Assembly (NCBI GenBank): GCA_025765595.1
Contig: JAIVFH010000056.1
Location: forward strand, 169,745-233,744
DNA from: Obelidium mucronatum
Taxonomy: Eukaryota; Chytridiomycota; Chytridiomycetes; Chytridiales; Chytriomycetaceae
Direction: 5' to 3'
Length of the DNA stretch: 64,000 nucleotides
Position numbers and translations under genes: made by a program. Positions 1 through 64,000 of the stretch are shown here, in pieces (position 1 is the stretch's first letter; each line of letters begins with the position of its first letter). Below the pieces are notes generated by a model. The model was not told the origin of the DNA and did no database searches. It saw only the letters and a list, made by a program, of their open reading frames with translations.

Positions 1-419
1 TCTCCTCGCCATGAAGAAAATCATGTTGAAATTTGTTCGTGGGATTAATCACATAAGCGTGAATTGCCACGACGCTGAACGGTCTCGCGTGTTTGAAGTT
101 ATTGCCATGCATTTTGAGAGGAATATGTTGCATACTGTAAGTTATATATATATATATTATATATTTTTTCTTGTTGTTTTTCCACGGGGGGTTCTTGGAT
201 GTGTAATGCTTACAGTTCCGCCCACTTGATTCCTAGCAATACTCTGTGCAATTCTGGTCCGTGTTCTTGCCGCCGCTTCCAGCTGAAATCCAAATATCAG
301 ATTCGAAACCGGGATTAATCGCGTACATCAATCAACTACAAGAAAACTTGCAGCAGCTTCCTTCTCTTGCAGCGGCAGGAGATATTGTTTTGGAATTCTG
401 TAATACCCTGGTGAGTTCC

Positions 420-456
<37 letters not shown>

Positions 457-710
457 GGAGCCATCCAAGAAAAAAAAATAACGTCTCATCTGATCCGTTT
501 TTTAAAAACAAAAAAAAATAGAAACTTGCATTTGGAAACCAAAGCACAGAGGCATTTTTCCGTATTGGCTATTGTCTAAACAAACTGTTTGTCGCAACGA
601 GTCTTCAAGATCGAGCACAGCTGTTGCGATATTTCAACGGATTAAGGGAGGCGCAGTTGGATGATGTGGATGATTTGGTGACAAGGGCTGAAGAGATTAC
701 GTTGAAATAA
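1..710 (+). CDS. bZIP-family protein, C-terminal part only (5' end outside window)
   Basis: Only the 3' exons are present: up to 136, 237-410 and 522-710, all joined in phase 0, ending in TAA. No basic region is visible because the window starts inside the gene. I assign it to the bZIP family because its three exons match, in order and in length, the last exons of the two bZIP genes at 739 and 3434. The first exon holds a helix around RSRVFEVIAMHFE, the second a WSVFLPPL segment, and the last, of 63 codons, ends in a charged helix (DDVDDLVTRAEEITLK). The second intron carries a pure T tract of about 30 nt at 421-450. The next bZIP gene starts 29 nt downstream. The splice model is well supported by frame; the function of the helical region is unknown. 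Confidence 0.7.
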
Positions 711-738
711 TAATAATAAAAAACAGACTTGGAATAAA

Positions 739-2140
739 ATGGAATCAACGCCGTCGGCACCACAAACAAAGAGAGGCAGGAAACCAACAGCAACAACAGG
801 AAATGATCCAAACTCAAAACGGGCGATGCAATTGCGAGAAGCCCAGCGCATGCACCAGCAGCGAAAGGCGCAATACGTGAAAGACTTGGAACAGCGAGTC
901 CATGAGCTCATGAACGAAAACAAGGAACTCAAGTATTTGAAGGAGAAGGTAGAGCAACTTGAGCTTGATTGCCACCTGCTGAAGAGCAAGAATCCTGCGA
1001 TCCAAAGCTTGCTATCGACTGCTGTTAGTAGCAACCGCACGTGCGATTCTTGTCACACAAATATGATAAAGCTTCAGACTCAATTGGATGCCGCCAACAG
1101 GAAATGCAACGAATTGCAATCGAAGCTTGATCAGAGCCGGGTTCAAGATGATCTCTTTGGGTGGACGGAATCCATCTTTACTGGTTCTTCAGCAATCACG
1201 ATACCCCCTCCACTGCCACCACTGTCGATCAGCAAACAATCTCCAGATAATGATTATATTATGGATGACCTGGATTCCTTCTTGAACGGGATCAGGCCTC
1301 GTTTGATATCTGCAGAAGAAATCTTTGGGCCTTGCGATGTGGAACTCCTGCGACTCTCTTTGAAACTTATACCATCTCTTTCGGAGTCTGAATTAATTGA
1401 TTCTTTGATGGATTTGATTACAGTTGAGTGTTATTTGGCTCTGTATCTGACGCTTTTTTTTTTGTAACCGAACCTTTACCCAGGCACATACTCAAAGTAC
1501 AGATCTAATCACATCAAAACGAATCATACTCAAGAGAGTAAGGATTATGGGACAGTTATTCCAAAGATGTGCCATTTCAGAACGAGCCCAGTTTTTCAAT
1601 GCGATTTCTAGTCAAGTGGAAAGGAATATCAATCATGTCGTTGAGTAGCCCACACACGCCCACCTTATGCAACGCACATCTTGCTAAAGCATTAAATATA
1701 AATTTTCTCACAAGTAGAAATACTTGGTTCAAGTGTGGTCTTCCTATTTGCCGCATCGCACTCTGGGGTCTTCGCCAACATTTCGAATCTACGGCGCCTC
1801 TCCAGATCCCAAAAAGTACCACCCAGATTCATCATCTCATTCCGCCATTCTTGACGAAACGAAACTCCCACTTCTTCTTCGTACCTGTCTCCAACAATTC
1901 AAATCCCTCCAGGATTACCAGGACCTTGTTGAGGAATTTGTGTATAGCTTGACCAAAGGGATCGACAGGGATGACCCTGAGACTTTGTTTCGCGTGAATT
2001 TAAGTGTGGGGAAACTTGCGGTTGCGGCTAATGTAGCGGATCGTGCGGATTTGTTGATGCTGGTCCATGAGATTCGGGATGGGCATCAAGATATTGTGGA
2101 GGAAATGATTGCGAAAGCTCAAGAATTGACGCTGGCTTGA
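739..2140 (+). CDS. bZIP transcription factor, array 1, gene 2
   Basis: Predicted nuclear DNA-binding factor of 419 residues. Exons: 739-1422, 1484-1636, 1718-2140, all phase 0. The basic region is at residues 27-47 (AMQLREAQRMHQQRKAQY) and runs straight into a leucine zipper at about 50-85. The layout is that of fungal AP-1/Pap1-like factors, but the near-invariant Asn of NxxAQxxFR is Leu here and the Phe is His. A low-complexity middle follows (TIPPPLPPLSIS), then a short motif (SAEEIFGPCDVELLRLSLKLIPS) that gene 3 of this array also has (SEQLFGPMDIESTRRDLKLLPS). The rest is an all-helical C-terminal region shared with its neighbours. Compared with the neighbours it lacks the last intron. 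DNA target and partners cannot be told from sequence. Confidence 0.82.
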
Positions 2141-2216
2141 AAAAAGCTACTATAGTCCGTACGGTGAAGGGAGGAATAAACACTAATTTTACAGTGTAAT
2201 GAAGCTCACTGACATC

Positions 2217-2271
2217 GCTCTTGTGGGATCTTGTGGCTTAGTTAGTCAAAGCGCCAGTCTCATAATCCGAA
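2217..2271 (+). pseudogene. tRNA-Met 5' half fragment with repeated 5' end
   Basis: Bases 2227-2271 match the 5' half of the intact tRNA-Met(CAT) gene at 10941-11014 with four differences, including the D arm and the anticodon loop CTCATAA. The match stops just after the anticodon arm; no T arm or acceptor partner follows. Immediately upstream, 2217-2226 (GCTCTTGTGG) repeats the first ten bases of the tRNA. It is not a functional tRNA gene. It could be a retrotransposition scar or a tRNA-derived small RNA locus. Confidence 0.75.
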
Positions 2272-2465
2272 AAGAGTAGACATACTGTAGCGTTGCAGCT
2301 ACTTTTCTTCGTTTGGTGTTGGTTGCAAATTTTCATTCTTAAATTTCGGCCCAGAATAAGCCCATCGATACAACATTATGGAACAAAGTTTATTTTTTCA
2401 CACTTCAGTTCTGCCAGCAAATCAAAAACCATGAAAACTCTGATCCAAAAAGAAAATAAAAGAAA

Positions 2466-2992
2466 TCACTGGATGTTAATCTTCTTGACTCCTTCATCCA
2501 AAGCCTTCTTCAAAAGAGTCAGCTCAAGAACACCATGGTCCATGGTGGCAGTAACTGCGTCAGCATTGGCATCATTGGGAAGGCGAACACTTCGAGAGAA
2601 TTTTCCAAAAGAGCGTTCAATAACATGGCGCTGGTTGTCTTTGGTGTCCTTTTTGGTGTTGCGTTCTCCAGAGATGGTCAAGATGTTGTCCTTGATTGTA
2701 ATGTTGACTTCATCCTGTAACAGCAAAGAGTGTGGTGTCAGCAAAACCAATGGTGGTGGAAACAAAAGTAATATTTTACCTTTTTCACACCGGGAAGGTC
2801 AGCATGTACAATGTACCCTTTCTCGTTTTCAGTCAAGTCCAAACGCGCGTTGAAGGAACCACCCCAGTACTTTGAGGAAATCTGGTTCGCATCTTCCGTG
2901 TTTGACTCGGAAGAAGTCATGGCGTTGAGTTGGGCATTCAAGAGGCGATCAAAGTCGCGGAAGAGAGAGTCGCGTGGTAAGAACACAGCCAT
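2466..2992 (-). CDS. small heat-shock protein, HSP20/alpha-crystallin family
   Basis: ATP-independent chaperone of 152 residues, expected in the cytosol as oligomers that hold unfolding proteins. Exons: 2992-2780 and 2714-2466. The alpha-crystallin domain spans about residues 50-145: ARLDLTENEKGYIVHADLPG at its start, ITIKDNILTISGER in the middle, and the hallmark G-V-L of the last strand (MDHGVLELTLLKK). The tail ends in KKINIQ, which gives the I-x-I motif used for oligomer contacts. Length is typical of the family. The start was chosen at MAVFLPRD; upstream sequence in the same frame lacks family features. It lies head-to-tail against bZIP gene 2 and diverges from bZIP gene 3. No clear heat-shock element array was identified by eye. 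Confidence 0.93.
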
Positions 2993-3433
2993 TTTAATCG
3001 TTGGTATTTGGTTTTTGGAGGTTTTTTTTATCAAATGCTTGCGTCTCCGAACCGCCAGAGGTGAGGCGCTTTTATACTTTTTTGATTTGTAATTGAATAC
3101 AGATTAAATCATGCTTCGCTGAGTGTGAAAGTAGATTCGCGAAATTTCTAGGGTTTTCGATCGGATTCTATGTGTTGCACAAGATATTCCGTGAGAGTTT
3201 CCACTGTACCGTAATTGATAACTAAAGAAGCACTTAATTGATGGTGTTCTTTGACTCAAATCTTCGAAGACAACGTGGTTTGGGGTATACTGATGGGGTG
3301 TTTCATCAAAATGCTGGAAAATATGCATAAAGTATGGTTCTTTCCTCAAACATGTATTATGCATATATATAGCATGCTTTGGAAGGAAGGCTTGAGAATC
3401 TGACACTGGGAGCTCTTTGAAACGTGGAAAATC

Positions 3434-4784
3434 ATGTCAGAAGAAGGAGTGTCCCCAGCATCAACAGTCGCCGCTGCGCCATTCCCACCAGCACCAGCAT
3501 ACAATCCACACAGCGGCCGAGGCAGAAAGAGGACATTGGATGAGCCCATCTCGAAGAGAAGCGGTCAAATGAGAGAGGCCCAAAGAGCGCACAGAGAACG
3601 CAAGAAGAACTATCTGTTTGATCTCGAGAGAAAAGCAAAGGAGCTGGAGACTGTAAAACAAAGGGTTTCGGAGTTGGAGCTGGAACTGGCAAAGACAATT
3701 CATGGTGTTGGTGCCAAATCAACCCTAGCTCCTTGCATTCACTGCGCCACGGAGCAGTTTAAAACTTCTCTCTGTATGGATCAAGTGAAGGTGTTGGAGA
3801 AGCAGGTTGTTGATTTGAAGCTGGAGGCTGAAGTTTGGAAGGCAAGAGCACTGGGGGTTGCAGCACACACGCCAGTGCTGCCCATTATTTCGTCACCTAG
3901 TATTGGTACATTTGTACTGGATCAATCTCCGGCTGCTTCAGTTTCCGAAGGATCTATGTCCATGGATTCATCCACTTTCATGAACCAATCCATGGTTCCA
4001 TCAGAACAGCTATTTGGTCCGATGGATATTGAATCGACTCGACGAGATTTGAAACTTTTGCCCTCCCTGACGGGTTTGACTGTCGCAGATGATATTGTGA
4101 ATATGGCCATTGCTCAAACCAAAGTTGACCATGTTGGTCAAGTGAAGAGAATGTTCTTCAATATGATTCGGTTGGTTCTTGAAGCTGTCGTTTGAAGTTA
4201 GTTGACTCGAATTTGGTTCTTCAGGCTGTTGAATGAGCTATTTGATTCATGTTCGGTTCTTGATCGTGCAAAAGCTGCTGAAATTGTTGCAAAGTGTATG
4301 CAGGGAAATTCTCATCACTTGGTTTGTTAGAAACCATCACACAATGTGTGTCATATCTAATCGTTTGGTTAAAGCGATACATCACAAATTCATGGGCAGG
4401 ACTCTTGCAGGAATCATCGACCCCTCGCCAGCCTTGCGCCAACAAAGCAAATAGTCGAGGGTTTAACTTGCTGCGCTCTTCGCTTCTTTCAATACCTTCT
4501 CTAGCAAACGCCCAGGATCAAATTGATGAGTTCTGCCAGATCTTTGTATGTGTAGTTCTTTGTCCTATTGACTTACTGACTTACTGTCCGTTCAGACACA
4601 CGCTCTGGAGGAGCAGGACCCTGACGGTTTCTTCCGCGTTCATGTGGCAATTTCAAATTTGGAAGCTCTCCTCGTGTCCGTTGAAGAAAGGACGAGGTTT
4701 TTTTCCGCCTTTGAAGTAGCGAGGGAGGGAAACCGAAAGGATATGGAAACTTTGATCCAGAAAGTTGAACAAACTGCTTTGTAA
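3434..4784 (+). CDS. bZIP transcription factor, array 1, gene 3
   Basis: Predicted DNA-binding factor of 397 residues. Exons: 3434-4170, 4225-4321, 4375-4545, 4596-4784. The basic region is at residues 41-59 (KRSGQMREAQRAHRERKKNY), with a short zipper behind it. As in gene 2, the usual invariant Asn is replaced (Met here) and the Phe is His. A region with two Cys (PCIHCATEQF) sits just after the zipper; gene 2 has a similar TCDSCHTNM. The C-terminal helical region is cut into exons whose lengths match the first gene of the window (57 versus 58 codons, then 63 and 63). The third exon start at 4375 was chosen because it restores RYITNSWAGLL, which aligns with KYLVQVWSSYL of gene 2. It ends 16 nt from the convergent carboxypeptidase gene. 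Confidence 0.82.
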
Positions 4785-4799
4785 AATCTCATTTTTTTC

Positions 4800-6980
4800 T
4801 TACAGCAACATACATACGATCAGTAAATAGTAATAAAACGCGGTTGTAGATATGGAGATTGAAGGATATGTTGAGGATGTTGTTTGCATTTTACGTTGAT
4901 GGTTAAACCATTCATTCATTGATACACCTTCTACATCCACTTTACTGGAAGAAGCAGGTAGCAGTAGCTCTTTTAGAATTGCAGATCCACTGACTGGCTT
5001 ATCCTGTTTTTTGTTTTGTTTATGATAAGCTCAGACAGTATTGTTGATAATTGACTCACAGATGCCACCATATGCCCAGCGCCCGCTACACGAACGTCTA
5101 TTCGAATCATAAGATATTTCCAGTATCAGATTATGCTGGATATTCAGACTTACATGTCAAACCCCTTTCCGACCAATAGCGGCCAGCCACTGCATCATTT
5201 ACCTTCCAATCGACACCACGTTCATCCTTAAACCCAGTACTTCCTCCCCACGTTAAATTTGAGAGCAGAGCTTCAGTTCCAACGTAGTTCAGAATGAAGT
5301 CGCGGTCGCCATTAAACATCAAAATCTTGATTCCCTGCTCCAACAGTCCGGGAAAAAACTAAAAACATGGCAATTGTTTAATACAAGCTACAAAAGTATA
5401 TTTAACGTACTGTATCAGCAGATGGTCCGTACTTTCTGTCATTTTGCACTTTTATAGTGATATCTCGGCATTGTTTCCATTTGTACCATGGCTCGGAATC
5501 AATTAACGGTGGGTCCACATGAACAGCGAGTCTAACTTCCTCCGACTAGTCAAATAGTTGAGTTGCTACTGAGCATACCAGGTTTGCGTGTCTTACATTC
5601 AAATATTCAGTTAATCGCGAATTCCTTAAATAGAACTGATCCGTTTCCCAACAGGGAATCTCATAATCAATGTTATACAAATCCAAGCAAACAGCTTTTG
5701 AATCTCCTGCTCCTTCTTCTTGATCCACCATGTCTTGACGACCCCGCCTTGATTTTTGAAACCAGTCATTCGCCAGTTTCGCTGCATCGCATTTAAAAGG
5801 CAACTTTGCCACATCTTTGAACGATTTGACATGGAGGCAAGCTACTTCGACTCTGTTCATCCATTCTCTTCCCTCTATTGAATACTTGAAGATGTCCGTT
5901 CCTCGCAAATATGAAAACTTGTCAATCATGGCTTGAGGATAGTCAATTTGTGAAACATAGTTTATGAGGCCGTTTCCAATTCCAATTCCTTTTAAGTTGA
6001 GCTGTTTTGGAGGGATTCAGAGATGGAATACTTAAAAGAGATGTCAAACCGGAGTCACGCCATCAATCAAAGTTTTACAAAGACTTATTGCTGTACTCAT
6101 GTATGGTATGTAAATGCCAGCGTATGACTCCCCTGTAATATAGAGGTTCCACTTCTTCGCCAATGGAAATAGGTTATAGAATCCATTCAAAAAAACAACA
6201 AATTGAGCCGCAACCTTATCGAAACACTTTTAGAACATAAAAAAGTGCATTTTGATTTCATTACTTGGTATTCTGTAAACGGCCCCCTATCCGATTTGTA
6301 GTTGAAACTGAATCCCACACCAAGTGGTTGTTCAAGATACAAAAGGTTTGCTTGATGATGCCAGCTGTTTGGATTTATTCCTATCGTTCCATCTGCGTTC
6401 ATTGTAATTGGTCCGTTCTCTTCGAAGCTGCCAAATAGAGATGAGCTGAGGCAAAAGTTTGTCAGCTACGGCAAGGTTCGAATCTGGAATCCATACCACC
6501 CTGGACCTGATCGTGCAACGAAGGTTTCAGTTATGGTCATATAACGTAGATATCGGTTGTGTGTGTTGTTGAATGGTAGGATCTGGCAAGACAAAAGTTA
6601 CAACTAACCGCCATTCAGCCATATAACCAAATCAGTCGACTGTATATCCGATGAAGGAAAATACCTTTCAGAAACGAAGTTGATTTAATGGAACTTCCCC
6701 GACTTTAGTTGGCTCACCAGAAAAATAACGAGTTGTCGGCTGATATGCCGCCACCGTCTGCAGCGATCGGAATAAACCCAGCATATTGTCCGTTGAGTGA
6801 GGATTCCAGCTCAGCTGTTTGATTGGGTAAAGATGTAACTTTATAGCGGCTCGCGTCCAGTGTATTGGGAGGTAGACTATCGGGACACGTGAAAGATAAA
6901 GGAGATTCTTCGGCGGAACTTGATACAACAGAAACAGACAAGCAGATTACAATCCAAAGGATGAGGGCTTCAGAATACAT
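4800..6980 (-). CDS. secreted serine carboxypeptidase (peptidase family S10)
   Basis: Removes C-terminal residues from peptides in the secretory pathway, vacuole or outside the cell. Model of 559 residues in ten exons: 6980-6718, 6664-6609, 6506-6497, 6445-6265, 6214-6050, 6001-5579, 5545-5411, 5358-5154, 5097-5060, 5003-4800. The reading frame closes exactly. An N-terminal signal peptide (MYSEALILWIVICLSVSVVS) is clear. Family motifs in order: WLNGGPGCSSL (oxyanion loop), PLGVGFSF, catalytic Ser in GESYAG, catalytic Asp in FNGDRDFI, and catalytic His in AGAGHMV. The third exon is only 10 nt and encodes part of GGPGC. The C terminus ends in a hydrophobic stretch (AFYYYLLIVCMLL), which suggests a GPI or membrane anchor. 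Intron choices at 6497/6506 are the least certain. Confidence 0.9.
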
Positions 6981-7187
6981 CCCTCTCCTTTTTCCTCCCT
7001 CTAAATAATTGATCGCGATTGGAGTAGGCCCAATCCGGATGCTTTTTTTTGTGAGATTTGCAAAACATGATCATCGCTACGGTTCGAAAGCCAGATTCCA
7101 ATAATAAAGACGAAAGTAGAGCAATCTCATCATATGAATCTAATGCGTCGCACCATTTTCAGAAGTATATAATATATGATATCATGT

Positions 7188-8892
7188 TCATGCAGGGATA
7201 AAACCTGCAGCACCCTTTTTCACATCTTCCAATTCAACAATTTCTGCTTGACTCGACGAAGACTCAGACCCAGTTTCCATTTTCCACAGATGCCTAAACG
7301 CAACTCCAAATCCTAGAGATACCACCAACAGTCCCACCCCGATCCAAAACGTAGCGGCATATCCTTTCATTAAATTTTCATCACTATTGCTACCAAGATC
7401 GCTTCCGTTAGATAATGACGTAGTAACAGCTCCAGCAACCGTGAACTCAACAGCGATTCCAACACCATATCCCAACTGAACAACTGTATTCAAGACCCCT
7501 CCGGCGAAACTACGATGCTCCACACTCACCGAACTCATAAGCAGAATATTAAAAAAGTTAAAAACAACATCGAATCCAAGAACTATAAAGCAGAGGGCTG
7601 GAAATGCTAGTGCCCAATAGGATATGTTTCCGTTCACAAAAGCATAAAGGACACAGGCAAGAATCATGCTGACGTGGCCGAAGATAAGAAACGGCAAAGG
7701 GTATGGATATTTCGTGGCAAGATATCCAGTTGCCGTTGCAGTAGTGAATCCGACGACCATCATGGGAATGAGGTGGACCGCTGTCATTACAGTGCTTAAG
7801 TGGTAAATGTTGAGGAGAGCGAGGTTTGCAAAGACCGCGAACCCATTGAATGCAAAGAGCACCAAGAACGTCATCAACAAAAGTAGCGTTGTTTGCGGAT
7901 TAAAGAAGCTGGATGGCACCAGAGGGTTCTGGACTTTGCGCTCCCAATAGAGAAAGAGAGCTGCTCCGACAAACGACAAGAGTAGCGGCGATAAAATTTG
8001 AGGAGTCGACCAGCCTTCCTCTGTTCCGGCGCTGTAACCATATTTAGTCAATTCAACCACCAACGATGCACTCACGTAATGGCGTAAATGAATAGAATCA
8101 ACGATCCTGTCGACAAGACAGCGCCCAGATAATCCATATTTTTAGCAACATTCAATGCATCGTCTCGTTTCACGGGCTTATCTGCTGGCAACACGACAGC
8201 TCCAAGAATGAGAACAAGTAATGTCAACCCAGCGTAAAGAAAGAACACAGCCCTCCACCCTAGTGACTCTCCGATAGTTCCGCAGACGAACAGACCGCAA
8301 ATAAAGCCTAGTGGCGAAGCAGCACCAAACTGGGACAAGGCAATATTCCGTTCTTTGGGGTCATCAAAAAGATCTGTTATCGCACCAACGGCACTTGGAA
8401 TATTGGCTGCGGCACCCATTCCCTGAAGAGCACGAGCAAATATTAAGTGGTTTGTTGTCGGGGCAAACCTGGACAGAGTATTAGTAATCAAACTTGATTT
8501 CAAATGGGATCCCATAAGTCACAGTCACATACCCACAGTAGACTGACGCCAGGGTCAGCCAAGCCATTCCAATCAAAAAACCTTTCTTTTTTCCAAACAG
8601 GTCAGTCAGTCTGCCAAATAGCAGGAGCAATCCACCAAACGTCAAACTGAAACAAGTAGAAAGTGGTTTAACATAACGTCAGATTGAAACTTGACTCATG
8701 GAGTTCGCAACTTCAAAAGCCGATTCATTCTTACTTATAGGCAGATAGGATCCACTGTGACTCGCTGGGGCTAGCTTTGAGCGAGTCTGTTATGATGGGA
8801 AGGATGATGACCAGAATCAGAAACACATCAAGGAACTGAGCCATGCAAAGCACTAGATGGCACCATCGCTTGTTGGTTCGAGATTGTGTCAT
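7188..8892 (-). CDS. major facilitator transporter, DHA2-type drug:H+ antiporter
   Basis: Plasma-membrane or vacuolar exporter of 502 residues. Exons: 8892-8735, 8646-8533, 8468-8076, 8031-7188. Many hydrophobic helices run through the whole protein, as expected for the 14-helix DHA2 group. The loop between helices 2 and 3 carries motif A (GRLTDLFGKKKGF), and helix 5 a motif C-like GAASPLGFICG. It starts at MTQSRTNKR, directly before the first helix; an in-frame ATG 87 nt upstream would only add a polar tail. The C terminus is short, acidic and serine-rich. The substrate cannot be told; DHA2 proteins export drugs, siderophores, amino acids or polyamines. It ends 208 nt from the start of the carboxypeptidase gene. 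Confidence 0.9.
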
Positions 8893-9011
8893 CAATGTCC
8901 AAATCAAGCCCTCAAAATCCTCCAAACGTTTTGAATTCGATTCAAATTCGATTTTTGAATGTATATTTATGAGAAACAAAACGAGAAAAGAGACAAAGAA
9001 GAAAACAGAAA

Positions 9012-10767
9012 TTAAAGCATGGAAATCAGGGATCCAACGATCACAGCAAACAATCCGGCAAACAAGCTTTCAGTGGCACCTGAAGTCTTTTTGGGAGTTG
9101 TCGAAGTACCAGTGCCTGTGGCAACAACATTATTGAATGGACTCTTTGTGTTTTTCTTGAAGTAGTCACTCATCCACAAAGCGGAATTCTTGACTTGTCT
9201 CTTCAAGCTACCAGTATCCAAGTTCACTTTTCCGTTTCCACTTGGGTCCCAATAATCAACAGCAATATGACCCCATCGGAATTCATATGTGTAAAATTCA
9301 TAGTTATCAATCAATGACCATGCCAACACAGCTGTCAAGGGCACTCCGTCCTCAACCACGGAAGCAATCACTTGTGGTGCATTCAACTTCCAGAAATCAA
9401 CACGCAGTGTGTCATTAACTGCTTGAGCAAAGTTGGTTTCCAACGCTCTTGGAACATGGTATCCCAATTCAGCAATCACAATCTCCTTTCCATATCGCTT
9501 GTAAAGAAAGTTGGGCAGCGCTCGTGCTCCTTCGGGGCGAGGATGTGGCCAATAGGGCATGTTGAAGTGGAATTGATAGTCATCAATTTCTTGGGCAGGG
9601 TAGGCGGCGTCCTCCCCGATTGGGTTTGGTGGCAAGTCGTTAGTGAACGAGCTGTAAATGTTGACGGCAACGTAGTCACAGGTTCCGTTGATGAGAGCAG
9701 ATTGCGCTGCTGTAAATTTGGGGATGAGAGGACGTGCGGTTTTAATTCCCGGTCCGTAGTCTCCTGTCATGCAAGGGTCAAAGTACCTGTATTGGTAGTG
9801 TATGTCAGTAAGTATAGACAAATTTTTTAATGCGTCCTACCATTCTGCTTGACGAATATGCGAAGCATCTTCAGTTGCGGTGGGGCTGGTAGGAGCTGGA
9901 TCGGGATCATGCCATTCCATAATGGATGGAAGAGAAAACTTCCACTTGTCACCACCAGGCATCTTTCTAGCAGCCTTTACAACAGTCGCATGTGCAATAA
10001 TAGAGTTGTGCATGCACTGATAATACAACTCATCCGAAGTCGTTGTGAAGGGTGCAAACTGAGGACGATGCATACAGAAATCACAGTTGGCACGGGGCTC
10101 GTTGAGCGTAAGCCAATAGTTGACTTTGGATCCAAAGTTTGTGAGTAGAACTTGAGCGTAGTTTGCAAAAGCGTCAATAATCTGAGGGCTTTGAAACCCT
10201 CCGAACTGGTCCTGGCAGGCTGGCAAAAAATATCAACCTGGATGTCAAGTCAATTTGTGGGATAGAATGGCTTACATTGCGGCAAATCCCAGTGAAACAT
10301 CGTCAGGAACGGCTCTGCACCCTGGTTTCGAACCTCATCAATCATGTCGTTGTAATACTTGATTCCTGCCTGGTTAACGGCACCAGTACATCCAGGAAGG
10401 ATGCGAGACCAAGCAACAGAGAATCTGTAGGCCGTAGCTCCGAGCTGCCCCAAGTAAGCAAGATCTTGTTTAGTTTGATTGTAGTGATTAGCAGCTCTGT
10501 AAGGAGTGCCGTGGGTAGGGTAAGCCGCCTTGTTGAGGTAAGCGTCTGATGGAGGAGTTAGTAAGCTTGGAGCGATGATTTCTGTGTTTTTGTGAGTGTG
10601 ACGTACGATCGAAGACAGAAGGACTCTTCCCATCCAAGTTCCAGCCTCCTTCCATCTGCATCGCAGCTGTAGCAAAAGTGGAAGGTAAGTCCAATAGTCT
10701 ACGGATACATTCCGAGTCTCTTACATCCTCCGAAACCCCATGCAATAGGGGCTGGTTGTACTGCCAT
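9012..10767 (-). CDS. beta-glucosidase, glycoside hydrolase family 1
   Basis: Hydrolyses beta-glucosides or related sugars, probably in plant-material or cellobiose use. Model of 508 residues, exons 10767-10725, 10666-10607, 10545-10276, 10219-9841, 9786-9012. The family landmarks are in order: QMEGGWNLDGKSPSVFD near the N terminus, FSVAWSRILPG, FHWDLPQ, acid/base Glu in LTLNEPRAN, and the nucleophile Glu in IVIAELGYHV. The usual ENG around the nucleophile is ELG. The protein ends in a Ser/Thr-rich linker and a hydrophobic tail (LFAGLFAVIVGSLISML) that looks like a GPI or tail anchor, yet the N terminus (MAVQPAPIAWGFGG) has no signal peptide. Either an upstream signal exon was missed or the protein is tail-anchored. 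Confidence 0.9.
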
Positions 10768-10940
10768 TTTAAGGATTGAAATTGAAATTGAAATGAGATT
10801 AACAACACAAACCTATGTTTGCTGCAGTAACCACCTTCCTTCTTTTCTTTCAAGGCATTAAGAAGTAATAGCTGTATTCACTTCACGGTTGCAAGAAGAA
10901 GTAACTGCAATATATAAATATTGTACAGAAGTCCATAAAT

Positions 10941-11014
10941 TGCTCTTGACCAGAGTCGAACTGGTGACCTTCGGATTATGAGACCGACGCTTTGACCAAC
11001 TAAGCCACAAGAGC
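10941..11014 (-). tRNA. tRNA-Met (anticodon CAT)
   Basis: A 74-nt cloverleaf: 7-bp acceptor GCTCTTG/CAAGAGC with discriminator A, D loop TTAGTTGGTCAAAG, anticodon loop CTCATAA, T arm with GTTCGACTC. No intron. The sequence type suits elongator rather than initiator Met. A truncated relative lies at 2217-2271. Confidence 0.93.
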
Positions 11015-11217
11015 TGCTGTTCTCGGTAAAGTTTAGGATGATATATTCGATAAACAATGCTAAACGATAAACAAAAGCATTCAGATCGCAGATTACAATA
11101 ACCGGCATTGGCTCTATGGTTCTTTCTTTGTCTTCAAATAAATCAAAAGCAGCGACCGTCATTTCAACCCTTCTTTTCCAAGCCAAGCATCGCCTTATCT
11201 AAAAATCAGATCTTCAA

Positions 11218-12303
11218 ATGAATTCCTCGTTTGTACCTTTTGCACTCCACTCTCAGTCCTATACAGCCGCAAACGCGAACGAGTAATAGACTCTAGGAAG
11301 TTGTGGTTATTCCCTTCTGACATGCTTTATCCCACCCAGGCATCAGCATGATCACTCCCATTCCCACTCTCACTCAGAGAAGGAACATGGTCATTCCCAT
11401 GAAATCCTCGATAATCCTGGGAACTACGAGGACAGAGAGCCATTCATGTGCCGCGATTGGAGCGAGCGCGCCTTCACGGTGGGAATTGGAGGGTATGTAC
11501 AAAATGTACCATGTGCAACAAGGATTAAATTAAACCCTTCATGTACAAATGCACCTTTTAACAGTCCCGTTGGTTCTGGAAAGACTGCTCTGATGCTTGC
11601 CCTTTGTCAGAAACTCCACCCAGAGCACAACATTGCTGCAGTCACGAATGACATTTTCACTCAAGAAGACGCTGAATTCCTGACGAGAAACAAGGCTCTT
11701 CCGTCCGATCGGATTAAAGCGATCGAGACAGGTGGTTGTCCACACGCGGCAATCCGAGAAGATGTTTCTGCAAACTTGGTAGCGTGCATTTCCCAGCTTT
11801 GAATTCACTGTGCTTTTTTGGCCTTGATAATAATTGTAACTTATGAATAGGGTGCTCTCGAGACTCTTTCCAGAAAATTCAATTGTGGTTTACTCTTGAT
11901 TGAATCCGGTGGTGACAACTTGGCAGCCAACTATAGTCGTGAATTGGCCGACTACATTATTTACGTCATTGATGTTTCTGGCGGTGACAAGATCCCAAGA
12001 AAGGGTGGGCCAGGTGATCAAGAATCATGTTAAAAAAAAGAACCAGCCGACTTATGAAACTACCTACAAATTCCAGGAATCACGCAATCCGATTTGCTTG
12101 TTATCAATAAGACGGATTTGGCTGAATTAGTTGGGGCGGATTTGTCCGTCATGGACCGCGACTCAAAAAAGATGCGTGGATCTGGACCAACTGTTTTTGC
12201 CCAAGTAAAGAACGGTCAAGGAGTTGACGAAATTGTTGCTGAAATCTTGAAAGTTTATCGCAATTCGGGCGCTGAAGCAGACTACATCAATCGTTGCCAA
12301 TGA
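11218..12303 (+). CDS. ureG: urease accessory GTPase UreG
   Basis: GTP-dependent nickel chaperone that helps load Ni into urease. Model of 273 residues, exons 11218-11282, 11340-11492, 11565-11778, 11851-12013, 12077-12303. The N terminus is rich in His-Asp/Ser pairs ([15 protein letters not shown]), the metal-binding extension seen in fungal and plant UreG. Then come the P-loop [12 protein letters not shown], the metal-site motif [27 protein letters not shown], and the G4 motif NKTDLA. The first exon (MNSSFVPF...) was chosen because its donor at 11283 gives the only frame-matching join; it is the weakest part. No urease or other accessory gene is in the window, as expected for a fungus, where they are unlinked. 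Confidence 0.93.
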
Positions 12304-12376
12304 GTCCGAAATAGAGAAAAACCATCCATATCCAATTGTTGCGACAGAAAATAAAATGGTTCACATATTCTTAAAT

Positions 12377-14952
12377 CTATTTCAAGTCTGCAATTATTCC
12401 AGCAACCATCCCATGCATTTCAATCAAATCAACAACTCGATCAGGTTTCGCTGGAATATATGGAATCACCATGCCATACCAAGTAATTCCTAAAGATCTT
12501 GCTAATACACTATATCCCAAGTTCCACCCCATCCGTTCTCGGGGCTCCCGTAAGACTTCTATAACACTGGCACCAAACTGTGTGGAAACCAGGTATCCCA
12601 ATCCCACACCTTGTTCCAAAGCAATCACAATCCTCGCTTTATGAAAAAGAGTAAAAGTATCTTTCAAGGAAGAAGGCATTCCGTCCTCGTCTGTAATTAA
12701 ACGAACAGTATAATCCCGAAACTCCTTTTCCAACATTCGAACTAGGGCGTTATAGTTGGTAATTGCTGTAGGCGACTTTGAACGGATTATTAGAATTTCA
12801 TCCCAAGTCCTTTGGTTTGTCTGCGCGCTATCTGCATATACATGAGGCAACAGCCGCGAAGTTATTAAAGATCTGAGCTTATGTAGCTGGTATTCCGGGG
12901 GTATAAGGCAGTAGAGACTCGGTTCAGGAATGTACAACACATTTGCGTAAACATCTCCGTGGATAAGACGCGCCTGGAGGCTTGCTTCTCTTTTTGTCGT
13001 TCCACTACTCTCTTCCAAAAACCCCGACATCCCCAAAAATCTAAGCATGCGGCCAAGGAACTGCGCGTTTCCTCCATGCACGTTATAATGTATTCGAATG
13101 TCTGGATGTGCGTTCAACTCGTCAAAGTACATTGCAATTCGGGGTAAAGTCTCAAACAAAAGCCAATGTGAGACTGAAGTTCGATCACTTGGTGATGACG
13201 CGACGAACACTTGCGAATATAATTTTGTAATAGTAGGAGACTCTAGCACAGGAAATACATCGCCTGATTCTGGAAATCCTCCTGCACAGTTCGAGTCCAG
13301 TTGAAACAGTAGCTTGTTATTGAACACGACACCCTGAAAACTCACAAAGCTGTTTTTGAGGGCAACTAAAACTGGGTTGTGGAACTGATGATATCGGCTC
13401 TTGTCGATTTTAATATATCTTACAGTGAGAGTGGGTTGCACTGTTTCTATTGCTGAGGGGTTTTCGAGTTGTTTCCTTCCTTTCTTTCCTTTCCTCCTTT
13501 TTTTGGAATTATGGTCTGACAGGTTTGGGTCTACCACGATGAGGGGACTCGCTTTAGGTAAAGGGACAATCATTTGTCTCGCCCGCGGGCATTGGTGGAT
13601 TCCAATGTAATGAAGTGTATCACTTTTGGACGCGTTAAATATCGAGCAGATGGAGTCTCCAATAAACCGAGCCCGCTTTACTTTTTCTCCGATAGGAGCA
13701 TCCATAACCGGAGTAAAGGTTGTCAGAGTCTGTGGCGCGAGAGGGTCGATTTTGGGCTCTTGCGAGAGAATGCAGTGTGTTGATGGGTTGTAGAGGTTCT
13801 TGAAATAGGCTAGTAGTTGAACGAGTCGTCTGATGCGGACCAAGGACGCCGATCCATTAGGAATTGGTGGTATTTTTGAGGCGATAGTTGTGCAATTATT
13901 ATTTGGGCAAATATTTTCTCGGCATCTAGTCAATAACGTGTTTTCTGGGGTATATGTGAGTTTAGACAGATCGACATGAATCCAGTATGGAGACATGAAC
14001 TAATAAAAAAATCTTAATTTAAATGGATAAGATGGTCAACCTTCCAACTGACCTGAGATGTTGCGATTCGCGTCAAGTTGATTTGAATGTTTACGTATTC
14101 ATTGCGAGTACATGGCTTTCCAAAGCAGGTGGGAATACCATTTTGAAATAAATAGCTAGAATCTCCTTCCCATTTAGGTTTGGACTGCGACACTGGTTTG
14201 GGAAGAACAAGTCGCGCAAACTCTGAATCAGTGATACCAAATTCCGTTTTAACAAGGCGATCCTTTAGCAATTCAACCATAGCATCCTTGGATATTCCAG
14301 CTGCATCCGAAAGCCTTCCGATATCTTCTCTGAATTGAATCGACGGTCGTGAGCTGTGATATGTGAGTTGTCCAGAAATGGCATCCTCAAGTCCTTCCTT
14401 GTTTTCACTATTCAGCTGAATAACATCATCGCCATCCTCTTGTAAATTATTTGAATCTGATTCATCATTTTCGTGATTTTCAGTAGCGTCGTCTTCTTTG
14501 GCGTCATCAGACTCATCTTGACTGTCATCATCCTCAATATCATCCGCATCATTATCTTCAACAGGCTCTTTTTGACCAATTCCTGAAGATAAATAAGCAG
14601 CTTTCAGTTTAGGAAACCAGGGGGCCTGATCGCTCTGTATGGCAGTTTTAAATTGTTTGGGAATAGTCCCACTCCAGACAACTCCCGCGTCTGATGCGCT
14701 GCTGCCGCTACTGCTGCCTGCAGACAACTCTGCATTGAATGCATCTTCCAATGAGAGCCATTGGGGCTCTATTTTCGGAGGCAGGATGTCAATGGGATTG
14801 TTTGGGTTTTCAGCTGCATCGGACTCAGAGGCATCAAACTTTCTCCGCCGGGCATTCGTCAAATAGCAAATAGCGATAAATAGAATCAAGAAAAGCGCGC
14901 GAAAGACGTGTCGGCGACGGATAAAAAGCCGTTGGACTGGTTTGGCAGTCAT
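12377..14952 (-). CDS. type II membrane glycosyltransferase, GT61-like (DUF563)
   Basis: Probable Golgi/ER enzyme adding a sugar to glycoproteins or polysaccharide. Model of 840 residues, exons 14952-14053 and 13999-12377. Residues 1-40 have a basic start followed by one hydrophobic segment (ALFLILFIAICYL), the usual signal anchor. A long, very acidic, probably disordered stem follows (about residues 120-200, many Asp/Glu). The second exon contains the GT61 region: WLLFETLPRIAMYFDEL, a central RLIHGDVYANVLYIPEP, and the C-terminal KARIVIALEQGVGLGYLVS ... ASVIEVL. These resemble the WxxE, Gly-rich and E-x-G-x-x-L signatures of GT61 enzymes such as EGF-domain GlcNAc- and plant xylosyl-transferases. 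Acceptor and donor sugar are not deducible. It starts 76 nt from the divergent TIR-domain gene. Confidence 0.78.
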
Positions 14953-15028
14953 TCCTTTTTTTTTGGAGAACAATAGACTACAATAGACGAACAAGTTCAA
15001 AAAGCATAAAGCGTTTTTATTAAGAATC

Positions 15029-15526
15029 ATGAACGAGAGCCTTGCCCAAGAACTGGTCAAACATCTTGGGCCACTGATACAGAAACACACTGATACACTA
15101 CTCGGAAGTATTTCGGCTGTTGAAAAGAGACTAGACGCGATTGAACTCAAATTGGACAATGCCTCTACAACCTCCAGACTCACTGCTACTGTTCCTCCCC
15201 CGCTCCCACGGAAAGTATCAACCACAGCCGGTTCTTCTCCAGCGCGTAAAATAGCATCCACACATTCTCCAAGCGGCTCGTCGAATCCAGATTTCCCAGA
15301 ATATTTATATCCCTCCACGTGGGAAGCTGCTTAAAAACCGCCTCTGAAATGAAAACGCTGCTTGAACAGCGTGGATTTAAAGTGTGGCTGTGTACGCAAA
15401 TGGACGGCGGCGAAAGTTATCGCGATCAAATCGCAGAAGCAGTTGAAAAGACGGTTGTCGTGATTCCTCTCATCAATTCGAGTTGGGCGGAATCAGGTGA
15501 ATGTGAAGGTAATATTCTATGCGTTT

Positions 15527-15560
<34 letters not shown>

Positions 15561-16309
15561 GATTGTTTTTTTTTTGAACCAACAAGCCTGTTGATCAAAA
15601 ATTAGACGAGTTTAATCACGCGAGACGACAAAACCTAACTTCTCACCAACGAGGACGAACTCAATACCCAGAACCCCGGCAACCAATTATATTCCCATTC
15701 TTCCTTCCAGGTCTCGATTTCAACAAATACACACATGTGAGACTGTTGGCAAGTAGCGTCAATTTCCTTCCCTTAGATCCAAGTAACACTGCTGAAGCCG
15801 TGGATAGACTTGTTTCTAGCATTATGCGGTTGAACCCAAAGGGGCTTTCCATTGCTTCCTCTATTACTCCAGACGCGACTCAATCGGAAGTGGAATCAAC
15901 TACACCATCGGCAGGAGTACCATCCCCCTTGGGAAACACGGCTGAGAACTCAGTATCGAAATCAGGAGGTACTTTTATCCTCCGCGGACACACCATCAAC
16001 GCGTATGATGGCAATTTGACGGCAACAGACCGATGCCTTCTCACATTCACAAGTGACGGACGCGTCAAAGGAACAATTGATTACAAGGCGGGCACAATCT
16101 ATAACTCCAGTGATATAGCGAAAGTCGACGGGGTAGTGAACTGGGAGACACTCAAGACAGAGTGGATTGAAGAATATGGCGCGAAAAGCCACTTTAAATA
16201 CTTGGGGAGTGTTGTGGAGGGTGGGAAAGCGATTACGGGTGAGTATTATTGGATTGAGAAGCCGACAGCGAAAGGGACGTTTGAGTTTCATGTTGAAAGA
16301 TGGTTGTGA
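15029..16309 (+). CDS. TIR-domain protein with C-terminal beta-rich domain
   Basis: Model of 374 residues, exons 15029-15214, 15274-15508, 15606-16309. Residues 1-35 form a short coiled coil (LISAVEKRLDAIELKL-type spacing). A TIR fold follows: first strand IFISLH, then KTLLEQRGFKVWL, DGGESYRDQIAEAV, VVVIPLINSSWAESGECEDEF. The Glu after the Cys in CEDE falls where TIR NADases have their catalytic Glu (inference from motif spacing). The last ~110 residues (FILRGHTINAYDG ... GTFEFHVERWL) are rich in beta strands and I do not recognise them. The first splice (donor 15215, acceptor 15274) was inferred because the coiled coil and the TIR lie in different frames; a frameshift is the alternative. The second intron contains a T tract of about 28 nt. 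Confidence 0.7.
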
Positions 16310-16364
16310 AATTATTTGTGAAATTTTTTTTAACATTTTTCTTTTTCTATTTGAAGTTCCTTTA

Positions 16365-17467
16365 CAGCTGTTTTCAAAAAGAATGTCATTTCTATTTTTC
16401 AAAATAAAAATCTGCCGCCAACACTGTGGAACACTGTGGAACACTGTTTAGTGCCGTGGCGTCTATCATCGATTGCAGTCACCGCTGTTGTTGTTTAGTT
16501 TCAGTGAATGTGACTTGCAATTCTATGCGCAGGTCCCCTGACTGCAACTGCACAAAGTCACACATGATTATTATCGACTTTGGCTGTAAAAATGACAAGA
16601 ATTCAACAACAAAACTTTTGAACAACTCAGAATAAATACTCTCTTTACTTGTTGCAACCAGGTTTGATGCAGGGTTTTTCTGTTTTCCATAAGTGACGGC
16701 ATATGAAAGTGACCTTTATTGCTTTTCTTTGTCTCCTCCTGATATTATAATATTGGCTCAATCCAATCATTGAATGCTTCAGGCTTCCCTTGGTTTGATA
16801 TGCATGAAGCATTCACAGCACACAGCACACGCAAGCGTAAATCGCTTGTCTCGTATAAACAACACGTTCCTTCATCCTCTCTGTCCAGCTCTGGCTTACG
16901 CTGTGACGCTTTGCAAACTTGATAAACGAGGAATCACACAGAAACATACGGAATGACCTGTCTTGAGACGTATCTTGTGAGTCTTGCCATTCAATAAAGA
17001 AACTAGTCAAACCTGCTTGTGTCTCAACTTCGGCGCTGCAGGGTCCTCCACGTTGTAATAGATCATGGATCTTGTATTCAACGTTCATCATTCAATCATC
17101 AAGTCGAATTGCGGCATTGCGGAAAGAGAGTTAGTGGTCGTCCACACAACACCAAGTTGCAAGCACTTACCTCAGGTAAGATGAGAGAGCTTCCTTGGCT
17201 GGCCACTTCCTATTTCTTTCGGAGGAGTTCCATCTTGATGGCGCTTAAAGCATTGGATGGTCCTGTGAACTTTTCGGACAGGTCTTGACTGATGCGACCA
17301 GCAAACAGGTGCTGTTGATGCTTGCGAATGACTTTCCAGTCATCAGAAACCGTGTATTTAGCCATTGGTGTTTGGAATAGCTCTGCAGTGCGAAACAGTG
17401 TTCCACAGTGTTGGCGGCAGATTTTTATTTTGAAAAATAGAAATGACATTCTTTTTGAAAACAGCTG
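16365..17467. mobile_element. inverted-repeat element flanked by TA (Tc1/mariner-like non-autonomous element)
   Basis: Perfect 73-bp terminal inverted repeats at 16365-16437 and 17395-17467, beginning CAGCTGTTTTC and containing CTGCCGCCAACACTGTGGAAC. Both ends are flanked by TA, the target used by Tc1/mariner elements. The left copy has one extra 10-bp unit (GGAACACTGT), giving a short direct repeat. The interior of about 960 bp does not encode a transposase. It holds only a 51-codon minus-strand frame at 17365-17210 that begins inside the right third (MAKYTVSDDWKVIRKHQQ) and a 92-codon frame at 17091-16813, neither recognised. I infer a MITE-like or deletion-derived element. Confidence 0.65.
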
Positions 17468-17558
17468 TAATTGGCTGTAGAGATTCTTTGTATTTTGTTT
17501 TCATGTGGAAGGAATCACTTGAAATTAAAGTGCTCCACCACAAGTTGATCAAAATACC

Positions 17559-19538
17559 ATGCCATTCCAAAAAAAAAAGCACCATCAAATGGAAGACAAT
17601 AGTCTGTTGAGGAACCACTTTACAGAAAGCGAGCTGGCAGCAGCCATCAAAGTCACAACCGCCCTTATCGAAACACCAACGCTCAAATCCTTGGCCTCCT
17701 CAAATCCATCAATGAAGCAGCTGATGCAAGCATTAAACCGCTTTGGAGGTGGACGGAATAGTAGCACTGACAGATCCAAGCTTGCCAAGAAACGTAAACT
17801 TGAGGAGCATCATGCCAAGCTTGAAGAAACAGGAATTCGAAAATTGCGGAAAGTGGGAGCAATGCGTAGTTTACCTGAAGGTAGTTTACGAGGAGCATTT
17901 GAATCGGGAGTCAAGTAAGAGTTCTTTTTTTTCCCCCTTTGTACACTAACGCTTGAATGGTATACTTTCATTTCTTTTCTAAGGATATTTACTATTCCTC
18001 CACAAAAAGACCCCCTCCTTGAAAATGCCCAGTCGTCGGATCTCGGTGATCTATTAGTGAATCACCCAAGTCCGACGCAACAACTACAACATCCACAAAA
18101 ACTTGGAAAAAAGCGCATTTGCCACATTTGCTACAAGGACTACACGATATTGCACCACTTTTACGATCGCCTGTGTCCCGGATGTGCCGACTTCAACTAT
18201 TCCAAAAGAATTGCAACGGCAGATTTAAGTGGACGTGTTTGCCTTGTCACTGGCGGTCGTGTCAAGGTAATTTTGTGGAATGAAGTAAACCTGAATTCTG
18301 AAAACAAAACCATATATATTTTTTTTTTAGATTGGGTATACAATTGCTCTGAAACTGCTTCGTTCGAAGGCGGCAAAAGTCATTGTGACTACACGCTTCC
18401 CCAACGACGCTGCGGCTCGTTTCGCAGCTGAGCACGATGCGGCGTCGTTCAACGGCCGACTTGCGATATACGGTGTGGATTTTCGAAGTATATCCATGGT
18501 GCATGCATTCTGCAACGCCATCAAGAGGACAGAGTCGAGGTTGGATGTGTTGATTAACAATGCTGCACAGACTGTACGGAAACCGCCCGCCTTTTATCAG
18601 CATTTGATGGATGGGGAAAGAAAAGTTTTCAAGTGGAATGGAATCAACGTTTTCCATTCTGTCGTTCTTGCTGATGAGAAGGAAGATGGCGGGAATGTGT
18701 TGACGTTTGACTATGTCAAGCAGGAGGAGATTCAAGTTGAAGATGAAGAGTTCGACGCGAGTTTATCCATAACTCGATTGAAAAGCTGTATCAAAAACGG
18801 CAACAATGGGCTGCGATTACTGCCTGCTGCGGTCTCTACTTCAGCAGCCATGTCTCAGATCGCGATACTACCCGAGGATGTATTGCCGCAGGTGCAACGG
18901 GACCGATTCTTTCCTCCAGGACAGCTTGATCGCCATTTACAACAAATCGACTATCGACCGACGAATTCATGGGTGATGGAGATCGACCAGGTGCATACGG
19001 GAGAAATGATTGAATGCCATACCATCAATAGTTTTGCACCTTGGATTCTAATCAGCGAGTTCAAAGAGTTGATGGAATCAACGACTGAGCCTTACAATGG
19101 AACTAATGGATCGACTACTTTGTCGCAGTGGAATAAGGTAAGAATGGAATCATAATTCTGTAAAAAAAACAAGGAAACTGATTCTATCGCACGAACTAGT
19201 ACATTGTAAACGTTTCAGCAATGGAAGGACAATTCAACAGACAGAAATCAACGCATCATCCACACACGAATATGGCGAAAGCGTCTCTCAACATGTTGAC
19301 GCGGACTTGTGCGGCAGGATTTGCGCAGGTTGGGATTTACATGACCGCAGTGGATACTGGATGGGTTACAAATGAGCTGCCGCTAAAAGAAGGAGAAACG
19401 GAATTGACGAGAGACCAACCGCCTTTGGATGAAGTGGATGGAGCCATGCGGGTTTTGGATCCAGTTTTCAGTGGTGTATCTGGGGAGAAGCAGTTGTGGG
19501 GTATATTCTTGAAAGACTATTCTCGAACGCAATGGTGA
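17559..19538 (+). CDS. zinc-ribbon plus short-chain dehydrogenase fusion
   Basis: Putative oxidoreductase of 594 residues, exons 17559-17914, 17984-18266, 18331-19137, 19200-19538. Residues 1-150 are charged and unrecognised. A four-Cys zinc ribbon ([19 protein letters not shown] then PGC) lies at about 170-195. It leads directly into an SDR Rossmann domain: [17 protein letters not shown] (TGxxxxIG dinucleotide loop), then LINNAAQT. A ~150-residue insertion separates this from the active-site region [12 protein letters not shown] and [15 protein letters not shown]. The catalytic Ser and Lys are visible but the Tyr of YxxxK is Thr (T-N-M-A-K). Either the enzyme uses the neighbouring His or it is a non-classical binding protein. 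The start could also be the ATG 30 nt downstream. Confidence 0.8.
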
Positions 19539-19611
19539 AGGATCAAGTTGTTTGAAGTAGCTTAAATACAGTGTTTTTAGTGTTTATTTTTGATAATCCA
19601 CTAACTTCACA

Positions 19612-20286
19612 TTACTCCTTGTAACCAATCATATCATTTGTCCTCACTTTTGAGTTGTCCTGGATCGCAGCCAGAGTGTATTCCGCCACATCGACATAGG
19701 CCGTTGTCCACGTAGCAAACCAGTCACCGGCAGAAACTGAGCCTGGACCCCTCGAGGGCATCTCGCTCAGCATGCCTGGACGCGTCACGATCCACTCAAC
19801 GTCGTTCTCGCCGAGACCCGCCAGGAAGGCAATGACGGATGCGTTGTCCGCAAACTGGGCCTCTGCGCCGCTGACCAGCGCGCCAACCGCGGCGCGCGCC
19901 AGCCAGCGGGCGCACGTCGCCGGCTCGTGCGCGCGGCCGACTGCGGCGCCGGCCTGGAACAACAGCCGGCGCACGTTGTGGGCGCGCATGCTGGCAGCGA
20001 TAGTTTCGACGAGCCGCGCCATGACGCCGCGCGGATAGTCCGGCGCCGGCACGGCCCAGCCGGCGACGTACACAACGGCGTCGCTTTTATAAACGGCGGC
20101 GTCGACGGCCGCCGCGTCCGCAAAGCTGCCGGCGACGGCGACGACGCGGCCCGGGAACGCGGCTTGCAAGTCCGCGAGTTTGTCCGGCGTGCGGACGAGG
20201 CACCGCAAGCTGTGGCCCTGCTCCAGCGCAAGCCGCGCAAAGTGGCGCCCCGTGCGTCCCGTGGCTCCAAACACTGCGATGATCAT
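19612..20286 (-). CDS. NAD(P)-binding, NmrA/atypical SDR-like protein
   Basis: Single-exon protein of 224 residues with one Rossmann fold. It opens with MIIAVFGATGRTGRHFARLA (GxxGxxG dinucleotide loop), followed by CLVRTPDKLADLQ, DAVVYVAGWA, RRLLFQAGAAVG and WIVTRPGMLSEMPSRG. These are the landmarks of the NmrA/NAD(P)H-binding atypical SDR group, which act as redox sensors or reductases on flavins and quinones. No classical YxxxK catalytic motif is present. The gene is strikingly GC-rich and Ala-rich compared with the AT-rich genes around it and lacks introns, which could mean recent gain by transfer. It converges with the SDR gene at 17559. Confidence 0.85.
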   Translation of the reverse strand: MIIAVFGATGRTGRHFARLALEQGHSLRCLVRTPDKLADLQAAFPGRVVAVAGSFADAAAVDAAVYKSDAVVYVAGWAVPAPDYPRGVMARLVETIAASMRAHNVRRLLFQAGAAVGRAHEPATCARWLARAAVGALVSGAEAQFADNASVIAFLAGLGENDVEWIVTRPGMLSEMPSRGPGSVSAGDWFATWTTAYVDVAEYTLAAIQDNSKVRTNDMIGYKE

Positions 20287-20315
20287 TATTTCGGATTTTG
20301 GTTGATTGATTGGAT

Positions 20316-20344
20316 TTTGATTTGATTTGATTTGATTTGATTTG
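20316..20344. repeat. (TTTGA)n microsatellite
   Basis: About six tandem TTTGA units just upstream of the NmrA-like start codon, preceded by TTGATTGATTGGATT. It may lie in the promoter or 5' leader of that gene. Confidence 0.85.
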
Positions 20345-20575
20345 CAACTCGATTAAAATTTAAATTTTGAAAATCTTGGGAATGAATGGAACCACTGTTC
20401 AACCACACTTGAGTCGTATTAATAGGTAAGCAGAAGGAGAAAAGATACTATATTTATAAACTTATACGATATAGATAATAAAGAACAAAAATTTATCAAC
20501 CCAATAGTCTACATTTTATTTTCATAGCATACTTTCATAGCATTTATTTGGCTTGCACTTGCACTGCTCTTCCAA

Positions 20576-23500
20576 TCAAATCTGCTGCATGGCTGCTGCA
20601 CTTCGGACGGTATTATGTACCCTCAAGACGTCAGCAGCAGTCGCAGTAGCCGGCATCGTCACGGCCAAAGGCGAAGGGAAAATCGGGACTTGAATATTCC
20701 CATCGCTTCTCAGCGACAACTTGAAGGCAGTGTTTTCACCAGCAGGTTCGCCAAAATCTTGCAACGCAACAATCTGGCGTACACTCGTAGATCGATCCAC
20801 GGGAACTGAAAGTGGCGAGTGATAGTCGATGGGGACACTGATTTTCCCGTTTGGTAGCTCAGTGACACACATTCTCAGGAACACAGCCTTTGCATCCGCG
20901 TCACTTGCAGTGCCAGCAGAAGTTGCATATGGGGTAACTGACATGGGGGTTTCGTCTGCACTGGTTGGAACAGGCGCCTTCACTACTGTAACAGGTTCCC
21001 CAGCCTCCGTCGCACTTCGAACGAAAATGGAAGGGCCATTCTTGTTTTGGGCGGAAACAATATCCAAAGCTGTACACCCCTTGTCAAGAATAACGGACCC
21101 CTTTCCGTCATCAATTGGAACTTGGATTCGACCATCTTGAAGTAATTGCACAAACACATTGTTTGTTGGAATCGGGAGGTTCTGTTCTTGCAAGACTTGC
21201 ATGCTGGATTTGTGGGCCATCGCGATGGTGTAGCCTGGTGCGGAGGAGTCGAAAAGAGTGTAAATTGTTGGACTGTTTGGGTTCATTGGGACCTTGATTC
21301 TGCCGTCAGGGAGTTGGGTTAACGCCATGGAGTAAAATGTCTTTCTTTCTTCCAGGACAGAGACTACTGGCAAGTCCACCGGCGTGTCGGGAATCGCAGA
21401 TGTGGGGGCCACAGGAGTGGATGAAGCAGTTTCAACGGGTGCATAGTATGAATCGCTTGGAGTGCGTGATTCATGCGTTGGTGCATCAAAAGCAGAGGCC
21501 GAGGAAGAGTTAACATTGGAGGAAGGGAGTGCGATTATCGGTTCCGTGTATGGAGCATTAGCGGCACGAATTTTTAGGATTCCGTTCAAGGTAGTATCAG
21601 CTGGCATGGTAGTCTTTTGGTTTCCACGACCTGGAAGCGGGACTTCAATCTCACCCGACGCAAGAACGCGGATGCATCTGATCTTGTCTCTGGGAAGCTT
21701 GGGCGAGTTGTTGCGCAAGAGGATGCCTTCGGTTTTATCAATGTATTCAAGTTGAATTCTGGCAGCCATGTGTCCTGGGGCTCGGCCGTCGATTTCGGCA
21801 AAGTCTTTGGCATCGAGTGGATTGATTGGGATTCGGACCTTTCCATCGGGGAGGGCGACAAGTTCAGACATGTCTACGAGTTGAGACACCCAGATTTCCT
21901 CAGAAGCATTTTGCTGAATCGTTGGAGTTGTCGAAACGGGTTGGGTCGACTGCACAGCTACAATATCCGCCAATGAAGCGCCAGCATCAACAATCACCTT
22001 CCGACCCGCAACAGGAACCTCCAATCTCCCATCTGGTAGCACGCGAATATACGAAAGCTTTTCCATTGGAAGACCGAATCCATAACTTTCTTTAAGCTCA
22101 GCGTCAATTTTGTTGATGAACTCGAGCTGGACCTTGGCAGCAACCGCACCGGGGGCCCGGCCGTCTACAGCAGCAAAATCGTTGGCATCGATGGGGTTGA
22201 TTTGGATTTGGACTTTTCCGTCGGGGAGCAAAGTAAGTTGCGAGATATCGCGACACTTTTCAGCGATATGGGCTCTGAACGCTTCGTTTTCGTTATTCTG
22301 CAAAGGAGGCAACAGAATAGGTGCAGTTTCAAGTTCCTGTAGCTGTTGCTGATGCAAGTACTCTACCGGCGCCAACCCTGCCAACTGCCCACAATCACTA
22401 ATAACCACTCTAACCCCATTCGTGCTTCCATCATCGCTTCCAAACCCTTCAATCTTGGCAACCACATCCAACCCCTCCACAACATGTCCAAACACCACAT
22501 GCTTCCCATCAAGCCACTCTGTCTTTGCAGTACACAAGAAAAACTGGCTTCCATTAGTATTAGGCCCCGAATTAGCCATCGACAAAACCCCAGGCCCCGT
22601 ATGCAACAACTCAAAGTTCTCATCAGGGAACTTTGGACCGTAAATGGAGGCCCCGCCTGTCCCATTATGGGCGGTAAAGTCCCCCCCTTGACACATGAAC
22701 CCGGGAATGATTCTATGGAATGTGGATCCACGGTATCCGAACCCGTGTTCGCCTGTGCAGAGGGATCTGAAGTTGTCGACTGTTTTGGGGACAATGTCGG
22801 CACGCAGTTCCATGACGATGCGGCCTAGAGGTTGGTTGTTTGCTGTCATGTCGAAGTAGACGCGTGGGTTTTCGGGGTGGAGGGGTGTTTGTTGTTGTTT
22901 TTGGTGTTGGATTGGGAGTGGAATGACGGGATCGATGGAGGTGTAGGTTGGGCCTCCGGCTGCGGGAAGGGGGTCGGAGAGGTTTTGGAATCCTCCGTAT
23001 TTCTGTTGTTCATTTGGATGGTACTGTTGTTGCTGTACGGGTGGAATCGGAGCGTAGTTAGAAGGTTGATTCTGATCATACACCACACCATTCGATCCAT
23101 TATAGGCCGAAATGTCACTGAATACGAAAAAATAATGCAAGTTAGCGAATTACATGATTTAGGGCGTATGAATTTCTCACTTTAAATTGGATGGTGCTGT
23201 TTTGTTTGCTCTTTTCCTGCAGACACAGATGGTAATGAAGATTAAAAGTAAAACACCTGCTCCAATACCAGTAGCAATCAGCACCATAGAAGGTCCCTTT
23301 GACGCTGTGCTTTCATTTGATGATCCAATCGGTGGTAAAGTGGGAAACGCAAAGGTGATTTGAGGAATGATAGGAGCTGTAACAACTGCAGCTACAGTTG
23401 TAGTTACAACTGGCAGGGCAACGGGGACCGTAGTGGTCGCTACAGCCACGGGCTGGACGGTGGGTGGGTTGATTGTCAGTGAGACGCCTCTGCCTTGACA

Positions 23501-23776
23501 GAATGCTTGGAAGCTCGGAGGATCGGTATAGTTGGGTGAGGAGGGATTGAAGCCAAAGAAGCTGCCTGGTTGGCTGCAGGAAAGGAGGTTTGAGCTCGAC
23601 TGTTCCACAGTGACCAATTTGCTGCGCTACAGTACTCACGTGCAGAGAAACTGGTAGTTGACCATTGCATCCATCACTGGCTGAGCGCAGTGCGGCCCCG
23701 GTGCCTGCACGTTGGCGCCTCGCGCTGCGACGTAATCTCTGTTCGCCTGGAAGCAAGCGTCAGAGGCCGTTGCCAT
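20576..23776 (-). CDS. single-pass membrane protein with cyclophilin domain and tandem repeats
   Basis: Model of 1023 residues, exons 23776-23640, 23573-23181, 23117-20576. The N-terminal ~140 residues contain several Cys ([30 protein letters not shown]) and a Thr/Val/Pro-rich stalk. One clear transmembrane helix at about 142-163 ([20 protein letters not shown]) is followed by a basic stop (CRKRANK). After a Gln-rich linker a complete cyclophilin domain spans about 262-427: [54 protein letters not shown]. The residues of the prolyl isomerase site are kept. From about 460 to the end, units of about 100-120 residues repeat around LPDGKVxIPINP and RxxApG...A. I do not know this repeat. No signal peptide is seen, so topology is inferred. 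Confidence 0.82.
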
Positions 23777-23931
23777 TTCCGTGAAATTGAATTGGATGAT
23801 AGCGTGTGATTAAAATTAAATCAAGCCCAACACTCCTCGCTAAATATTAAAATATTAGTATTAATAAAAACTTGAATGTAAGCTCCTTGAACGTTGAGGG
23901 GGGGAAATCTCAGATTGCCAGAAACACACAA

Positions 23932-26900
23932 ATGTCATCTCTCACTCTCCTTCCGCCAGTCCACTCTGGCAGCAGCACACCTCGACTGGCACCACGCTTC
24001 AACCCCCCAAGAAAAAGCATCGATAACTTGAAACGTGCACTGTCAAACTCCTTCAACAGTCGCAACAAGGGCAAAGAAGCCCAAGACATTGACGATCTCA
24101 ACTCCACGGATTCCCTGATTGTAGTACCACCTGTCAAATTTGTGCGGAGAGCATCTAGCATTGATTGTATTGCTCCCGATGATGAGACGGGAAATGTCAG
24201 TCTTCTAGCGAAAAAACTGACGCCACGTGAAAAGGTCAACATGATTATTCGTCAGGTTTCAGCACGCAATAAACTCCGCATGAAATACAAACACGAGCAA
24301 GATCAAATAGATCTGGAAAAGACTTTGGAACATATTAAAGCGAGCGATACAGTTTTTTACAAGAATGGCAAAGAAATGTGGTCTCGCGAGGTCTGGCCCT
24401 TTTTTTTTTTTTATTTTTTTTTTTGAAATCATCAAAACCTATATTTTTTGAAACTGTACTCTTCAGATTCAAACATTAGATTATACACATGGTTTTTCTT
24501 TGGATTTGAAAGAGGCAGATCATATTGCGAAAAGCATCAGGAAAGATATTGAATTGAATCGAGAAATCATCAAAGTGAACTGCGACGTCAAATTAAAAGA
24601 GTCCAAAGTTCTGCTGTACACTGTCATGTCGAGGTTTCTATGCGTATTTAACTAAATGCGTTGTTTATAGGACTTATTGTATATTTTTTCTTTCGTTTGT
24701 TTGCAGGAAGTTGAAGGAAGTCGAAAAGCAATACGACGGACGGATACGACTTGTAGAAACACAACTTAAGGGGAAACTCAAGAAAGATGTTTCCTCGGCA
24801 CAGATACTATTTGAAGTTAGTATTGAAGAAGAAAAAAAAAAGCCACGGGTGGTGTCTAACTGGCGTCTAAAATTCCATCATTTTTCTACTTCTCCCTCAA
24901 GACGCAGAACAAAAAAACCATCACAGAGGCAACAGAACAAATGAAGCTCGAAGCTGAAAAGACTCGAATTATTCACGAAAAGTTTCAAGATATGTACCGC
25001 CAAAATAACCAAGAGTACCAAACGCTTCGATACAAATCTGCGAAACTCTACCTACTTCTCAAAAAACACAACATTCCTGGAGTACAAGAAGCAAGCGAGC
25101 ATCTTGACGCACAGAGAATGGAAATCGTATCCATGGTGGATAAACTCCGATCTGAAATTGTAAAATGCGATGACGAAATTCGAGTTTTGCAACCCAAGAT
25201 TCATAAACTCGAAGAGCAGGTTGACTTGACGAGACAACAAGATAGCTCCAAGAGAGACGTTGTAGGGATTATAAATAATGGAACAGGATCAAAGTACGTG
25301 AAACTGGAAAACCAAGATGCCACGCCGGCTTTCATGGCGGATGACGTCACGCGAAAATACGTTAAAGTGAAGCTTGTTCAAGATTTTGAGCAATACTTGT
25401 TGAAGTCCACATCTACAATCCGGAAAGAATACGCCGAGTTGCAAACTCAAAAAGACAATGTGGCCAACAAGTGGGATACGAAATTTAAATCGGCTGAAAC
25501 AATGTTTGACGCCGAAAAGCTGCAGAAAGTCATGAAAAGGCAGCAGAAGTTGCTAAAGATGGTTGGGAAACTCATCATGACGGAAACAAAGAAGCACCGC
25601 CAAGATCAATACTCACGTTGTGCTCTGACAGGAAGGACCATCGTGGAGCTGTTAAAAAAAGAGGAAAAGGAGTTTAAGGCCAAATTCGCTCCTGTTTTAG
25701 TGCAGTTGCCGATATTTGTAAAGGAAAAGGCCAGATTGAAAAAGTTGGAGGCCGAAAGAAAAGTCGCAGAAGAGCTCGCCACTATCGCTGCAAAAGAAGC
25801 GGCCGAGGCTGCTTTTATTGCACAGCAGCAGGAGCAAGAGCGCTTGTTGCGAATGAAACGACAGGCGACGAAGAGGGCAGAGTCCGTATTGCCGTCAGGA
25901 CAGCCTTTGGTCCAGCGACAAATGTCAACAATGATGCATTCAAACACCGCAGATGACAATAGTTCTCTTGGCTCTCTAGCAACGCAATCAAAAGAAAGGA
26001 GGTGCTCAATATTAGTTCCATCAGCAGTAAGCCGCCCGTACTCGGTTCTATCCATTATTAAAACATGCTATACTTAGAATATACTAATTCCGCCAGCGCC
26101 AGCGCGAAGCCGCCAGCGCTCTTTTTCAACCGTGGCTAGCCTAATAAGCTTTCAGCAGCGAACACTCTCAATGATCACACCTGATACCAAGTCAGCCAAC
26201 GCCCAAACCATTCGATTGGGAAATAATTCACTTGCGCTCCCGCTTGCGTATTCTAAACCGCCAGAACCTGTAGTTACATACCCAAACGAGGACTATACCG
26301 ATATCACAATACAATTTGGGAGTCAAGAGCAGCAAAATCAAATAGAAAAGAGTTTTTCGGTTGCAACATTTCCGGCTGAAGATCAAAGAAGTTTCCGACG
26401 GCCATCAGATCCACCAGCGACATTGCCATCAGCAGGAGAACAAAATGCAGGCACCGACTCACACCCGAGAAGACTTTCAATTCTTCAGTTTAGTGCAAAT
26501 AGATCCCGAACTAGCTCTATATCTGAAGAACACGGCAATGCAGCGGAAGAGTCAGAGTGCCCACATCGTGAACAGCCGCAGAATCCGCGACGATTGTCAA
26601 TTCTTCAGATCAATAAAAGCCAGTCTTCCAGTAAAAGCTCAATGTCGGACGATTATGTGGAACCAGCAGCACAGTATATCGCAAACAAATCGCGATCTGT
26701 TTCTTTTGATTATAAAAGTCAATCTCGTGCGTCTTCAATGTACAATGAATCAATTGGCGTCTCCACTAGCTCTTCGTTTCATTTAAATACAATGACGGAA
26801 GAAGTAATCAAGATTGGATGGTCTCGAAGTGGGTCCGTTCAGGAGCCGCCCGGGGTTGTTAACAGTACTGGAACAAGGCGCCCCTCAACAATTGAATTTA

Positions 26901-27773
26901 GCCTACCGGCAATCGTCCCCGAGAACTTGGAGCTACCGATTGAGCCAATTTATTCTTCGGAAGGCTCAGAACTGCAGCTTCCTATGGTGCAAGAGAATGG
27001 CGGCGGAAATTATCGCCTTTTCGATGTGGCCAACGTTATTAATCCGGGAAATATGTATTTTCCTGGAATCAGTCCTGATTTTGTGTATCAGCAGTATGTT
27101 GAGCGAGAGGAATGCTTGAAAGGAATGAGGAATTCTGTTATAAGAGGATTGTTTGGAGTAGACCAAAAGAAGCCTGTTGAGTTTTTCAGTGTTTCTTTTA
27201 CGGGCTCTGAACTAACGCACAACATAGACTCACAAACACCCTGATCAGTTGACTCTGGCCGGACATATTCTCCCAGCATCAAAAGGGTCTCGCTTCCGCT
27301 ACTTGGAAAAGCGGCTCCAAGCGCGTGAGACGTACATTGATATTGACGCAAGTGCGAAACGGAAGCGGGAAAAGGCAATCAAGGAAAACGCACCTCGCGC
27401 ACCATGTCTGTTAAAAGTTGAGGCGCCGCGTATTTCGGTGCCGACTATTGTTGTTCCAGAACGCGAAGCAAATACTGAAATGGGCCAGCGGAGAGAAACA
27501 CCGCCAGCGGAACTGGGTTTCAACATTCGGCCGTGGAGTTCAAAATCTGCTGCAAGAGGGAAAGCAAGGGTGGAGTCTGTGGAGAACGATAGCTGTGAGG
27601 ACTATGGAGTGTTTGGGGTTTCACTGGGAGGAGGCAGAGGGACAACTCCTTTCCGAACAACCAGACGAACACTTCAAACACCAATATCAAATCAAAGACC
27701 CGTGTCCAGAAAAGCTTCATTGCCCAGTTTGAAGGGAAATTCATGCGTGACTCAAAAGTCTTCCTTCAAATAA
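23932..27773 (+). CDS. large coiled-coil protein, tandem paralogue A
   Basis: Unrecognised protein of 1160 residues, exons 23932-24390, 24467-24633, 24707-24815, 24902-26026, 26078-27175, 27249-27773. The N-terminal ~80 residues are basic and Ser-rich. A conserved core begins with LTPREKVNMIIRQVSARNK and the signature FYKNGKEMWSRE at about 140-153. Long charged coiled coils follow (roughly 165-560), with DDEIRVLQPKIHKLEEQV as the best-conserved patch. Then comes a Ser-rich disordered part with repeats of the type RRLSILQ, and a C-terminal module (VIRGLFGVDQKKP, FRYLEKRLQARETYIDI, GFNIRPWSSKS). Paralogues B and C have the same order of parts. No enzymatic motif or membrane segment is seen. A structural or cytoskeletal role is a guess. 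Confidence 0.8.
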
Positions 27774-27778
27774 ATCTG

Positions 27779-28116
27779 GCCAAACCTTTGCCATATTGAC
27801 AGCATCCTTCTGTTCTCTCCAAAGGAGTCCCTCAAGTATCCTGAGGCCCATAGCTGCCTGTCGACTATAAGAGAAACTATCGAGACTCAATTCTTTCAGG
27901 TAAGATTTCGGTGTGTAACGGAATGGCGTCGTGAGTGAAACTATCTTTTCTTTGTAGAAACCGCTGTTTGCCTTGATTCTAGACTGCCAACACGTGGAAT
28001 ATGTGGACTATACAGGGCTTCAAACACTTCTTGCAATTAAAGAGCTTTTGCTACACCACACGGGTTTCCCCGTCTCAATCCATTTCGTGAATATGCGGCA
28101 CCACCCTTTGCCATGA
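27779..28116 (+). pseudogene. STAS-domain remnant, SulP/SLC26-type, headless
   Basis: Two spliceable pieces (about 27779-27899 and 27958-28116) read ILLFSPKESLKYPEAHSC, then LFALILDCQHVEYVDYTGLQ, TLLAIKELLLHHTG and end in TGA. This is the C-terminal STAS domain of sulfate permease-type anion transporters (LIDCSxVxxVDxTGLQ strand-loop-helix). No start codon, no transport domain and no upstream coding sequence in frame exist; a stop lies just 5'. I interpret it as what remains of a transporter gene lost when the A/B paralogues arose. Confidence 0.65.
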
Positions 28117-28232
28117 TGAAACTCACCCCAGCGTTTCTTTCACGTGAAAATCTACATTATTAATTTCTACTTTGTACTGCTAGTCTGATTATCTGCTTGT
28201 AAATCTCCGCTTCCGTAAATCACGAATCGCTC

Positions 28233-31200
28233 ATGTCCTGTGCGGATGTGCTGGCCGCCACACTCCCAGCCAGCCGGGGCAGCACCAGGAGTACTGACAG
28301 CAGAAATAGTAGCCGTAAAAGAAACCAGCTTGTAATCTCATTCAGGAGTATCAAAAACCTGAAGGAATCAAAGCCGGTTTTGTTTTCACGCAGATCAAGT
28401 CCCAAACTAAAAACCAAAGAGCCGACCAATCCTGAAAATGCCGAAAATCTTAGTGACTCTCTTTCTTCTTTCGGCAGTGAAATCTGTCTCTCTTTGTCGC
28501 AGTTAAACTCAGAACGCGTGGCAACGGCTGCACTTTCACCACGCCAGAAAGTGCACCAAATCATCAGAAAAGTATCTGCTAAAAACCGCCAGAGACTCTT
28601 GGCAAAACAATTCCAAATCGACCTTGAAAAGGAACTCGAACATATGAAGGCATCGGAGACAGCCTTTTTCAAGAACGGAAAAGAAATGTGGTCACGTGAG
28701 ACCCAAACAAACGAGCTGCGGGGGTTGGAGATTCCAGAAGCCCAAGATATTGCTGTCACTATTAAACGCGATATGGAATTAAGTCGTGCGGTGATGAAGG
28801 CCACATGTGGGCTGCGATTGAGGGAGTCCCAAATTCTGTTGTATAGTTTAATGTCAAAGAAGATGAAAGATTTAGAAGTCAGGTATGATGTGCGACTCAA
28901 ACAAGTGGAAAAAGAAATGAAGGTGAAGCTGAAGAGTGATGTAGCAGGAGCTCAAGCTGCGTTAGAGGTGCAGTAAAATAATGACAAAAAAACATTAATA
29001 GCTGACCAAAAGGTCTTTCTTCTTGTTCGATAGATTCAAAACGAAAGAGCATTAAGTGAAGCGACTTTGGAGAAAAAGATGGCTGCTGAAAAGCAACGCC
29101 GAATTCTTGAAAGATTCCAAAACCTTTATCGCAAAAACACGCCCGAGCACCAGGCACTTAAATACAAGGCAGCCAAAATGTACATAAAATTAAAACGTAG
29201 ACAGTTACCTGATGACTTGGAGGTAGGCCCTAACTTACTTGTGAATCAGCAGTCGACTCTCAATCTATTTTACCTAGACAAGTCCTCAAGCAGACATTGA
29301 AAAGACTCAATTTGTCGCAGTAATAGATAGACTTCGGCACGAAATTAGACTTGCGGAAGACGAAATCAGAGTTCTCCAACCAAAACTATTCAAGATGGAA
29401 GAAGACGTTGATAAGACACAGTCAAGAAAAAGAGATGCCGCAAACGTATTCGCCAAAGACAAAAAAACCCGACGTGTAAATATGAATGATATCCAGCTAG
29501 ACTCCGCCTCTACCACTTTAAGCCAAAAATCGAATTTCGCAGTCGACGAAGCAACGAAAACGTATGTGAAAGAAAAATTGACGGCGGATTATGAGGCGTA
29601 CACTCAAGAATGCAGGACGAAAATGTCGCTTGAGTATTCCGAGATCCAAAAGAATACGGAAAAGAAAGTCGCGGAGTGGGATATGAAGTTTAAATCGGCA
29701 GAAGCAATGTTTGACAGGGAAAAGAGAAACAGGATGTTTCAAACGCAAAACAAGTTGCTAAAAATGGTATCCAGTCCTCTTAAAATGGTGAAACTCATTT
29801 TGACATCTTTTTACAACAGGTTAGTGGTATGATCATAAGTCAAACAAGAAAATACAGAAAAGATGCATCGATAAAGTGCACACTGATGGGAGCCACAATT
29901 GTTGAATTGCTCGAAAAAGAAATGATTGATTTCAAGGCCAAATTTTCATCAGTTCTGCTTCAACTCACGGGCATCGTTCGAGAAAAAAAGAAACAAAAGA
30001 GAATGGCGGAGGAAAAGGAGGCGGCTGAGATGGCGGCAGCTGCTGAAGCCGTTGCGTATCTAAGAATAAGAAAAGAAAGAGAGGAGCGGTTGAATAGGGC
30101 AAAGCTCATGCACATGCGTGAACTGTCAAAAATTCGTGTACAGCCTGAAGCGAAACCCCCACCCGCGACTTCGTCGCAAGTAAAAGATGACTCGAAAAGT
30201 AGACTTAAATCTCCTGACCGGGCGAATCCCAGATTGAAAGTATATGAAAATAGAGAAAGGGCGGGCTCTGTGATAACTCCATCGGCGGTGAGCCAACAAT
30301 TTTACTGTTCGCTCGTTTAATCACATATTTTGAACTGTAGGAGTTACTTATACCTCAACTGTTGGGTGATGTTGCTCTTGATCGTCGAATATTATCGCTC
30401 CAAAGCAACTTGCTTGGAGCCTCACAATCTGTGATTCAGAAATCGATTTCCCAAACGTCTACAGAAACCAAGCAGCTTGTCACTCCTTCTTCAGTTGATA
30501 TCGGTTGCGAGATTTCAATAGCGATTCAAGAAGCCTCAAACGTAGACTTGAAGGAAAACAACAGTCTCCAAGATTCAGAAGTCCAAATCATACCCACAGC
30601 TTTCACTTACCAACGACAAGCATCCGTTTTAAAAAACGATCGATCGCGCCAGTTGTCATTTATCCCAAGCCAAGACATGCAACGCCCAAAATCAACCCTT
30701 CTATTCCCCCAGATTTCTTCCCATACGTTATCTTTAAACAACGATATTTCAAGATCAAAGTCGTCGTGCGGTGCAAGACAAGTATCCATATTGTATGGAT
30801 TTGATGAGAACGAAGGACAATCAAGCGATTGCGATATAGTATCTGTTCGATCAAGGACTCGATCAATTATGGCGGAAGAAGATATTTTAAAGGGATGGCT
30901 GAGTCCTGCGGCAGCCATGGATTTTATTCTACCAGAAATCATTGAGACTACAAATCAGAATCTTGCCGAAACAAAGAAAGAACCGAGTACGTTCACTCTT
31001 CCCGAACTAACACTCGATTCAAATAGTGGAGATCACCATAGTAAAGTGGAGACCACCGTGAAGCAACTCCATGGTCAAACAATAGTATTAGATCGAGCCT
31101 CTTCACTGTTACATAGTAATACTCAAATGGCCAATTTGTATGATGATTCGATCCAATACTTTCAAGATTATATGGCAGAGCATAATTATCTGAAGTCCAT

Positions 31201-31860
31201 GAAGAAGTCTGTCGCAAAAGGCCTGTACGGTATCGATATGAAAAAACCAGTGAGACTTTTGTTGAAATATGATATATTATAATTTAGTTAAAACATGTAC
31301 AGCAACACTTTCCGCCTGTGAAAATGGGAATCAATGGAAACAACCTCCCCCCAATTGCAGATGGAGTGCGTTTTCCTTACTTGAAAACTCGTATGAAAGC
31401 ACGGGAAATGTACAAAGACATTAATATTCCGGCTACAAAAAGGAAAAAGAAGACACAACCTCCTGTTCGAGTACAACCAGTCCCACAAGAAACAATGAAT
31501 GCGAAATCCTTGGCAATGACTAAGGATAAGCGGGATCAACAGATTCCTGATTATAATATTCGGCCATGGAGCTCTGTGTCTGTTGATGTTGGGAGTATTC
31601 TGGTTGCTCCTGAAGGCTGCTTGGATAAAACCACCGAAGACCAGGAAAATACAGGATACATGGACGGAGCTGGAGTTTATGGCATATCTTTACGCCCACG
31701 GAATAGTGGACAAAGAAGGCAGCAACAGTTTCTGCCTCAACTCAATGTGGAAAATGCACTGAGTGAATTTCGCCCACAACCTGTAAGAAATCGGAGAGTT
31801 CAGCCACGAGAACAGCTGCCCCCGTGTTTAACAGGAAGCAATATCGTCTCACGAAAGTAA
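28233..31860 (+). CDS. large coiled-coil protein, tandem paralogue B
   Basis: Protein of 1115 residues, exons 28233-28967, 29034-29222, 29278-29766, 29820-30287, 30341-31249, 31303-31860. Same order of parts as paralogue A: LSPRQKVHQIIRKVSAKNRQ, FFKNGKEMWSRETQT, coiled coils with EDEIRVLQPKLFKMEEDV, a FKSAEAMFDREK helix, the TPSA/ELLIPQL exon junction, then KGLYGIDMKKP and FPYLKTRMKAREMYKDI, and NIRPWSSVS near the end. Exon 2 is 189 nt, exactly the length of the equivalent exon in C. It lacks the two early introns of A. Identity to A is concentrated in the short patches above. No function is assigned. Confidence 0.8.
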
Positions 31861-31960
31861 AATCGTTTTAATTATTATTAAATCTCGTTTCCTTTTGACA
31901 ATTGTGACTCCATGTGTTGAAATTATCGAAAATCTCTCCCGCCAAAACATCCTTACTTCA

Positions 31961-34900
31961 ATGTGCGCTGCGGTTCTCCCTCTTACTATTCTTGAAGAAG
32001 AATCAGTATCAAATGATGTCCAGTCTGATGAAGAGAGTCTGGCCAACATGTCAACAAAGCGAACATCATTGGCGACTCCCCTCAGACCGCGTCGATCTAG
32101 CCTTGCTGCCACAATGAAGAAAGTTGAAGAGTTCAGAATGGAATTTGACGTTGATCCATTTTATGATTCACCTACCAGCAAAAGGCTGAGTATATCCTCC
32201 AATGGACGAAGAAAAAGCATTTCAGTCAAGGAACGTGTAAAACTCAAGATTCGCGAAATGTCTGAGCAGCAAAATATGTGGAATAAGGCGAATATCGACA
32301 AGACTTTGGAGACCATTAAAGCAGGCGCGACGGCTTACTTCAAGAATGGAAAGGAAATGTGGTCACGCGAGTCACAGACTGTTGAGCTCATTAATATGGA
32401 CTTGATAAAAGCCGACCGAGTTTCTAAATCTGTCAAAAAAGACATTGAAACAGTTCGGTCGGTGATTAAGCATAATTGCAACGCGAAGGTTCAACAAGGA
32501 GAGGTTATTTTGGTGGGACTTCTTTCACAAAAACTCAAAGCCATCGAAGCTCAATATACAGCGAAAATTTCCGCATTAAAGAAAGACATGACGGAGCGAT
32601 TAAGGCGTGAAGTGCAAGAAACTCGAGAAAATCTAGAGGTATTGGGTTTGACAACAATAGTTATAAATCCTTATAACGTGCCATTAGATAAAAGCTGCAA
32701 ATTCCATCAAGGAGCTGAAGGAGCAGCATGCCAAAGCATTAAATGATCGTCAAATTGTCTTTGAAAAAGTCAGGGCAATTTTCCAAGAAAAGAATGAGGA
32801 ATACCAGTGCTTGAGATACCAATCGGCAAGAATGTACATGGTTTTGAAAAGAAAGAATGTCCCGGAACTTGTAGATGTATGTTGATTTGCGCACACGTCA
32901 ATCAAGAATCTGATTAATTTCTGAAACACAGAGCAACAGCCAAACGGATGCCGAAAAGGCTGAATTTGTCGAATCTGTATCTCGCCTTAGAGAAGCCGTT
33001 AAACTTTGTGATGAAGAAATCCGAGTACTCCACCCCAAAATGTTTAAACTGGAAGAAGAGGTGGACTTTGCAACCCGAGGCAGACAGGGGCGAACAACCA
33101 TATTCGGAGAAAATAACGGTACATTACTAGAGGAGCCTCCATTTATTGCAAATAATGAGACAAGGGAGTATGTACGCCAAAAGCTGACAGAGCAGTTCGA
33201 AGAGTACCTCAAGCAGAGTCGAAGTGAACTAGAAGACGAATATCAGAATGTCCAAGAATTTAAAGAGAGAACTATAAATGAATGGAACACCAAGTTTCGA
33301 TCAGCCGACGCAATATACGACTCAAGACATTTGAATAGTGTCCTCAAGAGGCAGTCGCGAATTCTTCAGTTCGTTTCTAATCTTGTATCAAAGCGAATGA
33401 AATCATACCGCCAGGAAATTTCTTCAGCTTGCCATTTGCACGGAGACACATTGCAGGACTTGTTGAATATGGAATTCAAATGCTTCAAGGCATCCCTAGA
33501 TCCGGTTTTAAAGCAACTTCTGGAAATAACGAGCGCCAAAAAGAAAGCAAAAAAATTCGAAGAAAAGAAGAAGGCAGAGCTGCTAAAAGAAAGAATCGCG
33601 GCAGAAAGTGCACAGCAGCAAGCTCTCGAAAGTCAAGGACACCATAAAAGCCGAATATCACTCTATGTTAAGTTCTAAAGCGCGATTAAGTTTTGTATTG
33701 ACTTGTTCGTTTAGGCCCCTGAATCTTCTAATTCAAGGGCATATTCAGTTTTGACCCCCGTAGCGGTATGCAGCCAAAGTGTTACTTTTTTCAACACTTA
33801 ATTTTTCTTGGTTTAGAATTTACTCATTCCTTCTTCTCTCTCGGATAAAAATGCAAGTATGAGAAGCCGTAGTCGTTTGGGCTCAAGCGCAAGCAGCACA
33901 CGTCAAAGTACGATAAGCCACAGATCCGATCACGTTGACAGCAATAATGGAATAAGTTCTGTCGCGCCATCAATGGGGAGGTCGCGGCGAGGATCATTTC
34001 TGCCATTGGACGGTAGTCCTAAATTAGAGATGGAAATTACATATGATGTGCCAAATCTGATAGTTGACACAACCGCCAATATCATACCGCCAAAGAACGA
34101 TATCTATAGGCATCAATCCCGCCGCAATTCATCGGCCCAGTGGATCCAAACTATTTTGCCAACAATTCAAGCTGACTCTCCTGTCGAGTATGTAGATGGG
34201 GAGGCCATTGTACTCGAAGTTCCCAGTACACCATTAGTATCAAATAATAATACAGATGATTTGTTATCTGACGCGCAAATTTCAATTCCTGTTTCAAGGA
34301 GGCGAAGCTCATTCGCCAGGTATAATACCCATTCGAGATCTTCTTCTGTCGCCAAATACAACCAACCACGATCGGCATCCATAAACTCAGGATTCAATCA
34401 ATCACGCGCGGACTCAACCTACTCTGAAATTCCATTTGTTGAAGGTGATGGAATCAGTTTTGGAATGGCATCTTCTTCCATCCAACTGGGAACACAATTT
34501 CATTCGCGCGCAGCGTCTGTAACCATGCCGGAAGAATATATTCATATGGGCTGGCAATCTCGAGGAGCGTCTTCAATGGAATACCCACCATCAGTTCTGT
34601 CAAGACGTGGTTCGTACCAGGAATATTACTCTGCGGAAAATCCACAGTTATATCCACCAAGAGTAGGACTCGGTCCGATTGATTCAAAAATTGAAGAGTT
34701 TGGTGACACTGAGGAGTTGTTGGAACCGCAGATGCCAATGTACGCCGCGTTCAATCCAAACACGCAAGAAGGAGAGTTTACAAATTTTGACGCAGATATG
34801 GCGCTAGAATACCATCGGTATCTTTTGGATTTGAGTTCAATGAAGAAATCTGTCGTGAAAGGGTTGGCTGGCGTTGACGTTCGAAAACCTGTGAGTTTGT

Positions 34901-35417
34901 AAACAAAATTTTCTTAACAGTCGTCTTATGAGTGTGTATTGCTTTCAAATAACAGCAACATCTTCCGCCATTGAGTTTGGAAATACAGGGTATTTTCATT
35001 ACCCCAGATCAAACAAAAGTACAAAACACAAAAGCAAAATCTGCGACACCTTGCCAACAGACAACTGCTTTGCAGCAAAAACTAATGAGAATCCGTTTAC
35101 GAGATATTGAATCTGATGAATCTGAAAAAGCATCTGAGATAAAATTCAATTTGAGGCCGTGGAGTACGGGATCGTCTGTTCGGCCTCAGGGATGTCAAGA
35201 CATGTCGAGCATTCAAGGACTTCAAGGAATGTCTCTGACAGGTGCACCACAAAAGTTGGTAATGGATTCGAAACCCCCGTCCGCTGCCCGCGCCATCAAA
35301 AGCGCCCAAATTCCTCGATGGGCGGGACCAACAACAGCAAGAAAGCCTGCTCCTAAAGCAGACCCACCACCATGTGTATCCGGAATCAAAATCAATTCCA
35401 AAAAACCTTTTATTTAA
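31961..35417 (+). CDS. large coiled-coil protein, tandem paralogue C
   Basis: Protein of 1062 residues, exons 31961-32638, 32688-32876, 32932-33666, 33715-33765, 33817-34890, 34956-35417. It carries the family patches VKERVKLKIREMSEQQN, YFKNGKEMWSRESQT, CDEEIRVLHPKMFKLEEEV, FRSADAIYDSRH, NLLIPSSL after the conserved splice junction, KGLAGVDVRKP and LRPWSTGSS. A short 51-nt exon (33715-33765) appears where A and B have none. The start is uncertain: ATG at 31961 is the first in frame, but MSTKRTSL at 32048 is possible. The Ser/Arg-rich linker (about 660-900) is the most divergent part and looks disordered. Function unknown. Confidence 0.78.
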
Positions 35418-35482
35418 TAAAAAGCAAGTAATGAAGGCTGATCATACGAAAAAAGAGTACAAAAGAATGGATCAACTCAAAA

Positions 35483-38400
35483 TCATATGGCAACATCTTC
35501 TCGCTCGTCTTCTGACTCCTCGATTTCATAATACTTGCCAGTCTATTAATATAACCAAATCAGTTTTTGCTATGAACCATGCAAAATAATGGATTTAACT
35601 TACTTTTGGGTCAAAGTATGAATTTGTTTCAGCGTCGAACATGAGCTCCAAAGTTTCATCATCATCCTCTTCATCCACCAGATTGATGTCAACTCCCTCA
35701 GCAGCTGCGGCCAGCGCTTCCACTTTTGTTTGTACTTCAATCAGAGAGGTAGGTGCCGCCATCATGGAAGATGCCTCTGGCTTGTTTTCCAACAATTTAG
35801 ATTTTCTGGTTTCCGGGAGAGTAGGACTCTTTATACTTTGGAGTAGTTCTACAGCTTCATTCAGAGATCCTAAAAGCTCTGCCTTTTCGGTTCCAGCGGG
35901 CGCGGATTTTGACTTTATTGTTGAAGCTTGCGGTGGGGCAGCAGAGTCGAAATCACGCTTTGGATTTGTTTCCTTCGGTATTGGTTTCGCATGTGCAGAA
36001 GAATATCGGGACTGGCTTCGTGTGTTTGGGTGAATGGGTGGTGGGTCTGATGGCGGTGTGGGACAAGGAAGCGGTTGAAGTGTGGTGTTGGAGTCTGTTT
36101 TTGCCTTGCTGAATTCAGAGGATGGAATTCTAGACTCTCCCAATTGTGGAAGTATTGTTTCATCTACTGGTATAGGCGGAAGATCTTCGTCCGCAGAGAT
36201 TGGCGGAGATGAGGGGAGACACAATTCTGGGGTCTTTGATTCGTTGGTGTTTGCCTCCATGATGCTTTCTTTTGCAGTATTGGGATTTTGATTGGGCTCC
36301 GAATGCGGTACATTTTGCAAAACAGAATCAGATTTCAACTCTGGCACCGTCGAAAACTTTGAAATTGCAGCAGCTTTCGTGTCAATACTACAGCCCAAGG
36401 ATTTCGGCCGTTTATCCACAGGTAGTGAGTTTTTTAGTTTGCTCTTTTTAGATGCATCTGTGCTTGCTCGAAGCGACTGTGTGTGTTTCAGCTTCAACTG
36501 GTCTGATAACTTGAAATGCTTTTCCAGCAATTCGTCGATTGTTGGCGTATAAATATTTGAAACCAAGGGCGGTTGATCTTGAAGATTAGAACTATTTGAG
36601 AAGCTCTCTTCGATTTTCGTAAAGCAAGTTTCTGAAATACGATCCGAAAACCCCTTTTGTGAAGAGCCTGCTCGTGAAGACCCTGCTCGAGACTTTGACA
36701 AGATTCTATCTACAAGGGATCCGCGGCTACTGGTTGTACTATGACGAGTTGATTTGGGCTGCTTCGGGGGTTCCATCTTCCTGAAATCAGCAAAGCCATT
36801 CGCCGAGTCATTTACTTGCGGGGAAAGAGGGATTGTATTTGTGAGAATGTTTGGGTCCGGGTTATCTTTCTTTTTAATTTGCGCCTCTTCGTCGCGAATC
36901 ATTCTGTGGAAGTGGAGGTTTTAGGTGAGTGGATTTATAACAAAAAAAAAGTTGCTTACTGGTCGAGTGCAGATATAGTTTTCTCTATATTGAGACTTCC
37001 GTGAGATATGTAGTTATCATCCAGCCCGGGAATATCATTTGGACATCTGTTTTGGAAGGGAAATAGAATAAGACTCAAAATGGAGGGAATCGATCGGGCA
37101 CATACTCTTGTTGGGATAAATAATCCTGCTGAGCTATCTGATGCTCATCCATGGCATTTTGCTCTTCTTGTGCTTTAAAGAACATATCAATATCGTTTTC
37201 CAGGCTGGAGTCCAAGGGATCGTCTTCAATATTTGGCTGCTGTTGTTGTTGTTGCATCAATTTGTATTTTCTATCCTCTTCTTCTTCTTCGTTGCATTCA
37301 ATCTCATGTATCGTTTCTGAGCTGGATATCAATGGGTTTTCTGATGGCGTATCCTCTTCTAAGGGAGCCATCTTCTTCTTGAGGCTCCTTATCAACAGAA
37401 CTGTATTTGTTTGGATCATACGTCTCGGCAGTCTGCAACAGTCGCCAGCGACTCGACAGATTCCAAGGCAAGTGGGGTATTCCGAACTTCAATGATAGGA
37501 GTGAGAACATGGGGCTGATCCTTTCTCGGTTCCTCAAATGTTTCCATTTCGGAATGATGTGTACGAATCGAAGTTCGGGAAGCCGATTTGGATACAACGC
37601 GTCCGTTTTCGTCCTAGTATTTTATTGTTTTAAGTGATTTGAATTTTTCCCATCGAGAAGAAGAAGAAAAAAAAAAAGCAACGGCAAACCTTTGACTTTG
37701 CAGTTTTAATAACCCGTTTCCTCATGACAACTTTTTTAGGATTCACTGGAATCACTTCTGAATTCGGACGCGTACCGAAAGCCAGTTTCGGACAGTGTTC
37801 ATTGCTATTACTGTTGTGCTTCAAAGAAGTTCCCGTGGCGGCGGCGGCAGCAGTGGGCCATGATTGGAATTCATCGATTTCCTGCAAAGACTTTCTCATT
37901 TCAAGTTTCTCGGCGACTTTGATTCGATGCAAGTTTATAACTTGAGTAACGTGATCGATTCCTATCCCGTATTGTAGTGTTTTCGGGATGCAGTCCAGAC
38001 CCAGGGTTGAGGTTATGTTTTTATCGTAAACATCTAAAAAAAAGGAGGGGTTAGGTTTTTAGATACAAAGGGGGAGTTGTTTTCAAACCGTAGTCATCTG
38101 TTGTGTCTGGCGGCGGGAGCTTCATTGTAAACACTTTTCGTAAACGGAATGTACCACTCAAAGCGATACTGTCCAGACATCTGAATGTTTGCCCTTTGAA
38201 TGTATCCCCGACCTTTTTTTTTTGGTTGTGTGTGGTAGAATATATTCAGTTGAATTAACCTTGAGAACCGATTCACTCCTGCCCACCAAACTTAAGAGAT
38301 CGAAGCATAGATTTAGCCACTTTTTTTTAACAGGAACGCCAAAAAAAAGAAGCAGATTTCAGTTGAATAGTAAAGAAAAGGTAAATCGATTATAAAAAAG

Positions 38401-39150
38401 AAAGTGTGTGGTTTACCACCCCGCGTTTCAGAAAACCAAGCGGTAGCGTCACATGCAAAGCTGTGTTTTTCGTCTCTTTTGCGGCAGTTGAGATGAAGAA
38501 GCGTCGTTTGCTTTGGTTCAAGTCGCTGACGCTGGAAAACGGCAAAATATAGTCCCGTTCTTAAAAATAAACCATTCTCTTTCGAAAGCATCAATCATAC
38601 CAAAGCTCTATCGCTACGTGCTGCGCCTGGTAAAATTCCAATGAAACGAATTTACGAATCAGATACAGCAAAGGACGTATTTTTTTTTGCTCGGTTTTCG
38701 ACATACCACTCCAACGAATATTTGCAAGATGAGATACGGTTGGATCAAGTATGCTGAGTTTTTTTTTTTTTTGTGTCGATTTAAAAAATGAGGGGGTTGC
38801 GTTGAATCCCCCATCCCAAAATTAAAAAAGCGTTTTTTTGCAGACCTGATTGTTTGTCGTCCTTTGGAAGCTGTAGTTTCCCCGTCTTTTCACACGAAAA
38901 GCAATATCCTTTGACGTCCTTTTTCGTATTCTTTCCTGGCAAACTGCTTATTATGGATCTTGAGGTTGGAGATGGGGGGGAGAGGGAGGTGGTGTTGTTT
39001 GTTTTTGAGTCGGTTGTCCAAACAAAAACGCGTTTTTATATTTTACCCTCCAATTCAACATGGCGGCGCTAGGAGCTGCCCTGACAGCTGAAGACTTCAA
39101 ACGATGGTCCACCCTTTTTTTTGTGGGTTGTTGTTGCGGTTAGATCGATC
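35483..39150 (-). CDS. CFAP20-domain-containing protein (CFAP20DC-like)
   Basis: Probable ciliary/axonemal protein, fitting a fungus with flagellated zoospores. Well-supported exons: up to 38846, then 38753-38707, 38626-38601, 38531-38420, 38319-38260, 38212-38089, 38033-37690, 37613-37422, 37377-37106, 37046-36960, 36903-35604, 35542-35483; frames close at every join. The CFAP20-like domain reads LQLPKDDKQS, LIQPYLILQIFVG, VSDLNQSKRRFFISTAAKE, HVTLPLGFLKRG, WLNLCFDLLSLV, FKGQTFRCLDSIALSG, FRLRKVFTMK. The long rest is Ser/Pro-rich, with a Gln run and an acidic end (DETLELMFDAETNSYFDP). The first exon(s) at about 38850-39150 show CFAP20-like pieces (GGPSFEVFSCQG) in shifting frames next to homopolymers, so the N terminus is unresolved. 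Confidence 0.75.
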
Positions 39151-39542
39151 AGAGTTTTGTTTCGCGGTTCAACCTGAAAGGCAGACTTGAACATTTTTTA
39201 TTTATTTTGGCTTTATTTCATTTCGCACATTAGCATGCTCCTTTGGGGGAAAAAGAAGGGTCTGTTTGGCATCAAAAGGGATATTCCGAATTTCCTTTGA
39301 TCAGGTCGCAAGACGACAAAAGGATATGGGCTACGCTTTGGTCCGACAGGCAGATGTAAACAACGGGGTTCATTGAGAACTTATCATGACCATATGTCTG
39401 CCCTGACGTGTCTTAATGAATCCGAATATCCTTCAATCCATCTATAGTGGCGGTAGGGCTCCCCTGGATAAACTAGACGCGATGTGCGATAACCGTAGAC
39501 GGAATGATTTCGAAAACGAACTTAGAAGAAGAAAAAAAGGAA
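39151..39542. other. intergenic, nothing recognised
   Basis: Spacer between the 5' end of the CFAP20-domain gene and the 3' end of the palmitoyltransferase gene. I see only short open frames and no RNA or repeat. Confidence 0.5.
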
Positions 39543-41026
39543 TCACAAGTTTCTTTTTGACTTTAAATCAACCAGCGGCATATCATCATCATCCACATCG
39601 CCGTCCGTGTCGCTGTCACTGCTTCTGCTACTGTCTGATGATTCCTTGTGTCTTTGCGCTTGAAAAGGAGTCTTGGAATCACGGACAATGTATCCCTCGC
39701 TTCCTCTTCTCACGATCCTTCGTCGCTGGTATTTATTCTGATGTTGCTGCTGGTGGTTTGATTCGTTGAGTAGGTGCTGTCTGTTTGTTGTGCCTTCATC
39801 TACATCTTCGTCATCATCATCGTCATCCGTGCTCTCAATCAACCGGTTTCTTGCAGATTCCGTTCCTTCCTCAATAGCCCTCCGAGACGGTGACCGATCC
39901 AATCGTGATGAAGAGCGATACCCGTGGCTTCTTGAACCGACAGGAATCCGACCCGCCTTGTAATCATAATACTCTTCTGGCGGCCACGACAAATCCAAAC
40001 CATCTTTCAAAGCTTCCGCCAACAATTCAGGGTTGATTGGGAAAGAGAGTCCATCTCCCGCCGCCGCCATAGAGACGCCACCAGGGACCCACCAAAACAG
40101 AATCCAAGGTCCCAAAACCGTCTTGATGTTGGCGATGGATGAACCTAAGTCGTATGGGTACCGCGCGTTTGAGTTAATGATTCCCTTTTTGACGAGTTGT
40201 TCGATTTTATCGTTTTCCAAGGATTCGATTGTTGTAGTGTTGCATGCTACGTAGTACAGTTGCCAGAGAGAGAGGATCCCGACACTTAGGAGGAGGATAA
40301 AGAGAGTGAGGATGTTGAGGATCATGACGACAAGAGTGAGGTTGTTTGGGGGTGGGGTGTAAAAACGGTCAAAGTTTGGGCGTTGGTATAGTGTTGGGGA
40401 TTGGGAAATGATGAGGTGGCGGAGGTAGAGGCCAAAGAGGAAGAGGCAGTACGAAGAGGAGAAGCCGACAGAGAGAGTGAATCGCAAAAAGTGACCGTGA
40501 TTGTAAAAACCGACGCAGTTATTTAGCCAGGGACCTAATCAAGTAATAGTCGCTGTCAGCCATTGTTTTTGGTTCCCACACTTGCTTGACACTCGGTCGA
40601 TACATTAAAAGAAAAGAGGCCGCTTGAAACAACACTTACAATGGTGATCCATTTTTAAAACACAAGTTCGGCATTCGGAGCAATGATGTGTTCGTGGAGC
40701 TTTAAAGGCATTGCACTTTCGGCAGAATCGAAGGCCCCCAGACGACTTTTTGCGCTCAACTAAGGACACAGCGGATTGATGTAATGGATGGTATCCGATA
40801 GGAACACTTCCTGGGGGTGTTTTGCAGGCAAGAAAGTAGTTGACCCAAATGAAAGGACGCCAATGTTGTATGGAGCCAACAGGAGCAGCCGCTCTATTCG
40901 CAGCCGTGGGTTGAAGCTGAGCCATGGATATAGGACAAAGTACTGGCTGGTGAGCGGCACTGCTGTGATCAGAAACACAGTGAAGCCAACAGCGACATAG
41001 TCCAAGAAATGCGAGTTTTTCCCCAT
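39543..41026 (-). CDS. DHHC palmitoyltransferase, Pfa4-like, with one-base frameshift
   Basis: Attaches palmitate to Cys of target proteins at the ER. Exons 41026-40640 and 40534-39543. Two transmembrane helices open the protein ([26 protein letters not shown]). The zinc-binding DHHC domain reads [27 protein letters not shown], then across the intron [15 protein letters not shown]; the catalytic Cys is kept. Two more helices follow, then a long acidic tail. The N-terminal frame breaks near 40852 (NIGVL then [15 protein letters not shown] in another frame). Total exon length is one base short of a multiple of three, so a single missing base in the short A run there restores 459 residues. Sequencing error or recent mutation are both possible. 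Confidence 0.85.
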
Positions 41027-41198
41027 TGTTTGTAAACACTCTGCTTGAGACACATTCTCGATCCAAACCCAGTCCTCGAATTCACAATTCACAATTCACA
41101 GTGACTCACGCCCACCAGTCTCCGTTGGTATCGCAATTTTTCCGCACTCACTGTCACTGGGTTCAACCAAACAAACTGAAAACAATTCAACAAACAAA

Positions 41199-42627
41199 AT
41201 GACTGAACACACAAGCGACAAACACAACGACGACAAAGACGGCCGCCGCCTCGCGCAGAACCGCCGCGCGCAGCAGGCGTATCGCCAGCGCAGAGAGGCG
41301 CTGGTCGCCGGCCTCGAGGCGCGGGTCGCTTTGTTGACGCAGGCGGCGCAGGACTCAAAGCGGCTGATTGGCGGCCTGGGCGCAAAAGTCGCGCAGCTGG
41401 AGCTCGAAAACGCGCTGCTGAAAGAGGCGCTGGGCGCAACTGCGACTGCGACTTCAACTCCACCTACATCAACCCCCGTCGGCCTGCTGAACCAGATCCC
41501 TGACTGGGACTGGCTGTCGCTGTATCTGGCAAACATCCCTCCACCAGCGGCTGGCCACCCCCGCAGCGACGGGGGCAGCGATTCCACCCTCATGAACTCT
41601 GAAGCCGCTGTGCAACTGCCGCTCCCGGATACCACGCATCCGATCTCACTCGATATGTTTCAATCAGTTATCAATCAATTGAAATCCATCCAACATCTTG
41701 AGGATTGCAATACAGTCAACGAGTTTTTCCGGCTCTTTGTGGTACCTGTACCTGTCATGTGAATCAACTACCACAGTTATTGAAACCACACATGTATATA
41801 TCCAGGCTCAATCTAAAGAAACCAACTTGGAACGAATCAAAAATGAAATTATTGCTTTGACTGATGTTCGTTACAAGATTTTGGATAAAGCTGAAATTCG
41901 GGATAGGCCTCGCGTTATTTCTATTCTTCAAACTGTCTGGGATCAGCATCCTGATCATGTGGTGAGGTATACCGCCGCCGGCGGTGGTTCTTTTTCTTAT
42001 TCTGCCTCTTCTTTCTTCCCTTTCTCCTAAGTTCTTCTAGACTACACCACTCAATGCCAATCCCATACTCATTTTGCTTAGAAACGAATGAACGATGTAA
42101 TTGACGCTCTGGGAGCCAGACAGCATGCAAAACGGCTACTACAACCATTCCTGCGAATGAATCCAAATACAATCCATGCAGATGTGAGCTGGTTCCGGAT
42201 AGGGGCTGGACATATCGAGTCCCTAAAGAGTCAAGAAGCTGTCGAGGTTGTGAATCAATTGTGTGATTGCTTTTTGCAGCAAATCAATCTGGTCGATCCG
42301 ACAGAGCAGCGGGAAGGGTTCATGCGCATGTTGCAACTTCAAAATCGGATTTATTCATTGTGTGTGAGTAGTGAGGAACGGAATTTGGTGAGTTGGTAAC
42401 ATGTAGTGCGGAATGAATTGAGCGGAATTCCCCTTCCTATTGTTCCACCTTATGTTGACTCAACTTCCTTCAATCCTTCATTTTTAAGTTTTCTTTAGCA
42501 TTGGATATCGGACGCGAACATAACAAGAACCAAGTTGTAAGTGAATTTTCCCTTTTTTCCCCCAATTTTTTCTCATGTTGCAATGGTCCTACAGAATGAT
42601 ATGCTCAGCAGCCTTATTTTGACGTGA
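41199..42627 (+). CDS. bZIP transcription factor, array 2, gene 1
   Basis: Predicted DNA-binding factor of 361 residues, exons 41199-41741, 41806-41961, 42082-42387, 42489-42536, 42595-42627. The basic region is almost at the N terminus (residues 16-33, RRLAQNRRAQQAYRQRRE), with the AP-1-like NxxAQxxYR core intact, followed by a zipper (about 36-75). A Pro/Thr-rich linker leads to the shared helical C-terminal region, including EIRDRPRVISILQTVW, SWFRIGAGHIESLKSQEAVE and the last exons ALDIGREHNKNQV and NDMLSSLILT. The first ~300 bp are very GC-rich, unlike the rest of the gene. It diverges from the palmitoyltransferase gene across about 170 bp, so the two may share a promoter region. Confidence 0.85.
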
Positions 42628-42853
42628 TAAATTGTTTGTTATTATTCGATTATTTGATTGTTATTATTCGATTATTTGATTTTAATTAGTAAAGTAATAG
42701 AGTTCAATGTAATTTGTCTTTTTTTTTTTTTGACTGAATAAGCATTTCAGTGACTCACATAAGTAGTGACTCACATTGACACACCCACCATCCAAAGTGT
42801 CCCAACTGAGAAAAAAAACCTATTCAAAAAAAATCCTACCAAATATCGGCCAA

Positions 42854-44397
42854 ATGTCAAGCAAAGACGACAACATTATACCCCGACGGCGGAGAAACAG
42901 GGAATCCTCGGACTCTGAAGACTACCCCGAAAACACCAACAAGAACAACAACAATCATGATGATCACCACCTTGCATCCAGTACCAGCTCTTCAACCTCG
43001 AATTCCAAATCCATTTCAGTTAAACGGCAAGAACAAAACCGACGCGCACAGCAAGCCTACAGACAGCGACGTGAAGATCAGATTGCGCAATTGCAATTGA
43101 AAATAACAAACTTGGAAACGGAGCGGCGACGGACGAATGGGTTGATTCAGAGTCTACAGCAAAAAGTACAGCTATTGGAAACAGAAAATGGGGCCTTGAG
43201 GCAAGGCTTGGTGGTTGTGTTTCCACAGACTCCAGATGATTCGGTTGGTTCTAGTGCTAGCGGTCATGGTGGTACGACTGCTGCTACTACTACTGCTGGG
43301 AGTTCTACAGAGTCTTTAAGTCAGGCGGGCCGCAGCAACGGCGAAAGATACCTACCCATAGACACATTGTTTGGGAATATACCTGGTTGGAGTCAAGACT
43401 CGTTGGAAGCAGATTTGGGGGTGGGGCTTCCAGATCCGGCGACGGGTTCTTGGGGGACTATATTCTCTCGATTCCCAATCGCAACCGCCAGTTTACCTGT
43501 ACCAGAATTCGACGAAACTAAATCTCTATTGCGGAATACTTTACCTGCTCTTGCGTCGTGTCGGGCTGTAGACTTATTCTTTGAGTTGCTCAAGGTGAAA
43601 CATTGTTTGAAAGTTTACCGATCTGTAAAAGCTGAATGAATACTTTTTTTTTGGTTTGGGTGATGTAGAAGCAAGTAGCTGAAATCGAAGTCGAAGTGAT
43701 CAAAACAAACATTGTGGAGACGAGTATACTCTGGTTTCAAATCCTTGACGGCGTTGAAATCCGCGATCGACTGAAAGTGATTGAGATTATGAGAACAGTG
43801 AATGAGTGGAGAGCGACGCAAGTCGAGCGTATAAAATACCTTGTGGAGAACGAAACCATGGACGGCAAGAGCAAGGATACCGAAAAGCGGTGGAATGATT
43901 TGGTTGTAGTGAATGTGCAGTTGTTCCGAATCGCAGTGTCGCATATCGCGTCGCTCAAGACTCCTGAAGCTGTTTTGATTGTTGAGGAATTATGTGAATT
44001 GTTTTTGGTGAGGTGGGGGGTGGGGCAGTGTGTTGATTGTTTGTCGAGACTAATCAAAAGGACTGTACAGAATATTCTATGTTTGAAGGAAAAAGAGGAT
44101 CGTCGAAACTTGTTTGTGAAGCTTACGTCCCTACACGGAAAGCTGTATTCCTTTTGCAGGAGCGAAGAAGACAAAAATCTTGTAAGAGAAACTTCGTCAA
44201 GATGAACGTTCTTGTTTTCGACTGACATGTTTCTTTCGTATCAAAAAAAATACAGTTGACACTCGCCAGTGATATTGCTAGAGAGAGGAATAAAACGCAT
44301 GTCGTAAGTGGTGTTCTTTTGTTACTTCTTTCAATGCCTTTTGAAAAAAACCCCATGTATCTTATAGATGGAAATGTTTTCCTCTCTGACAATTTAA
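42854..44397 (+). CDS. bZIP transcription factor, array 2, gene 2
   Basis: Protein of 422 residues, exons 42854-43594, 43669-44007, 44071-44181, 44256-44303, 44368-44397. After a polar, Asn/Ser-rich start, the basic region lies at residues 57-74 (RQEQNRRAQQAYRQRRED) and the zipper at about 77-120. The C-terminal helical region contains EIRDRLKVIEIMRTV, LFRIAVSHIASLKTPEAV and LHGKLYSFCRSEEDKN; the last two small exons encode LASDIARERNKTHV and MEMFSSLTI. The 63-nt intron at 44008-44070 leaves the frame open if retained; splicing is inferred from the paralogues at 45230 and 47784. The 48-nt penultimate exon has the same length in all four full members. Confidence 0.85.
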
Positions 44398-44610
44398 ATA
44401 AATTCGTAATTTATTATTGTACTTCCCGCTTGTCCGTAGTGTTATGTTCTTCCTCTGTCTTCTCCAGGGCAAAAAGCAAAGATGAAAACTTGAGTATTTA
44501 AAATCAAGCTGTTCGATTGGAGATAACCGGATCGAAATATAATTGGTGCGACTCACATGCCAGTACCAAGTTTTATTAATGAATTGCCAGAAGCGACACA
44601 ACTGCAAACT

Positions 44611-45051
44611 TTGAATCCTTGCAAAACGGAGTATGGAAGATTGAGTCGCTCAAGACCTCTGAAGCGTGGATAATCGTGGACGCTATTTGTGACGGATTTT
44701 TGGTTGGTTGAAACGCCAACCACAAATATAACATCAGTTTCACGTGCTAGAAGTTTAAATTAATAGATTAAATTTCTAGAGAATGCTGAATATGGAAGAT
44801 TTAATGATGCTTTCCTCAGAATATAAGCGCTGGAAGGGCAGTTGTACAAACAATGCAAAACCGTGGACCTTATTGATTTTGTGAGTTCTTCTTTTAGCTT
44901 TCTGACGGTACACGCGCGCGACAAAGTTATCGATCGGCATTGGTCGAGAACAAGCCCCAAACGTAAGAACAAAATAACGCGTTTCCCTCAAGTATTTTCA
45001 TTGAAATGATACATTTTTCTTGAACAGAATCAAATGTTCGAGTCTCTTTGA
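44611..45051 (+). pseudogene. degenerate bZIP-family C-terminal copy
   Basis: Recognisable pieces of the array-2 C-terminal region occur in the right order without any bZIP domain: IESLKTSEAWIIVDAICDGF (compare SLQTPEAAAIVEELCDGF), then ALEGQLYKQCKTVDLI, then SIGIGREQAPN, then NQMFESL and a stop. An in-frame TAA breaks the second piece and no start or DNA-binding part is present. It sits between intact genes 2 and 3 of the array, as expected for a dying tandem duplicate. Confidence 0.7.
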
Positions 45052-45229
45052 GCGCATATATCTAAAAAGAAGACTGGATGAGTAAGAAAGCAGTGACACA
45101 GAGTGACTAATTCCCCCTTACGTAATAGCGGTTGCTCCAAAAACAGATCAAAAAAAATCTCGAGAACAAGTGGACTTCACGCTTTTTTTTTCTCCCCTTT
45201 CCTTCACCTTGTTTGGTTTTTGGTTTGTG

Positions 45230-46843
45230 ATGGACTCTCGAGCTTCATCGTCGCCAGCGGCCGGAAAGCGGAGACGGAGCAACAGCGGTGCCAGTACTAC
45301 CACCGACCACAGCCGCAATGAAGCCCCTGGAGACATAACCGATGAAGCGATCGCTAAGCAAAGAGCAGAGCATCGCGCGATGCAGAACCGACGGGCCCAG
45401 CTCGCCCACCGACAGAGGCGGCAGGCCTATGTGTTTGGACTGCAAAACCGAGTTCTTGAGCTGGAGCAAGAAGTGAGGGAATCAACCGAGACAATGAATC
45501 GGCTGAAAAATCGGATTAGTGTGTTGGAGAGAGAGAATAGGGATTTGAAGCAGAATGGAGGTGGTGCTGTTACTCTCGACCTTCAGACAGCAGAAACCCC
45601 ACCGGTTTCCATCGATAATTCTAGCACTTCTATAAATACTGCTAGTAATTCTTCTAGTCATAGCGGTAGTAATAGCTCGCTGGCTTCGTCGGCTGTATTT
45701 TGGGATAATATGTTGATGGGTTTTGGCAGTGGAATCAATTGGCAGCCCCTTCCATCAATGAATCCGACAATCGACAATCAGTCTCTGGGAATTTTGCCGG
45801 GACTAGGAACGATACCTTTGCCTCCTTCTTCAGTATCGACAATTGCTTCATCTTCAACGTTTACTCCCACACCTTCACCTTTCCTACTTGCTCCATCAGC
45901 GCCTTCTCTCGACGAAGTAAAATTTAGATTGAGGAAGTATATTCCAAGTCTGGAAGCATGTTCAGCGGTGGATTCTTATTTTCAAGTTGCGGCGGTGCGC
46001 GTGTAACTCTTTTTCCCAATCACTTCATTTTTTTATTATTGCGGCAACTTATTCCAGTGCAAATTTCCCCCCTCAATATTACTATAGAAGTTGACCATGG
46101 AGTCCAATTTAGAAGAACTAAAGCTAGACATTATCCGGTCAAGCATTTTATGGTTTACAATCCTGGATGCATGTGCAGAGATCCGAGATCGCCCGAAAGC
46201 AGTGGAGATTATGCAGCCTGTCTTGGATCTTATGCTGGAGCAAGTGGTAAAGTTAAAACCCCCCCCTATTTTTTGGTTTGAGTTTCTTAAAGACTGCTTT
46301 TTTTCTCTTCAGGATCGAATCAAGGAACACATAACAGTAACCAGTCCAGCGGCGGGAACCAGCACAACGGATGCCAATGCGGACTTATTTAGAAACGCGA
46401 TATCTCATATTGAGTCGTTGAATTCATTGGAATCGTTTCTTGCCGTTGAAGAGTTGTGTGACGCGTTTGTGGTAAGTTGCAATATCTTTGGGTACAATTA
46501 TTTTAATGTGTTCCAAAAAAAAATCACGTAGATTCAATTTAATTTGAGCTCTATAGAAGACCTGAGGTTGGCCTTCTTGCGTACAAAAGTGATTCAAGGG
46601 CGGTTGTATAAACTATGCAAGAGTTTCGAGGATCGAAAGCTTGTTCGTACAAGACAAGAATCTTTCTTTTTTTTTCGCTAAATCCCGCTCCATCTTGCTT
46701 TTAGCTGACACTGGCTCTTGATATCTGGCGGGAGCGCAACAAGGAGCAAGTGGTATTATTCTAAACCTTATTTTTTTCCCCAAACATAATTCAATAACCT
46801 AAAAACACACTAGAAAACCATGCTAAATAAGCTAATTGTATAA
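45230..46843 (+). CDS. bZIP transcription factor, array 2, gene 3
   Basis: Protein of 423 residues, exons 45230-45994, 46088-46246, 46313-46471, 46532-46642, 46705-46752, 46814-46843; all frames close. Basic region at about residues 47-63 (AMQNRRAQLAHRQRRQAY), zipper at about 68-110. The usual aromatic residue is His here but the Asn is kept. A Ser-rich linker follows. The helical region shows EIRDRPKAVEIMQPVLDLM, LFRNAISHIESLNSLESF and RLYKLCKSFEDRK; the end is LALDIWRERNKEQV plus KTMLNKLIV. The start is ATG in MDSRASSS; the upstream in-frame stretch is hydrophobic and probably leader. Confidence 0.85.
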
Positions 46844-47089
46844 AAAGAGAGAATCAGAATTAAAGTTATTTTTCAACACATGCAGTGAACGAGGAATTTT
46901 ACTGCATTTACTATAATCCAACTTACATATAGATTAAAGTTACTAATGTGTTTGCTCATGGGGACTTGGGAGCTGAATAATCTCTGACTCGGAATGAGTT
47001 GGTGTGACATCCAATAGAAAAATTGAACTCTTAGTCGGGTCAAAAAAGCCGGCCAGCGCCAGAAAACGAAGAAAAAAAATAGCCATAAA

Positions 47090-47593
47090 ATGCAACAACA
47101 ACCCAGCCAAGTCGGAACACCTCAGTCAAACAACGTCAAATACGAGAACTTTAACCATTTCAAACACCACAAAGTATCCATAAGAAGAGCCGAGCAAAAC
47201 AGGAAGGCACAGCAGGCATTCCGCGAAAGGAGACAAGCAGTCCTTGACTCTCTCCGACGGCAAGTGGAGCTTCTGGAACAACAAGATCAACAGCTAAAGT
47301 TGGTCAGGCAGCAGTTGGAATATCGTATTGTGACCCTTGAGCTTGAAAACAATTCGCTGAAGCAAGCTCTCAGCATGCGTGGCTGTACCTCTGGTACCTT
47401 TGGCTTTCCACCAGCTTTATCCCCTGGATTCCCGCAGAAGGAAGCGAGTTATCTAGCATTGTTGGGGGACGTGAACTGGCCGGAGCAGCCACCACAGCCA
47501 GCATTTGGTCCTTCGCCATCAATAGCCATAAACTATCAAGATTCAATGAATTTGTGGGTCGGCCAGCAAGCGCGTGCAGATCCGAATGGTTGA
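47090..47593 (+). CDS. short bZIP protein, array 2, gene 4
   Basis: Single-exon protein of 167 residues. The basic region is at about residues 33-51 (RRAEQNRKAQQAFRERRQAV), with the core NxxAQxxFR intact, then a zipper to about 100. It ends after a Pro-rich tail. The helical C-terminal region found in every other member of this array is absent, and none of its exons can be found in the 190 bp before the next gene. It could dimerise and bind DNA without the activity carried by that region, but this is inference. Confidence 0.82.
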   Translation: MQQQPSQVGTPQSNNVKYENFNHFKHHKVSIRRAEQNRKAQQAFRERRQAVLDSLRRQVELLEQQDQQLKLVRQQLEYRIVTLELENNSLKQALSMRGCTSGTFGFPPALSPGFPQKEASYLALLGDVNWPEQPPQPAFGPSPSIAINYQDSMNLWVGQQARADPNG

Positions 47594-47783
47594 TGGTCAT
47601 TTGTGTTTATTAGATCATCTTGTGTACCTGTTATTCCCCTCTCTGTATAATAAAGCATCATATATTTCCTGAGCCATGTTACTATCTAAACTTCAGATTG
47701 AAAATCCCTTTTGTGGGACATACTGGTTTTATGCATAATGTCGCGATTTTGTTTCAAAGCGATCGGTACAACACTCAAATTCA

Positions 47784-49251
47784 ATGCCATTCACTCAACG
47801 AGGAGCTCCCCGACGGCCACGAGGCAACAACAGCGGAGTCTCAGAAAAGAGGGCCGAAACCAACCGCAAGTCCCAACAGGCTTTCCGGGAGAGAAGGAGG
47901 GAGTTGATTGCAAATCTAGAGACTCGGGTTGGCCAACTGCAGGAAGAGAAGGTGCACTCGCGGACCATAATGGCGCAGCTCCAGCAGCAGTTGCTGGTGC
48001 TGGAGTGTGAAAATGCCGTGTTGAAGCAGGCGGCACATACTGGTCAATACATGGAGACAAACAGTGCCGGTGTGGGGATATCCTCGTTGTCTTCGCCTTA
48101 CTCTGATTTATCGAGTCTCTCTATGATGGGGCTACTGCCAGCAGCTTGTGGGGTTGATGAAATGCGTGTGACCAACAATGCCGGATCTTTGTATCGAGTG
48201 GCGACTCCAGTTTTGAATTCATCAACTTCCGTCCTTTCTCCAACCATATCGAATTGGAACGCAATAAGCAACCCGTCTGATTCTATTGCGGATAAATATG
48301 CAAACCTCGTTGTTACTTTTCTGGAATCGATAAAATCCCAGTTGCGTGAGAGTATTCCATCTCTTCAATCCTGTGAAGCCTTGGACAAGTTCGCAGATTT
48401 ATTCCAGGTACCTACTTTTAGTTTGTTAAATCCATTACCTTCAGATCCCTGACTTAAATTCTCTATACAATTACATTTCAATTGAAATAATTAAGCGGCA
48501 AGCCTTGGAATCCGATTTCGAAGCAACCAAATTGAACATCATCAAGATCAGCAACTTGTGGTTTGTCATTCTGGATCATATTGCGATTCCAGATCGGCCT
48601 CGTGCGATAGAGATTCTGCGGATCGCCTTAGAGTTGAAGTATAATCATGTTGTAAGTTCTCCTGCCTAATATTCATTTTCTCAAGTTTAAGTAACTCTTT
48701 TTTTTCAATTTTAAGGAACATTTAAAGAGGCAACTGGAGCTGGAGGGGGGAGACGCTGTTGTTGAAGCCAAAGCAGCAACGAAAAATTTCTCCGAAGGTG
48801 CAAACGTGTTTCGGGTGGGTGTATCTCATATTCCGTCGCTTCAAACGCCTGAAGCCGCGGCGATTGTGGAAGAATTGTGTGACGGATTCCTGGTAAAAAC
48901 AACACGAAGGAAACTCACGATAAAAGCCTAACCCTCACTCTTTAGATCTTACGAGATCAAACAGATGCTAGCAAAAAAAGAGAACTGATTATGCGTTTGA
49001 TGCTGCTTCAGAGTCGGTTAAATTCCATGTGTCAAACTGATGAAGATCGAAATCATGTAAATTGCCCTGATTCAAGCGAAACGAAAATATTAATTGCGAT
49101 GCCTTGACAGCTGGCTTTGGTGATTGACATAGGACGCGAGCGCAACAAAGAAGAAGTGGTTGGTGCTATTTATTGTGCTGTATTGAGCTCACAACTCGTT
49201 TTTTCTTTCAAAATTTAGAACCAAATGTTCAGTTCTCTTTCTGTAAGCTGA
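47784..49251 (+). CDS. bZIP transcription factor, array 2, gene 5
   Basis: Protein of 382 residues, exons 47784-48407, 48496-48651, 48716-48892, 48946-49056, 49111-49158, 49219-49251. Basic region at about residues 20-39 (EKRAETNRKSQQAFRERRRE); here the Ala of NxxAQ is Ser. Zipper to about 85. The helical region shows IPDRPRAIEILRIALEL, VFRVGVSHIPSLQTPEAAA and RLNSMCQTDEDRN; it ends with LALVIDIGRERNKEEV and NQMFSSLSVS. Exon lengths 111 and 48 nt are identical to those of genes 2 and 3 of this array, which supports the splice model. Confidence 0.85.
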
Positions 49252-49314
49252 TGTGATATTCAGCACATGTACAATACACTTGCAGTTATTATTTTTTATC
49301 AATAAATTCGTAAG

Positions 49315-50370
49315 ATGAAGAAGTGGTTAACAAACCTGCAACGAACAGCTCAGACAGCGGCACCATCAACAACCATCCAGCCAACCAATCCAACTGCTTC
49401 GAAGCTCGTACCTCGACCGTTTGCATCGACTCCAACCAGTCCATCCATTCAACATGTTTACGTCCTACCAACAATCAACAACAAGCTTGTGTTCCACCCG
49501 CGACTTCCCGTTCCAGCGAATGCTCTTGAAAGATCATTGGCTGTCTCTGGATACGTGGTCCGAAAGTGGCGATTTGCAGTGTGGGATGAGGTTGCTTCCA
49601 ATTGGCATCATTATCTTGGACCTAGTGTCAACATCAACCATTCGAAGCAAACATCGATTTCGTCAGTGAAGCAGTGGCTGTATGAAAAAGGAAATTCGTG
49701 GGGAACGAGGAAGGCGGATGCAGAGTATTTCTTCAAAGGGATACCATTGCGAACAGACCATGTATGTATGACCAATTAAACGATTGATATTTATGTTCAG
49801 TGATAATTAACTTATGTAATCTCATTCTTTTTTATTTGTTTGTTCGTACAGATTGAGTTTATTTACCCGTCTTGTGTCTCCCTTCGACAAGTGAAAGCTC
49901 AGTTGAATGAGTACCTACTCACTCGTGAAAAATCGAAAAGGGCCATGTTCCTTTGGTCTGTTGTTGTTTTCCCGCCAGCCTTATTCCTGTCCAAGTTTGT
50001 GTTACCGATAATGAATGTTGCCTTTTGCTACCTTGCGTTCCGCGTGGTTTCGGCGTGGAGAGCAGTGACTGTGGGCGCGCGTGTACAAAATATTGTGGAT
50101 TTGGGACGGGTGAGTTTCACCGAGAGTCAGCAGTTTCAAAAGCGGATCAAGGAAGTTGTGGCTTCTGTTGAAAACGATTTGGCGAATAATAGTCTTGTGG
50201 AGGGGGGAGGAGTCGGAGGTGCTCCGCTAGTATGGAAGTGGGACGGGAAGGGTGATTTGCATGATTTGGTTTTGGAGCGGTTGGAGAAGGAGTATGGGAT
50301 GTATGAATGGGTTAGAACGTATAGGCGAACGCGAATGGTTCACTTTATTCATGATAGAAAAATTGAATAA
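49315..50370 (+). CDS. mitochondrial K+-H+ exchange-related protein (KHE1-like)
   Basis: Model of 321 residues, exons 49315-49761 and 49852-50370. It resembles the fungal Mit_KHE1 family, which is needed for K+/H+ exchange across the mitochondrial inner membrane. The evidence is the pattern rather than a single motif: an N-terminal Ser/Thr/Pro-rich leader, KWRFAVWDEVASNWHHY, SVKQWLYEKGNSWGTRKADA, FFKGIPLRTD, IEFIYPSCVSLRQVKAQL, and one hydrophobic block (FLWSVVVFPPALFLSKFVLP) followed by FRVVSAWRAV. It lies just downstream of the second bZIP array and shows no sign of being part of it. Confidence 0.72.
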
Positions 50371-50546
50371 AATACACCGCCAACACCGCAGCTGCTGCCG
50401 TCGGCGGCACGCGGCGCACGTTGATGACGTGACTGCGGCGGCTGCAAACTGAAGCACAGTGGCCTAGTTTGACTCATGTATTCAAAATAAAATAAAGCAT
50501 CGCCCGCATCCAGAATTCGCACATCCAGAATGATGTTCACACGTTT

Positions 50547-50794
50547 ATGCCACTTTTGGATGGCAATTGCGCCGTTCCTGTTGTTGTTGGTGGCTATCCG
50601 GCAACGGTGGAAGCCATCAAGACCCTCCCAAGTAATATTGTGTTATCCACCTCCCTTTTTCTTAAAACCTTTAAAAAACAGGCAGACCCTTGACTGATCT
50701 TCTTAAAGCCTATAGCCTCCCAGTTGGAGGTTCGATTGCTGTTCGTCGTAAAACTCTTAGGGCCTTTTTGGGTCTTGGTTCAAGATTTTCGTGA
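50547..50794 (+). CDS. possible small two-exon gene, unknown
   Basis: Two segments (50547-50631 and 50682-50794) join across a good GT-AG intron to give 65 residues: VPVVVGGYPATVEAIKTLP then RPLTDLLKAYSLPVGG and VRRKTLRAFLGLG, ending in TGA. Composition looks like protein, but I do not recognise it, and the upstream sequence has a competing frame (MMFTRLCHFWMAIAPFLLLL). It could be a fragment of a larger lost gene. Confidence 0.35.
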
Positions 50795-50901
50795 GTTGGG
50801 AAACTGATATGGAAAAAGAATAAATTGTATAGCTTCTATCAGACTATCATAACGTGTTTTCTTTCATATTTTGGATTGGAGTATTTTAAATCTTTATAAT
50901 C

Positions 50902-51539
50902 ATGTGGACTTTGGCGGTCTTCCTGGCTCAAACAGTTGCAATTTGGATTCAACCACCTCCACCAAAAGGCGTAGTTGTGTCACAGCTTTTAATTCATCCA
51001 ATCAAGTCATGTAAGGGAATCAGTGTATCGAAGGCCGCCTTTGGAAAGTTTGGCTTTGAGTTTGACCGGTTGTGGATGTTGGTTGATGCAAAGGACCATT
51101 CAGTCTTTGTAACGCAGCGGGAGCACCCCTCGCTGGCGCTCATCACACCAGTGCTCAATAGCAAAGGAGCTCGATACTCTGACGGTGGTGATATGGTTGT
51201 GTCTGCACCAGGCAAGAAGGACCTTGTCCTTAAATTCAGAAGGTAACGTGATCCTACGGTAACCTGTTTCAGTCAATCACATACTGTTGATTTAGTTCAC
51301 TATCCAATATGAAGAAAGTCGACACAAACGTATGGGATACTCCAGTTGTTGGACTCGATGAAGGAGATGAAGCCGCTGCTTGGTTCACTGACTACCTCGG
51401 ATTCCCAGTCCGCCTCTTGATCAAATGCAAAGAAACAATCCGTCCTCTGGCGGAAAGAAATACCCCACCAGGTCTGGAATATCCTGCTCAGGTATATTCC
51501 GTAAAAACAGGACTTGTGGGAGACAAAACTAACTTAGCC

Positions 51540-51576
<37 letters not shown>

Positions 51577-52045
51577 CTCGCAGACAGCGTTTGCGGATGG
51601 TTATCCCTTTTTAATTGCCACGACTCCTTCGCTTGCGGTTGTTAACGCGCGGTTACCCTCCACAACAAGCCCTCGAACCATGAACCACTTTCGGCCCAAT
51701 ATTGTTCTTTCCACTGTGAAAGCACCAACATCACGTCTTGAACCATTTGCTGAAGATTCTTGGAAATCCATTCGAATCGGGTCGGAAGTGCTCCATATTG
51801 TGTCCCATTGTACACGTTGTCAAATGCCTGGGAATGACATTGAAAAAGGTTCACCAAGCGATCCTGCCGTCACAAGAACGCTTATGAAATTCAGAAGAGT
51901 GGACGCGGGATACATATATGAGCCTTGCTTCGGGATGAATGCAGTGAGCCAAAAAGAGAATGGGTTTATATCTGTAGGTGATTCCGTGGAGGTTTTGGAG
52001 GATGGCGTTCAACATGACGGAAAAATCGGGGTTTGGAGAGTTTGA
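50902..52045 (+). CDS. MOSC-domain protein, mARC-like molybdenum-cofactor protein
   Basis: Probable Moco-binding reductase of N-hydroxylated compounds, anchored in the outer mitochondrial membrane. Model of 332 residues, exons 50902-51242, 51296-51491, 51584-52045. An N-terminal anchor (MWTLAVFLAQTVAIWI) precedes the MOSC N-terminal beta-barrel (LLIHPIKSCKGISV, FDRLWMLVD). The MOSC core shows TAFADGYPFLIATT, RPNIVLSTV, W-KSIRIGSEVLHIVSHC and GFISVGDSVEVL. In mARC proteins a Cys in the C-terminal part binds Mo; here the candidate is in CTRCQMPGND, with two Cys to choose from. The second intron contains a pure 35-C tract. Confidence 0.87.
51541..51575. repeat. 35-base pure C tract in an intron
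   Basis: An uninterrupted run of 35 C on the plus strand (G on the minus strand), 8 nt before the intron 3' splice site of the MOSC gene. It takes the place of a normal polypyrimidine tract. G-quadruplex or i-motif formation is possible, and the length may be unstable. Confidence 0.95.
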
Positions 52046-52116
52046 TATGTTTGCGAGTGCCTTTTTGAGGTTCTGGCTTTAAGGCGTTATGCCGAAATTG
52101 TCGTATGACTCATTAA

Positions 52117-55100
52117 ATGAATGCAAACAACTCGTTGGACACAAAACGCGAAGAGAGGCTTCTGATCTCGCTTTGCTCGATGGGATTTCCAGCCTCTGAA
52201 AGTCGCGTGGCTTTAAAGAGTGTGAGAAACGCGTCTGAGAAATCCGATGATGCTCTGCTTGATGCAGCTGTCGCCACCCTCTTGAGGAAAGAAGCCGAAG
52301 ACTTTGACGAGGGAGACTACGGCCAGTATGGCTTCGAACAAGGTGGGTGCTTTGGTTTTTTTTACCCTGAATGACCTGATGCTACAAATGCCCAATGTCC
52401 AGACGTGTTTGCACCAGAGGCCATCGAGAGTCCAAAACCCGAACCAACAACTCTACGCATTGACTCGCTGCTTACGAAGCTCACTCTTCAAATGGATAAA
52501 ACTGTGAAGAACATCAAGCAGCTTATCCCACCTGCATCGTCCCAAAATGGATCAAAACTACAGACAGAGCCACAGCAGAAACACCCAGTAGCAGATCTAT
52601 TCACTATTGGATCATCCGGGTCTGTTGATTCACTGCCAGCGGTTCCGTCTCGCCATCAGTCAATCATGAAAACAAAGAAGGCAAATATGTCCCCAAAGCG
52701 AGTACGTTTTGATTTGCCAACAGAGCCTGGTGCCTCTTATAGCCACTTGCCGTTTTCAGACAGTCGGCTGATATCCCCTCCTCCCAGCAGTTTATCCTCA
52801 GAGACGTCTTTAAAGTCTATGCCTATATCAGATGTATACATGTCACCCGCCAGCGAATCATTAGAGGTTTCTGGCTTAATCCTCCCCGAAATTGCTTTAC
52901 CGCGGTTGCCAAAAAAGGAGATATCAGAGTCACATTCCGCTGAAGAAGTATGCCAACAACCGAATTCAAACTCTGCCTCATCTTCAAGTTCACAACAACG
53001 AAAGCACTCCGAACCAACCCCTCCTTCTGCACCCGCTAATACCAACTTGGCAGCAATCCCGTACAATCTGCATGAGATATACTCCTATTACCAATCCCGG
53101 TGTGTTGTTCATGGAGAAATGCCACTAGAACCACTTGTCCATCAAATTGAAGCGGCAATAACTCTCAATGCAGTATCGGATCATCTCACAACTTTGGATC
53201 TTACGGGCGTACTCATCAACGACAAGAATGTATGGTCTTTGAAAGACCTTCTAGGGGAGCAGTTTGGGCTGCGACAACTCTGTCTTGTTGAATGCGGGCT
53301 CCAAGATGGAATCGTTAAAGAACTTTGCGGGGCATTAGAAACAAGTCAAAGTTTATCGTGGATTAGTTTTTGTGGGAATCGAAAAGTGAGAAGGGAGGGG
53401 GTGAAATGCATTAGCCGACTTGTTCGAAAACTGAGGAGGCGTTTGCGGTACCTGGATTTAAGTGGGATGTATATTGATGAACAAGGGTTTACCATGTTGG
53501 CTAAAAGTGTTTCGTATTCCGGGGAAGATGATTTGGGACCGCACTGTTTGGAGATATTAAAGTTGGATGGTTGTCGATTGAGAAACTCTGAGCTGAATGC
53601 TTTGGGTATGTTCTCCGCTCCTCCCTCCTCTATTATTAATTTATATTCTGGAACCCGTTTTGTTAGCAATGGGACTCGCTCAATCCAATATCACATACTT
53701 GAACCTACGAAACAATAATATTCCATTTGATTGTGCGCCCGCTTTGGCAAATCTGTTGAATCTTTGTGACTATGGCTCAAAGTCCCTTCAATATTTGGAT
53801 TTAAGAGGAAACAACTTGCGACACTCGTTGGGAACCCTGACGCGGGCATTGATGGGAAACACGTCTTTAATTTCTCTTAATCTAAAAGACAACCGATTGG
53901 AATCAGCAAGTATTGACGAGCTTGCGGATATGCTTGCTGTGAATCGGTGCCTCAAACATATCAATTTGAGTGGAAATAACTTGGGCAGAGACGGTCCGCG
54001 AAGCTCAAGTGCATTGAAGAGATTATTTGGGTTGAAAGGGAGTGTGTTGCAGGAACTTGAGGTGGCTGATGCGAATTTGGGAACTGATTGTATTGTTGCG
54101 ATAGTCGAAGTTTTATCAGCTGCTATTCACGACCAGATGTCTCTGCGGCGACTGGATTTAAAGAATAATCCGATGGGTAGTAGGGGAGCTGTTGCGTTAT
54201 TGGATCTCGTTCGGACAGCCAAGTATCTGATCAATGTCACTGTTTTTCCTGTTTACGACTCCAAAGGTGGGTTGTTAGGAGATCCAGACGTGGCAGTTTT
54301 GTGTTCTCGGATTGCGGATAAATGTTCCTACAACAGGGACATGATGGTTGCGAAGCGAGAAAAGCGGGCTTCTGTTGTTGATTTAGATGAAGTAATCCCG
54401 CTTGATCCAAATGAAGAGGATGGACTCCATTGTCATGCCAACGCGAAACATCAAGGCCAATTTTCAGATCTGGAAGAACTGCATTCCAAGGAAGATTTGC
54501 GCTCGCAAGAAATCATAAATAGTGCAGAAAATCAGCAAAATGTATTTTCTAAGCAGCTATCCGCTGAATCAATGGAATTTGAAGAGCCGGGTCAAAGCTT
54601 TATCACGGAAAACAGAGATAAATTCTCTCTTCTCAAATTTCAGCATGAAATTTTGGAAGCGGAGGAACGATGCATTATTCTCGAAGAAATGATGAACCAC
54701 GTACAAATTTGCGTTGCTGGAGGGAGCACTGAAGGTTTGGCTGTGGACGGCGATGTGATGCAGGTATTTTGATATCCAGGTAACCCTGAACGGTTCTGAA
54801 AATTATTTTCAGGAGTTGTACAATGCCACTAAAAGGTTTAAACCCACTCTGGAACGCGCGATCAGAGAAGGATCAATCGAAGAAGAAGAGACTCTGTGTG
54901 CGGCATTGGGACTGAATGATCGCCTTGAAGAATCGCTTACAATCTATGATTACGTAACAAGTGCCCTCGCGAAACACGAGGACTTGGGCGATACCACCGT
55001 TGTGAGGAAAAACAGTGGATCCAATCGGCACATGGATAGCTTGAAGGCAAAACGTCAGGCTGAAAGTGGTGCGACTGAAAGCCAGCGGAACCAACAGTCT

Positions 55101-55762
55101 AGCGCATCTGGTCCACACAACAAGCTTGATAGAAGCGTAACGAATACTTCAAAAAGCTCATCGCCTGGCGATTCACTCACAAAATCTGAAAAGTTTGTCA
55201 TTCAGGCTGCAGTGGGGAAAGACACAAGGGCTATACCCGCATCTCTTGTCTCAGCTGAAAGAGTCATAAATGACGTCATGCTACTAAGCGACGATGACTT
55301 GGGTGCCGCGCAGCTGCGGATGAAGTTTGTTACAGGCAGTTGTCAGCAGCCACCAGCCATGATATCAACGGAAAGCTCAAGTCGACTGTCTAGTCCTGTG
55401 AATACGTTGCAAAGGCGCAAGGATAGTGTAAACACGGTTGTTGACTCTGACGAATTCCCCGTTATCCCCGCAGCACAGTTGCTCTATGTTGGACACGCGT
55501 CCGAAAGTGGGTCCTCCTTGAAATCCGACATGAAAACAGCATTACCGCCGCCGAAAAAGATCAAAAAGAGTTTTTCAGTGTCATCTTTTGATGATGTAGC
55601 TGTCGGGCAAGAAGTGACAACTACAAAAACCTATATGGATGACTCGTTTTTGGCTGAACTAGACTCTCAGGTACGGTTATTATTTACTGATTTTTATTTG
55701 GGTTAACTTTGGATTAGATGAAGGAAATCGATGAATTTTTAAGCAGCGCAAGTTTGAAATAG
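52117..55762 (+). CDS. UBA-LRR-GAT protein with PP1-docking motif (PPP1R37-like)
   Basis: Protein of 1142 residues, exons 52117-52342, 52403-53605, 53667-54763, 54813-55670, 55718-55762. Residues about 13-60 look like a UBA domain (RLLISLCSMGFPASESRVAL). A disordered part carries SPKRVRFDLPT, a classic RVxF protein phosphatase 1 docking motif (RVRF). Then ribonuclease-inhibitor-type leucine-rich repeats: LTTLDLTGVLINDKNVWSL, LRYLDLSGMYID, LNLRNNNIPFDCAPALANLL, LQYLDLRGNNL, LKHINLSGNNLG, LRRLDLKNNPMGSRGAVALL. RVxF followed by such repeats is the layout of PPP1R37. Near the C terminus, LLKFQHEILEAEERCIILEE ... LYNATKRFKPTLER ... LGLNDRLEESLTIYDYV resembles a GAT domain, as in TOM1/GGA sorting adaptors. 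It ends in a Ser-rich tail and a helix (MKEIDEFLSS). A link between PP1 control and ubiquitin-linked sorting is inferred. Confidence 0.78.
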
Positions 55763-55804
55763 CATATTAAATAAAAACGCGCCAATATGGCGCTCTCAAA
55801 CTTC

Positions 55805-56894
55805 TTACGAATCCGCTTCTTGAAGTGTTGTGGTTGATCCAGAGTACTTTGCGTCTTGTAGATAGGCCTGTTTTTCCTTCACTCGTTCAACTTGCGACGC
55901 TCGGCGATCTCGAGCGAGATCTATTTTAAGTTCTAGCTCTTTACGCTCTTGTCTGGCTGTGGATTTGCGAATGGCGTCTTGTATTTGAGCATGGGCACGA
56001 GTTTCTAACCAAAAAAGAACCACAAAGTCAGTCAATTGGCGATTGCAGTTAAATCCGTACTTTCAACTTCATAAACGCTTTTTCTTGCCACTTCTCGTTT
56101 CTGCTCGATCTTACTGTTTCTTATTTGTATAGCTTTCTGTTCCTTTGCTGTAAGGTTGGCAAGTTTCGAAGTTGAGTTTCTCAGGGAATCTTGAATCGAT
56201 ACACGCGATAACGCCGCTTGAAATGTATTTTTAGTGTTAAACGAGTTTTTCTGATCGGCGACCCGTCATGCGGTTATGGTACCTGATACATCTGACAAAC
56301 TGGCGCGAGCTTTGTTTCTCTTCTCCTCTAACTTTTTGCTTCTCAGTGCTGCGGCTTTCTTATCTTTTTCATCTAGTCGCTCGATGTGGGAGCATGAGCT
56401 GCGGCGAGCGTCATTGATCGAAGCTCGAGCAAGGATTGCTGAGATGGGCAATGAGCTAGGTAATAAGAAAGAAACGAAGGATTGTAACCATCAACATCGT
56501 CCAAAGTGGCACGAGCCTTTTCTCTCTTCTCCGCAAGCTTCTCCTGCCGTTTCTTTTCGGCTTTTTCGCTCTTTTCATGTAATGATTCCAAGGAAACGGC
56601 TGAGTTGCGAATGGTTCCAGCGCGTGAAAGGACAACTGCATTGCGTTATTTTAGAAATGCCACCATGCGTAACACTAATATATAAATACTGCCTCTACCG
56701 TCGAAATCTTCCAAACTGGCAGCTGCTCGTTCTTTGCGTTCTTGGATCATCTCGCTCTTTGATTTCAGAGCTTGAGCTTCCCTCGTAAGTTTTTCCTTTA
56801 GAGATGACATTGCGCGGTCTTCCTTCTCGGACGCGATTTTCTCTCTGCGGGCGGCTGCTGCCTCTAAGCGAGACGCTGTTGAGGAAGAGTCCAT
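55805..56894 (-). CDS. charged helical repeat protein, stathmin-like features (gene E)
   Basis: Protein of 284 residues, exons 56894-56699, 56635-56489, 56438-56283, 56216-56061, 56004-55805. Every intron falls after the first base of a codon, and each exon encodes one ~50-residue helical unit that ends in a similar patch: KERAAASLEDFD, KREKARATLDDVD, KRNKARASLSDVS, KREVARKSVYEVE. The first unit starts SRLEAAAARREKIASEKEDR, which recalls the RxEAAxxRRxxxE pattern of stathmin tubulin-binding repeats. The last unit is RAHAQIQDAIRKSTARQE. The neighbour at 57015 has the first and last unit only. Stathmin homology is a hypothesis from pattern, not established; a generic coiled coil is the alternative. 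Confidence 0.72.
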
Positions 56895-57014
56895 TTTTTC
56901 AAGATAGTATTCTGGAAGGGGCTTTTTATTCTTTGCTACAAAACTTAATAATAAAGAACTGATAAGGGAATTGAGTATTGAGTGCATAATTAAGAGAGAG
57001 ATAGAGGAAACGGT

Positions 57015-57469
57015 TCACTCGTCGTCGGCGACCACAATAGTTTCGCTCGACAGCGCGTGTTTGGAACCCTGAAGATGGGCCTGCTTTTCCTTGATGAGAT
57101 CAATGTTTGCAGCCTTGCGGTCCAGTGCCAAGGCAGTTTGGAGCTCATGTTCCTGGAGCTCCTGGAGAGTAGCCGACTCGCGAATGGCATCCTGAACCTG
57201 GAAGCGCGTTCGAGCAGCTGATGGACACAATTGGGTAAGAATAGAACCAGAACAGCGACGCGTCTCAGACACTCACCTTCCACGTCCTCAAGACTCGCGT
57301 GCGCCTTTGCTCTCTTTTCCTCAATCCACTCTTTCTTGAGTTCCTGCGCCTTTTCGTCCTTCGCGTTCCATTCCTTCAGTTCAGCGCTGAGGACTGCCGC
57401 GTGTTCTTCATCGAGGCTGCGGCGACGGTCGGCGGCGGCTTCGATTCTGTCGTTGATTTGGCTGTCCAT
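57015..57469 (-). CDS. charged helical protein, two-unit paralogue of gene E (gene F)
   Basis: Protein of 131 residues, exons 57469-57277 and 57217-57015. Unit one (NDRIEAAADRRRSLDEEHAA, ending EKRAKAHASLEDVE) and unit two (FQVQDAIRESATLQELQEHE ... DRKAANIDLIKEKQAHLQ) match the first and last units of gene E, with the same intron phase. Gene E therefore looks like an expanded version, or gene F a contracted one. Length and charge are close to those of stathmins. The two lie head-to-tail 120 bp apart on the same strand. Confidence 0.75.
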
Positions 57470-57589
57470 GTTTGGTTTTCTGTAGTTTTTGTTTGCTTGA
57501 AGTAATTCGGGCGGGTCGTTGAGTTTGTCCCTGGGTGAGTCATTGGCAGTCAGAGTCTTATATAATCTTATTCTTTGAAACAGACGCAT

Positions 57590-58243
57590 TTATGCCACAT
57601 ATCTGTCTTCCATCAACATTCTTTTGGAAAGTGAAGACTCGGAAGGCCTCCCGCATTGGCTCGGTTTGGCTCCAGACTTCAGAGGCAATCAGACTTCACC
57701 CATGAAATCGAATGGTTCTTCTTTTGTGTTCAATACTGTAGACGGAATTGTAGATCCATTGGTTGTTGAAGAGATACATCATTGGTGATCATCCCTCAAA
57801 AAGTATTCAGAAGTGTCAAGAACAACGTTATTATCACTCACGTTTTGAATCACGAGTCTCTTCAATGTTTATTCTTAGGAGGCCTTATTCCTCGAAATCT
57901 GATTGGCTCCCACTCTTGACGCAATCTGATTGGCTCACAATTTCACAAACTGATGTATCCTCTCCAACCCAACTCCTCTTTGAAACCACATCACATGTTT
58001 TATAAACATTAACAATTGAAATAAAATGATTCCAGCAACAGTGGACTGTTCAGAATTGATGTGTAGGGCTATCGCTTAGAGAAAACAAATCAACTCAAAC
58101 CACACTCATGCTATCTTACCATAACGTACAACAATCTTGACGCCAAGCTTTTCAAGTCTTCCTTAGACGCCCTGCACTTGATTTCAATGGTCGTCCCTCT
58201 ATTTGCTTCTTCCTTCCTATGAATCCATGTGCATCTCCTGCTC
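57590..58243. other. gene-poor spacer at the start of the subtelomere
   Basis: No gene recognised. Only short frames occur, none with family features. This is the last unique stretch before the subtelomeric repeat. Confidence 0.5.
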
Positions 58244-59047
58244 GTCTATCAGATTCAAATCATATATAATTTGGCTTCTAGGGCTTCTAGGGCTTCTAGG
58301 GTTAGGGTTTTTTGACCTGAAGAACCAACAGCACGCTCCTGTGGAACCAAAGCTGTGAAGAGTCATGGCAACTAGATCTGTATTTGTCTCTCTAGGTTTG
58401 ATAACATGCCATCAAGTAAAGACACTCACTCATATATTCTTGACTTTGAGGAGAGCTTGATATCTGTATTCAGTTCATCTCAACAAAAGAGATATCTTAG
58501 GGGCGCGGTGATTGCCCAACTTTTTCTCCAAAATGGCAAGCTCTTTTACCAGGGACTAGGTTTTGGTGGAAGATCAGTTCCAGGAACAGAATTGACGTTT
58601 CTCTATAAACTAATGTAGCCACTCTGGTGAAAAGGCAATAAAAAACTGTCTGGACAGCTCCATTCAAATATACGCAGACAAGAGCACAAAAAATACGGCA
58701 GGGTATGTCTTTCCAATAAGAATCTTCTGATATCATGGCAAAGGCAACTACTGGTGACAATTCGAAAAATACTTTACAGACCTTCAAGTTGATGGAACAG
58801 TTCTTGACCAAGGAGTGGCAGGTATTAGAGGAATGGATTTTCCTTGATCTCTTTGGTCTCTTTATATTTGGCATTTGTAACACCCCCCTGTACATTTGAC
58901 TTCTCAGGATTTGCCAACAAAGGGCGCTTAAATAAAGTAAAAGATCCTGTTTACGGGTTCCGAAATGAAGGATTGAAGGTTTCTCTCAAACCATGAATGT
59001 CCCTGAAACAATCATTGTCTGGTCTTATTGCCAAAGGTTGATCATTG
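58244..59047. repeat. subtelomeric repeat, internal copy
   Basis: Near-identical to 63105-63905. It begins at GTCTATCAGATTCAAATC and contains a short telomere-like stretch: three GGCTTCTA-type units then GGGTTAGGGTT. The other copy has two such units and one more GGGTTA, a net 3-nt difference; the rest matches base for base as far as I can follow. Both copies contain a 70-codon plus-strand frame and an overlapping 132-codon minus-strand frame; I do not treat either as a gene. The match stops at 59047, exactly where the other copy runs into telomere repeats. Confidence 0.9.
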
Positions 59048-59251
59048 GAGAACCCTGCTACCAGATCCTCACATGACTCAAGGCTGTTGCAAGTGAGAAA
59101 GTAGACTTGTTGCTGGCTCCTCAGCACCCTGAAACAGAAACATGGTCCTTATTCAGACACTTGAACAGGTCAAAACTCTAGTTCCAGTGCCTTTCAGATC
59201 AAGTGTGCTGATTTGCTGCCAGGTAGCACAAGAGCTGTTTGATGACCAGGT

Positions 59252-59323
59252 GCAGTAGTTGTATAGTGGTTATTATGCCTGCCTTCCAAGCATGCGACCC
59301 GGGTTCGAATCCCGGCTACTGCA
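59252..59323 (+). tRNA. tRNA-Gly (anticodon TCC)
   Basis: A 72-nt cloverleaf with acceptor GCAGTAG/CTACTGC, discriminator A, anticodon loop CTTCCAA and T arm CCCGGGTTCGAATCCCGG. One mismatch lies in the anticodon stem. No intron. Confidence 0.92.
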
Positions 59324-59832
59324 GTTCTGTGCCAGCAATAAGGGCTTTATTGCTTGTCTTGAAGGGCAGTAGCTGTATTGTTGCCTTCACCACCAAGTCA
59401 TTTGACCTTTTGCTAACAAGCAAGCCAATCAGCACAGTAGGTAATGATGTCTTTACCCTATACTTAGATGCTCTAGTACTACTGCTCCAGTTTTTTATTG
59501 ACAGCAGATTGTGGCTCATGAGAATGGGGTATCATCAAAAAGATGCGTCAAGACCAAATTATGTGCACCAGAAGTCCAGAAAGCATGAATTGTGTTTTAG
59601 TCAATGAGGGAAAGTTTGAGGACAACGGCAACAGCTTTTATTTTTACAATTTTGTCTGCAGACAAGAGCAAAGTCAAGTAAAAGACACTGAGGGCTAAAA
59701 ACAACAAATAGCATGGATCAAGCCAGCTTTTGCTTGCAATGAAGCTGGAAGCAGCTAAGCAAAAGGTGGATTTCAGTCGTAGTACTGTTTAAGTTATAAA
59801 CGGGTTTTCTCAAACCAAAATGCTAAGCCAGA

Positions 59833-59906
59833 GCTCCATTAGCTCAGTTGGTTAGAGCGTGGTGCTAATAACGCCAAGGTCACAGGTTCGATCCCTGTAT
59901 GGAGCA
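59833..59906 (+). tRNA. tRNA-Ile (anticodon AAT)
   Basis: A 74-nt cloverleaf with acceptor GCTCCAT/ATGGAGC, discriminator A, D arm TTAGCTCAGTTGGTTAGAGC, anticodon loop CTAATAA and T arm CACAGGTTCGATCCCTGT. No intron. Confidence 0.94.
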
Positions 59907-60669
59907 GAACAGTTGAAGATGTCAATGGTGTAGAGACTATGGAATGGTACCGTAGCAGCTGGGAGCACACTAGACATTTTTTAGACAAAATGCACACAGC
60001 AAACATATTAGACATCAAAAATGCACTATTTTTTTTCTGTCACAATGAAATTTGTTGGTGTGCAGCGCAACCCTATGTTTAAGAGTTTTAGGGGCCGGAA
60101 ATGGTGGGGATGTGGTACATGCAGGTGCAGTTCTGCAGACACACAGATATTTAAGCTCAACATTCTGTGAGCAGAATTTTTGCCCTTTTCTCTCATAGTT
60201 ATAAGCAGTCTTGGACTACAATCTTGAAACGTGATAGTTCAGGTTGCTGCAAAATTCAACTGACAAAAGCAACTGTTCTCTGAGGGTAGTGGGACAGACA
60301 ATCTGCAATCCAAGAAAGCAGGCTGCTGGATTGTATTATCTCCAAGATTGAGTAGGGACTCAGTGTGTAATGTAGGATTATGGCCAGATGCTTGTTGGCA
60401 GAACTGTTGATATTGGGATCTCAGTCCAGGTTTCAGTTTCCAATGCAACAAACATGGCAACTAAGCAAGGTTTGCTTGACACAAAGTCTTGTTCACAGCA
60501 AAGCCAGCTAATCAGTCAGGTTGAGTCTGTGTGTACAGCATGCTTGAAAAGAAATGTCATCTGTAAACTGATCCTAATCAGCTAGTGGAAAGACGCGCAG
60601 TTTGTTGGTATTTAAGTTTGGATAATCAAGGTTGTGAAAGTGAAGCAGTAGGTTTCAGCACAAGCATGG

Positions 60670-60741
60670 TCCCAGATAGTATAGTGGCCAGTATCCGCCC
60701 CTGTCACGGGCGAGACCGGGGTTCAATTCCCCGTCTGGGAG
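60670..60741 (+). tRNA. tRNA-Asp (anticodon GTC)
   Basis: A 72-nt cloverleaf with acceptor TCCCAGA/TCTGGGA, discriminator G, anticodon loop CTGTCAC and T arm CGGGGTTCAATTCCCCG. No intron. Confidence 0.94.
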
Positions 60742-61289
60742 AATGGTTTTGTTTCAGGGTCATGCAGTTGGTTAGGGATGGGGATTATTTCAATGAATGT
60801 GATAAAGCTGGTTAGGGAGGGTGCTTTTAGTCATCTACCTAGTCTCCACAATACAAAAAATCTTCTTGACTTTCTGTCCATGTGGGAGGCTTTTTTCAGT
60901 AGCACATCCATTGTAATTGACGGTGATTGAGGCCTAAAGAAGCTGTGTTCTTAAGGCAAAGGCAAGTACTTCACACCCTCGACCTTATGTTCCCCAAGTC
61001 AAGCCTCTGTATAGGAAAACAATCTATTTAATATTTGCATTAGGGGTCAGTTTGACACTGTCATCCTCTTGATTTTTATTCTCATTTCTCTCAAAACAAA
61101 ATAAAGCTGCGTAACCCCACAGACAGATTTTGGTTTGTTGTGCAAGTTTAAAATGCAGAGAAATGTAGAGAATTAAAGATAATTATTTGCTTTATTTCCA
61201 TTTGCTGCAGTTGCACCAATATTTATTGTATCCAACAAGTGGTCAATATCCAAAGTCAAAACGAATAAAATAAAATGGAAGAAAAGAAG

Positions 61290-62040
61290 GCAATCTCGTT
61301 GTAGCCGCACCACGAACTCGCCGGGCCTTCAGCCTGCGGCATTCTCCCGTCTGAGCACGCATTGAGCCTGGCAGCGCTCGTCAACATCCCTGCAATACAG
61401 TTACACTGCCGCTACAACATTGCCATTGCGTCTGTCCTACCGGGCGAGGCGACGCGCTTCTGGCACCTTCCGGATTTCGGAATCAATGGCATCTGAGCGA
61501 TTATCAAGGCTGTGAGTTGCTTGCTGGACTAGCATGGAGTCATGGACTTTGCTGACACGACCACGTTGGTTGCCTTCCTGTCGGACGTTGTAGAGTGCTT
61601 CTGGCTGGATCCCGTGCAGGACTGGACCGACTGCGTGGCGCGCGTTGCGTGTTGTTGTTGTTGTTTTTGCTGTCATCCCTTTAGATCCGTCCCTGAACCA
61701 TCTTCAAACATTGAGGTGACCAAGTTTAGCAATCCGCTCTCCAGTGAAGGTCTCGAGTCTCAAGCCAAGCGAGTTACCGAGTCATTCAGTTTATCTTCTA
61801 TGCTATGAGTGGCAGACGCTTTGCATGACCGCATTCTTATCGGCCGTCTTCGAGGGTGGACCCAACTCAGCCAGAAGATGTTCGCAGACTGCAGCGCTAC
61901 GTTGACAACAGGAATAAACACAAGTACAACCTAAAGAGCCCCGCTCTGCCGCAACAGATTCCCACCGCTGCGCCACTTTCGCATCGCAACTCTAGGAAGT
62001 ACAGGAAAAGGGGAAATGAAAGGGGAAGCGGCAGGGCATA
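61290..62040. other. unresolved patch, GC-rich at its left end, with overlapping open frames
   Basis: A local rise in GC within AT-rich subtelomere. Minus strand 61676-61437 (79 residues: VGPVLHGIQPEALYNVRQEG, DNRSDAIDSEIRKVPEARRL) and plus strand 61542-61808 and 61856-62041 (TQPEDVRRLQRYVDNRNKHK) are open. None matches a family I know. It may be a relic of a gene or mobile element. Confidence 0.35.
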
Positions 62041-62595
62041 AAGTCTGTTCCCTATATGGTGCAGAGTTTGGCCAAGTCACTGCTTGAGGATGGCAGAGAA
62101 GCCACGCAGGCAAACAGCGATGCTATGCAGGACAGATACAATAAATCATCAACTACTTACCTGATTGGTATACTCGCTGATTCATACTAATGTGACGGTA
62201 TGCTATGTCTCCATAGTGCTGCTGTGGTGGTGGGGATGGCTTCCGAGTTCATGTTTTGAGAGAGAGTGAAACTTTTTTTTCAGTCCATCCAGATAAACGC
62301 CCGGAAGCCCACACTTTGTCTGTGGGGATAAACAATGAATATGCTGCCAAATACAGCCAAAATGAGCAAACGTACACAGACAGGCACAACCCAAGAGAGC
62401 CTGGGGAAATTTTGTCAAAGAGGCAGCAAAACTTGAGTTATTCAAGTCCATTTGTGAGTGGTTTGCTTTGGAGTTGTGCATTACATGGCCAGTGCTTGCA
62501 GACTTCCCTAGAGTATCAGAAGCATTTTCTTGCAAGAAATGAGACTTTTGGGGGATGCAAGTAACAAAAATTTGTAATCCAAACAATACACATGA

Positions 62596-62667
62596 TCCGA
62601 TATGGTCCAATGGTCAGGATCCCGCCCTTTCACGGCGGTGGCCGGGGTTCGATTCCCCGTATCGGAG
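62596..62667 (+). tRNA. tRNA-Glu (anticodon TTC)
   Basis: A 72-nt cloverleaf with acceptor TCCGATA/TATCGGA, discriminator G, D arm TGGTCCAATGGTCAGGAT, anticodon loop CTTTCAC and T arm CCGGGGTTCGATTCCCCG. No intron. Confidence 0.94.
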
Positions 62668-63007
62668 GGACATGCTTTTGTTTGTTCTTTTAAGAAGACA
62701 TGTTCTGAACACGGCTCTGCTTTCAATTTTTGCATTGTTTTCTTTTGCAGGCTACTTCTATTGCCCCTGTATGTTTGTCAAAAATAAAATAACTAAGGGT
62801 TCTTTACTCATGGAGCAGGTTGGGGAGAGTTAGGGTTTCTCCAGTAATTTTTCATTGAACTGGGTATCTCCAAACGTACGGGGTACTACACACAAAAGCA
62901 CAGGAAATAACATATCATTGCTGGCCTGCAGGTGCGGCAGCAGAGACTGGGATGAGAGATCAAACCAAAAATGAATAAACAATGCATAGCAGTCCAAAAT
63001 TGTCTGA

Positions 63008-63905
<898 letters not shown>

Positions 63906-63907
63906 AA

Positions 63908-64000
63908 GGGCTAGGGTTAGAGTTAGGGTTAGGGTTAAGGTGAGGGTTAGGACTAGGGTTAGGGTTAGGGTTAGGGTTAGGGTTAGGGTTAGGGTTTAGG
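63908..64000 (+). repeat. telomere repeat array (TTAGGG)n, right chromosome end
   Basis: The inner part (63908-63950) has variant units (CTAGGG, TTAGAG, TTAAGGTGAGGG, TTAGGACTAGGG). The outer part is perfect TTAGGG to the end of the sequence. The G-rich strand runs 5' to 3' toward the end, as expected for a right telomere. Confidence 0.97.

Follow-up and report, generated by a model that had tools for sequence, protein, structure and literature searches.

Two tandem arrays of diverged bZIP genes within a large clustered family in the chytrid Obelidium mucronatum

The window, i.e., the whole 64-kb stretch of DNA analysed here, is the terminal part (C56:169745-233744) of the 233,744-base contig C56 in the assembly (48.3 Mb, 694 contigs) of Obelidium mucronatum, a chytrid of the family Chytriomycetaceae. 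Eight bZIP loci and one relic, all on the plus strand and arranged in two tandem arrays, had been reported in a preliminary description, and our gene models recover all of them in that arrangement. Array 1 had been counted as three genes. Genes B and C lie whole within the window together with the tail of gene A, and the array comprises four genes because a further gene, A0 (C56:167427), adds to A, B and C upstream of the window. Only exons of the C-terminal domain (CTD) of gene A fall within the window (1-710, plus strand), its bZIP segment lying at C56:169014, 731 bases upstream; one in-frame stop interrupts its first exon on the C56 haplotype, and its frame is open on the second-haplotype contig, C337. 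Gene B (739-2140, plus strand) encodes 420 residues in 3 exons and gene C (3434-4784, plus strand) 397 residues in 4 exons, each with a bZIP, a CxxC motif and the CTD, and an HSP20 gene lies between them on the minus strand. Beyond A0, a bZIP-only fragment sits at C56:166985. The manually spliced model of gene B is identical to the deposited Obelidium mucronatum protein BDR26DRAFT_866721, which agrees with the chytrid origin proposed earlier. The gene models have GT-AG introns and are in frame; the deposited annotation was matched for gene B only, all others being our own models.

Array 2 consists of five genes plus a degenerate copy, as had been described. Gene D (41199-42627; 361 residues, 5 exons) and gene E (42854-44397; 422 residues, 5 exons) are followed by the relic (about 44583-45050), gene F (45230-46843; 423 residues, 6 exons), gene G (47090-47593; 167 residues, single exon) and gene H (47784-49251; 382 residues, 6 exons), all on the plus strand. 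The full-length architecture of these proteins is a bZIP, a variable linker and a CTD of ~200 residues, and all array genes except G, which has the bZIP and no CTD, carry this domain. The relic retains remnants of CTD exons, the part past 44708 being read by eye, and no bZIP was found among these remains. Telomeric TTAGGG repeats (63907-63996, unstranded) begin 14.7 kb past gene H and terminate the contig, corroborating the earlier proposal that the arrays lie near a telomere.

Two further contigs represent the second haplotype by alignment: C563 covers array 2 from a point inside E through H (96.2% over 10 kb), and C337 covers array 1 (91.7% over 7 kb). Four others (C430, C507, C588 and C669) were judged to be second-haplotype from paired matches only. 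The existence of such contigs raises the question of whether the array copies are assembly artefacts produced by unmerged haplotypes. However, protein identity within the arrays is only 28-56% (array 1) and 33-37% (array 2), against 92-96% DNA identity between haplotypes; because within-array identity is so far below that between haplotypes, the arrays are not assembly duplicates, and we regard an artefact as very improbable. Among the loci read, gene D has no second copy. The relic is also present on the second haplotype (C563:1098), as is the open bZIP frame of gene G. At A0, ~430 bp are duplicated in tandem at 90% identity on the C56 haplotype; no such copy was found in C337, and this is the sole recent duplication found in the arrays. 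The A0 pair has a dS of 0.34, compared with 0.03-0.10 in the other allelic pairs; therefore, it may not consist of simple alleles.

The arrays are part of a much larger family. A spliced-profile scan of selected stretches, with a threshold of 30 bits, found 84 bZIP loci, C563 and C337 being excluded and at least two of the loci being fragments. This count is a floor: C4, C294 and C571, which have Pfam bZIP matches but fell below the threshold, are uncounted, and later searches pointed to further candidates on C43, at 149.7 kb of C56 and at 522.9 kb of C7. A first-pass control scan of two 60-kb sequences (one shuffled, one reversed; one strand each), with scan windows slightly shorter than in the real scan, gave no match of 25 bits or more. 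CTD evidence was seen in 55 of the 84 loci, and the remaining 29 show none in the models made. Specifically, 58 of the 84 loci are on a single 574-kb contig, C7, where 3 lie at 87-91 kb, 19 at 171-217 kb, 6 at 250-258 kb and 30 at 265-315 kb (C7 was covered at 85-95, 165-225, 250-260 and 265-325 kb only). These loci are at least 87 kb from the ends of C7, and so proximity to a telomere does not account for the family. The ends of contigs may differ from chromosome ends.

All seven window proteins scanned match Pfam bZIP_1 at E ≤ 0.0011, four of them above the curated cut-off of 27.6 bits (B 34.2, D 32.5, F 30.6 and G 28.8) and three below it (H 25.8, E 25.6 and C 19.5). In known bZIP structures, an invariant Asn and an invariant Arg of the basic region contact DNA. 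Of the 79 loci readable at the basic region, 53 keep the Asn and 26, including two fragments, have lost it, and five further loci are unreadable at this position; the replacements are V (6), L (5), I (4), T (2) and Q (2), with seven other residues seen one time each. The Arg is kept in 72 of the 79 and lost in 7. Both residues are retained throughout array 2 (D-H). All four genes of array 1 (A0, A, B and C) lack the Asn, which is replaced by Met in gene C (QMREAQRAHRERK) and by L in gene B (QLREAQRMHQQRK); B alone of these also lacks the Arg, which is replaced by Q. A Gln after the conserved Ala (NxxAQ), a likeness to Yap1/Pap1, occurs in 68 of the 79 readable loci, and the best match among solved structures is Pap1 (1gd2, E 1.6e-12). 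Of the genes designated AP-1-like earlier, those of array 2 have basic regions of the NxxAQ type (H carries S in place of A); array 1, without the invariant Asn, is not canonical AP-1.

Only the bZIP of the seven window proteins was confidently recognised by Pfam, with no match to the CTD. We show that the CTD consists of two homologous modules of ~85 residues each. In a single comparison of profiles built from 19 sequences, hhalign aligned module 1 with module 2 at 98.7% probability (E 3e-16), while the control comparisons of the module profiles with a bZIP profile gave 0.3% and 1.1%. In F and H, introns, all in phase 0, occupy corresponding places of both modules, falling behind a motif of the FxLF or LCDxF type and where the module ends; D and E retain part of this matched set, and array 1 has some places in common. 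Two AlphaFold models, each built on an alignment of 15 rows, predict a helical CTD with a comparable helix series in each half; their mean pLDDT values are 71 and 70, and their pTM values 0.35 and 0.47. A fold comparison matched no solved structure and gave nothing above noise. Because no solved structure was matched and the models come from 15-row alignments, a role of the CTD as a sensor is a guess.

Fungal AP-1 factors are redox sensors, and a rival reading takes the CTD, with its cysteines, and the linker CxxC for a redox or zinc switch, in which the CxxC pairs of a dimer would come together past the zipper to bind a metal or become linked by disulphides, thereby setting CTD activity. CxxC occurs in 19 of 42 linkers versus 2.6 expected from shuffled linkers, including the models of A0, B and C, and also lies within the frame of gene A. 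In both structural models it stands where a predicted helix starts, past a break that follows the zipper (P0003 residue 102 and P0006 residue 140), and the CTD has three Cys-rich columns (38/42, 31/41 and 26/39). However, the linkers of array 2 have no CxxC, D, E and H lack the Cys of module 1, and none of the CTD or linker cysteines is invariant; the conserved ones may merely be buried core residues. Nor did the seven window proteins yield a Pfam match (E ≤ 5, sequence level) to the C-terminal Cys-rich redox domain of Pap1. Considering both sides, we think a switch of this kind possible but unlikely.

The preliminary description had interpreted the arrays as a rapid, lineage-specific expansion. 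Our tree comprises 42 rows, of which 39 come from the Obelidium genome and three from Siphonaria and Rhizoclosmatium, with G and the relic left out. Within the 39 own-genome models, the genes of each array have their closest relatives in that same array. Array 1 forms one clade (99/93) inside a group with rows from C105, C13 and C5 (100/99). The array 2 genes form a single clade (100/100), into which Siphonaria HDU68_012244 also falls as the neighbour of F (100/93); it is the closest relative of gene F, at 45% protein identity. Nine of the 39 inner branches are drawn open, several deep forks are weak and four C7 rows are long-branched. The two arrays are separate clades and not sisters; a single expansion giving rise to both was rejected (AU p = 1.2e-47). 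An Obelidium-only array 2 was weakly rejected (AU p = 0.038), and since HDU68_012244 also nests by F, part of array 2 probably predates the Siphonaria/Obelidium split. Rapid expansion finds no support here, given that the members are highly diverged with end branches of 0.43-0.97 changes per column; identity as low as 28-56% within an array, together with the Siphonaria protein nested in array 2, indicates that the arrays are old. Lineage specificity is supported by protein searches of limited sensitivity, some of them capped at ~8,000 candidates, in which the CTD-wide matches listed came from Chytriomycetaceae only (Siphonaria and Rhizoclosmatium). The one match outside the family, in Friedmanniomyces, covered 10% of the query (E 5e-4).

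These relationships also bear on whether the arrays are simply ordinary, old fungal bZIPs that adjoin by chance, each with a one-to-one orthologue elsewhere. The close Siphonaria relative of F is in line with this idea, as are the pairing of C105:57357 with Siphonaria HDU68_008362 (100/100) and the age that the divergence of the arrays implies. Yet array members cluster together, with HDU68_012244 joining F as the exception, and CTD-wide relatives were confined to Chytriomycetaceae among the matches listed, which makes a chance neighbourhood of ordinary genes improbable.

Alternatively, the arrays could be decaying, i.e., duplicates drifting to pseudogenes with no regulatory role. The in-frame stop in gene A on the C56 haplotype, the relic and bZIP-only gene in array 2, the bZIP fragment in array 1 and the loss of invariant residues would all be expected of such decay. 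However, the frame of gene A is open on the other haplotype, and B, F and H were modelled without stops on both. Furthermore, allelic dN/dS is 0.09-0.37 in seven of the eight genes compared (B 0.17 and G 0.16), estimates that rest on 3.5-39 nonsynonymous differences per gene. Gene E reaches 0.59 in a partial comparison, and the comparisons of A (271 residues) and C (210 residues) are also partial. Decay throughout the arrays therefore has little probability in our judgement.

Overall, we favour as likely that the arrays represent two old tandem subfamilies of a Chytriomycetaceae family of AP-1 (Yap/Pap1)-type bZIPs, composed of diverging, dimerising regulators. We hold the description of the family by itself with high confidence, and the structure of the genes, the duplicated CTD, the size and phylogeny of the family, the lost residues and the low dN/dS between haplotypes are read directly from the sequence. 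Dimerisation and, for array 2, DNA binding are also backed by sequence; for the remainder, we infer which members pair, what DNA they bind, what the CTD does and how B and G act. The family probably expanded largely via tandem duplication into clusters, the largest on C7, with the basic regions diverging meanwhile. A working scheme in which the regulators dimerise, differ in their DNA targets and carry a sensing or recruiting CTD is offered as tentative, short of an even chance. Under such a scheme, zippers would pair family members as homo- or heterodimers. Members with both Asn and Arg (array 2) would bind Yap-like sites, and those lacking Asn or Arg (array 1, above all B) might have altered specificity or serve as non-binding partners. 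G, without a CTD, could be an unregulated or competing partner, and the CTD, with its three Cys-rich columns, may sense a signal or recruit a co-factor.

The closest analogue, in our view, is the expanded set of Asn-substituted bZIPs in Phytophthora sojae, for which 71 bZIP candidates, tandem clusters and classes with the basic-region Asn replaced have been described, together with transcriptional shifts at the zoosporangium, zoospore, cyst and infection stages (PMC4046829). The likeness extends to a large bZIP set, tandem clusters, Asn-substituted classes and a zoospore-forming organism. Unlike Obelidium, P. sojae is not a fungus, and in Obelidium a single contig carries most of the loci read; the available text of that report gives the replacement as "such as cysteine", whereas V, L, I, T, Q, M and others occur in Obelidium, and the duplicated helical CTD is an Obelidium feature for which the same text describes no counterpart in P. 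sojae (PMC4046829). A class of Asn-substituted bZIPs restricted to oomycetes does not fit, Obelidium being a chytrid fungus, and for the same reason the resemblance to the oomycete classes would be convergent. By analogy with the stage-linked shifts in P. sojae, stage-specific use in Obelidium is a fair guess rather than a finding.

Other systems resemble the family in part. Compared with Yap1/Pap1, the Obelidium proteins differ in their distinct, duplicated CTD and in the absence of the Asn from array 1. Plant TGA (group D) bZIPs carry a C-terminal DOG1 domain and share the order of a bZIP in front of a helical domain at the C terminus. Their member TGA7 (8gyz) was matched over the bZIP part only, no Pfam match to DOG1 was obtained in the seven window proteins, and the fold comparison showed nothing above noise here either. 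A 3.25-fold increase in bZIPs has been reported for the ancestor of chytrids and derived fungi (PMC10406608), a phylogenomic count whose available text describes neither arrays nor the CTD.

More tentatively than the working scheme, one could propose that the Chytriomycetaceae possess a regulator class of their own, in which AP-1-type bZIPs joined to a duplicated, sensor-like helical domain form clusters of dozens, diversify their DNA-reading residues and zippers, and include DNA-blind members that tune the others; the resulting combinatorial repertoire of dimers would be convergent with the oomycete one. At least 84 bZIP loci, a domain unrecognised by Pfam and a DNA-contact residue lost repeatedly open the question of how bZIPs diversify in specificity and dimer networks, and of whether chytrids and oomycetes, unrelated zoospore-forming lineages, have taken the same route.

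Fungal genes for transcription factors usually lie scattered. In a relative, the 760-residue protein P0004 of Rhizoclosmatium hyalinum has a diverged first part followed by a copy 98% identical to P0006, which we read as two adjacent genes merged in one model.

Two bZIP-like segments were recognised, by eye and with our own profile, within each of four uninterrupted frames on the minus strand, three of which lie at L013, a locus on contig C7 (~285.0-292.5 kb; L013:1-930, L013:3624-4490 and L013:6730-7461), and one at L025, a locus on contig C89 (L025:1722-2498). At the place of the invariant basic-region Arg, all four frames carry Gln in the first segment and Arg in the second. Pfam returned two bZIP_1 stretches in one of the four frames, and the single bZIP_1 stretch found in each of the other three corresponds to the second segment. 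Beyond the fetched loci, bZIP- or CTD-like (C-terminal domain) matches were also noticed in the same genome at C56:149749, C43:151264 and C7:522916.

For gene A0 of array 1 (C56:167427) and its apparent allele on the second haplotype (C337:9424), dS was 0.34; each of the seven other pairs compared gave less than a third of this value. Long direct repeats occupy the region upstream of this array (L001:1-4700, i.e., C56:160.0-164.7 kb), and one stretch of C337 aligns to them many times.

The interval between array 2 and the telomere holds a 35-base C run (51541-51575), a gene for a leucine-rich-repeat protein (53597-54772) and five tRNA genes (59251-63083).
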